From Aphrocallistes beatrix (taxonomy: Eukaryota > Porifera > Hexactinellida > Sceptrulophora > Aphrocallistidae), in assembly GCA_963281255.1 (NCBI GenBank), contig OY725490.1, positions 2,914,001 through 2,978,000 of the forward strand: 64,000 nucleotides of DNA, in the 5' to 3' direction. How positions within the stretch are numbered: the first letter of the stretch is position 1; each line of letters begins with the position of its first letter. The position numbers and the translations under genes are program-made. This document shows, in pieces, positions 1-64,000 of the stretch. Below the pieces are notes generated by a model, which was given only the letters and a program-made list of their open reading frames with translations, had not been told where the DNA came from and searched no databases.

Positions 1-2906
1 TCACTTCCTTCACCGTGTCGAACACCCAGTTGTTCTCAGGAGCTGCTTGGAAGTCTACCTGTATGAATGGAATGCACTGGTGAATAATTCGTTGCTGACA
101 TGTAGGTGAGGATATTGGCAGTGAAACAGTACGTAATAGTTCATAAAACTGAACATACTCCTTTCAAATTTCCTGTAAGTTTAAACAACTTAAATCAAAG
201 ATTAGTCATCAGTATTATTGAATGAATCAACGAATTTGTCGTTCTTGTAATGTAAAATAAAGACTGATAAGGAAACTGATCATTTAAATATCTGATTTAC
301 TCCTGAATACCGTACTCGGATAGTACTCGAGTAATGGACTCCCTAAGAGGAAACTCATTTTATTCTACTCATCAGAATAAAATAATTTAGAGTACATTCC
401 TCCTACAATTTATCCAAACATTTATATCAAGGGCGTAGCACGACGGGCAAAGTGGTCGGGCATTCACATGCATTGCAATTCTGGACTAAAAAAGTAGTCC
501 TGCGCTCGCCACACCTAGCCAAATCTTTTTTACAAAGTGGTGCGGCCTATCCGGACCTGCCGAACGGCTGCTATGCCTCTGATGTTATACTCAATGTCCG
601 CAGGCCCAACCTCCTCAAGTTCTATTGTACTTCATGAAGATATAAATATTGAATGCATTGCCGTCGGAAGCTCATAAAAAACGCCATTGCCATTTGTTGA
701 TCAGAAGGTGAGCTCACCACCTAGCACCTTATCTCCCATATAACTAATACAGTTCATAAAAAAGTGGGAAGACCATGGCCTTACCAGCCGCACAGCTTCC
801 TACGACCATGGAATAATTATTTCATAATCCATGAATTGCTCAACTTAATTATTAAACTGTTTGCCATAGTCACCACGGTTTAACATGAATACCCACCTCC
901 ATATTGTTATCGTCATCTCCTGAACTGGAGCTGTCTGGGTCTGCGCTCTGCTGTATCTTCCACCTCTTGAACTTGTCGATGAGCTCCACGAGACAAGAAG
1001 TCTTCTTGGCGTTCCGAATGAATCTGTGTCTCATCAGCTCCTTAGCCGAGGGACGGTCTTCTGGATCTTTGTTGAGACAGAGAGACACGAACTCCTTAAA
1101 ACTCTTGGAAAATTCTCCCGTCAGCTCGGGGGAGTTGTTCTTAGGGATCAGGAAGAGGACACGCATCGGGTGCAGATCTGAGTGAGGAGGTTCTCCCTAC
1201 AAATATCTCATATTGAAGTATACAGAATACTATAACAGGGTATTATACAGCCCTCCAGAGATACGCTCCTAGTCTCAAGCCCATAAATCTCCATACGCTT
1301 AGATCATAAATAACATTATGATATGGGTAAAATTTCTAAGTTGACTAATTCATGAATTATCAATGAATTACTCAAAATTTGAAACTAAAATAATGAAAAA
1401 ATATTTGATATTTCGCTTAGGGACTGAGCAATGTTAGAGGTATATAACATGAGCAACCTTTTAACCACTTTTGGGCATAGAATCTGCACTAATGTTTGAG
1501 ATTTTGAATAATTCATTAATTGAATAATTCATAATTCTTCATCATCTTTCAATGAATTAGTCAACTTAGGGGCAAATTGGGTAAATCTAAATTTTCACGC
1601 TCCTGAACACTTTCGGCTTAAAATCAACGCCTAAAGGAGTGTCTCACGCTCCTAGAAAATCCCTTGACTATAACATAGCTATTTTATTCCAAACGCCTCG
1701 AATGTTTGGACAGAAGGCAGGGGTTAGAAGTTAAAAAAAAGGCATCTGGATATAATCTAGTATACAATACTGTACAGTCTTTTATATATTATCTGATTTC
1801 ATGTTTTGACAGTAACATATGTAATAACTCCATCTCATACGTATCTCAGTATTAATGGTGAGGAGAACTCACCTTGGCTAGCTCTATCGCGGTGATGCCG
1901 AGCGACCAGATGTCTGCCTTGTAGTCGTAGGCAGACTGCTTGATCACTTCGGGTGCCATCCAGAAAGGAGTGCCTACGAAGGTGGTCTTCTTCGTCAGGG
2001 TGTCAGTCAGCTGGCCGGCCACTCCGAAGTCTGCCAGTTTCACCTCCCCACTCTCTGAGAGGAGAACATTGGCCGCTTTCACGTCTCTGTGTAGCTTCCT
2101 CTCGTTGTGCAGGTACTCCAGTCCTTTCAGCACTTCCCTCAGGATGCAGCTGATGTACGTCTCATCGAACGCCCCCGACTTCATGAGGTCCAGAGCTGAC
2201 CCTCCTCCCAGGTACTCCATTATGATCCAGAGCTTCGTGCCCTGACGAGACAAACACCTCAGAATTATAATTAAGTTTTGGAAGAATCATGAAGTGTCAC
2301 TTTGTGATGAAACTCTCAAAATGAATGAAACATGTGTATTTCAATAAAAAAGTATAACTTTAGTTTTAGGATAAGATTATATCACATCATTCACGAGTAA
2401 CTCCTCACACCATTTGCCAATATACTCGAATAACTACCTCCTCAATAATTGTTTATGGCAAAATATTGCCTCTTTCATTTATAAAATCAGACTATTTCCT
2501 AAATCCGCAATTCGAACTATTTTCTTTTTCGAAAAGTCGAACCATTTCCGCATTACCAACTAATCTCTATCAAATGTGAAAGTTTATAGAGATGGGAAGT
2601 ATTATAGACTCTGTGTAGACATACCTTGAGGTAGGATCCGAAGTACCTGGTGACGTGAGGACTGTCGCACTGTGCGAGGACTGTAATCTCGGACTGAATA
2701 TCCTCGATCTCATCCTCCGCCTCCTCAAGATCGATTATCTTTATCGCCACGACTTCCTTGGTGCGGTTGCTGATACCCTTGAACACTTTCCCAAAACTTC
2801 CCTTGCCGATCAGCTCCAGCTTGGTGAAGAGCTGCTCTGGGTCGGGCTTGGGGGATTTGATGTTGGCGGGGTCTCCAGATAACGGGAGGAAAGATGCCAT
2901 GCTCAT
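1..2906 (-). CDS. STK24/25-like: GCKIII (STE20 family) serine/threonine kinase, STK24/25/26-like, C-terminus beyond left edge
   Basis: Four exons on the minus strand join in phase 0: 2625-2906, 1873-2241, 897-1196 and 1-58, each with GT/AG borders (donors GTATGT, GTGAGT, GTGGGT). The first gives the glycine-rich loop [29 protein letters not shown] and SYLK. The second gives [19 protein letters not shown], the catalytic loop [17 protein letters not shown] and [17 protein letters not shown]. The third gives [10 protein letters not shown] and the end of the kinase lobe with [10 protein letters not shown], then an acidic serine-rich linker. Exon 1-58 gives [11 protein letters not shown], matching the start of the regulatory tail. 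The family is known as the MST3/SOK1/MST4 group acting in STRIPAK- and CCM3-linked control of polarity, Golgi position and stress. Start is Met at 2904-2906; a second Met two codons on is equally possible. All kinase motifs are intact. The C-terminal dimerisation region lies outside the window. Confidence 0.95.
59..896 (-). other. Intron of the GCKIII kinase gene
   Basis: Intron between the last two visible kinase exons, with donor GTGGGT at 891-896 and acceptor AG at 59-60. It includes a GC-richer patch at about 425-620 with a short open frame that I cannot assign. No RNA gene is visible. Confidence 0.7.
1565..1672 (-). repeat. Dispersed repeat, copy 1 (in kinase intron)
   Basis: About 108 bp related in inverted orientation to 3042-3190 and 38744-38890. 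Shared landmarks are AACCAAGGGAT at one end, then GACGCTCCTTTAGGCGT, GGAGCGTGAAAAT and ACCCAATTTAC. Three copies in 64 kb indicate an interspersed repeat. No coding capacity or clear terminal repeats are seen. Confidence 0.6.
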
Positions 2907-3041
2907 TACTTGAGTTATAACCTTCTAAGCAATTCAATAAGAACTGAGCACAGCGCACACACAGTGTGTGGAATTTGAGTATAATTTGAGTATTTTGAGT
3001 GTGGAATTTGAGTATAATTTTGAGGAATTTGAGTATATGCC

Positions 3042-3190
3042 AACCAAGGGATTATCTAGGAGCGAGAGACGCTCCTTTAGGCGTAGGATTTTGATCCTCA
3101 AAGTGTTTAGGAGCGTGAAAATCCAGAATAATACCCAATTTACTCTAGATTATGATGTTATTTATCGATATTTGACACATAAATTCGAGT
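3042..3190 (+). repeat. Dispersed repeat, copy 2 (5' of kinase gene)
   Basis: Same family as 1565-1672 and 38744-38890. It lies just upstream of the kinase gene, after a short tandem stretch (2968-3035) of GTGTGGAATTTGAGTATAAT units. Confidence 0.6.
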
Positions 3191-3229
3191 AGAGATTCAA
3201 AACTCGTCCGGATACCCCGCATCAGTTAT

Positions 3230-4440
3230 TTAAATGATTTATTGTATTTGAAAGTGGTACAATTTTGAAAGTGGTATTTTGAGAGTGGTACAATTGGAAT
3301 TTACTTAATCATCGTCTATCTAGCATAGATGTATTAGGTTACACTGAATCGTTTCATTTAGAACAGATTAGTAATGGTACAGCAAAGCTGAGCCTTTCTG
3401 AAAAGTGGTACGGCGACGCCGGATCACTCTGAAAAGTGGTTACCCTTATTAGGACATTCAATACTAAATAAATGTGAGAATCAAACGTATAATTGAAAAT
3501 GCTTATTCTTCGTGGAAGATGATGCATTTCACCAATTTTTTGAAATCATAGCATCCGTTGTTTAGGAAATGCAAATACATTAGGTCGTCTATTAGGCCGC
3601 GCAGCCTGATAGGCGATCGAAATGTCTATATATATATATTTCATTCCTGTTATTTTTCGAAGCTAATTTTTGAAGAATTTCAACATAATCAATTTCTCGT
3701 GTATATCATTGACAAGATATTATGGTCAAATAAAGTAAATGAAATATAGAAATATCGTAGAGACACCAACAATGAAGTTCCATTGGAATATATTGATAAT
3801 TTGATACGTATGTCAATAATACCTCATCAACTAACTATTCATATTATAGCCATTTAAGTACAAAAATCAGATTCAACAGTTGATTAAAACGATTGGTCCT
3901 AAAATCCAATTGAGACTAGATCCAACACGAGTAGTACCTTCTAAGAGTACATGCAACTTGAAAGTTTATGTTGGTATTCAGAACTAGCCACAAAAAGCAT
4001 TTGTTTACTGTACAGACAGGGCCACCAAGAGAAAATAGGGACCTCTGGTCAAAAAATATTGGGGCCCTCCCTCAGACTTGATGACATTTAATTAATCCCA
4101 CAAACCCCAGGGATGGTTGGAATCACCCCTAGTTTATAATTTGTATCGTATAAGTGATCATCATTTATCATGGTAATCATTAGATATGAGCTCTAAGTAT
4201 AAATCAGGTGCTTTCAGATGGGAATTAGGCTCAGGCGTCCTGGAACATGGGTAAAACCCCTTGGTGGCCTAAAACAAGGATGAATTAACTCTTATTCAAT
4301 AATTTATGAGAAACAAGTCAATATCATCACTAAGGTTATTTTATCTAGTATTAGCAGAAACATGATAGCATTCATTCTCGAAAGAAATGGAGAATTAGCA
4401 TATATAGGCAATAAAGTCGATAAAATTGAACACAGTAAAA
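3230..4440. other. Intergenic, no gene recognised
   Basis: AT-rich spacer between the kinase gene and the membrane-protein gene. It has small direct repeats of GAAAGTGGTA near 3250-3290 and 3400-3440 but no convincing reading frame. Confidence 0.5.
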
Positions 4441-4461
4441 AAGAGTCTTCAGTTTTAAGTA

Positions 4462-5667
4462 ATGACAGTAAAACATGAATATAACTACAAACCTCTTATA
4501 TTAGATTATTGGGTCATTTTATTGATTTTGAATGGAGTTATATGCTTGTTCGTCTTGCCATTTTGTACTATTTGGGCTATTAAAGTATTCCAGCATCTTA
4601 TTCAATCTATAAAATCATATCGAATTAACAAGAAGATAGATTTCCTGGATACTCGAGTTCGTAAAAGGATTTTATACAATTATGAAACACACATCGTGAA
4701 AGACGTTATTCTGTTAATCCTTTGCTGTGCAGAAATATCCGAACCTATAATTCTTCTTCTTTTTAGAGGTGTAATCATTGAACATTATCAGTATTGGTTG
4801 ATCCCAAAGCAGTCAACCAACACAACAAAATCCACTAACATAACAAAGTCTATTAACCCGTGTACACCGGACGAAACTGTCAAAAATATCATTTATACAG
4901 CATGGGAAACTTTTGACAGTGGCTGGGGTAAGTTTTTCTACCCTATTTTTTTCATCGGTGCTCTAGGATTTTTACTTCTTTTGTCTTTCCTCGCTCAATA
5001 CCTTTCAAAACGATATTTTCTGCACCCAATTAAGAAAAGCTTATTTTCACACCTAATGATATTTTTCTTGCAGTCGCTAACCATTGGTATTCTCCTCAGT
5101 AATAATTATACTGCCATTCTGCTGCACTTCATCATTCCCATATTCTGCTGCATGGATTGGTACATATTTTTTAAAAGTAGCAGAAACCTGGGTTATGTGC
5201 TTAGGTCGAATCTGAGAGATTTGAGTCTACACTTCACTGATCGTCGCCTCTATACAGAACAATGGAAACTCTATCAAACGTACCGGTTTTTCATGCCAGT
5301 ATTACTAGCAGCGTTAGGTTTCGCGATTTTCTCGATAGTATTACATAATTGCTCAAAATTTTTTGAAATTCTATTAAATTCGAAGTGCCTCTTTTCTTAT
5401 TCGAGCAACACTAACGAAAACTTCGATAAATTTCAAACTTCGCAACATATAAGTCTCATTATCAGTAGGATTATAGGGTTCGCGATTCTGTTAATACAGA
5501 TGATTCATTTCATTCTGCTCGGTTTTCCTCTCTATGTAATTTCTATTGGGATGGTTTGTTCAGTTTGTTATGGAAAATGCTGCGAGAAGAAAAGACCAAG
5601 ATATCGGTATAATTACAGAAATTTGGCACACCTGTTGGAAAAATTCAATATTCACCCTCCCTATTGA
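4462..5667 (+). CDS. Orphan multi-pass (about seven-segment) membrane protein, intronless
   Basis: A 401-residue frame with no intron. Hydrophobic segments lie at about residues 17-43, 80-103, 159-180, 195-213, 217-237, 275-295 and 330-368, the last long enough to be one or two helices. The loop at 107-158 carries N-glycosylation sequons (NTTK, NITK) and cysteine, so it is probably extracellular or luminal. Basic stretches follow segments 1, 3 and 5 (KSYRINKKID, KRYFLHPIKKS, RSNLRDL), and the tail is cysteine/arginine rich (CCEKKRPRYRYNYR). The number of segments and lack of introns resemble lineage-specific receptor expansions, but I see no DRY, NPxxY or other class motif. Function is unknown; an orphan receptor or channel-like protein are both possible. 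Start is the first Met, at 4462. Confidence 0.75.
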   Translation: MTVKHEYNYKPLILDYWVILLILNGVICLFVLPFCTIWAIKVFQHLIQSIKSYRINKKIDFLDTRVRKRILYNYETHIVKDVILLILCCAEISEPIILLLFRGVIIEHYQYWLIPKQSTNTTKSTNITKSINPCTPDETVKNIIYTAWETFDSGWGKFFYPIFFIGALGFLLLLSFLAQYLSKRYFLHPIKKSLFSHLMIFFLQSLTIGILLSNNYTAILLHFIIPIFCCMDWYIFFKSSRNLGYVLRSNLRDLSLHFTDRRLYTEQWKLYQTYRFFMPVLLAALGFAIFSIVLHNCSKFFEILLNSKCLFSYSSNTNENFDKFQTSQHISLIISRIIGFAILLIQMIHFILLGFPLYVISIGMVCSVCYGKCCEKKRPRYRYNYRNLAHLLEKFNIHPPY

Positions 5668-6071
5668 CTGTTCATGAACATAAGTTTGGGATGGAACCTA
5701 TTTGAAAACTCTGTATTGTAGACAGTACTGCAAGAACAGTTTTATGTATATTTTTGACTCTACTTTCTGTAAACTGTAAAGTCCCTGCATATTTTTCAAA
5801 GTTCTTGAAAAAGTGTGAAAATATACACATAACCTATTTAGTGATAGCTATAGACTATAATAAAATTAAGACAGTTTGACAAGCTAAGGATGAGAAGCTT
5901 TAAGAATATATAATCATATTATGGATATATTTATAATGATTAAGACACGTACAAATACTAAAATAAAATAGAAATATAAGAAATCGCAAGTTCATATTGC
6001 AGTACAAATTCCGCCAACAAGTGATATATGGTGACATCCTATGTAATCCTAAGTAATGAGGCTGGTGGGAG
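5668..6071. other. Intergenic between convergent genes
   Basis: About 400 bp between the 3' ends of the membrane-protein gene (plus) and the gelsolin gene (minus). It is AT-rich, with AATAAAA-like polyadenylation signals near 5857-5870, and contains no other feature. Confidence 0.5.
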
Positions 6072-8516
6072 TTAGAAGAGAGCCTTGAATTCTTCGCAAT
6101 TCGCTTCGTTAGCCTGTGACACGACAGTGATGTGAGCTAGGGGATGCTCAGTCTTCATCAGGTAGTTATGCGCATAGGGCATTCCGTTCTGTTTCTCAAG
6201 CTGAGAAGCTCCATTCCCGATCCAAACGAAACAAGAATCCCCGATATCGACAATGAACACGTCGTTGGGATCTAGCATGTCACGGCTGACTTTCCCATCG
6301 GAGATCTGAGTCATGTTCAGTTTGCCAGAGTCATCGGAGACTTTGAACACACGCGGGGCACACCTAACCAGCTGACTACGGCGCTCCTTCGCAGCTTTCT
6401 CTCCGTCCGTGGGTGCAGTATCGCTAAGCGCCTTCATGAACTCGCTAGTCTTTGCCTACATAGAGAAGACATTGCTTAGATAGTAGAACCTCGTTAATAC
6501 AAACACAGATAATACCAAACTCCGGAATCCGAATGCGAACAGATATTTTATCCGCTACGGAGAATATACATGTAAATCAATCGGGTTAATACGAATTCCG
6601 GCGGATAATACGAACAAATTTTGACCGTCCCTGGTGTTTGTATATATATATCCATTCGTTGCCACAGGAAAGTGTTGCGTCATTTCCGGTTTAAGTTATT
6701 TTAATGGAGAAGCCATATGAGTTTGGGGTAATTACCATAAATAGAAAAATCCCAAGTGCATCAGATGGTTTAACGAGGTTCTACTGTATGTGTTAGTCAA
6801 ATAACACATATCAGGAGACCAGACTCTACTATACACAGTATAGAAGTAAAGCATTGAACAAACCAGATCTTCTTCTTCCAATGTTTCTGCCTTCGCCTTC
6901 GGACGCTTAGACTTGAGGTCTTGCAGGTACTGCACAGCTCGGTACTTCTCATCCTTGTTGCAGGTCTTGCCGTTGTACTGGAATATCGTAAGGCCCAGGT
7001 CCAAGATGAAGACGTCAGAACTGTCGAGCAGGGATTTCTTCAGTGGGACCTGTGAATAGATGGAGTAAGTGTGGATAGACATTCTTAAAGAACCTCTTAT
7101 TAAGCATAAATACTGGAGAAAAGTCTAATTGGAATGGAACAATTTGCGAATAGGAGCGTAATTGGAACGATGTTTAAAAATACAAATCGTGAATTATTCG
7201 CTTCTCACAAAGGAAATTTATATATAAATTGAGGATCTTTACTGTAATAGTACATAGCCTCTGCAATCCTATCTTAACTGTCATTGTGAGTTACCACCTA
7301 ACACTGGGCATAACTCCATCACTCACCTCTCGTATCTCGACATGCTTCTTGTCTCCGTGCAGGTGCAACAGTCTGGCCGTGTACTTCTCTGGCTCCACGT
7401 GTCTGAACCCTGTGTCCACGCCCCCCTCCCACAGAGTCATGGCAGGGAAGTACTTCTTGAAGAGAGTGCTCTCCTCTCCCTCCACCTCTCTGTGCTGGAT
7501 GGGCTTATCGTCCAGCAGGGTATCCAGCTCCACTGTCTTGTACGCAGCTGTCCCATACTCGTCCTGCATAGAAATAATTCAGTTCAGTAGAATAATGCTA
7601 ATGGTACCCAGAATAATTCAAGCATATTCAATTGATTGATAACAGACAGTACCTACTATACAAGGCCGTAGTAACAGGTGCATACATGCCAACCTGGGCC
7701 ACGATAAAAGCGGGATGGAGCGTTGAATTTCGCGGGACATAATGGAAAGGTACTATAGATAGAATTTAAAAAAGTGGGACATAATGGGGAAATTTAATGT
7801 AAAAGCGGGATATTCGATAAATTAGCTCAATAGAAGAGTGAAAAAAACGGGACCGTTGGCAAGTATGGAGGTATAAACTGGTCCGGTTGAGACTAAAAAG
7901 CGGTAAGGGGCTGAAACCAGTCTAATCATACAAAATTTTGAGGCTAAATTTTTCAAAAGTGGTCAGGTTGAGACTGGACCAGTGGCTAGGACCCTGCTAT
8001 AACCAATGTGCTTAGTAGTGATTTCGGTGCACATTTCAAAGACATAATCTCCATCTTCCAATATTATGAAAATTTCATGCTAGATAACATCAAATGGAAA
8101 GAACAGAGTTCTCGGAGACAACTCGATGCTATGAAAGTACAGTCTATATGGAAGCACTGATATAAACCTAATCCATCCGTGCTACTATCGAGTCTATTTA
8201 CACTCACCTGTGTGGAGTGCTTCCCGATCCAGAAGTGCAGGTCGTAGAGCAGAGCGTCGCTATTCTCCTCCTTGTAGGTGTTGAGGATGATGTAGCTGTC
8301 TCCGTTGTAGAAGGAACCGTAGTCCTCCTTCGGCCAGCCCACCACCTTGAACTTCTCAATGCGCCACACCTGTATGCCCACGGCATCTCCTGCCCCCTTC
8401 CACGCGGGCTCAGTCTTGGCCGCTTCCTTCTTCACTTGGCGATCCAAGTCCGATCCTATCAGTGCCACATTGCTGTCCTTCCAGTCGTAATCCTTCGCTT
8501 TGACAAGTCCTGCCAT
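6072..8516 (-). CDS. Three-domain gelsolin/severin/CapG-like actin-binding protein, four exons
   Basis: Exons 8208-8516, 7327-7563, 6864-7049 and 6072-6455 join in phase 0 with GT/AG borders, giving about 371 residues, the length of severin/CapG proteins rather than six-domain gelsolin. Domain 1 has AWKGAGDAVGIQVWRIEKF, then YGSFYNGDSYIILNTY, HFWIGKHSTQ and DEYGTAAYKTVELD. The linker holds the usual VEGEES...LFKKYFP and the start of domain 2 with GVDTGFRHVEP. Then come LLDSSDVFILDLG and YNGKTCNKDEK, and the last exon has domain 3 with LDPNDVFIVDIG and FVWIGNGAS. The family severs and caps actin filaments under calcium control in the cytoplasm. Start Met (MAGLVKAKDYDW) is at 8514-8516. Introns 1 and 3 hold transposons, and another lies just upstream. 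Nothing in the frame looks broken. Confidence 0.93.
6481..6788. mobile_element. TIR element (MITE), Tc1/pogo-like, in gelsolin intron 3
   Basis: Ends are TAGTAGAACCTCGTTAA and the inverse TTAACGAGGTTCTACTGTA, with TA at both borders as for the Tc1/mariner/pogo superfamily. It is about 308 bp with no transposase frame. It lies wholly between exons 6072-6455 and 6864-7049. Confidence 0.7.
7681..7866. mobile_element. MITE, CATACATGCCAAC family, copy 1 (gelsolin intron 1)
   Basis: Starts CATACATGCCAACC and ends GTTGGCAAGTAT, an inverted repeat. The interior shares AGCGTTGAATTTCGC, GGGACATAATGGGGAAATTT and TTAGCTCAATAGAAGAGTG with the second copy at 8559-8774. It is 186 bp and non-coding; its target duplication has decayed. 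Confidence 0.75.
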
Positions 8517-8558
8517 TCGATCAGAAAGCTATATTAGTGGATTTCAGTTTAGTTATGG

Positions 8559-8774
8559 CATACATGCCAACCTGAGCCATGATAAAAACGGGGCGCAGCG
8601 TTGAATTTCGCAGGACATGGCGGGACGCAATAGAAAAGTATTATACATGAGTAAAAAAAAACGGGACATAATGGGGAAATTTCATGTAAAAGCGGGACAC
8701 TCGAGAAAATTAGCTCAATAGAAGAGTGGAAAAAAGCGGGACGTCCCGCCAAAAACGGGACAGTTGGCAAGTAT
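8559..8774. mobile_element. MITE, CATACATGCCAAC family, copy 2 (just upstream of gelsolin start)
   Basis: 216 bp with the same termini and interior as 7681-7866. It is flanked by a direct repeat GTTATGG (8552-8558 and 8775-8781), which fits a hAT-like 7-8 bp target duplication. It sits 43 bp from the gelsolin start codon, so it may lie in the 5' UTR or promoter. Confidence 0.8.
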
Positions 8775-8781
8775 GTTATGG

Positions 8782-9600
8782 AATAAATAAATTGGATCAA
8801 AGAGACTCTGGATTAGCATACATAAGAAATGAAGTATGGTGAATGTTATGTATGAAATGGGATTCTAACAATTCAAGTGTTATGACAAATCATTATGGTT
8901 AAATAATTAAACACAAGTGTGAAGCGGGAAAAGAATTGGTACGGCGATTTAATTAACCCTAATTGGACTTGGAATGTTGAAGTGAAAGTGAAGGTTAATT
9001 GAAAGTGAACTGAAAGTGAAAATGAAAGTGGGAATTTTCTATTTATACCTTTGACCCCAAGTCCAAGTAGGGTTTTAAGAGAGAGTTTGTTTTATGAATA
9101 ATCTAAGATAATAACTCTTGAATTTTTGTAAAGGCATGCACCAGAGATTATTATAAAATTACAGTTGAAACAGGGGTTTCTTACTATTTCTTTTCAGATC
9201 AAAATAGTAAGAGTAAACCGGGAGTAATAAAAAACCGATGGAACGTACTAGTAAACTCGGATTTCTTACATTATAAAAGAACCGATGAAAATTAGTTATA
9301 AAACGAATTAATTAACTTGTGCAGTAAAAATTGTTAAGAATAAACCGATAGTAAGGATAACTCGGTGCAATAAAAAAACAGTTTCAGCTAAAAATATTTT
9401 ATTATCCCTTTCCCGTAGAATAAGGTTTTACAGCAAATTCTTTAACCTTGCAATTTATCCAAGCACTCGTGTCGTCATGTTTAGACCAGGACCAAATCCT
9501 GGATTTGGGGGTCAACCAAGAAATTTGAGAAGTAAGAACTTTGTTGGTGGTTTTGAGTTCTAGGGGTTCTCTTTGACCAGAATTAAGCCCATGCAACTTT
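8782..9600. other. Intergenic with purine-biased simple repeat
   Basis: Contains a GAAAGTGAA-rich stretch (about 8975-9035) within a segment beginning TTAACCCTAATTGGACTTGG and ending GACCCCAAGTCCAAG. A related segment in inverted orientation lies at about 33170-33265. No gene is seen. Confidence 0.45.
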
Positions 9601-9812
9601 TGCATGTTTGGGCAATTTTTTAATGCAAGCTTAAATATTTTGGCGTACTGTATTTTCAAAAATCGACAAAATGAGTTTGCATTCCAGAAAAGGTGCTGTA
9701 TAACCGCATGCTATGGTAGTGTGACTCAAGATAGTGTATACGTATATAGGATGATCATCCTAAAATTTTAATATTAAATCCTAAAGATGCTAATATTACA
9801 CGAAGTTAAAGT

Positions 9813-10300
9813 TCAGTGCAAAATATCGTGGGACATACTGTAAACAGGTGTGGTCCCAGGGGGAAGTATCATTTTCCGCGAGTTTGATTCTGTGGCCTCG
9901 GATTTCATTCGACTGCCTAAGCCAAAATCATAGGAAGGATCCCAGATGCATTTTTTGCCCTTTCGCCCCTGTTTGGAAAATTCCTGTGACCACACCTGAC
10001 TGTAAATGTCCATGTCAGCCAATCTCGGTTGTATTAGCCGTGGACCAACATACTCAATTAGGTTTTGATGTTGATATTCGTATTCAGCATTAAATTTGGA
10101 ATAATTTAAGGACTGAATATTTTCCTTGACGACGCAGGAATGTGCAATATTCCAATCTCAAACATCCTAGTAACCCCTTGTTTAGTTCCACTATATTTCA
10201 TGAGTTCAAATAAACATAAATCAATACTCTACATGGTCATTTATTAGGATTTTCTGAATGCAGAAATGTCTGAATTATTCAGGCACCCCTAAATATGTAA
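9813..10300. repeat. 3' flank of NHL unit A, repeated behind units B and C
   Basis: The stretch with AAAGTTCA, GGGACATACTGTAAAC, GATTCTGTGGCC and CCTGTGACCAC, then TTTTCCTTGACGACGCAG and CCAATCTCAAAC, recurs at about 13820-14050 plus 14790-14990 (unit B) and at 17960-18400 plus 18940-18980 (unit C). It marks the tandem duplication unit that carried the NHL genes. Confidence 0.7.
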
Positions 10301-10310
10301 TTCAAAAATA

Positions 10311-11574
10311 TTAGAAAATCTGTAGACAAGCAGTATCTTTCTGATCCACAACGATAATCCGACCTGTATTATCTAGTGCTATTCCAAACGGATAATAGAA
10401 CTCTCCCAAACCCTGACCTTTCTTACCAAACTTATGTATCTGCTCTCCCTCCTGACTAAATACATACACACAGTCATTACTGTGGTCACTCATAATGATG
10501 TTATATTCTCTGTCTATGTCGAAGCAGTATGGACTGTTTGTTTGTTTAGCATTACCACGAGTTATGAGTCTGTTGGTTAGAACGTGATCTGAACTGAACA
10601 CAAACAAACACGGATCACTCTCATCTAGCACCAATACTCTGTCTCTTGGAACCTTGACGTCACGTGGACACTTCAACACTCCTATTCCTAGCATGGAATG
10701 GAACCTGAGATCTTCTGTCAAGATTTGGATTCTATGGTTATAACGATCACACACGTAGATATTGTTATTTCTGTCAGAAACATCCAGACCTTGTGGATAC
10801 TTGAATTGTCCTTCTCCACTCCCTTCACTACCAACACTCTTCACTAGCTTACCTCCTAGCTCGTACACATTCATACAGTGACCTTTGTATTGTGTAACAA
10901 TCACTTTATTGAGAGAAATACAAATTCCTTCTGAGCGATTCATTTTCTCACTAAACATAAATAGATAGTCTCCGTTACACTTGTACACGATGGTTGTTTT
11001 CATCTGCTATGTAAATATTTCCAGTTTTGTAGTGTATAGCTAGACATCTGGGACAGTTCAATTCTCCTGGAGCTTTCTGGTCTGTGGTTTTCTTACAGGA
11101 GTAAGCAGTAGGGAGGTGTTTCGTCTTGTAGTCAGGGACGACAGGTTTGACTTGAGGAGGGAAGGTGCGAGTGAGAGAAGTGTTCGACTCACCATTAAGC
11201 TTAATACTCCCGAGCTGTTCTATGTCAGTTTCGAATAGAGGATCCCATTCAAACTCTATTGCATGGTCTAGTTGATTTGAGAGCTTTGTAATTTGTTCTT
11301 CGATTAACTTGTTAACTCCTTCTCTCGTCTCATTGAGTGGAATATCAGTGAGTTTATCTGAGCAGAATGATTTGACTGTGTTTAATGTTTCAAGCATTTT
11401 ACTCAATTCTCGTGTCTTCTTATTAAACTCCGTTTCTATCTCTTCAACACGAGAGAGGAGGTTATTCTCTCTGATTCGTAGAGTTTCATGAGACCGCTTG
11501 AAGCTGTCTTGTATCTTCTTTCTGGCTTCTTTTATTTGCTCAATGAAATTAGTCTTTACTTCGGCACTCGCCAT
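10311..11574 (-). pseudogene. NHL copy A: coiled-coil/NHL-repeat protein, broken by an 8-nt deletion
   Basis: The first 199 residues (start 11572-11574, MASAEVKTNFIEQIKEAR) give the N-terminal coiled coil, EFEWDPLFETDIEQLGSIKL and the first NHL strand up to NNHRVQV. Intact copies continue with FSCNGDYLF. Here eight bases are missing at about 10978, so the frame meets a stop directly after VQV. The rest of the propeller (10311 to about 10985) stays open in another frame and is otherwise well preserved, ending in TACLQIF. A truncated coiled-coil protein could still be made. Blade residues differ from the other copies at the shared variable positions (see findings). No RING or B-box is present. 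Confidence 0.85.
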
Positions 11575-11879
11575 TATTATCTAAATTCGCTAGAGATCAA
11601 TAAGTATTAGGTTGAAGTGAGTTAACTGATCAGAAACAAAAGGGGTGTTGTTTCTATTTTGAATCCTAAACTATTTGAAATGATTTTGCTTACGCATACA
11701 GGGATCAGTGGCGGCGGAACCAAATTATTATTAGGGGGGACTTTTCCTCCGGAAAAAAAAATTGTCCTTATACACTCATAGGCTAGTTTAAAAATGTAAT
11801 TCGCCTATAAAAGATACACACAAATGATATCTACATATATACATGAATATTTGCTTAACTAAATTCAGTAGTACGTATA

Positions 11880-12870
11880 TAAGAATACATTGCTACGCTG
11901 TGAAATAAATTTGCTGGTATTTTCAAAAGAACAAGCGCGCTTCGCTTGCTTGTGCTGCGCGGCTGGCGGACACTTTGTGTCCGCCGGAGGCTCCCTTCGG
12001 TCGCATGGGGTCCCATTGGTTAATTATAAGGGAGATAACATCTATAAATACGTCTGTCCTACTGTTATAATCGATATCGCAGAAAAATCACCAAATTTAT
12101 CAATTCTTAAAAATTTGATGAGTAATGATGACGTCATAACAAAGTGATGAGTCATCATTTTTTGATGATAGCTGCATCATATGTGAGGTATGTTAGTATA
12201 CAGATTCTATTAAAGTTTCAGCCTTCTATCTCCTATAATGGCTGAGTTATGCATGAATAAGTAACAGGGTTGGGTTTTGTCCGTCCAAAACAGGTTTTGG
12301 ACAGGGCAGTGGACAAAACCTGGTTTTAACCGGTTAAAACCGGACAAAACTGGACAAAACCTAATAGAAACTGTAAATCATTGCAGTGGGTACGAAACAG
12401 TTTAGGATGGAAAGAGAGCGAGGACAATGAATGGATTTTCTTGCTAACGCCTGTTTATTACCATAACTATATTTTGTATTCGATTTATCATGGAAGACAC
12501 GAACAACACTTGGACAAAACCTGGACAAAACTTGGACAAAACCTGGACAAAACCGTTAATGAGGAATATGAATTAAATTTTGAGGTTTTGTCCAGTTTTG
12601 TCCACCCAAGAGGTTTTGGACAGGACGGTTTTAACCTGGTTAAAACCACTAGGTTTTGTCCAAGTGGACAAAACCTGCCAACCCTGTGAATAACTGTATT
12701 GCTTAACTTTTAAAAATGTGACAATGACGTCATAATTCCATGATGAGTCGACATTTTGCTCTGAACTCAGAACTTACTGGAGCCATAGCCAAAAGACTCC
12801 CACATGCCAAAAATCAGCTTTCTGTGACTGGCAGTTTCTTCAATCAATTCGTTACAGAGATATATATATC
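11880..12870. repeat. Interspersed repeat, copy 1, interrupted by a MITE
   Basis: Contains ACAAGCGCGCTTCGCTTGC, the palindrome GCGGACACTTTGTGTCCGC and GGCTCCCTTCGGTCGC, then ATGACGTCATAA and CAGCTTTCTGTG. The same order occurs at 12880-13410, and the GC-rich end recurs inverted at 13435-13580. The GC-rich hairpin terminus beside AT-rich sequence resembles non-autonomous Helitron ends, but I cannot prove the class. Confidence 0.6.
12257..12686. mobile_element. MITE with CAGGGTTGG termini nested in the repeat
   Basis: Begins CAGGGTTGGGTTTTGTCC (12265) and ends inversely with GGACAAAACCTGCCAACCCTG. The interior is full of GGACAAAACC in both orientations. TGAATAA occurs on both sides (12254-12260 and 12687-12693), and the paralogous repeat at 13225 shows the uninterrupted site (GAATAACTGTATTGC). 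No transposase frame is seen. Confidence 0.75.
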
Positions 12871-12879
12871 CTTACTATT

Positions 12880-13410
12880 AAAACTCGATTAATGTGTACA
12901 AGCGCGCTTCGCTTGCTTGCGCTGTGCGGCTGGCGGACACTTTGTGTCCGCTGCGCAGGAGGCTCCCTTCGGTCGCCTGGGGTCACATTGGTTAATTATA
13001 AGGGAGATAGCATCTCTAAATATGTCTGTCCTACTGGTATAATCGATTTCGCACGAAAAATTACCGAATTTGTCAATTTTTAAAATTTTGATGAGTAATG
13101 ATGACGTCATAACAGTGATGAGTCATTATATTTGGATGAGAGTTGTACCATATGTGGAATATGTTAGTATACAGATTCTATTAAAATTTGAGCCTTCTAT
13201 CGCCTATAATGGCTGAGTTATGCTCGAATAACTGTATTGCTTAACTTTTAAAAATGTGACAATGACGTCATAATTCCATGATGAGTCGACATTTTCGTCT
13301 GAGCTCAGAACTTACTGGAGCCATAGCCAAAAGACTTCCACATGCCAAAAATCAGCTTTCTGTGCCTGGCAGTTTCTTCAATCAATTCGTTACAGAGATA
13401 TATAGATATA
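12880..13410. repeat. Interspersed repeat, copy 2 (without the MITE)
   Basis: Collinear with 11880-12870 apart from the missing 12257-12686 insertion. It begins near ACTATTAAAACTCGATTAATG and includes the GCGGACACTTTGTGTCCGC palindrome and the ATGACGTCATAA stretches. Confidence 0.6.
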
Positions 13411-13434
13411 TACACACATAGACAAACAATAATC

Positions 13435-13582
13435 GAGTTTTAATAGTAAGGATGGACTCCAGGCGACCGAAGGGAGCATCCGGCGGACACAAAGTGTCCG
13501 CCAGCCGCGCAGCGCAAGCAAGCGAAGCGCGCTTGTATATATATATATATATACACATTAATCGAGTTTTAATAGTAAGGAT
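13435..13582 (-). repeat. Inverted partial copy of the GC-rich repeat end
   Basis: Carries GCGACCGAAGGGAGC, GCGGACACAAAGTGTCCGC and GCAAGCGAAGCGCGCTTGT in reverse orientation relative to 12880-13000. It is bounded on both sides by TCGAGTTTTAATAGTAAGGA, so the end itself is duplicated. Confidence 0.55.
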
Positions 13583-14054
13583 TCCACAAAAAATGAGTTT
13601 ACATGTCAGAAAAGGTGCTGTCCAACCGCATGCTATGGTAGTGTGACTCAAGATAGTGTACGTAAATGAAGTCATTTTGAAAGTATAATACTCTTCCTTA
13701 AACGTATGTTTAAAACCCATCAATGTACTATGGATTTTGCTAACTCATTTCCGATTAAGTCATTTTGGGTGGGGAAACCTTAGAAATGCGGGGTCCAAGT
13801 TAATTAAATAATTAATATTACACGAAGTTAAAGTTCACTGTCAATAATTTTGGGACATCCTGTAAACAGGGGCGGTCCCAGGGGGGTATCCAAGGCATTC
13901 TCCTTGAGTTTCATTCTGCGGCCCCGGATTTAATTCGATAACGTAAGCCAAAATCATAGGAAGGGTTCCATATTTTTTTCTTTGGCCTGCCTCGCCGCGG
14001 TTTGGAAATTCCTGTGACCCCTGACTGTAAATGTCCATGCCTACCAATCTCAGT

Positions 14055-14727
14055 CAGGCCTGGGGTAATAGTAATTGTAATAGTAACGATTACATTTTAG
14101 AAGTCATAGTAATAGTAATAGTAATAGTGTTTTCAAAATGGGATGTAATAGTAATAGTAATAGAACCTATTGTAATAGGAATTATCTATTACATTTCTAT
14201 AACTTCGGACTGGCTTATCTCATTTGTCGTGAAGAAATAGGAATTTGCACCAAACCGCATTACCAACATTAGCTAAATTGGCTCAGTAATATTTATCTGT
14301 CCCAGCCTCATCCGCACCTGTAGGGAGACTATTTAGCATCGCAGGAAAATTATTTAAGCCAGATAGATGTTCATTGTCTGATTCAGTTTTTCATAAGTTA
14401 ATCATGATCAAATGTAATTCACACGTATGATAAATTTAGTGGAATTAGTTATTTGCTTAGGTTAGATAATATAGATTAGATAGGTTAGATATTTTGTTTG
14501 TATGGGATAATCAATTAAATAATAAACTTCAAATATTCTGAATCATAGCAAAGTCTTAGTAATTGTCAAGAAATTTTTAATAGTAATAGTAATAAGTAAT
14601 AGTAATAGTAATAGTAATAGATTACATATAAACAAAATGTAATTGTAATTGTAATAGTAATAGTAATAGGAAAAAAATATAAGTAATAGTAATAGTAATA
14701 TATTACAAGTAATTGACCCTAGGCCTG
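14055..14727 (+). mobile_element. hAT transposon remnant with C-terminal dimerisation domain
   Basis: Termini are CAGGCCTGGGGTAATAG and, inverted, CCTAGGCCTG. Flanks are ATCTCAGT (14047-14054) and ATCTCAGC (14728-14735), an 8-bp target duplication with one change, as expected for hAT elements. At 14299-14430 (plus) a frame reads SSAPVGRLFSIAGKLFKPDR and CSLSDSVFHKLIMIKCN, matching the hAT dimerisation domain (usual form SAPVERLFS...). Both arms are filled with TAATAGTAATAG simple repeat. The rest of the transposase is gone. It is inserted in the 3' flank of NHL unit B. Confidence 0.85.
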
Positions 14728-15229
14728 ATCTCAGCTGGACCAGCCATAACATACTCAATTAGGTGTTAATCTGAGGGGTCACATGACCATATTCGAGTTG
14801 AATATTTTCCTTGACGACGCAGTAATGTGCAACATTCCAATCTCAAACAACATCCTAGTAACCCCATCGAGTGACCACTTGTTTTGCTCCCCTATATTCC
14901 ATGAGTTAAAATAAACATAAATCAACACTATAAATGATCATTTAGCAGGATTTTCTGAATGCGGAAATGTACGAATTATTCAGGCACCTCAAAATATTTA
15001 AGCTTGCATAAAAAAATTTCCTAAACATGCAAAAGTGGCATGGGATTAATTTTGATCAAGGAGACTCCCAAAAACTTCATATTTCTCAAATTTCTCGGTT
15101 GACCCTCAGTGGTCTTGGACGAGTTACCGAGATCTTGGTGCTAGCCAAAAAATTAAATAGGATCAAAATGAAAAATATGAGATAATACAAAAATACACAG
15201 AAAAAGTTAGGCTAGAAATTCAAGAAATA

Positions 15230-16720
15230 TTAGAAAATCTGCAGGCAAGCAGTATCCTTCTGATCCACGACAATAATCTGACCTGTGTTATCTAGTGCTA
15301 TTCCATAGGGATAATAGAACTCTCCCAAACCCTGACCTTCCTTACCAAACTTATATATCTGCTCTCCCTCCTGACTAAATACATACACACAGTGATTACT
15401 GTTGTCACTCATAATGATGTTATATTCTCTGTCTATGTCGAAGCAGAATGGATTGTTTGTTTGTTTATCATCACCACAAGTTATGAGTCTGTTGGTTAAA
15501 AGGTGATCTGAACTGAACACAAACAAACACGGATCACTCTCATCTAGTACCAATACTCTGTCTCTTGGAACCTTTACGTCACGTGGACACTTCAACACTC
15601 CTATTCCTAGCATGGAATGGAACTTGAGATCCTCTGTCAAGATTTGGACTCTATTGTTGTCATTATCACACACGTAGATATTGTTATTTCTGTCAGAGAC
15701 ATCCAGACCATATGGATGCTTGAATTGTCCTTCTCCACTCCCTTCACTACCAACACTCTTCACTAGCTTACCTCCTAGCTCGTACACATTCATACAGTGA
15801 CCACTGTATTGTGTAACAATCACTTTATTGAGAGAAATACTAATTCCTTCTGGGTGATTCATTTTCTCACTAAACATAAATAGATAGTCTCCGTTACAGC
15901 TAAACACTTGTACTCGATGGTTGTACTCATCTGCTATGTAAATATTTCCAGTTTTGTAGTGTATAGCTAGACTTTTAGGATAGTGTTATGAGGATTTAGA
16001 AACCTGTAGAAAGACACTAGCATTCTTAGTCAACCTAAGCGTCTATTTCATAGTTTCGTGTAACTTGTTAGTCTTACTAGTTCCTGTTCATTGCTATTCT
16101 GTTTGAACGATATTTCTCTAGTACTCAATACTTACTCTATCTATATCCCAATATATTCGGGCACGTGTTAGTGTAGAATAGAATTCGGTCATATCACAAT
16201 AGTATAATTCTCCTGGAGCTTTCTGGTTTGTGTATTTCTTACAGGAGTAAGCAGTAGGGAGGTGTTTCGTCTTGTAGTCAGGAACGACAGGTTTGACTTG
16301 AAGAGGGAAGGTACGGGTGAGAGAAGTGTTCGACTCACCATTAAGCTTAATACTCCCGAGCTGTTCTATGTCAGTTTCGAATAGAGGGTCCCATTCAAAT
16401 TCGATTGCATGATATATACATTTTTGTACCTTCATAATTTCATCATCTATTACAGAGTTAACGCCTGCTCTCGCGTTTGCAAATTTGTTATCCTTGAGTC
16501 TATCTGAATTCACTGATTTAACTGCATTCAAAACTTCCAACATTTCATTCATTTCTTGAGTCTTCTTATTAAACTCCGTTTCTATCTCTTCAACACGAGA
16601 GAGGAGGTTATTCTCTCTGACTCGTAGAGCTTCATGAGACCGCTTGAAGCTGTCTTGTATCTTCTTTCTAGTTTCTCTTATTTGCTCAATGAAATTAGTC
16701 TTTACTACGGCACTCGCCAT
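15230..16720 (-). pseudogene. NHL copy B: coiled-coil/NHL-repeat protein, interrupted by an insertion
   Basis: The N-terminal half (start 16718-16720, MASAVVKTNFIEQIRETR) runs through the coiled coil and EFEWDPLFETDIEQLGS to APGELYY. A roughly 214-bp insertion (15985-16198) then diverts translation into 23 unrelated residues and a stop. Past the insertion the frame resumes at PKSLAIHYKTGNIYIADE and continues unbroken through six NHL repeats to TACLQIF. Its coiled-coil segment (residues about 66-104) is the most divergent of the six copies. Apart from the insertion no other lesion is seen, so the break is probably recent. Confidence 0.85.
15985..16198. mobile_element. Insertion inside NHL copy B, possibly a solo LTR
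   Basis: Other NHL copies lack this segment. The break is flanked by ATAGT on both sides (15980-15984 and 16199-16203). Read with a 4-bp duplication ATAG, the insert starts TGTTATGAGG and ends ATATCACA, the TG...CA ends of an LTR. Inverted terminal similarity is otherwise poor and there is no reading frame. A small MITE of another family is the alternative. Confidence 0.6.
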
Positions 16721-16870
16721 TATTATCTAAATTCACTAGAGATCAAGAAAGTAAGTGAATTTCATATATCAAGTCGGATCAGATCGGATCAGACGTACCC
16801 CTTCGGGAAGGAATTATTAGTATGTACTATCCGTAAATACGTGGACGTATTAAGCGATTTCTACTGTAGT

Positions 16871-17103
16871 TAGGGTTTCCAATCCCGGGATTTCGGGATT
16901 GAAAAATCCTGAATCCGGGGTGGGACATAGTAATCTTGATAAATCTTATTAGTTAAGAAAGGAGCCATTCAAGTTCGAAAGTGTATCAGACGTTAACTGG
17001 TAAACATTAGTCATGGATAATGATATTTTAATCAGAATACAGTTTCAGACAATATTCCGGGATTCCAGGATTTAACGAACCAATCCCGGGATTGGAAACC
17101 CTA
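16871..17103. mobile_element. hAT-type MITE with perfect 8-bp target duplication
   Basis: 233 bp with termini TAGGGTTTCCAATCCCGGG and the exact inverse, flanked by ACTGTAGT at 16863-16870 and 17104-17111. It has no coding frame. It lies upstream of NHL copy B. Confidence 0.85.
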
Positions 17104-17202
17104 ACTGTAGTACCCAGTAAATAATCTTAACTGATCAGAAACAAAAGGGTTTTTTCTTTTTTAAATCAAAAAACTATTCGAAACGATTTTTGCTTATATA
17201 GG

Positions 17203-17310
17203 AATCAATGGCGCCGGAACCAAATTATTATTAGAGGGACTTTCCCTCCGAAAAAAATTGTCCTTATACACTCAGAGGTCAGTTTAGAAATGTAATTCGC
17301 CTATAAAAGA
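17203..17310. repeat. 5' flank of NHL unit B shared with unit A
   Basis: GGAACCAAATTATTATTAG, AATTGTCCTTATACACTCA and AATTCGCCTATAAAAGATA recur at 11715-11820 upstream of NHL copy A. The duplicated unit therefore includes upstream sequence as well as the gene. Confidence 0.65.
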
Positions 17311-18411
17311 TATAAATTAAGGTTTCTTATTATTTTTGCTATTAACATTGATCATATGCACTAGTGGCGACGGAAGCAATATATTTTAGGGAGACAGTGA
17401 GAATCAGGTAAATACAAGCTAGTGAGCCATCAAAATAGGAATCTTAGAACTACGTGGTATATTCTTCCTTTGGACTATTTCTCAAAAGGGTAGTTTGGGT
17501 GCTAAGCAGGTAAGATACACAATATCAACGTAAACTGAAACACATCAGTTAATTAAGATGGATGCCAAGATAAAAATTCAGGGTCTATGGCCCCCGTAGC
17601 CTCCGCCGTCTATGACATTATATGCGTATTTTCACACCTCTTGACTAATTTTAAAAATATGCAAGACTAGCTCCAACTATTGGCCTAGGCCTTCGTGTGT
17701 TCAGGGTAGTAGATTCTGAATATCGCATTCTCGAAAATTAGATGATATTTTTTGGTAGAATAGATACGTGAAGAAAAACAATTTCTGAAAGTATGCTACA
17801 GACAGTGTTTACAAGTACAAGTTCAGTTAAACTACAATAGAATATACAAGTATTATATTGCGATATATTGAATTTGGGCTCAAATACGGATTCAGATTCT
17901 GAAAAGTAGGCCCGATTCCAACTCTAGCATTGACACCAGAGATGACTATAAAATTACAGTTTAAATTAAAGTTCACTGCCAATAATTTGGGACATACCGT
18001 AAACAAGGGCGGTCTCAAGGGGAAGTATCCGGGGCATTTTCCCCGAGTTTGATTCTGTGGCCCCGGATTTCACTCAACCACGAACCGAAAATCATAGAAA
18101 GGGCCCCAGATTTTTTTCTTTGGTCCCGCCTCGCCCCGGTTTGGAAAATTCCTGTGATCGCCCCTGACTGTAAATGCCCATGCCAGCCAATCTCGATTGG
18201 ACCAGTCATTACAACCCAATTAGGTTGATACTCGTATAATCGTATTCAGCGATAAATTTGGAGAAATCTGAGGGGTCACATGACCATATTCTAGTTGAAT
18301 ATTTTCCTTGACGACGCAGGAATGTGCAACATTCCAATCTCAAACCTCCTAGTAACCCTCTGCTCCACTATATTCCATGAGTTCAAATAAACAGAAATTA
18401 ATACTCTACAT

Positions 18412-18932
18412 CAGTGGTTCTCAACCGGGGGTGCGAGAGACGATTCTGGGGGGTGCGAGAAAGTATAGCCACTTGATTAATATTTACTAAGTAATAACAA
18501 ATTTGTTCCATTTTGCCTACTCAATGAAGTGCATTGTTTAGCTTTAGCACATTTTATTGTATTCTTGGAAGTTCTTTTTCAAAATCATATGGGCATGCCC
18601 AATTTCGGGACGGGACGTGATCCGTCCCGGGAATTAGGTATCTTAACCCGTCCCGTCCCTGAAATTAGGCATCTTAACCCGTCCCGTCCCGGAAATTAGG
18701 TACCTTTTCTGTCCCATCCCGGAGATTAGGCATTTTGACTCGTTAGGTACCAAATTTGGTACCTGATGTTTCCGTCCCGTCCCGGAAATTAGGCATGCCC
18801 AAATCATAATGTGTAAATCAATGCATTTTATCGAATAGGCGTAATGACGCTACCTTTATATTAAAAAGGGGTGCGAGATTTGATTTCGAAAGCTGAAGGG
18901 GTGCGGGAGTCTAAAAAGGTTAAGAAACACTG
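18412..18932. mobile_element. hAT-type non-autonomous element with perfect 8-bp target duplication
   Basis: Starts CAGTGGTTCTCAACCGGGG and ends GGTTAAGAAACACTG. It is flanked by CTCTACAT at 18404-18411 and 18933-18940. The interior carries GGGGTGCGAGA near both ends. A second element (18590-18800) is nested inside. It lies in the 3' flank of NHL unit C. Confidence 0.88.
18590..18800. mobile_element. GGGCATGCC hairpin element, 211-bp copy, nested
   Basis: Termini are GGGCATGCCCAATTTCGGG and, inverted, CCCGGAAATTAGGCATGCCC. It is flanked by AAATCATA at 18582-18589 and 18801-18808. The inside is several tandem copies of an approximately 30-bp motif (ATTAGGTATCTT then CCCGTCCCGTCCC). Relatives lie at 31349-31403, 46538-46644 and 56276-56438. 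Confidence 0.85.
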
Positions 18933-19247
18933 CTCTACATGATCATTTAGTAGGATTTTCTGAATGTCCGAATTATTCAGGCACCCCAAAAATATTTAAG
19001 CTTGCATAAAAAAATTGCCCAAACATGCAAAAGTGGGATCAATTTTGATCAAGGAGACTCCCAAAACTCTAAACCACAAAAACTTCATATTTCTCAAATT
19101 TCTCGGTTGACCCTCCCGTGGTCCAGAATCAGTTACGGAGATCTTGGTGCTAGCCAAAAAATTAAATTGGATCAAAATGAAAATATGAGAAATATAAGGT
19201 AATACAAAAATACACAGAAAAAGTATAGGCTAGTAATTCAAGAAATA

Positions 19248-20503
19248 TTAGAAAATCTGCAGACAAGCAGTATCCTTGTAATCCACGACGATAATCCGAC
19301 CTGTGTTATCTAGTGCCATTCCATACGGACCATAGAACTCTCCCAGACCCTGACCTTGATTACCAAACTTATGTATCTGCTCTCCCTCCTGACTAAATAC
19401 ATACACACAGTGATTATTGAAGTCACTCATAATGATGTTATATTCTCTGTCTATGTCGAAGCACCATGGACTGTTTGTTTGTTTAGCATTACCACGAGTT
19501 ATGAGTCTGTTGGTTAGAACGTGATCTGAACTGAACACAAACAAACACGGATCACTCTCATCTAGCACCAATACTCTGTCTCTTGGAACCTTTACGTCAC
19601 GTGGACACTTCAACACTCCTATTCCTAGCATGGAATGGAACTTGAGATCCTCTGTCAAGATTTGGATTCTATGGTTATAACGATCACACACGTAAATATT
19701 GTTATTTCTGTCAGATACATCCAGACCTTGTGGATACTTGAATTGTCCTTCTCCACTCCCTTCACTACCAACACTCTTCACTAGCTTACCTCCTAGCTCG
19801 TACACATTCATACAGTGACCATAGTATTGTGTAACAATCACTTTATTGAGAGAAATACAAATTCCTTCTGGGTGATTCATTTTCTCACTAAACATAAATA
19901 GATAGTCTCCGTTACAGCTAAACACTTGTACTAGATGGTTGTTTTCATCTGCTATGTAAATATTTCCAGTTTTGTAGTGTATAGCTAGATTGCTAGGACT
20001 GTAAAATTCTCCTGGACTTTCTGGTCTGTGTATTTCTTACAGGAGTAAGCAGTAGGGAGGTGTTTCGTCTTGTAGTCAGGGACGATAGGCTTGACTTGAG
20101 GAGGGAAGGTGCGGGTGAAAGAAGTATTCGACTCACCATTAAGCTTAATACTCCCGAGCTGTTCTATGTCAGTTTCGAATAGAGGATCCCATTCAAACTC
20201 TATTGCATAGTCTGATTGATCTGAAAGTTCTGTAATTTGATCTTCGATTAATTTGTTAACACCTTCTCTTGTCTTGTTGAGTTTATCTGAGTTGAATGAT
20301 TTCACTATTTTCAAAGTTTCTAACAGTTTATTCATTTCATGAGACTTCTTATTAAACTCGGTTTCTATCTCTTCAACACGAGAGAGGAGGTTATTCTCTC
20401 TGATTCGTAGAGCTTCATGAGACCGCTTGAAGCTGTCTTGTATCTTCTTTCTGGTTTCTCTTATCTGCTCAATGAAATTAGTCTTTACTTCGGCACTCGC
20501 CAT
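19248..20503 (-). pseudogene. NHL copy C: coiled-coil/NHL-repeat protein with a 1-nt frameshift
   Basis: Start at 20501-20503 (MASAEVKTNFIEQIRETR). The frame is open through the coiled coil and EFEWDPLFETDIEQLGS to DQK, where one base is missing (about 20016; other copies read CCTGGAGCTTTCTGG, this one CCTGGACTTTCTGG). The shift ends translation after about 172 residues. All six NHL repeats stay open in the other frame (19248 to about 20010), ending TACLQIF. The coiled coil is four residues shorter than in the other copies. Blade 3 residues equal those of copy A, while blade 5 matches copy E. The single indel could be real or an assembly error. Confidence 0.85.
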
Positions 20504-21253
20504 TATTATCTAAATTCACTAGAGATCAAGAAAGTATTACCTCTTCGGGAAGGAATATTAGTACGATCCGTAAATACGTATTATCCGATTTTGTACAAGT
20601 ACTACATATATATATATAGATGGATTTTGGTTCAGAGAAATGAGTACTGTCAGGGTCGCTTATTGTGAATCACCAGGGGACCGAAAAATATGTTCATTAT
20701 AGAGCTACTTCAAATTACGTACAGGTTCAGTTGAACTACAATATAATATACAAGTATTATATTGCAATATATTGAATTTGGGCTCAAATACGGGTTCAGA
20801 TTCAGATTCGGGTCGGGTTAGATTCTGAAAAGTAGACTCGATTCCAACTCTAGCACTGACATCTCAATATGATGGCCGCTTGGGTGGCATTCTAGAGTGA
20901 ATGACCGCACCGAAACATATAATGTCAAGAGAATTGACTCATCGTTATGGAAACATTTCTTAATATGCATACAGCCGATAAACGTTAATTCAAACAATTG
21001 TTTTTCCCGTGACAGTTCGAATTAACGGTTGTCGACTGTATTATTTCCGTTACTGTAAGTAAATATAGATAATTGCATATCTGTAGAGCTATTAGGATGT
21101 AAGGATACATTTAAGTTGGAAGAAAGATGAGTTGTCTGTGCGTGAATATGACTGAATTAATAGCAAAATACAATACAAAGTTCTAACTGATGCAAATTCT
21201 AAGAAAGTGATGAGGCAGCCTAACTGATAAATAAAACTCAACCAAATCCAATC

Positions 21254-22277
21254 CTACTTGGAACCCACAGCACTCTCCCCGCTAGGAGCAGTTGCACTGC
21301 CCTTCTCTCTCAGTGCAGCATTTTCCTTCTCAAAAGCTTTGAACTCGTCTTCCTGCAGTTTAGCTATGTCAGGACCTATGTTCTCCTTATCCTTGCTGGT
21401 CTGTAGTCGCTTGTTCAAGTATTGCTCCAGCGTCGCTAAGCTAGAACTGCAGAATTCACTGAAATCAGTTTTCACTAACTCACTCCATGTTACCTTGATG
21501 GCTTTCTCGATCTCTTTCTAGAAAATAAATATATTTAAATACAGGAGTTTTATTAATCATGAGACTGTTGACAAATAAAGACGCGTATCTTCAAGATTTA
21601 AGATCCTTCGGTGTTAAATTTGATAAATTATAAGTTCGCTTTCAAAACGTTTAAAACTGTTATAAACTACAGCGTTTTTCACAGGATCTCGAAAATTTTT
21701 AAGAGAGAGGTTTCCTAATTTGCTATGATTGCTTCGCTTCGGAACTTTCCAGAAATTTTACATGAAGACTGTCGGATAATTTTAAGGCGAATACCTTTTT
21801 GGAGATTTAAGGGTGGTGTTTCTTTCCAGAACTAACTTTAAAAGTTTTCATTATTTTCTCCTGAAATTTTTTGTGGAAACTATTCTCGATGAGTTATCTG
21901 CAAAATACACTTTTCGGGAGCCCAAGAAGTAAGAGAAAAATTTTGGATTTCGTTTAACTGAATAGTCTATTTAATCAACAGAATTTATTCGGTTGCAACA
22001 TTGTTATTGTGTCTTACCTTCAGAATTCAATACTCATAACTCAGTGGCTGGTTATAGCAGCTTATATTATGGATTTCGCTAACTCATTTCGTTAAGTCAT
22101 TTGGGGCGGGGAAACCTTAGAAATAAGGAGTCCATCCTATAAATAGAATGGACCCCGGGTCATTGTCGGGATTTATATAGTGAAGTAGTCGTGTGTAATC
22201 AGTGTTCTATTTTAGTTATACTCTACCTGCTGGCATTCTCTTTGGAAATTACTCTTATAAGCTAGAATGAGTAGTCC
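21254..22277 (-). CDS. Last two exons of an unrecognised, coiled-coil-rich protein
   Basis: Exon 22227-22277 (GLLILAYKSNFQRECQQ) has acceptor AG at 22278-22279 and donor GTAGAG. It joins in phase 0 to exon 21254-21517, which begins KEIEKAIKVTWSELVKTDF after acceptor AG and ends at a stop at 21254. The joined tail is strongly helical and charged (TLEQYLNKRLQTSKDKENIG, EDEFKAFEKENAALREKG), followed by a small Ser/Ala/Gly-rich end. I do not recognise the family. Earlier exons were not found to the right, where repeats dominate, so the gene may be truncated or have long repeat-filled introns. Confidence 0.5.
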
Positions 22278-22444
22278 CTAAAATAATTATGGAATTCACA
22301 TACGCACAATTATTTAAAATTATTTGGAAGCTAATTATAAGTTCCTTATACTATTGTAACTGCTTGATCACATACCCATGCCTCCAATGATTGGAAAATG
22401 ATATTAACAAACATAAATATAATTTTAGAACATTTAAAAGACGT

Positions 22445-22517
22445 GGGACTTCATGGCCGAGTGGTTAGCGCACTGAGTCAATAACAAAGTGACGCAGGTT
22501 CGAATCCCAAGCAAGTC
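22445..22517 (+). repeat. tRNA-like sequence, unit 1 (probably not a functional tRNA)
   Basis: Has an A box (TGGCCGAGTGG) and a B box (GGTTCGAATCC) at tRNA spacing. Five acceptor pairs can form (GACTT with AAGTC), but the anticodon stem does not close with a seven-base loop and the T stem is weak. Best read as the pol III promoter head of a SINE or a decayed tRNA. Confidence 0.6.
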
Positions 22518-23219
22518 AACAAATTTTCAGTGTTCCACAGTAACAAACATAAATATAATTTTAGAACATTTTAATGACGTGGGACCAAGGTTGTGTCAAA
22601 CTCAATGATTTGAATTATTTTTTTGTAATATTGCATCTGATCATTTACATAAAACACACCAGATCAATCAATTCAATCCTTTGCGTTATTCAAATCGTTC
22701 AGCTCATTCATTTTAATCATTCAATTAAATTAAATCAATCAATTCAACTCAATTCAAATCAAATCAATTCAATTCAATTTAATTCAATTCAGATACCGTA
22801 GATAATTTTTAGCCCCATTTAGCATTTAGCCCCTGAAGAAAAATACATGTTTCACAATACATATGCAAGAGAGCTTTCGATAAATATAACCGCAAGAGTG
22901 AACCAAGAAATTTAGAACTCTCTTTTTGGAGGGGGATGGTTTGAGGGCTGGCAACTATTCGAGTATATACGGTCATTCAAATAAATATCAATTCAGATAA
23001 TTCGAATCAATTATAATCAGTTCAAATCAATTCAAATCAAATCAATTCAATTCAATTCAATTAATTTAAATGAAATTTCAGATCATTCAGATCATTCTAT
23101 TTTATTCAATGACAACATTCAGATCAATCAACTCAATCATTTCTTATTAACCAACTCAATCAAATCAAATAAAAAAATGAAGGTTTTTTTAAATCAAATT
23201 GATTTGACTCAACCTTGCG

Positions 23220-23294
23220 TGGGACCTCATGGCCGAGTGGTTAGCGCACTGAGTCGATAACAAAGTGACGCGGGGTCGAATCCCAAGCAAGTCA
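23220..23294 (+). repeat. tRNA-like sequence, unit 2
   Basis: Same core as 22445-22517 with intact A box TGGCCGAGTGG and B-box-like GGGTCGAATCC. Acceptor pairing is worse. Confidence 0.5.
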
Positions 23295-23347
23295 ACAAAT
23301 TTTCAGTAAGCAAACATAAATATAATTTTAGAACATTTTAATGACGT

Positions 23348-23420
23348 GGGACCTCATGGTCGAGTGGTTAGTGCACTGAGTCCATGGCAAAGTGACGCAG
23401 GTTCGAATCCCAAGCAAGTC
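23348..23420 (+). repeat. tRNA-like sequence, unit 3
   Basis: Same core, A box TGGTCGAGTGG, B box GGTTCGAATCC. Confidence 0.5.
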
Positions 23421-23483
23421 AACAATTTTTCAGTATTCCAAAGTAACAAACATAAATACAATTTTAGAACATTTTAAAGATGT

Positions 23484-23556
23484 GGGACTTCATGGCCGAG
23501 GGGTTAGCGCACTGAGTCTATAACAAAGTGAGGCGGATTCGAATTCCAAGCAAGTA
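23484..23556 (+). repeat. tRNA-like sequence, unit 4
   Basis: Same core, more degenerate (TGGCCGAGGGG and GATTCGAATTCC). Confidence 0.45.
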
Positions 23557-23869
23557 AACAATTTTTCAGTGTTTCAAAGTAACAAACTGACTCGATAGCG
23601 AAGGAGCGGAGCGTAGAAACAAATCAAAATAATAAAAAAACACAGAAAATTTTACAAAAAAGGAATACATGCAAAGCAATGACTCTAGGAATAAAGGGAA
23701 AGATAGAGTTAAAAAGATAAAAAGGTAACTAAAAGGGGAATTCCAAACATAATAGCAAAATACAACGAAATTACAGCTTGTAGACATAATGCAAAAAGAG
23801 TACACCATTATGGCGAATGAATTAAAAATCGTTAGAACAAAATGGATTTTATCTACAAAAAACTACATA

Positions 23870-26060
23870 TAATCCTCTCCTGGTGGGAGGATTGAAAATA
23901 GTTATCCAAAATGCCCATTCTCCAAATAATGCCACTAAGGACCACCTCCTGGTGCGGAGATTGAGAAGAGTCACCCAAAATGCCCATTCTCACATAATAC
24001 CACAGAACACCACCTCCTGGTGGGGGGATTGAAAAGAGTTACCCAAAATGCCCATTCTCCACATAATGCTACTGAGCACCCCATCCAGATGAGTAGATTG
24101 AAAATAGTCACCCAAAATGCCCATTCTCCACATAATGCCAAAGAGCACCCCCTCCTGGTGGGGAGATTGAGAAAAGTCACCCAAAATGCCCATTCTCCAC
24201 ATAATGCCACTGAACACCCCCTCCAGGTGGGGGGATTGAGAAGAGTCACCCAAAATGCATATTCTCCACATAATGCCACAGAGCATCCCATCCTGGTAGG
24301 GAGATTGAAAAGAGTCACCCAAAATGCCCATTCTCCACATAATGCCACAGGGCACCCCCTCCTGGTAGGGAGATTGAAAAGAGTTACCCAATATGACCAT
24401 TCTCACATAATGCCATTGTGCACCCCCTCCTGGTGGGGAGATTGAGAAGAGTTACCTAAAATGCCCATTCTCCACATAATACCACAGAACACCACCTCCT
24501 GGTGGGGGGATTGAAAAGAGTCACCCAAAATGCCCATTCTCCACATAATGCTACTGAGCACCCCATCCAGATGAGTAGATTGAAAATAGTCACCCAAATG
24601 CCCATTCTCCACATAATGCCAAAGAGCACCCCCTCCTGGTGGGGAGATTGAGAAAAGTCACCCAAAATGCCCATTCTCCACATAATGCCACTGAGCACCC
24701 CCTCCAGGTGGGGGGATTGAGAAGAGTCACCCAAAATGCCCATTCTCCACATAATGCCACAAAGCACCCCCTCCTGGTAGGGAGATTGAAAAGAGTTACC
24801 CAATATGACCATTCTCACATAATGCCATTGTGCACCCCCTCCTGGTGGGGAGATTGAGAAGAGTAACCCAAAATGCCCATTCTCCACATAATGCCACAGG
24901 GCACCCCCTCCTGGTAGGGAGATTGAAAAGAGTTACCCAATATGACCATTCTCACATAATGCCATTGTGCACCCCCTCCTGGTGGGGAGATTGAGAAGAG
25001 TTACCTAAATGCCCATTCTCCACATAATACCACAGAACACCACCTCCTGGTGGGGGGATTGAAAAGAGTCACCCAAAATGCCCATTCTCCACATAATGCT
25101 ACTGAGCACCCCATCCAGATGAGTAGATTGAAAATAGTCACCCAAAATGCCCATTCTCCACATAATGCCAAAGAGCACCCCCTCCTGGTGGGGAGATTGA
25201 GAAAAGTCACCCAAAATGCCCATTCTCCACATAATGCCACTGAACACCCCCTCCAGGTGGGGGGATTGAGAAGAGTCACCCAAAATGCCTATTCTCCACA
25301 TAATGCCACAGAGCATCCCCTCCTGGTAGGGAGATTGAAAAGAGTCACCCAAAATGCCCATTCTCCACATAATGCCACAGAGCACCCCCTCCTGGTAGGG
25401 AGATTGAAAAGAGTTACCCAATATGACCATTCTCACATAATGCCATTGTGCACCCCCTCCTGGTGGGGAGTTTGAGAAGAGTTACCTAAAATGCCCATTC
25501 TCCACATAATACCACAGAACACCACCTCCTGGTGGGGGGATTGAAAAGAGTCACCCAAAATGCCCATTCTCCACATAATGCCAAAGAGCACCCCCTCCTG
25601 GTGGGGAGATTGAGAAAAGTCACCCAAAATGCCCATTCTCCACATAATGCCACTGAGCACCCCCTCCAGGTGGGGGGATTGAGAAGAGTCACCCAAAATA
25701 CCTATTCTCCACATAATGCCACAGAGCACCCCCTCCTGGTAGGGAGATTGAAAAGAGTCACCCAAAATGCCCATTCTCCACATAATGCCACAGAGCACCC
25801 CCTCCTGGTAGGGAGATTGAAAAGAGTTACCCAATATGACCATTGTCACATAATGCCATTGAGCACCCCCTCCTGGTGAGTAGATTGAAAAGTGTTACCC
25901 AAAATTCCCATTCTCCACATAATGCCACAGAGCACCCCCTCTTGGTCGTGGAGTTGAAGAGGGTTTGCCAATATCCACTTTCTCCACACTATGCCACAAT
26001 GCGCCATATTTTGTTGGAAGAATTGAAAAAGACAACCAAAACATCTCTTCTTCACATAAT
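23870..26060. repeat. 69-bp minisatellite, about 30 units, with higher-order period near 1030 bp
   Basis: The unit is CACCCAAAATGCCCATTCTC, then CACATAATGCCACAGAGCAC, then CCCCTCCTGGTAGGGAGATT and GAAAAGAGT (for example successive units at 24110 and 24179). Because 69 is divisible by three, long frames stay open on both strands and in more than one frame. Variant units recur in fixed order: the variant CAGAACACCACCTCCTGG is at about 24000, 24481, 25030 and 25511, so a block of about 15 units (1030 bp) has been duplicated. Units decay at the right end (25900-26060). There is no start context, splice signal or codon-bias support for a protein. Confidence 0.85.
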
Positions 26061-27450
26061 GCTGCAGAGTTCCCACGTTTGTTGCTTGTCTGCGATGTCA
26101 TTGATCCCGAGAGAGGGCAATTGGAAATAGAAGAGACTGGAAATATGTTTATTCTGCTTGCGGCGATTGCGAATTTTACAAAGGGAAAATGTAGATTGTC
26201 TTGCAGGATGTTGCCCTTGTTAGAGATTTGGGACGGATATCTGTTGGATGGTTTGTCAGACCCGGGAATCAGTCCCGTGCGGACGTATTTGAGCATCCCA
26301 GCCGGCATAAGGCTGATCTAGCGGTCAAGGGAATCGTCTGTTTGTTAGAACTCAATTATCCAAGTGAGATCCACTCTGAACAAGTAACGAACGCATTTCC
26401 TGCAATGAGGTTATTGATTTATATGGACCAGATTTGTATGTGTAACTACACAGTATTGATATTTCGGATTCTTATAGTGGATTTTCGCAATTATTGACGG
26501 CGAACAGTGATGTATATGGGAGTATGTATTTTGTATTAATATTCCGAAGGTGTTAAAACTTATAAATCACTTATCACGATTAGATAGTAAAGTATCATTA
26601 TTTAGGAGCATTTAGTAAAGGAGATGGATTTCACAAAAAAGCTTATCTTGATCTTTAGCTGCTAACAAACAAATGAGCGAACTAATTTTTTGCCAAACAA
26701 AGCACTTTACAATTGAAAACTTTTAATAATTTCTATTTATAGGTTTGGCTGCTTAAGCACAGCTGCTGGGAATGAAAGGTGATAATGAACAAGCCAAGTC
26801 ATTGGCTGAATTGTGGAGAATTATTCGAATGCATTGGACCATCACAAACTCCTCCCGTGAGATTGAAACTTATAAAAGGAGACGAAAGGTTGAAGTTTTA
26901 GTTCGACACGATTCATTTTTCTGTTTAATTTTGTTAGGAATTATTTATATTTATATTTATGTACTATGTACTGTACGTATGTATTATAGAGAACTACCAA
27001 CGAAACGAGTGGAAATACGCATATATACGTACATTCACATCTTGATATATGTATTGTATTCTAAATGAAAAATCGATGTCTACGTGGTAAACGGAAATTT
27101 GGTCTCAGATATTTAATCTCGAGGGATTTCGTTTTATTAAAGAATTTTCCCAAATGACCTAATTTATAGAGGACATTCAAGGAAACTTCAATGCCTTATG
27201 CCTCTTTTACTCAATTATTCTTGCACGAAATGGTTGAATAAAGAAAATAATAGGAATATAATTTTCAATTTTAACCCAAATATTTTTTTCTAAAGTTGAC
27301 AGTTATCACTGGGGCCCCAAAATGACCATGTCCGATAGTTTCCGCCGAAATCCCATACCTATAACTTTATTTGACTATGCCAGGTAGTTATTTTAATACT
27401 GAATTCGTACTCAGCACTAAATTTCCAGCAATTTATATATATATTGACCA
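26061..27450. other. Intergenic, no gene recognised
   Basis: 26090-26450 is less AT-rich and has overlapping open frames on both strands (for example DVALVRDLGRISVGWFVRPG on plus) that I cannot assign to a family. 26760-27060 has another short frame of simple composition. Both could be decayed retroelement sequence. Confidence 0.4.
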
Positions 27451-27459
27451 TATTTGGAA

Positions 27460-28110
27460 ATATTTAATAATTATAAAATAATTATAAAATAATTATAAAA
27501 TAATTATATAATAATTATATAATAATTATAAAATAATTATAAAATAATTATATAATAATTATATAATAATTATAAAATAATTATAAAATAATTATAAAAT
27601 AATTATATAATAATTATAAAATAATTATAAAATAATTATATAATAATTATATAATAATTATAAAATAATTATAAAATAATTATAAAATAATTATATAATA
27701 ATTATATAATAATTATAAAATAATTATAAAATAATTATAAAATAATTATATAATAATTATAAAATAATTTAAAATAATTATAAAATAATTATATAATAAT
27801 TATAAAATAATTATAAAATAATTATATAATAATTATATAATAATTATAAAATAATTATAAAATAATTATAAAATAATTATATAATAATTATATAATAATT
27901 ATAAAATAATTATAAAATAATTATAAAATAATTATATAATAATTATATAATAATTATAAAATAATTATAAAATAATTATAAAATAATTATATAATAATTA
28001 TAAAATAATTTAAAATAATTATAAAATAATTATATAATAATTTTAAAACAATTATAAAATAATTATAAAATAATTATATAATAATTATAAAACAATTATA
28101 AAATAATTAT
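27460..28110. repeat. AT-only satellite, 11-bp unit
   Basis: About 650 bp of AATTATAAAAT / AATTATATAAT units in mixed order with almost no G or C. Strand direction is arbitrary. It ends abruptly at ATCTTATATATATTAATT. Confidence 0.9.
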
Positions 28111-28115
28111 ATCTT

Positions 28116-28803
28116 ATATATATTAATTAAAACGCTAGGATTTGTTTGTTTGTTTGTTTGTCCGAATTGATTGAAGAATTGGCAAGTCGTAGAGATATGA
28201 AAATTGGCATGTAGGTGTCAAATGATATGACTACGATTAACTTCTAAGATCTAAGCGAAATTTTCACACCTCTGCAAAAAAAATGGGAAACAATTTTTCA
28301 CACCTTTTCTATTACAAAATTAATGACTACACTATCACAATGGAAATTATTGTACGACCTCCAATAGATCGTCATTATTAATAATACTTCAAAGCTACAA
28401 CTTATGTTTAATATCTTAAATGTATTATATAGTGTATAGAAATAAATAAAAATTATGTGGATATTTTCACACCTATATATACATATTTTCACACCATTTG
28501 ATGAATTTTGAAAATAATGCTAAAGACTAGCTTTCAACGGTTGATATGGGGTTTTCAGGGGTGCAGATTTAGAATATCATATTTTCGAGTAGATTTGATA
28601 ATTAATTTGTTTACTTTTGTTCAAGATAGATACATAAAGTAAACAAATTTAAAAAAATAGACTAGATATTTTCGGATCGATATGAGAAATTTTTTGTTAA
28701 CCTTTGTTTAAAATATTTATATGAAGTAAAAAGAATCCCAGAATAGGTTAGATTGAGTATCTCTAGGCGCCCGCAGGGCGACTCTGCCGCGAAGCGCGCT
28801 TGT
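28116..28803. repeat. Interspersed repeat, possibly Helitron-like, copy 1
   Basis: Begins near TTAAAACGCTAGGATTTG and TTTGTCCGAATTGATTGAAG, with TCGTAGAGATATGAAAATTG and TTTTCACACCTCTGC. It ends at GCCGCGAAGCGCGCTTGTAT. The first 250 bp are collinear with 48915-49175. The short GC-rich hairpin end beside AT sequence suggests a Helitron-like non-autonomous element; the class is uncertain. Confidence 0.55.
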
Positions 28804-29118
28804 ATATATCAAATTGCTGGAAATCTAGTGGGACATTTCGCATTTAAAATGTGTCGTTTTTAGAGCGACACCAGGTGATACAAGTGGCTCAAAGTGGCGA
28901 AATATTGGGGCTGGAGTTATAAAAATCGGGATTATTGTTTAGAACCCCTATAAGGATCTAAAAATGATAAAAAAGCATTTTGGGCACATTTTTAATAAAA
29001 AACAAGTGTCCCATGGGAAATACCAACCTTAGGGGTAAATTACGCGTTTAACATAATTATTAGTATTATTTCCCAACTTTCTTTATCTATTAGCTATTCA
29101 TGCGATACATCGTTATTC

Positions 29119-29832
29119 TTAACGTACCTGTATCTGCATTGGCTCTCCAAAGTGGGACCAGTCCAACTTATGCACCTTAGATCCCATCGCGTCCATCTCC
29201 GCATTGAACTCCTGGTAGGCGTCATGGAGACTCTGCAGGTAGCTGACAGGGATGCCCTGCTCACAGCTCCTGCCCCTCACCAGGATCCTCTCCCGACACA
29301 ACTCTGGCTCTGTGTCGAGGTACAAGGTGACGTGAGGGACGGGAAGGAATTTAAGCGCGCGTGTACGGATGTACATGTAGAAGCCGTAGCCTTCTGGAGT
29401 TATGTTCTTATCTGCATAGCCCACGTCTGCGAATACTTTATCACTGAAAACCGAGCGATCTAGCAACACGCCTTGTCCTGTCTCGTAGATGTGGTTCACA
29501 GCCTGGATGTACATGTGCAGACGTTGCTGGAATATCCACAACTGTAACTTCAATGCATACTTCTTCGGTTCTGCATAGAACTTCTCTAAGTAAGGATTCT
29601 TAGAAGTTGGTTCTAGGAATAGTTTGTAGCCAAGTAGCGAGCTAAGTTTCTGAGAGAGAGTGGTCTTTCCCACTCCGATATTGCCCTCCACTATCACCAG
29701 TTTACCTGGAGGTGTCAGGAATGGTTTTGAAGGAGAGGCTGTGGTGCTAGGTTTAATTCGCTTCATCGGGTGCTTGTCAGGAGTGTTTGGTTGGCACTCG
29801 TCATTCTCCTGACTACTACGCTTACCTAGCAT
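29119..29832 (-). CDS. Deoxynucleoside kinase (dCK/dGK/dNK family), 3' end may be in a further exon
   Basis: Phosphorylates deoxynucleosides in the salvage pathway. The frame of 237 residues has a basic, proline-rich leader (residues 1-43, with KRIKP, possibly nuclear), then KLVIVEGNIGVGKTTL with the P-loop at 50-57, FLEPTSKNPYLEKFYAEPKK, QLWIFQQRLHMY, the catalytic/base-binding LLDRSVFSDKVFA (Asp125-Arg126-Ser127), LPVPHVTLYLDTEPE and the LID region RGRSCEQGIPVSYLQSLHDA. The frame stops three codons after GEPMQIQ. A good donor (CAG|GTACGT, cut before 29127) lies there, so the real protein may continue through a terminal exon that I could not find to the left. Against relatives only a short C-terminal helix would be missing. 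Start is Met at 29830-29832. Confidence 0.9.
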   Translation of the reverse strand: MLGKRSSQENDECQPNTPDKHPMKRIKPSTTASPSKPFLTPPGKLVIVEGNIGVGKTTLSQKLSSLLGYKLFLEPTSKNPYLEKFYAEPKKYALKLQLWIFQQRLHMYIQAVNHIYETGQGVLLDRSVFSDKVFADVGYADKNITPEGYGFYMYIRTRALKFLPVPHVTLYLDTEPELCRERILVRGRSCEQGIPVSYLQSLHDAYQEFNAEMDAMGSKVHKLDWSHFGEPMQIQVR

Positions 29833-29937
29833 TGAATAGCCGCAGCTATAACAGAGAACACAAATGAAGTGTTTTAGATTAGTGGGGAATTAGTCATGTA
29901 TCGTAACTAACATTGCAAAAAAAGTTTGAATTATATA

Positions 29938-30129
29938 CGGTCGACTCCGCTTAATAGGGTAACTGTTTAATCGGATCAACCGCTTAATCGGGCCACTTTT
30001 AGCAGGACCGGAATAGCTCTTACACATAGAAGCTAATACAAAATATTTTCAGTTAATAGGGTTCTCCGCTTAATTAATCGGGCCAAAATGTCCTCTGACC
30101 GATGTGACCCCATTAAGCGGATTCGACTG
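29938..30129. mobile_element. pogo/Tigger-like MITE, copy 1
   Basis: 192 bp with termini CGGTCGACTCCGCTTAAT and, inverted, ATTAAGCGGATTCGACTG, preceded by TA. The interior shares GCACTTTT-like, CACATAGAAGCTA and AAAATGTCCTCTGACCGATG with the copy at 30916-31103. No frame. It lies upstream of the kinase gene and downstream of RPS13. Confidence 0.8.
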
Positions 30130-30395
30130 TTCCAATACACATAGTGTTGCCAAATAGGGTCAAATTCGATGCCAGAAAATATCTTTATAACAGTACTATA
30201 CTTGAACTTTTTTAAATATTTAAGTAATCTAAAAAGTCCCGAGAAAACAAGAAATTTTCTCACAAAAGAAAGTCTACTAATTTAAATTTAACAAATCTAT
30301 TAGACAATAAATCAGAACTCTAACAACTCAGACAAACACACATCTAGATTACTAGCACTAACAATACGACTAATTAGCCCCTGCGCTACGAGGTG

Positions 30396-30851
30396 TCAGG
30401 CTATGAGGGCAGAGGCAGTGGAAGACTCGTACTTCCAGTTAGGAGGCAGCACCCGCCTTGTCTTGTAGTACCTCGCTATTCTGTAGATGCGACTCTCCAC
30501 CAGGATGAGTCTGAACTTGGAGTCCTTGTCTTTCTTGTTCTTCTCCAGGTGCTTGCGAACGTTGACGGCTTTCTTGATCAGGAAGTACAGGTCTTCAGGG
30601 AGGTCTGGAGCCAGGCCTTTGGCCTTCAGAATCCGCAGAATCTTGTTCCCCGTGATGGTCTTCACCTGAGCCACCCCGTTGCAATCTCTGAGGATGACTC
30701 CGATCTGAGAGGGGTGCATCCCCTTCTTCGCCAGCCGGTAGATGTGCTCCTTCACTTCTTCGGGGGCCATTTTCAGCCAGTTGGGGACGGAGCGGCGGTA
30801 GGGGATGGCAGAGGAGGAGATCCCCTTACCCGGAGTGTGCATGCGACCCAT
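30396..30851 (-). CDS. RPS13: 40S ribosomal protein S13 (uS15)
   Basis: An uninterrupted 151-residue frame, the exact length usual for animal S13. It starts [20 protein letters not shown] and contains [40 protein letters not shown] and [20 protein letters not shown], then [20 protein letters not shown] and a [18 protein letters not shown] end. It is a small-subunit protein that binds 18S rRNA in the platform. The start at 30849-30851 is chosen by family alignment; the open frame extends 30 codons upstream without similarity. The coding region is intronless here. A MITE pair brackets the gene in the same orientation. Confidence 0.98.
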
Positions 30852-30915
30852 CTTGTGCAAATATACGCTAACTACCAGCACATAATAATACAAGTAATAA
30901 CACCTTAGTGGGATA

Positions 30916-31103
30916 CAGTCGACTCCGCTTAACAGGGTCACTGGTTAATGGGGTCAACCGCTTAATCGGGACACTTTTGGCAGGACCGGATTAGCTCTCA
31001 CACATAGAAGCTATTACGAAATATGTTCGGTTAATAGGGTTCCCCGCTTAATCGGGGCAAAATGTCCTCTGACCGATGTGATCCGATTAAGCGGAGTCGA
31101 CTG
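30916..31103. mobile_element. pogo/Tigger-like MITE, copy 2
   Basis: 188 bp with termini CAGTCGACTCCGCTTAAC and ATTAAGCGGAGTCGACTG, flanked by TA on both sides (30914-30915 and 31104-31105). It starts 65 bp upstream of the RPS13 start codon, so it lies in or next to its promoter. Confidence 0.85.
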
Positions 31104-31348
31104 TAATTCTAAGTTGGATTATTATCCTAGTACAGCGAACAAAAATTGTCAAAACAACAGGGAGATTAGCTTTACGATGCATAAATAGAGAACACTTCGT
31201 GCACCTTTAGGGCTACTCGTGTCACATAATTTTTTTGTTTCACATTTCGAACAAAATATTTCACACAACACTTCACAAATTCGATAAATATTTTAAATAT
31301 TATATATACTATATAGCCTAAATATTGAAACCAAATCTCTACCAGAAA

Positions 31349-31403
31349 CGGGCATGCCTAATTTCCGGGACGGTCCCGGCCCGTCCCAAAATTAGGCATG
31401 CCC
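31349..31403. mobile_element. GGGCATGCC hairpin element, minimal 55-bp copy
   Basis: Nearly complete palindrome GGGCATGCCTAATTTCCGGG ... AAATTAGGCATGCCC with almost no interior. It is flanked by ACCAGAAA at 31341-31348 and 31404-31411. Confidence 0.8.
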
Positions 31404-31669
31404 ACCAGAAACAGAGTAGAGATTAGGTCTCTCATGTGTGATAACATAACATCCCAGTCTAGATTTCTATATACTATGAGAAACAAAAACGTCAAAGTAC
31501 CGAATACATAATTTTAATAAGCTCGAACAATTCATGCTAGAAAGAACTACTAAAACATCCCAACTGAGTTACAAAAGACATAAATAAATTAGGATCAAAA
31601 TAAAAATATAAGACAATAAAGCATACATAGAAAATGTATAAACTGGTACTAGTAATTCAAAAAAAAATG

Positions 31670-32941
31670 CTAGAACATCTGTAGACAAGCAGTATTCTTC
31701 TGATCCACGACAATAATCCGACCTGTGTTATCTAGTGCTATTCCATAGGGATAATAGAACTCTCCCAAACCCTGACCTTGCTTACCAAACTTATGTATCT
31801 GCTCTCCCTCCTGACTAAATACATACACACAGTGATTACTGTAGTCACTCATAATGATGTTATATTCTCTGTCTATGTCGAAGCAGTATGGATTGTTTGT
31901 TTGCTTGGCATTACCACGAGTTATGAGTCTGTTGGTTAGAACGTGATCTGAACTGAACACAAACAAACACGGATCACTCTCATCTAGCACCAATACTCTG
32001 TCTCTTGGAACCTTTACGTCACGTGGACACTTCAACACTCCTATTCCTAGCATGGAATGGAACTTGAGATCCTCTGTCAAGATTTGGACTCTATTGTTGC
32101 TACGATCACACACGTAGATATTGTTATTTCTGTCAGAGACATCCAGACCATGTGGATGCTTGAATTGTCCTTCTCCACTCCCTTCACTACCAACACTCTT
32201 CACTAGCTTACCTCCTAGCTCGTACACATTCATACAGTGACCACTGAATTGTGTAACAATCACTTTATTGAGAGAAATACAAATTCCTCTCGGGTGATTC
32301 ATTTTCTCACTAAACACAAATAGATAGTCTCCGTTACAGCTAAACACTTGTACTCGATGGTTCCCTAGATCTGCTATGTAAATATTTCCAGTTTTGTAGT
32401 GTATAGCTAGACTTCTAGGACCGTATAATTCTCCTGGAGCTTTCTGATCTGTGTTTTTCTTACAGGAGTAAGCAGTAGGGAGGTGTTTCGTTTTGTAGTC
32501 AGGGACGACAGGTTTGACTTGAGGAGGGAAGGTGCGGGTGAGAGAAGTGTTCGACTCACCATTAAGCTTAATACTCCCGAGCTGTTCTATGTCAGTTTCG
32601 AATCGAGGATCCCATTCAAATTCTATTGCATGGTCTGTAATAGCCAATAATTTTGTGACTTTACGTTCAATCGAGGTAAATATTTCTTCACGAGTGTCGT
32701 TAAGTTTATTATCAGTGAGTTTATCTGAGCTAACTGATTTAACTGTATTCAAGGCTTCCAACATTTCATTCATTTCTTGAGTCTTCTTATTAAACTCCGT
32801 TTCTATCTCTTCAACACGAGAGAGGAGGTTATTCTCTCTGACTCGTAGAGCTTCATGAGAACGCTTGAAGCTGTCTTGTATCTTCTTTCTAGTTTCTCTT
32901 ATTTGTTCTGTAAAGTTAGTTCTAACTTGAACACTCGCCAT
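31670..32941 (-). CDS. NHL copy D: intact coiled-coil plus six NHL repeats, no RING or B-box
   Basis: 423 residues, single exon. Residues 10-108 form a predicted coiled coil (RKKIQDSFKRSHEALRVREN, RVEEIETEFNKKTQEMNEML). Then comes a conserved bridge EFEWDPRFETDIEQLGSI and a proline-rich linker to about 168. Residues 170-423 hold six NHL repeats, read from the recurring pattern P-x-G ... IYIAD-x-x-NHRVQVF: repeats start near 174, 217, 262, 304, 351 and 397. The propeller end of TRIM-NHL proteins is known to bind RNA or protein; here the ubiquitin-ligase part is absent, so it would act as an oligomeric recognition or scaffold protein, probably cytosolic (no signal peptide). It shares its 5' flank (CATCGAAATT...GGTAGAATTACTAAAGG) with copy E and its 3' flank with copies A-C. 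Confidence 0.92.
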   Translation of the reverse strand: MASVQVRTNFTEQIRETRKKIQDSFKRSHEALRVRENNLLSRVEEIETEFNKKTQEMNEMLEALNTVKSVSSDKLTDNKLNDTREEIFTSIERKVTKLLAITDHAIEFEWDPRFETDIEQLGSIKLNGESNTSLTRTFPPQVKPVVPDYKTKHLPTAYSCKKNTDQKAPGELYGPRSLAIHYKTGNIYIADLGNHRVQVFSCNGDYLFVFSEKMNHPRGICISLNKVIVTQFSGHCMNVYELGGKLVKSVGSEGSGEGQFKHPHGLDVSDRNNNIYVCDRSNNRVQILTEDLKFHSMLGIGVLKCPRDVKVPRDRVLVLDESDPCLFVFSSDHVLTNRLITRGNAKQTNNPYCFDIDREYNIIMSDYSNHCVYVFSQEGEQIHKFGKQGQGLGEFYYPYGIALDNTGRIIVVDQKNTACLQMF

Positions 32942-33169
32942 CGAAATTGGGGTAGAATTACTAAAGGTAAATTTGTAATAAAATTAAATTGAGAATAATA
33001 ATTTCAATAAATTGGGATTGAGCACTTTTTGTGTATTCGTAATTTCGTACCTACCTATGCATAACTATAAAACTTCTGTTTTATTAGAATATGTAATACG
33101 TATAAATAAATATCAAGTTGCATCATATGTGCAAGGATTTATTTGTATACTTGACAACTTCTTAACCCT

Positions 33170-33265
33170 AATTTGACGTGGGGTCAAAGGTATAAATAGA
33201 AATGACCCCACTTTCATTTTCAATTTCAATTGAAAATGAATCAACTTTCAATTTCAATTCAACAT
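33170..33265. repeat. Repeat related to 8945-9070, inverted
   Basis: TTAACCCTAATTTGACGTGG, GGTATAAATAGAAATGACCC and a run of TTTCAATTTCAATT correspond in reverse to 8945-9070. Confidence 0.45.
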
Positions 33266-33579
33266 TCCTCGGCAAAGTATGGTTAAATATCCGTTTCATT
33301 TTTTGAAGACTATACTACGCATAGTGGCGAAAGTTTGAAACTCTTCCTACCTATGTTACTTTATTAAGTACTTTTTCCTCCATAACAGATTATCAGAAAT
33401 ACCAAAAGTGTGAGAGGAATGAATTTTGATCGGTTTTTATAAGCGTATAAAAATATATTAGACTTCCAATGCAAACTTTTGTTTAAAGATATAAACGAGA
33501 TCTCCACAGCTCTAATCTGGGATTTCACATACGCATATAATAACCCGATTTTACACTTGAATTGCAGTTAAGAGTAATA

Positions 33580-33680
33580 CAGTAGAAACTGCTATAACGG
33601 CCATTCTATATAGCGGCCACCTGTACATAACGGCATTTTTGGCCAGTCGTTTGGGTTGCCGTTATAGACAAGTTCCATTG
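33580..33680. mobile_element. pogo-like MITE, 101 bp
   Basis: Termini CAGTAGAAACTGCTATAACG and, inverted, CGTTATAGACAAGTTCCATTG, with TA on both sides (33578-33579 and 33681-33682). No frame. Confidence 0.7.
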
Positions 33681-33783
33681 TATTCTTCTTAACTGCATTT
33701 CAGTCTATAGTGCTTGATGGTCTGAGAAAATAAATAATTCCTGCATCCATAAATTTCAGAGGGGGTTCAAATATTTCGAAATA

Positions 33784-34030
33784 CACTGCCTGGTCAAAAG
33801 TATTGGAACACATTCTAATGTGTGCCACTTTTGCCAAAGTGGCACAACCCATTGAATACAATATTAAACAAGTGTAAACATTGTGATATCAATATAAACC
33901 GCCCCTCCTACCTCTTCCACTAAACTTTTGTTGATTTCCTTCAAAAGGCCCGTTTCCCGGCCACCTGTGCCACTTATGGCACATGGTGGTACACATTAGA
34001 ATGTGTTCCAATACTTTTGGCCAGGCAGTG
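33784..34030. mobile_element. Tc1/mariner-type MITE, 247 bp
   Basis: Long inverted termini CACTGCCTGGTCAAAAGTAT ... ATACTTTTGGCCAGGCAGTG, extending inward through CATTCTAATGTG for about 40 bp. TA lies on both sides (33782-33783 and 34031-34032). No frame. Confidence 0.85.
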
Positions 34031-34059
34031 TATAAGGATATATTCCGTGACGGGACAAA

Positions 34060-36900
34060 CGTGCTTCACGCATGCTCAATTCGTATTTAATTTAAGGAAT
34101 TGAGCTTGCTCAACTCTTGCTCCAAAGTTCTCCATGCCTAACTCTTAATCTAGATTTGGGCATGATCAACTCTTAATGAATACAAATTCTGAATGTCATA
34201 CTAAGTATGATATCTTGGAAAATACATTATGAAATTCTCACAATTAATTTACTTATTTTGGAGCGAAAATAATATCACAAAGATCTCCAGTTTGCCTTCA
34301 CCTTTTTCATGCGCTTGCAATCCTTACAGCCTATAAATGCATCGCCATACCAAGAGAATATAGTCTGGCACAGTTACTGTTCAAACAAGTTTACTATGTC
34401 AGACTATTCATACTCACTTGGTATTGCGGGCATTTGTGGGCTGTAGGATTGTAACTGCATGAGAAAGGCGGAGACAAACTAAGTAAGAAAATAAACTGAA
34501 GTTTGTAACGCTGGAAATATTGTTTTTCGTGGGAGTGCATAATGTATTTCCGTCTCAACTTAGGTAGGTAGGGACTTCACAGTATAAAGACTATCTAAAT
34601 CCACCATTGAAAGGAAAGCATTCAAAGTGGCGCAGCATAATTGAAATGTTCCCACTAGTGGTGGGACGTTGTCGTCGCCACATTTTTTTATTGCGCAAAA
34701 GGTCAATGTCTGACTGTCTGGAATTATCTAGACTAGCTTCTGACATTTTTCATTCGTGAGGAAGGCTGTTCGCAGGAATATGTATGCTATCGAATAGGGT
34801 AGGAGTTGGCACACATTCCGTGGTTTAGGGATGCATTCAATACTTTAAGATTCTTAAGGAACCGCAAATTAAATAGCTTCGCGGACCACGTCGCTGTTAC
34901 CTTATCTTGGACAGTGAGTATTGCATTTTCATGGAAAAAATTAATTAGTATCCTCTGGTTTATCAATTTCATACTTCATTTTAGCAACCTGAATTTTCTT
35001 ATGGCACAATAATTTCCTACTTGATCGAGTATTCTATTCAAAACAATCCGACCTATGCCTCCAACGCGAAAATGACCCACACATCTATTTTAAATTTCAA
35101 AATAGTACTTGAATGGGACTGAGTTCCCCTTAGCGGTCCACATAGGATTTCAGGGAGTGCACAGGATTCGAAATTTTGTATTATGGTTAACAAAAGAAGG
35201 TCCACTAGAATCATTCGTGAATGATTGGCAGGCCGGATTTAAGGCAGGGAAAAGTAGGAATTTGCCCAGGGACCACATACTTAGGGAGTAAGGACTAAAA
35301 ACAGGGGTATTGCCCGTATTGGAAAGGGGGACCTCATTTCAAATTTGCTAGGGGGCACACAGTTAGTGTACGAATGAGATGGCAACATTGTTTGATTAGA
35401 AGTAGCGGTTTTGTGTATTTTCGCTTTTGCTGTTTGAGTTGAGGGGTTGGTTGAAACCTTATTACGCTTCAAAAAGTACGTAGACACATTTTCTAGATAT
35501 TTCATGTTTTCATGGATTTTATTAATATTAGAATACAGAAATACTAGCACTAGCACAACCAATGTATTTAAACTATTATTATACACGCAATTTCTGGGGA
35601 CCCACACATATAAATTCGGCCATACCTACAAGTTCCAATTAAGTGAAAAATGAGAATACTTCTTAATAGGGTATTTAGAAGGGAATTTGAAACAGAATGT
35701 ATGAGAGTGCTCTTGGTAAACGAGAGGATCTTTATAAAACTGTCGAATATAGCTATCATTGGAAAATTGGAAAGGAATGTCTTGAGATATCTCTGTGATC
35801 ATTTTTCTAAATGCTCTGACGAAAGGCAACCCGTTCCTCGGGTATTTCCTGTGTTGAGGATTATCTGCTTTCACGGGTGTGAACATGACAGCATGTCCAC
35901 GATAGGTCAATTCCACTTTAACAACTTGGTACATCTGACTATAAGTCCAATCACTGTCAAACAATGTCGTAAAAGGAAGGAGAGCTTCTACTGCATCACG
36001 ATGGTACGCATTGAACATCGCATCAAAATGGACAACTGTTAAGTACAATGGCATATCAGTTCCAATGTAGGTGCGGTTTGGAGCTAGTTTCTCATTGACT
36101 TTGACATGTGGCAGGCATGTTTCTTGATAAGATTGGTTGGTCCTTTCGGAATTGTGGTGCAAATAATAATTTGGTACTCCAACTGCTGGCTCATGTTCAA
36201 TGAGAAAATTTTCAAAAGATCGCCATGGCGATATCGATTTCATTTCAACGGAGAGTATTTCTCATGATAAGAAAGCTGTACATCATCATCCGCGAATACA
36301 TAATAAAGATAATCCACATTTCTAGCCTGAGCTGCCTTGTAGATCAGGTTTTTTCCTGTATTCAAGGTAGTTGGGGCAGAAGAATATATGTACTGTACGT
36401 GACTCAAAGTAGAATTCAGGCATTTCTTTTTAAAACTAAAAACAATCACATCGCGTCTGCATTCGTCTGGATCACCCAATAATTGATTCCCAGTTAAGAA
36501 ATAATCTGGGATACATTGTTCTGTCTGGATTAGATAGACGAAAAGTTTTTTCGATGCAAACTGATTGCTAAGTATTTTAAACATATCTAACTTTTCGAAG
36601 TGCAACGCATTAAAGTATAAGAAAAATAATATTGCACTCCCGATCAACATGAATACCAAAGTTCTCTGTACATAAGAAAACTTCATTATTGCATATATGA
36701 AGCTTTCTTGAGTTAGATGGAATAAAAAATGAAATACTGAAGTTACAGTTATCTTAATTGCTGATTTAGGTACTTCGGACGACCACCGTTTTAGCCACAA
36801 TTGTTACTATTTTGAACTAAATAGCATCAAAATCAGGTCGAATTTGTTAATTATACCAAGTTCTATGCGTGTTATAGATACTATAGATAAGGTCAATTTT
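34060..36900 (-). repeat. Segmental duplication, left copy (partner about 45500-47960)
   Basis: Collinear with 45500-47960 in the same orientation, with indels. Shared landmarks outside the gene include CAAAGATC...CAGTTTGCCTT, TGCATAATGTATTTCCGTCT, GCTTCTGACATTTTTCATTC and TTAAATAGCTTCGCGGACCA. A piece of the outer flank (34130-34240) also recurs at 41914-42010. The unit carries the glycosyltransferase-like gene. Confidence 0.8.
35626..36800 (-). pseudogene. Type II membrane glycosyltransferase-like gene, copy 1, frameshifted
   Basis: Homologous over its whole length to the intact gene at 46787-47860. The aligned start is near 36686; the open frame extends further upstream without support. 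The N-terminal half reads through the signal anchor and DYLYYVFADDDVQL to EKYSPLK, then meets a stop. One base is missing at about 36250 relative to the intact copy (CAACGGAG against CAACAGGAG), after which the remaining 205 residues (KSISPWRSFENFLIEHEP to SLNWNL) follow in another frame. Protein identity outside the lesion is very high, so the duplication is recent. A sequencing error would restore the gene and should be excluded. Confidence 0.75.
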
Positions 36901-37080
36901 TATATACTAAGTTATATCGTGCATTCGAAGGTATATTGGAATCTTAATTAATTGATACTCTAGTTGATTTAACACTTGTGTAATGAATCTTAATTATATT
37001 GTACTGTAAAGGCGAACATGAAGATTGGGAATTCTGATTAGATAATTAGTAAAGTGAGCATCTGGAAATCATTTAAGAGT

Positions 37081-37289
37081 AATATATATGTCATGGGGAA
37101 ACTTCAAATCTGGGGGAATTTGAAGTTCCCCTAGGGGAAATTCAAATTGGAGTTTCCACTGGGGGGAATTTCAATTGGAGTTTCCCCTAGTGGAAATTTA
37201 AATTCCCCTAGTGGGAACTCTAATTTGAATTTGCCCTGGGGGAACTTCAAATTCCATCAAATTTGAAGCTTCCCCATGACATATATATT
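37081..37289. mobile_element. Foldback MITE (ATATATATGTCATGGGG termini)
   Basis: Starts AATATATATGTCATGGGGAA and ends with the inverse TTCCCCATGACATATATATT. The interior alternates AAATTCCCC / GGGGAATTT motifs, so the 209 bp can fold almost completely on itself. No frame. Confidence 0.8.
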
Positions 37290-37723
37290 GTATCAGTATC
37301 GAGATTGGATGTCTGTCTGTATAGATATTATTAAAGACTAATTAAGAGCATGCTTATTAACTCATAATAAAGAGATAAACGTGCTTAATAACTCCTTAAC
37401 ACGAGCTGAGCATGCTCAATCTTGATCTAAAGTTCTACTACATGTCAAACTCGAGAGTTGGGCATGCTCAACTCTTGAGGGATGTGGATTTTGAATATCA
37501 TATTTTGGAAAATACATGATAATACATGAATACCCAATTCGTCTTCACCTTTTCCATGCGGTTAGAATCCTTACTGCCTACAAATGCACTGCGATACCAA
37601 GTGAGTTAGTCTGGCACAGTTACTGTTCAAACAAGTTCCGGAGTTATCCGTAGTGAATATTTCGTGTTGTACCGCTTGCTTGGTTCGCCTAGGTTGTCTG
37701 CGATTTCGAGAGAAGATGCCCTG

Positions 37724-38006
37724 TTAACCAGCTGTTAGCGATTCTATTTTTGGTTTCTGTCTTCGCTCCAGCCCTGGATTGATTTGCTCCCCTACCTCCC
37801 TCTGAGTACCTTCAAGTTCCTTGTTCTGCTGGATAACCTGAACTGTAGCTAAGGGTGTTGCTCCTTCAACCGTCGACTCAATTTCTGTCCAATCTTTGCT
37901 TAGTTTGACACTTCTCTCAAAATAGAATTCTACCGACAATAGCTTCTCCATAAATTGGCGCCCAACAATAGGATAGGTTCCTCTGATTCCAAAATCTGGA
38001 TTCTAA
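37724..38006 (-). CDS. Unassigned open frame, possible exon or retroelement piece
   Basis: An open minus-strand frame enters at an AG (about 38007) as NPDFGIRGTYPIVGRQF and continues MEKLLSVEFYFERSVKLSKD to a stop at 37724. A Met-initiated form of 75 residues starts at 37951. The composition is protein-like and unlike the surrounding repeats, but I recognise no family. It may be a single exon, a domesticated fragment or chance. Confidence 0.25.
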
Positions 38007-38014
38007 CTACGACA

Positions 38015-38740
38015 TTGTGAATGGAATTGGAGTAAACTGTCAGAACTGAGCTGACCGAACTTTAAAATACAAAAACAAATTCCTTCTTTGTTGAGTAAAT
38101 TTCAATCGCTTCAAAAGTAAACACTTTTTTTTGTGGTAATTATTTCTTGCAAAATTGCAAGCAAAGAGTTCGAAATATTCACTCGATTTTACGAAAAGAT
38201 TGAATGAAAATGTATCTTCGTCAGGAGCATGGAACCTTATTGCCAGTCAGGGCTGCGGAAACTTTGCCACAGAATAGCTGTACGTGTCTGCAAAGGAGTA
38301 CAAGAACACTAAGAGAAAGATAGAAGGTTCAACACTGTTCCTCTCTCGGTATACTTCCTCCAAGAGATGGACAATTTCATTGGATATAGTGATGTATTGA
38401 TTATAGTGATGTATTGTGCAGTATCACTATATATCCAATACATAACGTATCTCGAAATTAAGAAGCAAATACAATTGCTGGTTTCTAGATTATAAGTTAG
38501 GATTTTACTCGTTTCATAGAGCAAAATATGTATTCTGAGTTATCCTATTTTGTAATCCTGATGTGGATAGATATTTGGGGTTATAATATACAGATATACG
38601 TATATATGTACGTCTTATATACTAGATCCTAAAAACAGCAGAAGCAGAAGATCAAGAAATTATTTCTGTCATTTTTCAATGAACTTGCATTTTGTATTTT
38701 ATATATTTATATTTTCTCAATTCAACATTTTTGTCAAGTA
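38015..38740. other. Intergenic, nothing recognised
   Basis: AT-rich sequence with a local palindrome around 38370-38460 (GATATAGTGATGTATTG with an inverse). No gene. Confidence 0.4.
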
Positions 38741-38743
38741 ATT

Positions 38744-38890
38744 TAACCAAGGGATTCTCTAGGAGCACGAGACGCTCCTTTAGGCGTATAGGTTTAGCTC
38801 GAAAGTGTATAGGATCGTGAAAATTTAGAATATTACCCAATTTACCTATATTATAATGTTATTTATCGATTTAGGCGTAAACTTTGCAAT
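38744..38890 (+). repeat. Dispersed repeat, copy 3
   Basis: Collinear with 3042-3190: AACCAAGGGATTCTCTAGG, GAGACGCTCCTTTAGGCGTA, ATTACCCAATTTAC and TGTTATTTATCGAT. Confidence 0.65.
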
Positions 38891-39103
38891 TAGATAGTGT
38901 AGAGGTTTTGAATCATTGTTGACTGTGCACTCCCTGTAGCGATATTTCTATATTCCATCGAATCTCTTCCAAAGTATTATGTCACATACTTAGATGGCTT
39001 CAATAAAACACAAATTAGACACATAAATTAATGACAAACTTAAGAGAACAAATTAGGCATACATGGTCATAAACTAATAACTAGAGTAGGAGCAATAGGA
39101 GAG

Positions 39104-40339
39104 TTAGAATAGCTGAAGAACGTAGTTAGGATTATGAGAAGCTACTATGATTCTATTTTCAGAATCGACAGCTATTCCTCTAGGTTTATATAGTTCCCCA
39201 ATTCCTGTTCCTTCCCTACCGAACTTGTGTATCAGCTCTCCTTTGCTTGTAAATATTAGGACGTAATGAGCTGTCCAATCAGTTATTAAGATATTCTGTT
39301 TAGCATCCAGACAGAAGTGGTGTGGATGAGTCACATGCCCACCTTCTCCAATTGGAATTATCTTCCTAATCAGCTGATGAGTGTAATTGTAGTAGCGAAT
39401 CAGATGTTCTCCTTCTGTCAGCACTACTATCTCCTCAGTTGTGATCTTGATGTCGAGAGGTTTAGGAATTTCTGGAATAACTGAATTGAATGTAAGATTC
39501 AAGTTCGAACATTGAATTCTGTTATTGCTACTGTCACATATATAAATTCTATTTTTATCGTTGGAAGCAGCAACACCGCGAGGGAAGGAAAATTCAAGTT
39601 TCTTCTTTCCTTTTTTCCCAACTGACTTCAAGAACATCCCTTCAGCAGTGTATTCATTCAGACAATGACCCATGTACTGTGTAACATACACTGAGTTGTT
39701 ACTGATACAGATACCGCAGGGAAGATTCATCTTTTCACTGAAATCGAATAAGAATTCAAAATATTTGGTGAAGACTTGGACACGATGATTCCCATCATCG
39801 CATACATAAACATTGTTTGTTTCAGGATGGATAGCGATTGAACGAGGATCACAGAACATTCCAGCTGACTTTGATTTCTCTTCACTGTGTCTACCAGCTA
39901 CAATTACTGGGTTTTCTATTTCTTTATAGTCCCGAACAGAACTCAACCTAATCGCTCCTAACTTACTTAACCCAGCTTCCAACTGTGCATCCCACTCCAA
40001 CTCTACTCTCCTCATGCTAGCTCTCTCCTTCTCCAAATCTTCCCTTAGCTTCTTCACATGGTCATCCAACTCAGAAACGTGTTGCAACACTAGATCTTTG
40101 ATATTATTTATTTTGGCTTTCGCTAATTGCATCTCTTTCAGTTGATTCAAGTCCTCAATCTGTTCATTAATACCTTCACCTCTGTATCGCTCCTCTAGCT
40201 GATCCAATTGTGATAGCAGTTCAGTTTCCCTCTCTCCTAGCACTTGATGAGCTTTAGCGAACTTCCTTCCTATCTCCTCTCTCACCTTCTCTACATTCGA
40301 CCGAAACCTATCCTCGCTTAACACACTAACGCTAGCCAT
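39104..40339 (-). CDS. Divergent coiled-coil/NHL-repeat protein (second subfamily), intact
   Basis: 411 residues from the Met at 40337-40339 (MASVSVLSEDRFRSNVEKVR). This start aligns residue for residue with the MAS start of copies A-F; a Met 11 codons upstream (40372) is the longest alternative. Order: coiled coil (about 10-125, with ERETELLSQLDQLEERYRGE and LREDLEKERASMRRVELEWD), a linker, then NHL repeats with RSIAIHPETNNVYVCDDGNH, GICISNNSVYVTQYMGHCLN, FPRGVAASNDKNRIYICDSS, HHFCLDAKQNILITDWTAHY and PRGIAVDSENRIIVASH. It has the same architecture as copy D but low overall identity, so it is an older paralogue. The pseudogene at 62670-63840 is its close relative. No RING or B-box. Confidence 0.88.
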   Translation of the reverse strand: MASVSVLSEDRFRSNVEKVREEIGRKFAKAHQVLGERETELLSQLDQLEERYRGEGINEQIEDLNQLKEMQLAKAKINNIKDLVLQHVSELDDHVKKLREDLEKERASMRRVELEWDAQLEAGLSKLGAIRLSSVRDYKEIENPVIVAGRHSEEKSKSAGMFCDPRSIAIHPETNNVYVCDDGNHRVQVFTKYFEFLFDFSEKMNLPCGICISNNSVYVTQYMGHCLNEYTAEGMFLKSVGKKGKKKLEFSFPRGVAASNDKNRIYICDSSNNRIQCSNLNLTFNSVIPEIPKPLDIKITTEEIVVLTEGEHLIRYYNYTHQLIRKIIPIGEGGHVTHPHHFCLDAKQNILITDWTAHYVLIFTSKGELIHKFGREGTGIGELYKPRGIAVDSENRIIVASHNPNYVLQLF

Positions 40340-40372
40340 TTCTTCCCAGGTAAACTCACTCAGTTCTTCCAA

Positions 40373-42010
40373 ATAGCAAATCGTATATATTCAATCATTA
40401 TTCTATATAGCTTTATATATGTCTATCCTACACTGAAACATGTTCTATCAGTGATAGTACCAATAGGAACTAAATTAAGTGGCAAATCATTCTTTGAATG
40501 TTTTTGTGGTTTATTAAGGATAATTCTAAATACAGTGAATGAACTTTCTTACAATATAGTGGAACTTTGTTTGAATATAGAACCATGTTTGTTGTTTTGT
40601 GCATAGTTTCGTCTAAAGTTCGTAACCACCTACTGCAGTTGTCGCATCAGAAACTTATCAGTAACAGAGTTCATACTAACCATGCAAGATTGGTTGTTGG
40701 AAGTGGTCACAGGACATACACCACTTAGAAGTTTGATTCGTTGAGAAATCACGAGACAAAACTTGCACAAAGCATCTTAATCACATTTTGAAACTTTACA
40801 AGATTGGTTGTGAACTCAACACAAATCTAAGAACATTTGTTGTTCTGAACTGAAGAGAATCTTATAAATTAAACCTTGATTATATTTTTTGTTTTATTGT
40901 CTGTTTGTGTCAGTTGATTGAGGAACTGGGAGGTACTATAACGTGACATTTGACATATAGGGAAATAAAGATTACAAGTAATCCACAAGGGAGTTTGAAG
41001 ATCTGAGCAAAATCTTCGCACCTCTCCGAGATAGGTGACAAATTATACTAACCAATAAAATTCAATCATTTAATCTAAGACTACCGAAATGTACCACAGT
41101 GGTACAACTTTATGGATCCCATTGAAAATGGCTGAAGACATCCGCGATATCGCGACTTTTCGATAATCTAGGGAAATAATAATACTGAATTGAGGTCTAA
41201 ACAGTAGACGTTATACAAGCACACTGAAGACATAGAAACGTCATTTATTTGAATTCTCAATTAGATGTCAGAGATTCATCCACTTGGAATCCAGATCTAT
41301 CCATATATGCAATATTAGTAACAAATGTAATAATAGTACAAAATTGTTTGCAATAATTATTGTATTTGTTGACAAACTCGTATGTTCATTGGCTATAGAT
41401 AAACATTCCTGAAAACCAAATTGACATCTCATCACTACGAGAGTGAGACCGAAAGTTTTTAGACTAGCACACGTATCATTTTTTAGCATTAACCAAATTG
41501 ATCCAACTAAATCGGACCAACTGTACATTGTCACAGACCTGCATTTTTAGCTGAGATTTTGAATGGATTGATGTTTAGCATAGAAATCTTGATTTTTATC
41601 CTTTCTGTGATCAGCATACTTTCGGCAGAGTGTAATGAACACATATTATGGAATCAAAATGTTTGATAGGAATTCACTTGAAAGTCCTTTCAATTTTCCA
41701 ATATTCTTTGCCATTTTCCGCATTCAATTTATAGGATTGCGTACGATATCTGTAACCTGCAAAGTTCGTAGAACATTTGATTCAATAGATAGGATACAAA
41801 CACATTTTGAGAATGGAATTTTATTCAATTTCTGTGTTACTATCAGAGGAACCAAAAGTGTCGGTCGACATAGCGATAATGCATTGAAACATCAACCAGA
41901 AACTCAAGTTTTCCATGCCTAACTCTTAATCTAGATTTGGGCATGATCAACTCTTAATGGATGCGGATTCTGAATGTCATACTAAGTATGATCTCTTGGA
42001 AAATACATTA
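40373..42010. other. Intergenic; holds a flank piece duplicated at 48600-48840
   Basis: 41680-41900 (CTTTCAATTTTCCAATATTC, GGATACAAACACATTTTGAG, ACCAAAAGTGTCGGTCGACA) matches 48610-48835. 41914-42010 matches 34130-34240. Otherwise AT-rich, no gene. Confidence 0.55.
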
Positions 42011-43043
42011 TAGCATAGCCGTATATAAGGCCTCACAGTAACTTGCGGACTTGGGACTAGGGATGCGGTAGAAGATGGTTGAACTATTACATGAGCAGCC
42101 TTAAATCATTAACAAAGCACAATAGAGCTTAGGAATGTATTACCAGCATATATAAATATGGTGTCAAAGTACCCAAATCCGTTGCTAAAATTTAGATTAG
42201 TTATCATCTGATTGCGCAATAGGTCATACTTGTGACAAATTTGGTGATTTGGCCGTTTAGGGGCACTTCTAAGTTTTTTATTATAATTTTTTTTGCATAG
42301 AACTGAGATGTGAATGGGTTAATACGAAAAATTTGGAATCTTTTAATGGAATGTTGCTATGGAAACGTATTTTGGTCAGTTTGGATCATATCTTGAAAAC
42401 CGCAAGAGCTAGACGTTCAAATGTAACTCTATTTGATAGCCAATATACTATTTTCTATTAAGTGATAATATAATCTATTTGTCTAAATCCAATGGTTTAC
42501 GAGTTATTAGGCAATGTATCAAATTTGTCACATTTGGTAATTTGTCGAATATCTCGTAAACCATTGAATTTAGACGTCGAAATTATATTGTAGCTTACCT
42601 AGGAAGGAAGTAGTATATTCGCTATCAAATGAAATTATATTTGAATGTATAGCTCTTGCGGTTTTCAAGATATGATTCCAAATGACCAAAACACGTTTCC
42701 ATAGCAACACTGGAATGTAGCAATATTCCATGAAAAAATTCCACATTTTTTCGTATTAACCCATCTAAGCTCTATACGAAAACTTTATAATAAAAACATT
42801 TAGAAGTGCCTCAAACGGCCTCTGAAAATCACAAAATTTGTTAAAAGTATAACCTATTGCGCAACCATATGGTGACTAATCAAAATTTTAACAACGGATA
42901 TTGGTACTTTGACACCATATCTATATATGCTTGTAATACATTCCTAAGCTCTATTGTGCTTTGTTAATGATTTAAGGCTGCTCATGTATTAATTCAACCT
43001 TCTTCAACCGCATCCCTAGTCCCAAATCCGTTACTGCGAGGCT

Positions 43044-44398
43044 TGTTTCGTGATATTTTGAGTCATTAGTATTACTAAACCAGGGATATTTAACTACCGT
43101 GATATTATGAGTCAAAACGATTAGCTAATACAATACCTTGGCAACCACAACAATGACTCTGTTAAAAGTAAGTAATCGACTATGACAATAACAAATATTT
43201 ACTTACAAGTACATTACGATATCTTTTACGTAGTTTAGTGGCGTAATAATATTAGTTCAACCAATATCTTTTGCCTATTCACTTTTATTACACATCCGAT
43301 TATTACAAATTCAGTTCATTAAATACATATTAGATTACTCAATATTTTTCTAATCTATATTATCAAATGTAAGAGCCAAATACAGTTTCTATACAATTCA
43401 AAATGTTTAGTTGTTATCTGTAATATCTATATCTAACTTCATTCCATAAGTTGAAGTAGAACTGTTGATCATTGATCTGACAGGTTCGTAATGACAGTGA
43501 AAATTAGTAATGTAGATTGAGCCATGGTTGCAATCATAATTTGCTGCTCTTAAAAGACTCCAGCGAATCTCACTGATGCTAGATCCCCGAGTGCGGTAGA
43601 AATTATTCGCGACATAGATATCTGTTTCTAGTATCGCTGAGGCTGCCATTATCTCGACATCTCCACCCCAAGTCTTCGCGAAATACAAGATTCTCGTTCA
43701 TAAGATATTCGCATGGAGTGGTCTTCTTTTGGCGGAAATACCATGCAAGCTGACTTGTACCCTTACTTGCAATGAAATTTGCTATGATAGAGCGAATCTT
43801 TAAGTGTTCATGTTGATTTCCAGTTATTATTTGCGACAAGCATCGAAATAAACAGTTTCCATCCCCGATGATAGTTTCAGTCTCCCAAGGTCTGCAATAG
43901 CAAAGTTGTTGACCGATAAAATTGGTGGGTTGATTAGATAACGAATCAAAAGTTAAATTAAGTAATCTACATTTTTCTTGCTGCCAGGTTTCATTCACAA
44001 CGAGTACTTTAGGATCTTTGTCTAGTTCAGGTCCATTTGTATGTAGTATGTTGTCAGTAAAGTGGAATGGATTGAATATTAAAGATTAAAATTATATTTA
44101 TATAGATAAGTTAAATATCTGTTAATGTATGTCATCAGTAAACTACGTAAAAGATATCGTAATGTACTTGTAAGTAAATATTTGTTATTGTCATAATCGA
44201 TTACTTACTTTTAACAGAGTCATTGTTGCGGTTGCCAAGCTATTGTATTAGCTAATCGTTTTGACTCATAATATCACGGTAGTTAAATATCCCTGGTTTA
44301 GTAATACTAATGACTCAAAATATCACGCTAGTGGAATATCCATGGTTCACTAATACCAATGACTCAGAATATCACGTGACTCAAAATATCACGAAACA
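43044..44398 (-). mobile_element. TIR element carrying an OTU-protease reading frame
   Basis: Inverted arms of about 195 bp: 43044-43237 (TGTTTCGTGATATTTTGAGT ... ACGATATCTTTTACGTAG) and 44139-44398 (inverse; the outer part carries an extra tandem copy of the ATGACTCA-AATATCACG motif). Between the arms lies only the OTU-like frame. The element sits inside the right terminus of foldback I. No transposase is present, so it would be non-autonomous or a captured gene. Confidence 0.75.
43407..44085 (-). pseudogene. OTU-like cysteine protease frame, frameshifted, no clear start
   Basis: The upstream frame is open from about 44085 (NPFHFTDNILHTNGPELDKD) through LVVNETWQQEKCRLLNLTF to the catalytic block IIGDGNCLFRCLSQIITGNQ (Asp-Gly-Asn-Cys) and KIRSIIANFI. 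At about 43690-43700 the homologous frame shifts, and continues as TWGGDVEIMAASAI and the histidine block IYITNFHCHYEPV, ending at 43407. The catalytic Cys and His motifs of the OTU deubiquitinase fold are therefore both encoded, in two frames. A Met-initiated version starts at 43996-43998. OTU domains like this one are known as passengers in animal transposons such as Helitrons. The frameshift and missing start argue for a decayed copy. Confidence 0.75.
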
Positions 44399-44415
44399 GA
44401 CCTTATATACAGTAG

Positions 44416-45478
44416 GCATAGCCTACTCTAATAATGCCTCACAGTAGACTGGAAATCATGGACTAGGGATGAAGTAATAGCCGAATGGATTAATACACGA
44501 TTAGCCTGAAATCGTTAACCATGCAGAATAGCCATTAAGAATGTATTACCAGCATATATAAACATGGTATCAAAGTACATATCCGTTGGAAAATTTCGAT
44601 TAGTCATCATATCATTGCGAACAGGTCATTCTAAGGACAATTTTAGCGATTTCTAAGCTGTTTTAACCCTATTTCTAAAAGGTATTAAGGTGTGATTTTT
44701 GTGTAGAACCAAGATTAGTACGAGTTGATTTGAAAAATTTAGAATTTTTCAATGGAATGTTGTTACATTCCTGCGTTGCTATGGTAAAGCATTTTGGTCA
44801 GTTTGGGCCATTTCGTGCAAACTGTAGTAGCTAGATCTTCAAATTCGATCGTGTTTGATAAGCAATGGGCTACTTCCTATTAGGTGATAATACAACTTGA
44901 ACTTTTAAATTCAACGAGTTTTGAGTTATGGGTTGATTTTAAGAATGTGGTCAAAACACTAAATTGTCTCATAACTCTATAGTCTGTGAATTTAGAAGTT
45001 TAAATTGTATTATTACCTAATAGGAAGTAGCCAATTGCCTATCAAATAAAATCAAATTTGAAAATCTAGTTCTTACAGTTTATAGGATATGGCTCAAACT
45101 GATCAAAATGCTTTACCATAGCAACGTAGGAATGTAACAACATTCCATTGAAAAATTCTAAATTTTTCAAATCAACTCGCACTAATCTTGGTTCTACACA
45201 AAAATCACACCTTAATACCATTTAGAAATGGTTTAAAACAGCTTAGAAAATTGCCAAAATCGTGCTTAAAATGACCTGTTGCGAAATGATATGATGACGA
45301 ATCGAAATTTTGACAACGGATATATGTTATTTGATGCCATGTTTATATATGCTGGTAATACATTCTTAATGCCTATTCTACATGGTTGACGACTTTAGGC
45401 TAATCGTGTATTAATCCATTCGGCTATTACCGCATCCTTGGTTAATTTACTGTAAGGCATTATTAGAGTAGGCTATGC
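44416..45478. mobile_element. Foldback element II (1063 bp)
   Basis: Termini GCATAGCCTACTCTAATAAT and its inverse, flanked by AGTAG at 44411-44415 and 45479-45483. The two halves are inverted copies meeting near 44960. Landmarks are GACTAGGGATG, ATTAATACACGATTAGCCTG, ACCAGCATATATAAACATGG and TTCCTATTAGGTGATAATAC. No reading frame; a transcript would form a roughly 500-bp hairpin. Confidence 0.85.
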
Positions 45479-46537
45479 AGTAGGCTATTATTATACGTAG
45501 ATATAAAATTATCACAATTAATTTACTTATTTTGGAGCGAAAAGATATCACAAAGATCCTCAGTTTGCCTTTACCTTTTTCATGCGCTTACAATCCTTAC
45601 AGCCTATAAATGCATCGCGATACCAAGAGAATATAGTCTGGCACAGTTACTGTTCAAACAAGTTTACTATGTCAGACTAGATTTGGTATTGCGGTGCATT
45701 TGTGGGCCGCAGGATTGTAACCGTATGAGAAAGGTGGAGACAAACTAAGTAAGAAAATACTTTTATGGAACTGAAGTTTGTAACGCTGGAAATATTGTTT
45801 TTCGTGGGAGTGCATAATGTATTTCCGTCTCAACTTAGATAGGTAGGGACTTCACAGTATAAAGACTATCTAAATCCACCGTTGAAAGGAAGGCATTCAA
45901 AATGACGGAGCAAAATTGAAATGTTTCCACTAGTGGTGGGACGTTATCGTCACCACAATTTTTTTATTGCGCAAAAAGTCAATGTCTGACTGTACAGTTT
46001 ATGTCACAAATCGTATTTGACTAGATATCTGTCTGTCTGGAGGTAATTACTAGACTAGCTTCTGACATTTTTCATTCGTGAGGAAAGCTGTTTGCAGGAT
46101 ATGTATGCTATCGAATAGGGTAGGAGTCGGCACATATTTCGTGGTTTAGGGATGCATTCATTACTTTAAGACTCTTAGGGAACAGCAAATTAAATAGCTT
46201 CGCGGACCACCAGTTATTGGTTCCTATTCTAGAGGTTGATTATAAAAGATGCCCATGTCCATCGTAAATACGTATTAGCTTCATTTCGTTTGTAGAGAAT
46301 AAATTAGAATCTGAATGAATGGCAGGGCCGGATTTAAGGCAGGGAAAGGGGGCATTTGTCCCGAGGGCCACATACTTAGGGAGTAAGGACCAAAAATAGG
46401 GGTGTTGCCCGTGTTGGAAAGGGGGACATCATTCAAATTTTCCAGGGGCGCACAGTTAGTGTACGAATGAGATGGTAACATTGTTTGATAAGAAGTAGCG
46501 GTTTAGTGTATTTTCGCTTTTGCTGTTTGAGTTAGAT

Positions 46538-46644
46538 GGGGCATGCCTAATTTCCGGGACGGAACGAGACCGTCTCGGAAAATCTAGATACCTAATTTCC
46601 GGACGGGACAGGATCCCGTCCCGTCCCGAAAATTAGGCATGCCC
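46538..46644. mobile_element. GGGCATGCC hairpin element, 107-bp copy
   Basis: Termini GGGCATGCCTAATTTCCGGG and inverse, flanked by GTTAGAT at 46531-46537 and 46645-46651. The left partner of the segmental duplication lacks it. Confidence 0.8.
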
Positions 46645-46786
46645 GTTAGATTTCATGTTTTCACGGATTTTATTAATGTTAGAATGTTAATAGAAATACT
46701 ACAAGTAGCACTAGCACAACGAATATATCCAAACTATTATTATACACGCAATTTCTGGGTACCCACAAATATAAATCCGGCCATAC

Positions 46787-47860
46787 CTACAAGTTCCAAT
46801 TAAGTGAAAAATGAGAATACTTCTTAATAGGGTATTTAGAAGGGAATTTGAAACAGAATGTATGAGAGTGCTCTTGGTAAACGAGAGGATCTTTATAAAA
46901 CTGTCGAATATAGCTATCATTGGAAAATTGGAAAGGAACGTCTTGAGATATCTCTGTGATCATTTTTCTAAATGCTCTGACGAAAGGCAACCCGTTCCTC
47001 GGGTATTTCCTGTGTTGAGGATTATATGCGTTCACGGGTGTGAACATGACAACATGTCCTCGGTAGGTCAATTCCACTTTAACAACTTGGTACATCTGAC
47101 TATAAGTCCAATCACTGTCAAACAAAGTCGTAAAAGGAAGGAGAGCTTCCACTGCATCACGATGGTACGCATTGAACATCGCATCAAAATGGACAACTGT
47201 TAAGTACAATGGCATTTCAGTTCCAATGTAGGTGCGGTTTGGAGCTAGTTTCTCATTGGCTTTGATATGTGGCAGGCATGTTTCTTGATAAGATTGGTTG
47301 GTCCTTTCGGAATTGTGGTGCAACAAATAATTTGGTACTCCAACTGCTGGCTCATGTTCAATGAGAAAATTTTCAAAAGCTCGCCATGGTGATATCGATT
47401 TCCTTTCAACAGGAGTGTATTTCCCATTATAAAAAAGCTGTACATCATCATCCGCGAATACGTAATAAAGATAATCCACATTTCTAGCCTGAGCTGCCTT
47501 GTAGATCAGGTTTTTTCCTGTATTCAAGGTACTTGGGGCAGAAGAATATATGTACTGTACGTGACTCAAAGTCGAATTCAGGCATTTCTTTTTAAAACTA
47601 AAAACAATCACATCGCATCTGCATTCGTCTGGATCACCCAATAATTGATTCCCAGTTAAGAAATAATCTGGGATACATTGTTCTGTCTGGATTAGATAGA
47701 CGAAATGTTTTTTCGATGCAAACAAATTGTTGCTAAGTATTTTAAGCACATCCAACTTTTCGAAGTGCAACGCATTAAAGTACAAGCAAAATATTGCACT
47801 CCCGATCAACATGAATACCAAAGTTCTCGGTACATAAGAAAACTTTATTATTGCATACAT
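46787..47860 (-). CDS. Type II membrane, glycosyltransferase-like protein, intact copy
   Basis: 357 residues, single exon. A short N-terminus is followed by one hydrophobic segment (about 12-30, TLVFMLIGSAIFCLYFNA) with no cleavage motif, the layout of a Golgi type II enzyme. The luminal part contains FVYLIQTEQCIPDYFLTG, a YLYYVFADDDVQLF block whose Asp137-139 resembles the DxD nucleotide-sugar/metal site of GT-A folds, several N-x-S/T sites, and a long C-terminal part with TVVHFDAMFNAYHRDAVEAL and SQMYQVVKVELTYRG. I cannot place it in a named GT family, and the enzyme activity is inference. The frameshifted sister copy lies at 35626-36800. Met at 47858-47860 is the first in the frame. Confidence 0.7.
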   Translation of the reverse strand: MYAIIKFSYVPRTLVFMLIGSAIFCLYFNALHFEKLDVLKILSNNLFASKKHFVYLIQTEQCIPDYFLTGNQLLGDPDECRCDVIVFSFKKKCLNSTLSHVQYIYSSAPSTLNTGKNLIYKAAQARNVDYLYYVFADDDVQLFYNGKYTPVERKSISPWRAFENFLIEHEPAVGVPNYLLHHNSERTNQSYQETCLPHIKANEKLAPNRTYIGTEMPLYLTVVHFDAMFNAYHRDAVEALLPFTTLFDSDWTYSQMYQVVKVELTYRGHVVMFTPVNAYNPQHRKYPRNGLPFVRAFRKMITEISQDVPFQFSNDSYIRQFYKDPLVYQEHSHTFCFKFPSKYPIKKYSHFSLNWNL

Positions 47861-48260
47861 GAAGATTTCTTGAGTTGGATGGAATGAAAAATGAAATACT
47901 TAAGTAAATACAGTTATCTTAATTGCTGATTTAGGTTTTATGGGGGAATGTTAGAGATATTATAGATAGTCAATTTTTACAAGTATATATACTAATTTGT
48001 ATCGTGCATTCGATGAAGCATAGCATTCTAGACACTAAGGCAATGGCGCGCTCAACATTTTGGGGACCAGGGATTGGTTAGTTAATTAGATGTTGTATGT
48101 TGATATTTTCTATATCGTCTTGGGAAATTTGAAATTTTATGTAAAATTTATTAACTCCACCCCTTAGACATAGAAATTTTAGATTAGCTCTTGACATTTT
48201 CCACAATGAGAAAATCTGTTCGCAAGAATATGTATATATGCTACCGAATAGGATAGGAGC

Positions 48261-48465
48261 ATGGGTTTATCTCGGATTTTCCAATCCGGCACTTTTTTGG
48301 AGGTGATAAAAGTTATATGGCACCTAAACAGTGGTTTATCTTGTAATTCCAGGGGTGATAGCAACCCGGGACCAAAATCGAATCACACTGCAAGCACCTT
48401 GGCTCCTCGGACGATACCAGGCTGGCACCTATAAGTGCCGACCGAGCACCTAGATAAACCCCTGG
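48261..48465. mobile_element. hAT-type MITE with 8-bp target duplication
   Basis: Starts ATGGGTTTATCTCGG and ends AGATAAACCCCTGG. It is flanked by ATAGGAGC at 48253-48260 and 48466-48473. The paralogous sequence near 46110-46130 (GGGTAGGAGTCGGCAC) shows the empty site. Confidence 0.8.
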
Positions 48466-48609
48466 ATAGGAGCCGGCAAATATTTCGTCATTCGTTACTT
48501 TGAGATGCTAAGGGAACCGCAAATTAAATAGCTTTGCGATGTTAGTTCCTATTCTAGAGGCTGATTATAAGACTAAGGTTTGTTCCATCATGTTTCAGGA
48601 AGTATTGAA

Positions 48610-48840
48610 AAATTTAACCTTGAAAGTCCCTTCAATTTTCCAATATTCTTCGCCATTTTCCGCTTTCAATTTATAGGATTCCGTACGATATCTGTGGTAA
48701 CCTCCAAAATTCGTAGAACATTTGATTCAATTGATAGGATACAAACACATTTTGAGAATGGAATTTTATTCAATTTCTGTGTTACTATCAGAGGAACCAA
48801 AAGTGTCGGTCGACAAGCGATAATGCATTGAAACATCAAC
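48610..48840. repeat. Duplicate of 41680-41900
   Basis: Near-identical over about 220 bp (CTTGAAAGTCC, TTCAATTTTCCAATATTC, ACAAACACATTTTGAGAATG). Part of the local segmental duplications. Confidence 0.6.
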
Positions 48841-48914
48841 CAGAAGCTTGTATAAAAGGTGTGATAAAATGTATAATACATATGGTAATAATTCATTAAA
48901 ATTTACATTATCTT

Positions 48915-49900
48915 ATATATTAAAAGGCTAGGATTTTTTGCGTGTTTGTGTTGTCCGAATTGATTGAAGATTTGGCAAGCCGTAGAGATATGAAAATTGG
49001 CATGTAGGAGTCAAATGATGAGACTACGTCCTAAGATCTAAGCAATATTTTCACACCTCTGCAAAAAAAGGGAAAACAATTTTTCACACCTTTTCTATAC
49101 AATATGCACGGCTTCACTCTCACAATAGAAATCATTGTACGACGCTATAATTGACTGTCATTGTTATTAATACTTCAAAACAATAACTCTTATAGATGTG
49201 TCTCAATATTATTATAGTGTATGCGTAAGCAACCTATGGTACTCGTGCCAAATTTGGCACGCGAGCACTAAATTGATGGCAAGTTATACATATTTTCGAA
49301 TCTATATGATCAATTATTGGTTTTCTTTTGTTTACATTTGCTACATAAAGTAAACAAATTCTAAAAATGACCTAGAGAATAGCTTTAATTGTTGACCTGG
49401 GGTTTTTAGGGGTGTAGATTCCAAATATCGTATTTTCGATCTTATATGGATATATTTTGTCTACTGTGCATTCATAAAGTAAACAAATTTGAAATGGATT
49501 AGTGAAAGTATCAATATTTATCATCCACAGGTGCTTCTGAATTTGATTATATTCCCTGACGTCCACAGGGCGACTCTGCGAACACTAAGTGTTCACTAGC
49601 CGCGCTACGCAAGTGCGGCAATAAAAACGGTTATGTACATATTTTAACACTTTTATATACATATTTTCACCCCATTTGACGAATATGAGACTAGCGAAAA
49701 ATATGAGACTAGCTTCCAACGGTTGACATGGGGCTTTTAGGGATGTAGATTTCAAATATTAGACCTAATTTGTAGACGAATAAAGTTTTTTAGTAGGGAA
49801 TTATGAAACAATCAACCATCTCATTGATAGCCCGCTGGGCGACTCTGTGGACACTGCATGTCCGGAAACCGCACAATACAAGCAAGAGAAGCGCGGTTGT
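48915..49900. repeat. Interspersed repeat, possibly Helitron-like, copy 2, with duplicated ends
   Basis: 48915-49175 is collinear with 28130-28400. Two GC-rich ends follow, near 49566-49625 (GGCGACTCTGCGAACACT, GTTCACTAGCCGCGC) and 49836-49905 (GGCGACTCTGTGGACACTG, AGAAGCGCGGTTGTA). The second stretch of TTTTCAC(ACC/CCC) and GGTTGACATGGGG is a partial repeat of the first. Confidence 0.5.
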
Positions 49901-49904
49901 AAGC

Positions 49905-50160
49905 ATTTAAGTGGTCAAAATTAGATATATGTAAAATATCTTATACGAGCCACTTAGATTGACTACTTTTAAAGAGAATACATAATATTATAGCGCACAT
50001 GAATAAACATAAATATAATTCTCTCAAACCCTGACCTCCCTTACCAAACTTATCGAGATAAGGAAAGGTGTGCAAATCTGTATTGATTAGTCTTTATATC
50101 AGGCAAATAAACAGGTAATCCTATCAGTTAGTCCAAAATTAGCAATTAACTATATACTAA
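49905..50160 (-). repeat. 3' flank shared by NHL copies E and F, containing an NHL-gene scrap
   Basis: 49905-50160 and 52460-52740 are nearly identical up to the stop codons of copies E and F. Inside (about 50020-50060) lies CAAACCCTGACCTCCCTTAC, the antisense of the NHL codons for KFGKEGQG, so the flank itself carries a fragment of another family member. Confidence 0.75.
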
Positions 50161-51432
50161 TTAGAATATATGTAGACAAGCAGTATCCTTCTGATCCACG
50201 ACAATAATCCGACCTGTGTTATCTAGTGCTATTCCATACGGACGATAGAACTCTCCTAAACCCTGACCTTGATTACCAAACTTATGTATCTGCTCTCCCT
50301 CCTGACTAAATACATACACACAGTGATTATTGAAGTCACTCATAATGATGTTATATTCTCTGTCTATGTCGAAGCACCATGGATTGTTTGTTTGTTTATC
50401 ATCACCACGAGTTATGAGTATGTTGGTTAGAACGTGATCTGAACTGAACACAAACAAACACGGATCACTCTCATCTAGCACCAATACTCTGTCTCTTGGA
50501 ACCTTTACGTCACGTGGACCCGTCAACACTCCTATTCCTAGCATAGAATGGAACTTGAGATCTTCTGTGAAGATTTGGACTCTACTGTTGTCATGATCAC
50601 ACACGTAGATATTGTTATTTCTGTCAGAGACATCCAGACCACGTGGATACTTGAATTGTCCTTCTCCACTCCCTTCACTACCAACACTCTTCACTAGCTT
50701 ACCTCCTAGCTCGTACACATTCATACAGTGACCACTCAATTGTGTAACAATCACTTTGTTGAGAGAAATACAAATTCCTCTCGGGTGATTCATTTTCTCA
50801 CTAAACATAAATAGATAGTCTCCGTTACAGCTAAACACTTGTACTCGATGGTTGTCACGATCTGCTATGTAAATATTTCCAGTTTTGTAGTGTATAGCTA
50901 GACTTCTAGGATAGTTCAATTCTCCTGGAGCTTTCTGGTCTGTGTGTTTCTTACAGGAGTAAGCAGTAGGGAGGTGTTTCGTTTTGTAGTCAGGAACGAC
51001 AGGTTTGACTTGAGGAGGGAAGGTGCGAGTGAGAGAAGTGTTCGACTCACCATTAAGCTTAATACTCCCGAGCTGCTCTATGTCAGTTTCGAATAGAGGA
51101 TCCCATTCAAACTCTATTGCATGGTCTGATTGATTTGAAATTTCTGTAATTTGATCTTCGATTAATTTGTTAACACCTTCTCTCGTCTTATTTAGTTTAT
51201 TATCAGTGAGTGTGTCTGACGTCAATGATTTAATTTTGTTCAAAGCTTCCAACATTTCATTCATTTCTTGAGTCTTTTTATTAAACTCCGTTTCTATCTC
51301 TTCAACACGAGAGAGGAGGTTATTCTCTCTGACTCGTAGAGCTTCATGAGAACGCTTGAAGCTGTCTTGTATCTTCTTTCTAGTTTCTCTTATTTGCACT
51401 GTAAAGTTAGTTCTAACTTGAACACTCGCCAT
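50161..51432 (-). CDS. NHL copy E: intact coiled-coil plus six NHL repeats
   Basis: 423 residues from Met at 51430-51432 (MASVQVRTNFTVQIRETR), chosen because copies A-F all start at MAS; the frame is open 22 codons further up. Architecture is the same as copy D. Blade residues at the shared variable positions are its own: NY before the first P-x-S, RD in ADRDNHR, LS in TQLSGH, YPRG, CDHDNSR, NNPW, SDFNNH and FYRPYG. Blade 4, invariant elsewhere, here has TGPRD instead of CPRD. The 5' flank matches copy D and the 3' flank matches copy F, so the gene looks like a recombinant of two unit types. Intact, no signal peptide. Confidence 0.92.
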   Translation of the reverse strand: MASVQVRTNFTVQIRETRKKIQDSFKRSHEALRVRENNLLSRVEEIETEFNKKTQEMNEMLEALNKIKSLTSDTLTDNKLNKTREGVNKLIEDQITEISNQSDHAIEFEWDPLFETDIEQLGSIKLNGESNTSLTRTFPPQVKPVVPDYKTKHLPTAYSCKKHTDQKAPGELNYPRSLAIHYKTGNIYIADRDNHRVQVFSCNGDYLFMFSEKMNHPRGICISLNKVIVTQLSGHCMNVYELGGKLVKSVGSEGSGEGQFKYPRGLDVSDRNNNIYVCDHDNSRVQIFTEDLKFHSMLGIGVLTGPRDVKVPRDRVLVLDESDPCLFVFSSDHVLTNILITRGDDKQTNNPWCFDIDREYNIIMSDFNNHCVYVFSQEGEQIHKFGNQGQGLGEFYRPYGIALDNTGRIIVVDQKDTACLHIF

Positions 51433-51499
51433 CGAAATTTGGGTAGAATTACTAAAGGTAAATTTGTAGTATATATTGATAACATAATTAAATAACATA

Positions 51500-52450
51500 A
51501 ATCACCCAAAAATTGCACTTTTTTTCATATCATCAAAAATCTGATCCAAATGGTTCTCAATATCTACTGATATAAACATCTTATATTTCTACAAATTTAG
51601 AGTGTTCAAGGAAAATGTGAGAACCAATTTTTCGTAGAATTTGAAGACTAGAAAGATCATTTGAAAAGCAGTGGGCCCTGATTCTCGATTTTCGCTGCGT
51701 GCTAGGACACATTTTTCCCCCATAAAAATCACCATACAAACACAGTTCCAGGTCTTAGACTCGAAAAATCTTTTACAATCATTGAAAATATTCGAATTAC
51801 AATATCTAAAGACCATAATAACTAAGATTGTTTGAGAATAAGAAATTTCATACCTAATGGAGCTTGTTACAGAACTTATGAGCCACATTGTAAAGGATCT
51901 CTTTATGGTGTAGATGTGAACCGTCAATTATTTTGCGCAAAATTTCCCACTTCCGGTTTCCATAAGGTATATTCATATTTTGCTAACATATGCAATTATG
52001 CATACATACATATTTTCACACTTTAGTTTTTCTAAAGAAATTCTAGTTTTAGCTTGAAGCGAGTTCTCAACGGCTAATATAGGGCATATCAATGTGTTTA
52101 ATCCAATTTCGTGCTAAACGTAAGAAATGTGAATATATTGTGATTTTTCATTCAATGATATTCGATAAATTATATTCATATTCCTCGTGCCAAGTCACTT
52201 ACTGGAGCTGCCAGTGGTTTATTGACAGGAGTTGGACAATTTTTTGACATCTTCAGATCTCCTTAAAACGTTTTTATCGTGTTCAGCATACTCGAGAACC
52301 TAGGTAACTGTATTTGCAGTTAAAAATTCCGAGTATAATTATAAATATGATGCAGCATATACAGTTGAATGGCTAAATAAGTTGAGAAATTGTGGTTTCA
52401 AAATCATGCATCAGTTCATACCCGTGTTACTCGTTTGGTCGTTAAATATT
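51500..52450. other. Intergenic, nothing recognised
   Basis: AT-rich spacer between NHL copies E and F. Short frames on both strands (for example 51589-51927) have no family features. It includes TACATATTTTCACACTTTAG-type repeat scraps also seen near 62330. Confidence 0.4.
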
Positions 52451-52740
52451 CACATTATAAGCATTTAAGTGGTTAAAATTAGATGCATACAGGGTAAAAT
52501 ACCTTATACGAGCTGTTGAGATCTCATCACTTAGATTGACTATTTTTAAAGAGAAAACAGAGTATGGTAGCGTACATGAATGAGCATCTAAAATCTAATT
52601 CTCCCAAACCCTGACCTCCCTTACCAAACTTATCGAGATAAGGAAAGGTGTGCAAATCTGTATTGATTAGTCTGTATATCAGACAAATAAACAGGTAATC
52701 CTATCAGTTAGTCCAAAATTAGCAATTAACTATATACTAA

Positions 52741-54012
52741 TTAGAATATCTGTAGACAAGCAGTAGGCTTCTGATCCACGACAATAATCCGACCTGTATT
52801 ATCTAGTGCTATTCCATACGGACGATAGAACTCTCCCAAACCCTGACCTTGCTTACCAAACTTATGTATCTGCTCTCCCTCCTGACTAAATACATACACA
52901 CAGTGATTGTAGTAGTCACTCATAATGATGTTATATTCTCTGTCTATGTCGAAGCACCATGGACTGTTTGTTTGTTTAGCATTACCACGAGTTATGAGTC
53001 TGTTGGTTAGAACGTGATCTGAACTGAACACAAACAAACACGGATCACTCACATCTAGTACCAATACTCTGTCTCTTGGAACCTTTACGTCACGTGGACA
53101 CTTCAACACTCCTATTCCTAGCATGGAATGGAACTTGAGATCCTCTGTCAAGATTTGGACTCTATTGTTGCCATTATCACACATGTAGATATTGTTATTT
53201 CTGTCAGAGACATCCACACCATGTGGATTCTTGAATTGTCCTTCTCCACTCCCTTCACTACCAACACTCTTCACTAGCTTACCTCCTAGCTCGTACACAT
53301 TCATACAGTGACCACTGTATTGTGTAACAATCACTTTATTCAGAGAAATACAAATTCCTTCTGGGTGATTCATTTTCTCACTAAACATAAATAGATAGTC
53401 TCCGTTACAGCTAAACACTTGTACTCGATGGTTGTACTCATCTGCTATGTAAATATTTCCAGTTATGTAGTGTATAGCTAGGCTTCTAGGACTGTATAAT
53501 TCTCCTGGAGCTTTCTGGTCTGTCGGTTTCTTACAGGAGTAAGCAGTAGGGAGGTGTTTCGTCTTGTAGTCAGGGATGACAGGTTTGACTTGAGGAGGGA
53601 AGGTGCGGGTGAGAGAAGTGTTCGACTCACCATTAAGCTTAATACTCCCGAGCTGTTCTATGTCAGTTTCGAATAGAGGATCCCATTCAAACTTTATTGC
53701 GTGGTCTGATTGACTTGAAAGTTCTGTAATTTGATCTTCAATCAACTTGTTAACACCTTCTCTTGTCTTATTAAGTGGAATATCAGTGAGTTTATCTGAG
53801 CTGACTAATTTAACTGTGTTCAATGCTTCTAACAGTTTATTCATTTCTTGAGTCTTCTTATTAAATTCTGTTTCTATCTCTTCAACACGAGAGAGGAGGT
53901 TATTCTCTCTGACTCGTAGAGCTTCATGAGACCGCTTGAAGCTGTCTTGTATCTTCTTTCTTGTTTCCTTTATTTGCTCAATGAAATTAGTTTTTACTTC
54001 GGCACTCGCCAT
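52741..54012 (-). CDS. NHL copy F: intact coiled-coil plus six NHL repeats
   Basis: 423 residues, MASAEVKTNFIEQIKETRKK start at 54010-54012. The coiled coil is of the TREGVNKLIEDQITELSSQS type shared with copies C and E. Six NHL repeats follow. Variable blade residues are YS, EY (ADEYNHR), YS (TQYSGH), NPHG, CDNGNNR, NSPW, SDYYNH and FYRPYG, with VDQKPTACL at the end. The 5' flank (CATTTTTATCTAAATT) is of the A/B/C type and the 3' flank is shared with copy E. No lesion is seen. Confidence 0.92.
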   Translation of the reverse strand: MASAEVKTNFIEQIKETRKKIQDSFKRSHEALRVRENNLLSRVEEIETEFNKKTQEMNKLLEALNTVKLVSSDKLTDIPLNKTREGVNKLIEDQITELSSQSDHAIKFEWDPLFETDIEQLGSIKLNGESNTSLTRTFPPQVKPVIPDYKTKHLPTAYSCKKPTDQKAPGELYSPRSLAIHYITGNIYIADEYNHRVQVFSCNGDYLFMFSEKMNHPEGICISLNKVIVTQYSGHCMNVYELGGKLVKSVGSEGSGEGQFKNPHGVDVSDRNNNIYMCDNGNNRVQILTEDLKFHSMLGIGVLKCPRDVKVPRDRVLVLDVSDPCLFVFSSDHVLTNRLITRGNAKQTNSPWCFDIDREYNIIMSDYYNHCVYVFSQEGEQIHKFGKQGQGLGEFYRPYGIALDNTGRIIVVDQKPTACLQIF

Positions 54013-54248
54013 TTTTATCTAAATTAATTCGAGATCAATAAGTACTACAGTGGAATTCCCAGGTTGCTAATAAGGGAACAGAATTAATACAAAATCTAGA
54101 CTTGGGACTTGAAAACTGGCGAACTAATAGAGCAATATTGAAAATAGGGGAGTGGCTAATAATATGCGAACTCCACTGTGTTAATAATACATTGTGAAGA
54201 TCGATTTCCCAACTTATCCTAACCTGATCAAGACAGTTCAGATGAATG

Positions 54249-54583
54249 GCGGACACTTCGTCGCACGGACATTTCGTCGCATGAACATATCATTCTCTGA
54301 ACATTAGTGAACTTTCGTCCCTGGAATTTCATCACGCGGAATTTTAGTCCCCTGAAATCCCCCTTTCGCACCTAATTATTTCTCAATCAAAAGCCCTCAT
54401 TTTCACCCTTTTTTTCAAACATACTCCACTCCAAAAGCCTCAAATTCGGCTCCTTACACAGTATTACCCGTTTATTTAAGTCTCTGAGGTGAAATTTCCG
54501 TGAAACAGAGACGAAAATTCCGCTACCCATTGTCCAGTGACTAATGTTCAGAGGACGAAATGTCCGTACGACGAAGTGTCTGT
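54249..54583. mobile_element. TIR element with GGACACTTCGTCG ends
   Basis: Left end GGACACTTCGTCGCACGGAC then ATTTCGTCGCATGAAC. The right end is the inverse (GAGGACGAAATGTCCGTACG, ACGAAGTGTC). About 75-85 bp on each side (ATTGTGAAGATC ... CAGTTCAGATGAAT) are also directly repeated (54183-54245 and 54590-54670), so a flank was duplicated with it. No frame. Confidence 0.7.
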
Positions 54584-54784
54584 TTACCCATTGTGAAGAT
54601 CAATTTCCTAACTTTCCTTGACTTCAGAAATCCGAACGTATCCTAACCTTGATCAAAACAGTTCAGATGAATCAGTCCCCAGCAAGATATCAAGATATCA
54701 TGAGCATCTACCATTACAAAATACTACGTAACATCAGCTCAAAACTAACACTATTCAATTAGACCTAGGAATCTACTCCAATGC

Positions 54785-55150
54785 TCAATCATCAAAAAGT
54801 CCGAATCCCATATCATCATCTGACTCGTTATCACCATCATCGTCTGCAGGCTTCTCTTCCTCTTTCTTCTCCTCTGCCTTACCCTTGTCTGCAGTCCCCT
54901 TGTCCCCCTTGTCCCCCTTGGCCGCACCTCCAGAAGGGGGTGCCGCTACGGCTACGGAACCGACGTTAGATAAAAGTGCGCCGATGTCCTTCCCAACCAA
55001 TGTCTTGGACATCACGTCTGGCCAAAACGGCTCAATGTCGATGTTGGCAGCTTTACAGAGAGTGGTTATTTTCTCTGCGGTTATTTCCACCTTGTCATCG
55101 TACAGTATCAGACTGCTGTAGACTGTCGCGAGCTCAGATCTGCCTGTCAT
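54785..55150 (-). CDS. RPLP1: 60S acidic ribosomal protein P1
   Basis: 121 residues: SELATVYSSLILYDDKVEIT, AEKITTLCKAANIDIEPFWP and GKDIGALLSNVGSVA form the N-terminal dimerisation domain. An alanine/glycine hinge and a charged Lys/Glu/Asp stretch follow, ending in the universal stalk tail ESDDDMGFGLFDD that recruits elongation factors. It is slightly longer than typical P1 because of the extra GDKGDKGTADKGK hinge. Start MTGRSELA at 55148-55150. Single exon here. First of three small same-strand genes within 2.5 kb. Confidence 0.96.
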   Translation of the reverse strand: MTGRSELATVYSSLILYDDKVEITAEKITTLCKAANIDIEPFWPDVMSKTLVGKDIGALLSNVGSVAVAAPPSGGAAKGDKGDKGTADKGKAEEKKEEEKPADDDGDNESDDDMGFGLFDD

Positions 55151-55722
55151 CTCTGAATATTGAATGGAATACTGTTCTATTCAAAAATAGTATAAAATTG
55201 AGACACTAATATCCATACATTTAAATAGTCATGTATAGTTATAATTTAGTCTAAAATTAGTTACTGTTCTAATTATAGAAACTCTCAATCAGATTACAAA
55301 GGAAAGTACGTTGTCGTATCTAGGGTTTATTAGTTCATCAAGTGAAGCTATTCAATACGGCGAGTTTTCTGGTGAAAAAATTCAGTTTTGCTTATACATT
55401 TTAAAAATATTAAAATAAATTAAAGACTTATCTACCTCACATAAATTTTATTACCTCTCACATACTTGAACTTTGTTGGATTTTAGGAGAAAATCTTAGA
55501 TTTTCAATTATTTCTCTGGATTTTAAATGAAAAATAAACAGAGAGATTGGTAGGTGCTTAAATTGACCCAAAATCTCTGAATTCAGTGTAAATACCAGAA
55601 TGATCCAGGGATCCGGGATGGTTGGTAAATATGCTCTCGATTCTCAACCAGTTTAACCAAAAAGTATTCATCCATCAGAAGTTCATTAATTCATTAATAA
55701 CAGAAATAGAATTGTAAGATTA

Positions 55723-56109
55723 TTAATCTTCCCCAAACGCCGCTGTCGACTCCTGACTCAACTCAGCCTTCTTTCTTAAAATATCATCTTTGGGAATTAA
55801 TTTTAAATTGTCAGGATATTCATTTTCAAAACTTATCTCTCCAATCAAGACGATGTTCTCACTTCTGATAAGGAATATTCCCAGAGGAATTTCACCATAC
55901 TCCTCCCCAATGTGAATCCGCTCAATCGTTTTATGCAGTATGATCGTACCGAACTGATCGAAGCTCCGTAAGAATCCGATATAGATGGAACCGTCCCGAA
56001 GGAGAGTCATCACTTTCCTGTCTACGAATTTGATGAGGATTGCTATAGAGGTCACTCCTTCTGGATCTAACGACAATATCTCTTGCTCTCGATCTGCTAT
56101 ATCTGTCAT
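55723..56109 (-). CDS. LSM1: U6 snRNA-associated Sm-like protein LSm1
   Basis: 128 residues, single exon. The Sm1 motif lies at about 25-65 (KFVDRKVMTLLRDGSIYIGF, SFDQFGTIILHKTIERIHIG) and the Sm2 motif at about 77-93 (GIFLIRSENIVLIGEISFEN). ERIHIGEEYGEIPLGIFLIR is the diagnostic LSm1 stretch. LSm1 is the subunit specific to the cytoplasmic LSm1-7 ring that binds deadenylated mRNA with Pat1 and promotes decapping. The C-terminal helix is shorter than in human LSm1. Start at 56107-56109. Confidence 0.95.
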   Translation of the reverse strand: MTDIADREQEILSLDPEGVTSIAILIKFVDRKVMTLLRDGSIYIGFLRSFDQFGTIILHKTIERIHIGEEYGEIPLGIFLIRSENIVLIGEISFENEYPDNLKLIPKDDILRKKAELSQESTAAFGED

Positions 56110-56275
56110 CGAATGTTTATGAATGAAAGCGAACGGTATCTTTTATAGCGTATTAGAGATTACAATTGGTGTTCATATAAATAATGAAGTGCCATTAATT
56201 AGCTATTCAATTCTCTAGGAGTGTGAATTAGTCCAGAATTACAAAGTAATCATAATTTGGGAAACTCATGACGAG

Positions 56276-56438
56276 GGGCATGCCTAATTTCCTGGACGGG
56301 ACGGGACCGTCCCGAAAAATCTAGATACCTAATTTCCGGGACGAGACGGGATCCCATCCCGGAAATTAGGTATCTTAACCCGTCCCGTCCCGGAAATTAG
56401 GTACCTTTTCTGTCGCGTCCCGGAAATTAGGCATGCCC
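56276..56438. mobile_element. GGGCATGCC hairpin element, 163-bp copy
   Basis: Termini GGGCATGCCTAATTTCCTGG and inverse, flanked by a perfect ATGACGAG duplication (56268-56275 and 56439-56446). The interior has the ATTAGGTATCTTAACCCGTC type motif in tandem. Confidence 0.88.
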
Positions 56439-56779
56439 ATGACGAGCAAGCAATTTCACTAAAAAATTGGGTTAGCTCATTATGAGCTTCCCAACTTGAG
56501 ATAAGCAAAAATCACCAATGAATTTGATCGAACACTGTACCGGCTATTTTGAGCATATCTTGGGATGTGTACTATCGTAACGAACTAAATAATGCAGTGT
56601 GGAACGAGGGCAATTCCTAATAATTATCCCTAGACTACGCCGGATACGCCGAGGAATGAACAAAAACAAACCAACATTCCACTAGTCTACAAAAACTCGA
56701 AAACAAATAATCTTTTAGTAGTACATTAAATAAATCAGGGAAATATTGGAAAAGTTGTATCAAGTCCTAATAGTCCATA

Positions 56780-57250
56780 TTAGGATGCACACTTGTCTGT
56801 TGGATCATCACTGATGTTAATCTCATCGTCTCCGCTGGCAGAATCCTCGCTATCCAGTCCCGCGTAGATGTCAGAATAACTCGTCTTGTCCTTCCCTTCT
56901 TTCCCTCCTCTCCTCGCCGCCTCATCAAACTCGAAAGTCTCCGGCCACTTCCCATGCTCGCGTATGTACTGGATCTGCTCCGGAAACAGAATGATCACCA
57001 CTTCAAAGCGCACCTTGACTCCCTCCAAGATAGGCTCAAGCACAACGAAACTCCCTCGCTTTACGAAGACATTGCGACGGAACTTCTTCGGCATACTGAC
57101 CAGCACCTCTTCATTGGTAGGCAGCATCGCATTGTGGAGGTTGTTCCCACAGCCGTTGATGATACGGGCGATGGTTTGGTTGTCTGTGGGCAGTACGAAC
57201 TCCTCGAGCACTTCTCTGTGCACGTACTTCTTCTTCGTAGTCTTGGACAT
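56780..57250 (-). CDS. EIF1AD: EIF1AD-like RNA-binding protein (eIF1A-like S1/OB fold)
   Basis: 156 residues. MSKTTKKKYVHREVLEEFVL, then TIARIINGCGNNLHNAMLPT, VLVSMPKKFRRNVFVKRGSF and VVLEPILEGVKVRFEVVIIL cover the eIF1A-type OB fold with the GNNLH signature. A linker with EHGKWPETFEF and an acidic serine-rich tail (GLDSEDSASGDDEINISDD) follow, as in EIF1AD rather than translation factor eIF1A. In vertebrates the protein is linked to 40S maturation and stress response. Start at 57248-57250, single exon. Third member of the RPLP1-LSM1-EIF1AD cluster. Confidence 0.93.
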   Translation of the reverse strand: MSKTTKKKYVHREVLEEFVLPTDNQTIARIINGCGNNLHNAMLPTNEEVLVSMPKKFRRNVFVKRGSFVVLEPILEGVKVRFEVVIILFPEQIQYIREHGKWPETFEFDEAARRGGKEGKDKTSYSDIYAGLDSEDSASGDDEINISDDPTDKCAS

Positions 57251-57814
57251 GGTGGATTAATGGGTTGCTGTGATGTGAAAGAGAATTCTGTGTTGATTGG
57301 TGTGGGTTGAACGATCAGCAACGAGATAATGCATAACAAATGCTAACTGCTGAAAAGTAATGAGAATGAGAAATAAATAAAAGAATTTATATGCTCGGAT
57401 GGCCCTCTCTCAAATAATCGAGCCCAAAGAGGGTGTAAAATGGCCAACCTGGCATCCACACACATATCAGAGTTTACATATCGATCCTGAAGAGATAATT
57501 GGGAAGCAGATGGCCCATATTCTCAATTTTAGCGATTTTACATTTTTTTTCTTCATAAACTTAGTCCTGCAAATTGTAGTTCAAAGGTTCTAGATCGGGC
57601 AAACTCTCACGAAATCGTTTAGAATATTCTCAATATCTATTCACTTTACTAAGATTATGGGAGTCGAGGAAAAAAGTATACCCCATTATACTGAGTGCAG
57701 AAGTTATGCCTCACCCTGTAATTTCAACTACTGAAAGAAGTAGTGTTAGAACTACGTACGTAACACGTATTTTATTTAAAATTCATAAACAATAAGTGAA
57801 GAGAGGATAAAGAA

Positions 57815-58052
57815 TCGGAATAAGACCTAATGTTGAAGTAGGAATTATACCTAAATTGAAGTAGGACCTAAACCATTCGAAATAGGAATAAAACCTAAAA
57901 ATGCTAAGAATAAGACCTAAAATTGGAGGGAGAGCGAAAGTGAGCATTTGTGGCATTTTAGGTCTTATTCCTACTTCGAAAATATTTTAGGTTTTATTCC
58001 TACTTAGCCAGTTTTAGTTTTTATTCCTACTTCAAATTAGGTCTTATTCCTG
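57815..58052. mobile_element. MITE with GGAATAAGACCTAA ends
   Basis: The left arm contains GGAATAAGACCTAATGTTGA, AAGTAGGA and AATAGGAATAAAACC. The right arm is its inverse (TTAGGTCTTATTCCTACTTC, TTCAAATTAGGTCTTATTCC). It can fold on itself; no frame. Confidence 0.65.
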
Positions 58053-58059
58053 CGACTCG

Positions 58060-58590
58060 AGAGGATTTAATTTATTCTAAATATAATACAAATGCGATGG
58101 TTTGCTTTTAGTTTATTCACTTCATGACAACGGAACTAAAAATATCGGAGGGGCCCCGCACCTAAATTATGATCCGGAGCCCGCTCTCGCTCTCGACGGC
58201 ACGATTCATAGCCATACTAAAAAGGGTTTATTATGCAACCACGATATACTTTTGTATGTAAAGATTTTGAAAAATTTGGCTTTCAAGCCATGTCGGATTA
58301 CGAGGGCTGTGTAATGAGATAATAAAAACAATGAATATTAAGTTATAAGGTTGAAACTTACATTTATAGTCAATCGAAAAGAATATATTAAAACTCAAAA
58401 AAAATTCCGAACAAGACCAAAATATTAGTGAAGTTAGTCAAAAGCATCCTTGAAAACATCTCAAAAGTCCAAGAAAGTCCAAGTTTCGGAAGACAATTTT
58501 TTGACATACAATTCTCTTTGGAATTGTTTAGAATTGGTGATATTAACTAATTAGAGATATTCTATGCTAATAAAATGTCAAGTAGGACTC
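58060..58590. other. Intergenic, nothing recognised
   Basis: AT-rich spacer. A short frame at 58102-58314 has no family features. Confidence 0.35.
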
Positions 58591-58598
58591 GATATAGA

Positions 58599-58743
58599 CA
58601 GGGGCGCAGAACTTTTCGAAATCTAAGGACAAATTCGAGGTTCTAGGAGGGGCTCAGCCCTAAATTTTGTATTGCGTCTATGGGCCATCTTCGAATCCAG
58701 GGGGTCTCGAGCCCCCCCAGCCCTCCCGGGTTCGGCGCCTATG
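58599..58743. mobile_element. hAT-type MITE, 145 bp, perfect 8-bp target duplication
   Basis: Starts CAGGGGCGCAGAAC and ends GTTCGGCGCCTATG, flanked by GATATAGA at 58591-58598 and 58744-58751. The interior contains the palindrome-like GGGTCTCGAGCCCCCC. No frame. Confidence 0.85.
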
Positions 58744-59225
58744 GATATAGACATAGAAGAAAAATGCTCGACCATTTAATCATCTTCAAATGGTGACTAT
58801 TTGGTGATCAAAGTAAACTATTTGAAAATTGTATATCTAAAGATTCAAACTTTCGAGGTTTTGAGACACCCTAATATGTATAATTATATTAACGGAACAG
58901 GCCAGCATTAGAACACTCCTAATTTGGATCGTATTAGGTAATGTATTAGGTAACAATGATGCTAGTAATATTAACATGTTTATTAATGGCGTGTTAAACC
59001 TAGAACTCTACCGCTAGAAACATGCAGTGATAAGAGCTACGTACTAGTACGTAGCTGCTACTTTCTCCTCCTACTCACTACGAAATTGAATATCTCCACT
59101 TCATGTTATTGGCATTATTTGATGGAATCATGCTGGAGGGAACATTAATAATTCAATTAATCGAGACAAGATGATCCCTCTTAGCATATCACAGGATGTT
59201 ATCGTTTGTCAGGGATGGTACTGTG

Positions 59226-59458
59226 AATTTTGAAACTTAGCCTGGTTTTTCTTGAAACTTAGCCTGGTTTTTCTTGAAACTTAGCCTGGTTTTTCTTGAA
59301 ACTTAGCCTGGTTTTTCTTGAAACTTAGCCTGTTCCTTTTGAAACTTAGCCTGTTCCTTTTGAAACTTAGCCTGTTCCTTTTGAAACTTAGCCTGTTCCT
59401 TTTGAAACTTAGCCTGTTCCTTTTGAAACTTAGCCTGTTCTTTTTGAAACTTAGCCTG
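59226..59458. repeat. Short tandem repeat, 22-bp then 21-bp units
   Basis: Four units of CTTAGCCTGGTTTTTCTTGA with AA (22 bp) are followed by about six of CTTAGCCTGTTCCTTTTGAA with A (21 bp). The change of unit length is sharp, near 59330. The 21-bp part is open on the minus strand as a heptad NRLSFKR repeat, which looks incidental. Confidence 0.8.
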
Positions 59459-59508
59459 GTTACCAAAAGAATGTGTAGATCTCTTCTTTATTAAGAGTGA
59501 GTATTAAT

Positions 59509-60830
59509 TTAAGTATTACGACTAGAGGTCGCAAGCCCGGCCGACCTTTCGTCTCTTGGCTTTACTAACTTATGATTCCCTAATTCTCTAATTAATTCAA
59601 GATCTGAACTTAACACAACTATTCTATTATTCTCACAATCTGCTACAAATAAGTCATTATCATCTACTGACATGCCTAATGGAGATCTAAGTTCTAGCAC
59701 ACTCTCACACTTAAATTGATACGCTTGTACTTATTCTGGGACTCTATTCAGGTTAAAATCGGTTATAAATAACCACTTTTTGTCCATTACCAAACTCGCC
59801 AATGTATTGACCTACCGAACTAACTAACTGAATTCTGCTGTTACACGTATCAGCTATGAACATATTTCCTTTCTCATCCACCACTACACCACTCGGATAG
59901 CTTAGCTCCACTCCCCCCTTCCATGGCGTAGCTAGGGGGGGGCAGCCGGGGCCAGGCCCCGCTTGTCGCACATAGGGAGGGGCCATCCTCTCAGTATTTC
60001 AATCCTGGGGGGCCGGGGCCCTACTGAAATAGTTAGAACAAGAAGGACGTGCAAACCTATTCTTTTCTAATGGATACCGCTACTTTACTGGTCTATTATT
60101 GTTCTAAATAATTGTCGAATACTTGCCAAAATGTGGAATTCATGGTCTAAGAAATTACACAATATTGGAATTATGGTCTAAGAAATTACACAATGGGATT
60201 ATAATTGATGTAAGCGTTTTTACTACATCATAGTTGGATTTTAAAAGGTATAAAATATGGTGTGTTTTTTGCTAATTCAATTCCATCACAACTTATATTA
60301 GTCAAAAATCAAATCACCTAAATGGCCAAGAGAATTACCTTGACTAGTTTATGGAGTAGTTTATGGATTACTGGACATAGCGTTAACAATTGCTGTTAGT
60401 AGTGCAGCTTGTGAACGTTCTTTTTCTTCGCTCAAACGAACGAAGACAGATCTGCGCTCAACCATGAGCCAATTACGGCTAAATAATCTAGCCATGTTGT
60501 CTATAGAGAGCGATATTGCTGCTACTCTTCCATTGGAAGTAGTCGTGGATAGGTTTGCTGATCAACACAGAAATCGCAGGATATGCTTGTTGTGATTTGT
60601 TTCAATCAGTTGGATTATATTTAGCTTATTTGTACTTTAATATACCCAGTACGTACACTATTATAATACATGATCGTTTGACTATAGTATACTACCAATA
60701 ACAATAATGCCCCAGTTGTGTTTAAAAGTGGTTGAGTGCCCCAAGTGTGCCCAGGTTGAAGTCGAGATCTGGCTACGCCACTGCCCCCTTCCCTGCTCTG
60801 CCTCTCGACTTATATCGACTTATTTTTGAG
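59509..60830 (-). pseudogene. Decayed NHL-repeat gene fragment split by a hAT element
   Basis: Minus-strand pieces read GRAGKGGVELSYPSGVVVDE with GNMFIADTCNSRIQLVSSVG (about 59770-59930, continued across the hAT insertion to 60800-60830), then VLELRSPLGMSVDDNDLFVA with DCENNRIVVLSSDLELIREL (about 59530-59710) in another frame. These are NHL repeats of a third subfamily, different from copies A-F. Neither N-terminal nor C-terminal parts are found. The left piece ends in a GAGGTCGCAAGCCCGGCC scrap identical to half of the hairpin at 60957-61020. Confidence 0.7.
59922..60783 (+). mobile_element. hAT transposon remnant (ZMYM1/TTF-type transposase end), 862 bp
   Basis: Ends CATGGCGTAGCTAGG and, inverted, CTGGCTACGCCACTG. 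Perfect 8-bp duplication CCCCCTTC at 59914-59921 and 60784-60791. On the plus strand 60359-60595 reads LDIALTIAVSSAACERSFSS, LKRTKTDLRSTMSQLRLNNL and AMLSIESDIAATLP to a stop, the hAT C-terminal dimerisation domain (SxxCERSFS...LRSTM...RL..L..LSIE). The DDE catalytic part is deleted. Inserted in an NHL fragment. Confidence 0.92.
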
Positions 60831-60956
60831 TTTAGCTATTAACAATTTAAAATATTCTATTCATTTCATTTCTTCCAGATCCCAAGGTTGTATTTAATAT
60901 CGTATTTCTCAGATTATTTATAATAACCCATAACATTGCCTATTTACCAGCGTATA

Positions 60957-61020
60957 TTAGAGGTCGCAAGCCCGGCCCGAGCCTCAGTCTGTCGGGCCGG
61001 GCCGGGCTTGCGACCTCTAA
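60957..61020. mobile_element. 64-bp perfect hairpin element
   Basis: TTAGAGGTCGCAAGCCCGGC and three more bases (60957-60979) are the exact inverse of 60998-61020, with an 18-nt loop. Strongly GC-rich in AT-rich surroundings. Half of one arm also occurs at about 59523-59541. Confidence 0.8.
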
Positions 61021-61191
61021 TTACTACTAGAAGAGTTATTTTCAACGATGAATTATGATTTGTATCATCACATTAATGAAACAAATGACTTCCCTCCAGT
61101 GTTGAATCAATAATATATTTTCATCATATATTAGCATTGTGGAATCAACTAATCTTATATCCCGGGGATATATTTTCTTCATTAGATAGAA

Positions 61192-62150
61192 CCATAGCCT
61201 ACTCTAATAATTCCTCACAGTAGACTGAAAAATATGGACTAGGGATGATGTAGTAGCCGAATGGATTAATGCACGATTAGCCTAAAATCGTTAACCATGC
61301 AGAATAGGCGTTAAGAATGTATTATCAGCATATATAAACATGATCAAAGTACATATATCCGTTGGAAAAATTTCGATTAGTCATCATATCATTGCGCAAC
61401 AGGTCATTCTAAGGATAATTTTAGCGATTTTATAAGCTGTTTTAACCCTATTTCTAAATGGTATTAAGATGTGATTTTTGTGTAGAACAGAGATTAGTAC
61501 GAGTTGATTTGAAAAATTTTGAATTTTTCAATGGAATGTTGTTACTTTCCTAAAGCATTTTGGTCAGTTTGGGCCATTTCGTGCAAACTGTAGTAACTAG
61601 TGTTTGATACGCAATGGACTACTTACTATTAGGTGATAATACAGCTTGAACTTCTAAATTCAACGAGTTTTGAGTTATGGGTTGATTTTAAGAATGTGAC
61701 CAAAACACTAAATTGTCGCATAACTCTATAGTTTGTGAATTTAGAAGTTTTTATTAATTGTATTATTACCTAATAGGAAGTAGCCAATTGCCTATCAAAT
61801 ACGATCAAATTTGAAGACCTAGTTCTTACAGTTTGCAGGATATGGCTCAAACTGATCTACATGCTTTACCATAGCAACGCAGGAATGTAACACCATTACA
61901 TTGAAAAATTTTAAGTTTTTCAAATCAACTCGTACTAATCTTAGTTCTACACAAAAATTCTACCTTAATAACATTTAGAAGTAGGCTTAAAACAGCTTAG
62001 AAAATTGCCAGAATCGTGCTTAAAATGACCTGTTGCGCAATGATATGATGACTTATCGAAATTTTGACAACGGATATATGTACTTTGATACCATGTTTAT
62101 ATATGCTGGTAATACATTCTTAATGCCTATTCTACATGGTTAACGATTTT
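61192..62150. mobile_element. Foldback element III, right end truncated
   Basis: Close relative of element II: starts CATAGCCTACTCTAATAATT, GACTAGGGATGATG, AACCATGCAGAATAGGCGTT, with the inverse half from about 61690 to 62145 ending CTACATGGTTAACGATTTTA. The terminal GAGTAGGCTATGC of the right side is missing. No frame. Confidence 0.8.
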
Positions 62151-62423
62151 ATAATATTCGAATTCTAAAAAATATCTTAGCATTTTAATAATTAAGATAT
62201 ATTCATATTTTAACACCACCACTGCAAAGATTTGTTTAAAGATATAAGCAAGATCTCAACCACTAATTTGAAAGTAATAACATGAATATTTTATGAGTTA
62301 TTATTAACATATTGATATATACATATTTTCATACCTTTTAAAAAAAGTTTTATTTTGAACTAAAAGCGAGTTCTCAACTGCTAATATAGGATATTTTAAT
62401 ATGTAGATTCCGATTTTCACGCG

Positions 62424-62576
62424 ACATTAAGATAACAGCTGAGGAGATAGTAGTGACAGGAGGAGAACATTGGAGTCGTTACTATAATTACACTCATCAG
62501 CTGACTAGGAAGTTAATTGCATGTGTAGAAGGTGGGCATGTGATTAATCCATGGCATTTCTGTCTGGATGCAGAAC
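62424..62576 (+). pseudogene. Inverted partial copy of the adjacent NHL pseudogene
   Basis: On the plus strand the frame reads SRYYNYTHQLTRKLIACVEG, GHVINPWHFCLDAE, matching RYYNYTHQLTRKLIPCGEGG encoded on the minus strand at about 62850-63000. The copy breaks off at GCAGAA. It is followed by a small palindrome (GACCATGTATTTCT ... AGAAATACATGGTC, 62581-62614) and the 3' flank of the minus-strand gene. Confidence 0.75.
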
Positions 62577-62669
62577 ACGACCATGTATTTCTGTTATTAG
62601 AAATACATGGTCATAAACTAATAACTAGAGTAGGAGCAGTAGGAGAGTTAGAATATCTGAAGACAAAAG

Positions 62670-63840
62670 CTAGGAACGAGAAACTACTATGATTCTATTT
62701 TCAGAATCGACAGCTATTCCTCTAGGGTAAGATAATTCTCCTCTTCCTGTTTCTTCGCCACCGAACTTGTGTATCAGCTCTCCTTTGCTTGAAAATATTA
62801 GGACGCAATGAGCTGATGAATCAGTTATTAGAATATTCTGTTCTGCATCCAGACAGAAATGCCATGGATTAGTCACATGCCCACCTTCTCCACATGGAAT
62901 TAACTTCCTAGTCAACTGATGAGTGTAATTATAGTAACGAATCCAATATTTTCCTTCTGTCAGCACTACTATCTCCTCAGCTGTTTTCTTAATGTCGCTA
63001 AGGAATATCTGAAATAACTGAATTAAATGTAAGATTCAAGTTCAAACATTGAATTCTATTATTTAAATGATCGCATATGTAAATTCTATTTTTATCGTTG
63101 GAAGCAGCAACACCACGAGGATAGTCAAATTCGTTTCTTCTTTCCCGACTGATTTCAAGAATTTCCCTTCAGCAGTGTACTCATTCAGCCAATTACCCCA
63201 TTTCTGTGTAACATACACTGACTAAATGGATAATACATCTTTTCACTGAAATCAAACAAGAACTGCAAAGATCTGGTAAAGACTTGGACATGATGATTCT
63301 CCGATTCACATACATAAACATTGTTAGTTTCAGGATGAATAGTGATTGATTGAGGAAAATAGAACACTCCAGCTAACCTAAATTTCTTTTCACTATGTAC
63401 ACCAGCTACGATTACTGGGTTTTCTATTTCCTTATAGTCCCGAACAGAACTCACCCTAATCGCTCCTAACTCACTCAATCTAGTTTTCAACTCTGCATCC
63501 CACTCCAACACTACTCTCCTCATGCTAGCTCTCTCCTTCTCCCAATCTTCCCTTAGCTTCCTCATACGATCATCCAAATCGGAAACGTGTTGCATCACTA
63601 TATCTTTGTTTTTGTTCACTTTTGATGTAGCTAACTCAACCTCTTCCAATTTTCCAAATCCTCAATCTGCTCAGTAATGGCATCTCCCCTGTATCGCTCC
63701 TCTATCTGATCCAACTCTGATTGCAGTTCGGTCTCTCTCTCCTAGCACCTGATGAACCCTAAAGAACTTATTTCCTCTCTCACTCTCTCTACCTTCGACC
63801 GAAACCTATCCTCGCTTAACACACTATAACACTAGCCATT
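62670..63840 (-). pseudogene. NHL pseudogene of the 39104-40339 subfamily
   Basis: Start MASV at about 63838-63840, followed at once by a 2-nt insertion (ACACTATAACACTAG against ACACTAACGCTAG in the intact relative). Further indels lie near 63650-63745. The middle is open as KLREDWEKERASMRRVVLEW, SSVRDYKEIENPVIVAGVHS and PQSITIHPETNNVYVCESEN to the end of blade 1 (63185-63649). Blades 2-3 are shifted and shortened (GGATAGTCAAATTCG region). The last two blades are open again (62670-62966: NPWHFCLDAEQNILITDSSA, PRGIAVDSENRIIVVSRS). Several independent lesions mean no full protein. Confidence 0.85.
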
Positions 63841-64000
63841 TCTTCCAGTCAAACTCACTCACTTCTTGCAAATAGCAAGTCGTATATATTCAATCATCAT
63901 TCTATATAGCTTTATATACATGTCTATTCTACATTGAAACATGTTCTATCAGTGTTAGTACCAATTGGAACAAAGGGGGCGAATCATCCTTGAATGTTTT

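What the first reader, a model, noticed from the sequence alone, without database searches (positions are those of the whole stretch)
10311..54012. NHL copies A-F vary at the same propeller-face residues in blade after blade
The six copies share long identical framework (for example GLDVSDRNNNIYVCD and the whole of blade 4, VKVPRDRVLVLDESDPCLFV). Differences cluster at repeated positions (numbering of copy D; order A,B,C,D,E,F). 173-174: NC,YY,YS,YG,NY,YS. 192-193: EN,EY,EN,LG,RD,EY. 232-233: YK,YS,YY,FS,LS,YS. 262/264: YQ,HY,YQ,HH,YR,NH. 280-281/283: RYH,NDN,RYH,RSN,HDS,NGN. 350/352: SY,NF,SW,NY,NW,SW. 367-368: HS,NS,FN,YS,FN,YY. 397: Y,Y,G,Y,R,R. Each falls in the P-x-G or D-x-x-N loop of a blade, loops that in known NHL propellers lie on one ligand-binding face. 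Changes are often radical (charge or aromatic swaps). This is the pattern of a diversifying recognition surface on a fixed scaffold, attached to a coiled coil and without RING or B-box. I know of no described system of this kind; a role in self/non-self or microbial recognition is inference.
Basis: partly seen in the sequence, partly recalled or inferred. Interest (0 to 1): 0.85.

Follow-up and report, generated by a model that had tools for sequence, protein, structure and literature searches.

The report
Hypervariable propeller-face protein family
An animal genome, probably a glass sponge's, carries a large family of propeller-shaped proteins whose bodies are nearly identical while the few amino acids on the binding face have been driven to differ from copy to copy, as in recognition systems that tell self from non-self.

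Summary
In 21 close coiled-coil-NHL copies, four positions per blade (residues either side of the P of P-x-G, and the two after the D of D-x-x-N; 24 codons fixed by motif) differ about ten times more at amino-acid level than the rest of the propeller: pN/pS 1.6 against 0.34, codon-model omega 4.15 against 0.42 (p 2e-9). Synonymous rates differ 1.5-fold in that model. An AlphaFold model puts them in, or one residue past, the d-a and b-c loops of one face; opposite-face loops are conserved. Twelve of 14 positions equivalent to LIN41's RNA contacts are among the 24 fastest codons. The genome holds at least 145 such loci (some fragments), none within 20 kb of a B-box hit. The pattern recurs in a second clade (omega 3.0); in a third the face varies most but omega is about 1. 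Three of the window's six copies are frame-disrupted. The kind of system is not unknown: fungal HNWD receptors diversify the same loops of a WD40 propeller. New is the NHL scaffold, in an animal, at this scale. Ligand and role are unknown; non-self recognition is the best inference.

The parts
31673..32941 (-). Copy D: intact single-exon CC-NHL gene, 423 aa; reference numbering
   Evidence: Pfam NHL E 1e-28; AF2 NHL domain pLDDT about 90
50164..51432 (-). Copy E: intact CC-NHL gene
52744..54012 (-). Copy F: intact CC-NHL gene
10311..11574 (-). Copy A: CC-NHL copy disrupted by an 8-nt deletion in blade 1 (near 10979/10980)
15230..16720 (-). Copy B: CC-NHL copy disrupted by about 220 nt inserted between linker and blade 1 (about 15981-16201)
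19248..20503 (-). Copy C: CC-NHL copy disrupted by one missing base in the linker (near 20017)
39107..40339 (-). Divergent intact CC-NHL paralogue (about 36-38% identical to D), member of a second clade with the same face pattern
62673..63661 (-). Remnant of a CC-NHL gene of the second kind, in several frames
32630..32941 (-). D: N-terminal helical (coiled-coil-like) part, residues 1-104; residues 59-104 are a second variable region with pS 0.56
   Evidence: AF2 helices 2-74 and 77-101, low confidence
31673..32431 (-). D: six-bladed NHL propeller, residues 171-423
32414..32425 (-). D face: blade 1 d-a loop, residues 173-176
32363..32368 (-). D face: blade 1 b-c loop, residues 192-193
32288..32296 (-). 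D face: blade 2 d-a loop, residues 216-218
32243..32248 (-). D face: blade 2 b-c loop, residues 232-233
32150..32158 (-). D face: blade 3 d-a loop, residues 262-264
32099..32104 (-). D face: blade 3 b-c loop, residues 280-281
31886..31894 (-). D face: blade 5 d-a loop, residues 350-352
31838..31843 (-). D face: blade 5 b-c loop, residues 367-368
31745..31753 (-). D face: blade 6 d-a loop, residues 397-399
31700..31705 (-). D face: blade 6 b-c loop, residues 413-414

Best explanation
A large family of proteins, each read from one open frame as an N-terminal helical (coiled-coil-like) stalk plus a six-bladed NHL propeller, with no signal peptide or membrane segment seen and therefore probably cytosolic. 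The propeller is a fixed scaffold; about 20 side chains on its d-a/b-c face (four per blade, blades 1, 2, 3, 5, 6) form a binding site under diversifying selection. Copies arise by duplication, scaffold segments appear to be shared out between copies by gene conversion, and selection keeps new face residues. Shown here: family, scaffold, face, omega above 1 in two of three clades. Supported indirectly: exchange of segments. Inferred: each copy binds a different, fast-changing non-self ligand (microbial, viral or allogeneic), and the stalk couples binding to an effector, perhaps by pairing with B-box proteins, some of them NHL-like, that the genome also encodes. It works like the fungal HNWD receptors but is not one of them.
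For: Face against rest: pN/pS 1.59 against 0.34 in 21 copies, 1.67 against 0.35 in window A-F. Codon ML omega 4.15 (2dL 35.6) against 0.42, alpha 3.58 against 2.35. Holds on per-blade trees (summed p 6e-5 over blades 1, 2, 3, 5, 6) and a star tree (omega 4.4); 8 of 9 FEL-positive sites (p below 0.1, uncorrected) are face sites. 0 of 100 neutral simulations with a different tree per blade reach that omega; maximum 1.83. 10 disjoint pairs: face N 181 / S 14, rest N 127 / S 104. Opposite-face loops (58 codons) pN 0.031 against 0.345. AF2: 19 of 24 face codons in d-a/b-c loops, 5 at the second residue of strand a. 12 of 14 LIN41 RNA-contact equivalents among the 24 fastest codons (blade register inferred). 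74 distinct faces among 75 copies. Segment distances uncorrelated in the 7 pairs tested (n 11); pS 0.56 in the coil against 0.06-0.16 in the blades. At least 145 loci. 0 of 75 matched parts with a TM-like stretch.
Against: Third clade (32 copies): face omega 1.04 with raised synonymous rate; disjoint pairs 1.04: fast, but not shown to be above neutral. Second clade: ML omega 3.0, but tree-free pN/pS is only 1.10 over all pairs and 1.55 over disjoint pairs. Face pS in the close set is about twice the rest. Blade 6 alone is not significant (p 0.37) and blade 1 is marginal (p 0.067). Blade 4's face is slow. 12 of 29 close loci (my count), including half of the window's six, are disrupted or truncated. 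No known effector domain is fused. One assembly only: no alleles, expression or ligand. The same positions bind RNA in LIN41, so RNA is not excluded. The residue bias of the window's clade (Y, S, R) is weaker in the other two.
Confidence: 0.6

Rival explanations
1. An RNA-recognition repertoire: like LIN41, Brat and Mei-P26, these NHL faces bind RNA, and the copies have diversified to bind different RNAs, for example viral or transposon RNA or different host messages.
For: The hypervariable positions are the ones that contact the RNA hairpin in DrLIN41; best fold match is the LIN41-RNA complex; published work argues for rapid evolution of the NHL RNA-binding surface (passages).
Against: TRIM71 carries 9 K/R and 1 D/E at the 24 positions; here mean net charge is +1.1 to +2.8 per clade and ranges from -3 to +6. 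In the window's clade the face is rich in Y, S, R, H, N and W, which looks more like a protein-binding paratope (the comparison is recalled).
Confidence: 0.2
2. Ordinary functional diversification of substrate adaptors: each copy binds its own endogenous partner and selection acted during neofunctionalisation, with no conflict or non-self ligand.
For: Paralogues within one genome can show omega above 1 for this reason; B-box genes, two of three examined NHL-like by eye, exist in the genome as possible partners; omega near 1 in the third clade.
Against: At least 145 loci, 74 distinct faces among 75 copies and 12 of 29 close loci broken fit birth-and-death of a recognition repertoire better than fixed adaptors.
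Confidence: 0.15
3. No adaptive meaning: relaxed constraint, a local mutation hotspot, or old variation surviving gene conversion at the loops.
For: Face pS is about 2x the rest; half of the window's copies are broken; omega about 1 in the third clade.
Against: Codon ML gives alpha 3.58 against 2.35 but beta 14.85 against 0.98; loops of the opposite face are conserved; simulated recombination at neutrality never gives omega above 1.83.
Confidence: 0.04

Closest known systems
Fungal HNWD / HET-D, HET-E, HET-R NLR family (Podospora anserina)
   Same: Propeller scaffold kept alike by concerted evolution; positive selection on four codons per repeat, one pair flanking a conserved residue in the d-a loop and one pair in the b-c turn, all on the top face (PMC1805685, PMC2873952, PMC4986451; passages); intracellular receptors in a syncytial organism (the latter recalled).
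   Different: WD40 instead of NHL; NACHT and (in some) HET domains fused there, absent here; repeat-number variation there, six blades in the 75 near-full-length copies here; 10 family members there, at least 145 loci here; fungus against animal.
TRIM-NHL proteins (TRIM71/LIN41, TRIM2/3, Brat, Mei-P26, Thin)
   Different: No B-box hit within 20 kb and no RING pattern within 3.5 kb upstream; face hypervariable between copies, whereas most RNA-binding residues of LIN41 are identical between species.
TRIM/finTRIM B30.2 (SPRY) families of vertebrates
   Same: Duplicated TRIM-derived genes whose C-terminal domain diversifies under pathogen pressure (recalled; TRIM papers seen as search listings only).
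   Different: Different binding domain; RING and B-box usually kept (recalled); not tested here.

Membership tests
TRIM-NHL (class VII TRIM) | RING finger | tested here: inconclusive
   No RING pattern in 3.5 kb upstream of seven window copies (regex); no genome-wide RING search was run
TRIM-NHL (class VII TRIM) | One or two B-boxes | tested here: not met
   24 B-box hits in the genome (48 of 48 candidates scored), none within 20 kb of any of 145 CC-NHL loci
TRIM-NHL (class VII TRIM) | Coiled coil before the NHL domain | tested here: inconclusive
   AF2 gives two long helices (2-74, 77-101) at block pLDDT 47-73; no coiled-coil predictor run
TRIM-NHL (class VII TRIM) | Six-bladed NHL propeller | tested here: met
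LIN41-type RNA-binding NHL | Basic contact residues on the top face | tested here: inconclusive
   Net charge of the 24 positions -3 to +6 over 69 copies of three clades, means +1.1, +1.5, +2.8, against +8 in TRIM71: not a family feature, but single copies come near; RNA binding untested
Fungal HNWD receptors | WD40 repeats and NACHT domain | tested here: not met
   Pfam finds NHL, no WD40 or NACHT, in D, E and the 39 kb paralogue
Fungal HNWD receptors | Positive selection at four codons per blade in the d-a and b-c loops | tested here: met
   Window clade and second clade; omega not above 1 in the third clade
Fungal HNWD receptors | Concerted evolution of scaffold segments | tested here: inconclusive
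   Indirect support: uneven pS along the gene, no significant correlation in 7 segment pairs, LD near background beyond about 30 nt, shared runs longer than in 400 of 400 permutations. A star-like history, rate differences along the gene or stalk misalignment could add to these
Fungal HNWD receptors | Death-inducing incompatibility function | not testable with these tools
   needs genetics in the host

The most novel reading that the evidence does not exclude
A germline-encoded repertoire of cytosolic recognition proteins in a syncytial animal (probably a glass sponge), independently built on the same two-loop, four-residues-per-blade plan as the fungal heterokaryon-incompatibility receptors. 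Because a glass sponge shares one cytoplasm across its tissue, such proteins could police that cytoplasm against invading microbes or against nuclei and proteins of a foreign individual after fusion.
Probability: 0.25. Interest if true: 0.92.

Novelty: new variant of a known kind. Interest (0 to 1): 0.76.

Why it matters
A family of at least 145 loci with binding-face diversification would be a new candidate immune or allorecognition repertoire in a non-bilaterian animal, where few large repertoires of this sort are described (recalled). It would also show that evolution has twice reached nearly the same solution (a propeller's d-a and b-c loops, residues placed around a conserved anchor) with different repeats in fungi and animals. 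The positions are defined residue by residue, so ligand-binding tests can be designed at once.

Tried and rejected
Relaxed constraint or mutation hotspot: rejected for the window's clade, not for the third clade. Recombination as the cause of a false omega: tested with per-blade trees, a star tree, disjoint pairs and 100 neutral simulations. Membrane or secreted receptor: no TM-like stretch (19-residue mean hydropathy above 1.6) in the matched parts of 75 copies and no hydrophobic N-terminus in D, E, F; hydropathy only, residues upstream of the matched part and possible upstream exons not covered. Upstream RING/B-box exon: not found within the limits. Wnt search gave nothing, but the tool warns that nothing rang anywhere, so it proves nothing alone. 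tRNA scan of the window: none. I did not run a genome-wide RING search, a coiled-coil predictor, HyPhy/PAML, a deeper AF2 alignment, or Foldseek against viral models. The AF2 coordinates were not in the Python box, so the face was assigned from strand order, not from surface geometry, and burial was not measured. Paper searches listed no description of a hypervariable NHL family; most subscription papers, and preprints, are not held.

Rows left out: of 98 matches, 90 were fetched, one is in the window and seven were not obtained; matches found only were not fetched. The close set holds 21 of 29 loci at about 60% identity or more. L016, L018, L019, L020, L022 and L025 were left out as too diverged (63-71% identity), L015 and L026 for lack of most of the NHL region, and N-terminal pieces of broken copies. 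L016, L018, L019, L020 and L025 are in the 18-member test; the broken copies are not. Six of 75 copies fell in no cluster there. L011 and L013 were left out of the correlations, and blade 4 of the summed test. The composition uses 19 of the 24 positions (blade 4 and 415 left out).
Full report
WHAT IS THERE. The window is bases 2,914,001-2,978,000 of contig C3 in an unnamed 100.5 Mb, 28-contig genome. Six related genes lie on its minus strand, A-F, plus a divergent intact paralogue at 39107-40339 and a remnant at 62673-63661. Each intact gene is one open frame of about 411-423 codons from the M of MAS: a helical N-terminal part, a linker, and an NHL propeller (Pfam NHL E 1e-28 for D). D, E and F are intact. 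A has an 8-nt deletion, C lacks one base and B carries about 220 extra nucleotides, so those three cannot be read through as they stand. I cannot tell pseudogene from assembly error, least of all for C's single base.

FAMILY SIZE. Three searches with different members gave 98, 102 and 103 matches at E 0.001 or better (the tool scored only about 100 of some 2,000 candidates each time). Merged, with starts at least 1,500 bases apart, they make 145 loci on 18 contigs, a lower bound that includes fragments, in nine clusters of four or more, the largest with 28 loci at C3 2.74-3.11 Mb. The genome has 24 B-box hits and none lies within 20 kb of any of the 145. Two of three B-box loci examined (L093 and L094) also look like B-box plus NHL genes by eye, so ordinary TRIM-NHL-like proteins probably exist beside this family (not scanned with Pfam).

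CHECK OF THE PATTERN. To avoid choosing sites by their variability I fixed a set from motif alone: in every blade, the residues before and after the P of P-x-G and the two after the D of D-x-x-N (or its equivalent), 24 codons in all. In 21 close copies, pN/pS is 1.59 at these codons and 0.34 in the other 229 NHL codons; in the window's six it is 1.67 and 0.35; in intact D, E, F alone 1.99 and 0.34. No random 24-codon set of 100,000 reached the face mean pN. Face pS is itself about twice the rest (0.216 against 0.106), so synonymous change is raised there, but far less than amino-acid change. A codon likelihood model gave omega 4.15 at the face (alpha 3.58, beta 14.85; against omega 1, p 2.4e-9) and 0.42 elsewhere. 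Site by site, uncorrected, 9 codons have p below 0.1 for positive selection and 45 for negative; 8 of the 9 are face codons and the ninth (370) is in a b-c loop. Blade 4's face is slow: 5 tokens in 21 copies at each of its two loops, beta 2.9 with no synonymous change (p 0.03).

ROBUSTNESS. In 11 copies, seven tested pairs of gene segments show no significant correlation in who is close to whom, so a single tree may be wrong. With a tree per blade the face excess stays (summed p 6e-5 over blades 1, 2, 3, 5, 6), though blade 1 (p 0.067) and blade 6 (p 0.37) are weak alone; a star tree gives 4.4. Neutral face codons simulated on six different blade trees and fitted on one gave a maximum omega of 1.83 in 100 runs. 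Ten disjoint closest pairs, needing no tree, gave face N 181 / S 14 against rest N 127 / S 104; the face alone exceeds the neutral expectation at p 8e-4.

OTHER CLADES. There are 74 distinct faces among 75 near-full-length copies. In the clade of the 39 kb paralogue (19 copies) face omega is 3.0, p 2e-7, though tree-free pN/pS is 1.10 over all pairs and 1.55 over nine disjoint pairs. In the third (32 copies) 15 of the 20 most variable columns are face columns, but omega is 1.04 with a raised synonymous rate, and its two sub-clusters give 1.39 (p 0.12) and 1.00; disjoint pairs agree (1.04). That clade shows fast change without proof of positive selection; saturation may hide it, which I did not test.

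MECHANISM OF CHANGE. Synonymous divergence is 0.56 in residues 59-104 of the stalk but 0.10 in the linker and 0.06-0.16 in the blades of the same 13 copies. Runs of shared variants are longer than in 400 of 400 permutations, and one pair (L010-L008, z 5.5) passes the family-wise level of 5.28, while L004-L010, codons 203-260, does not (z 4.7). I read this as gene conversion spreading scaffold segments while selection keeps face residues different. It is indirect: that permutation ignores rate differences along the gene, a star-like history would also give low correlations, and the stalk may be partly misaligned.

WHERE IT LIVES. Mitochondrial COX1 (C28) uses TGA for W and has 16 AGA codons, many at positions where animal COX1 usually has S (recalled), while the R residues at usually conserved sites are all CGN; there are two nuclear-receptor DNA-binding domains and no Wnt hit (uninformative alone). 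From recalled knowledge of mitochondrial codes this fits a glass sponge. Published glass-sponge genomes are 61 and 80 Mb and rich in single-exon genes (PMC10280926, PMC10282587; passages). Glass-sponge tissue is mainly a syncytium, and Wnt ligands were not found in two species (PMC5684314; passages). The identity is an inference.

COMPARISON. In Podospora HNWD receptors, four codons per WD40 repeat are positively selected, as two pairs each flanking a conserved residue, one pair in the d-a loop and one in the b-c turn, on top of the propeller, with concerted evolution of the repeats (PMC1805685, PMC2873952, PMC4986451; passages). The design here is nearly the same on a different repeat (here the b-c pair is adjacent, not split). 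I found no paper describing it for NHL proteins (searches).

FUNCTION. Shown: a binding face under diversifying selection on a fixed scaffold, in two of three clades. Inferred: cytosolic location (no TM-like stretch in the matched parts of 75 copies), non-self ligand, signalling through the stalk. RNA remains possible since these positions bind RNA in LIN41, but face charge here runs from -3 to +6 against +8 in TRIM71. In the 21 close copies the face (19 of the 24 positions) is rich in Y (24%), S (14%), R (12.5%), H and N (8% each) and W (2%); the other two clades are less so, with G, S, R or N leading.

Noticed in passing
23877-25998: 69-nt minisatellite, about 31 copies, open over long stretches in frames of both strands.
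   Followed up: no
27466-28111 and 59228-59458: 11-nt AT-rich array (about 59 copies) and a 21-nt array (about 11 copies, 97% matches).
   Followed up: no
23218-23570: 136-nt tandem unit containing a tRNA-like stretch (GGTTAGCGCACTG...GGTTCGAATCCC), perhaps a tRNA-derived SINE; ARAGORN calls no tRNA there.
   Followed up: partly
35626-36803 and 46787-47899: Duplicated ORF with a hydrophobic N-terminal stretch; the intact copy has no Pfam hit; 97% identical over two 300-nt stretches; the first copy is split between frames.
   Followed up: partly
D residues 59-104 (window 32630-32767): Second variable region, in the stalk: pN 0.31 and pS 0.56, ratio below 1; it looks like an old or exchanged segment rather than a selected face.
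   Followed up: partly
15981-16201 (copy B, minus strand): Insertion of about 220 nt in copy B; origin not determined.
   Followed up: no
clade on C6, C10, C14, C16, C17 and others: Synonymous rate at the face is about twice that of the rest while omega is about 1; unexplained.
   Followed up: partly
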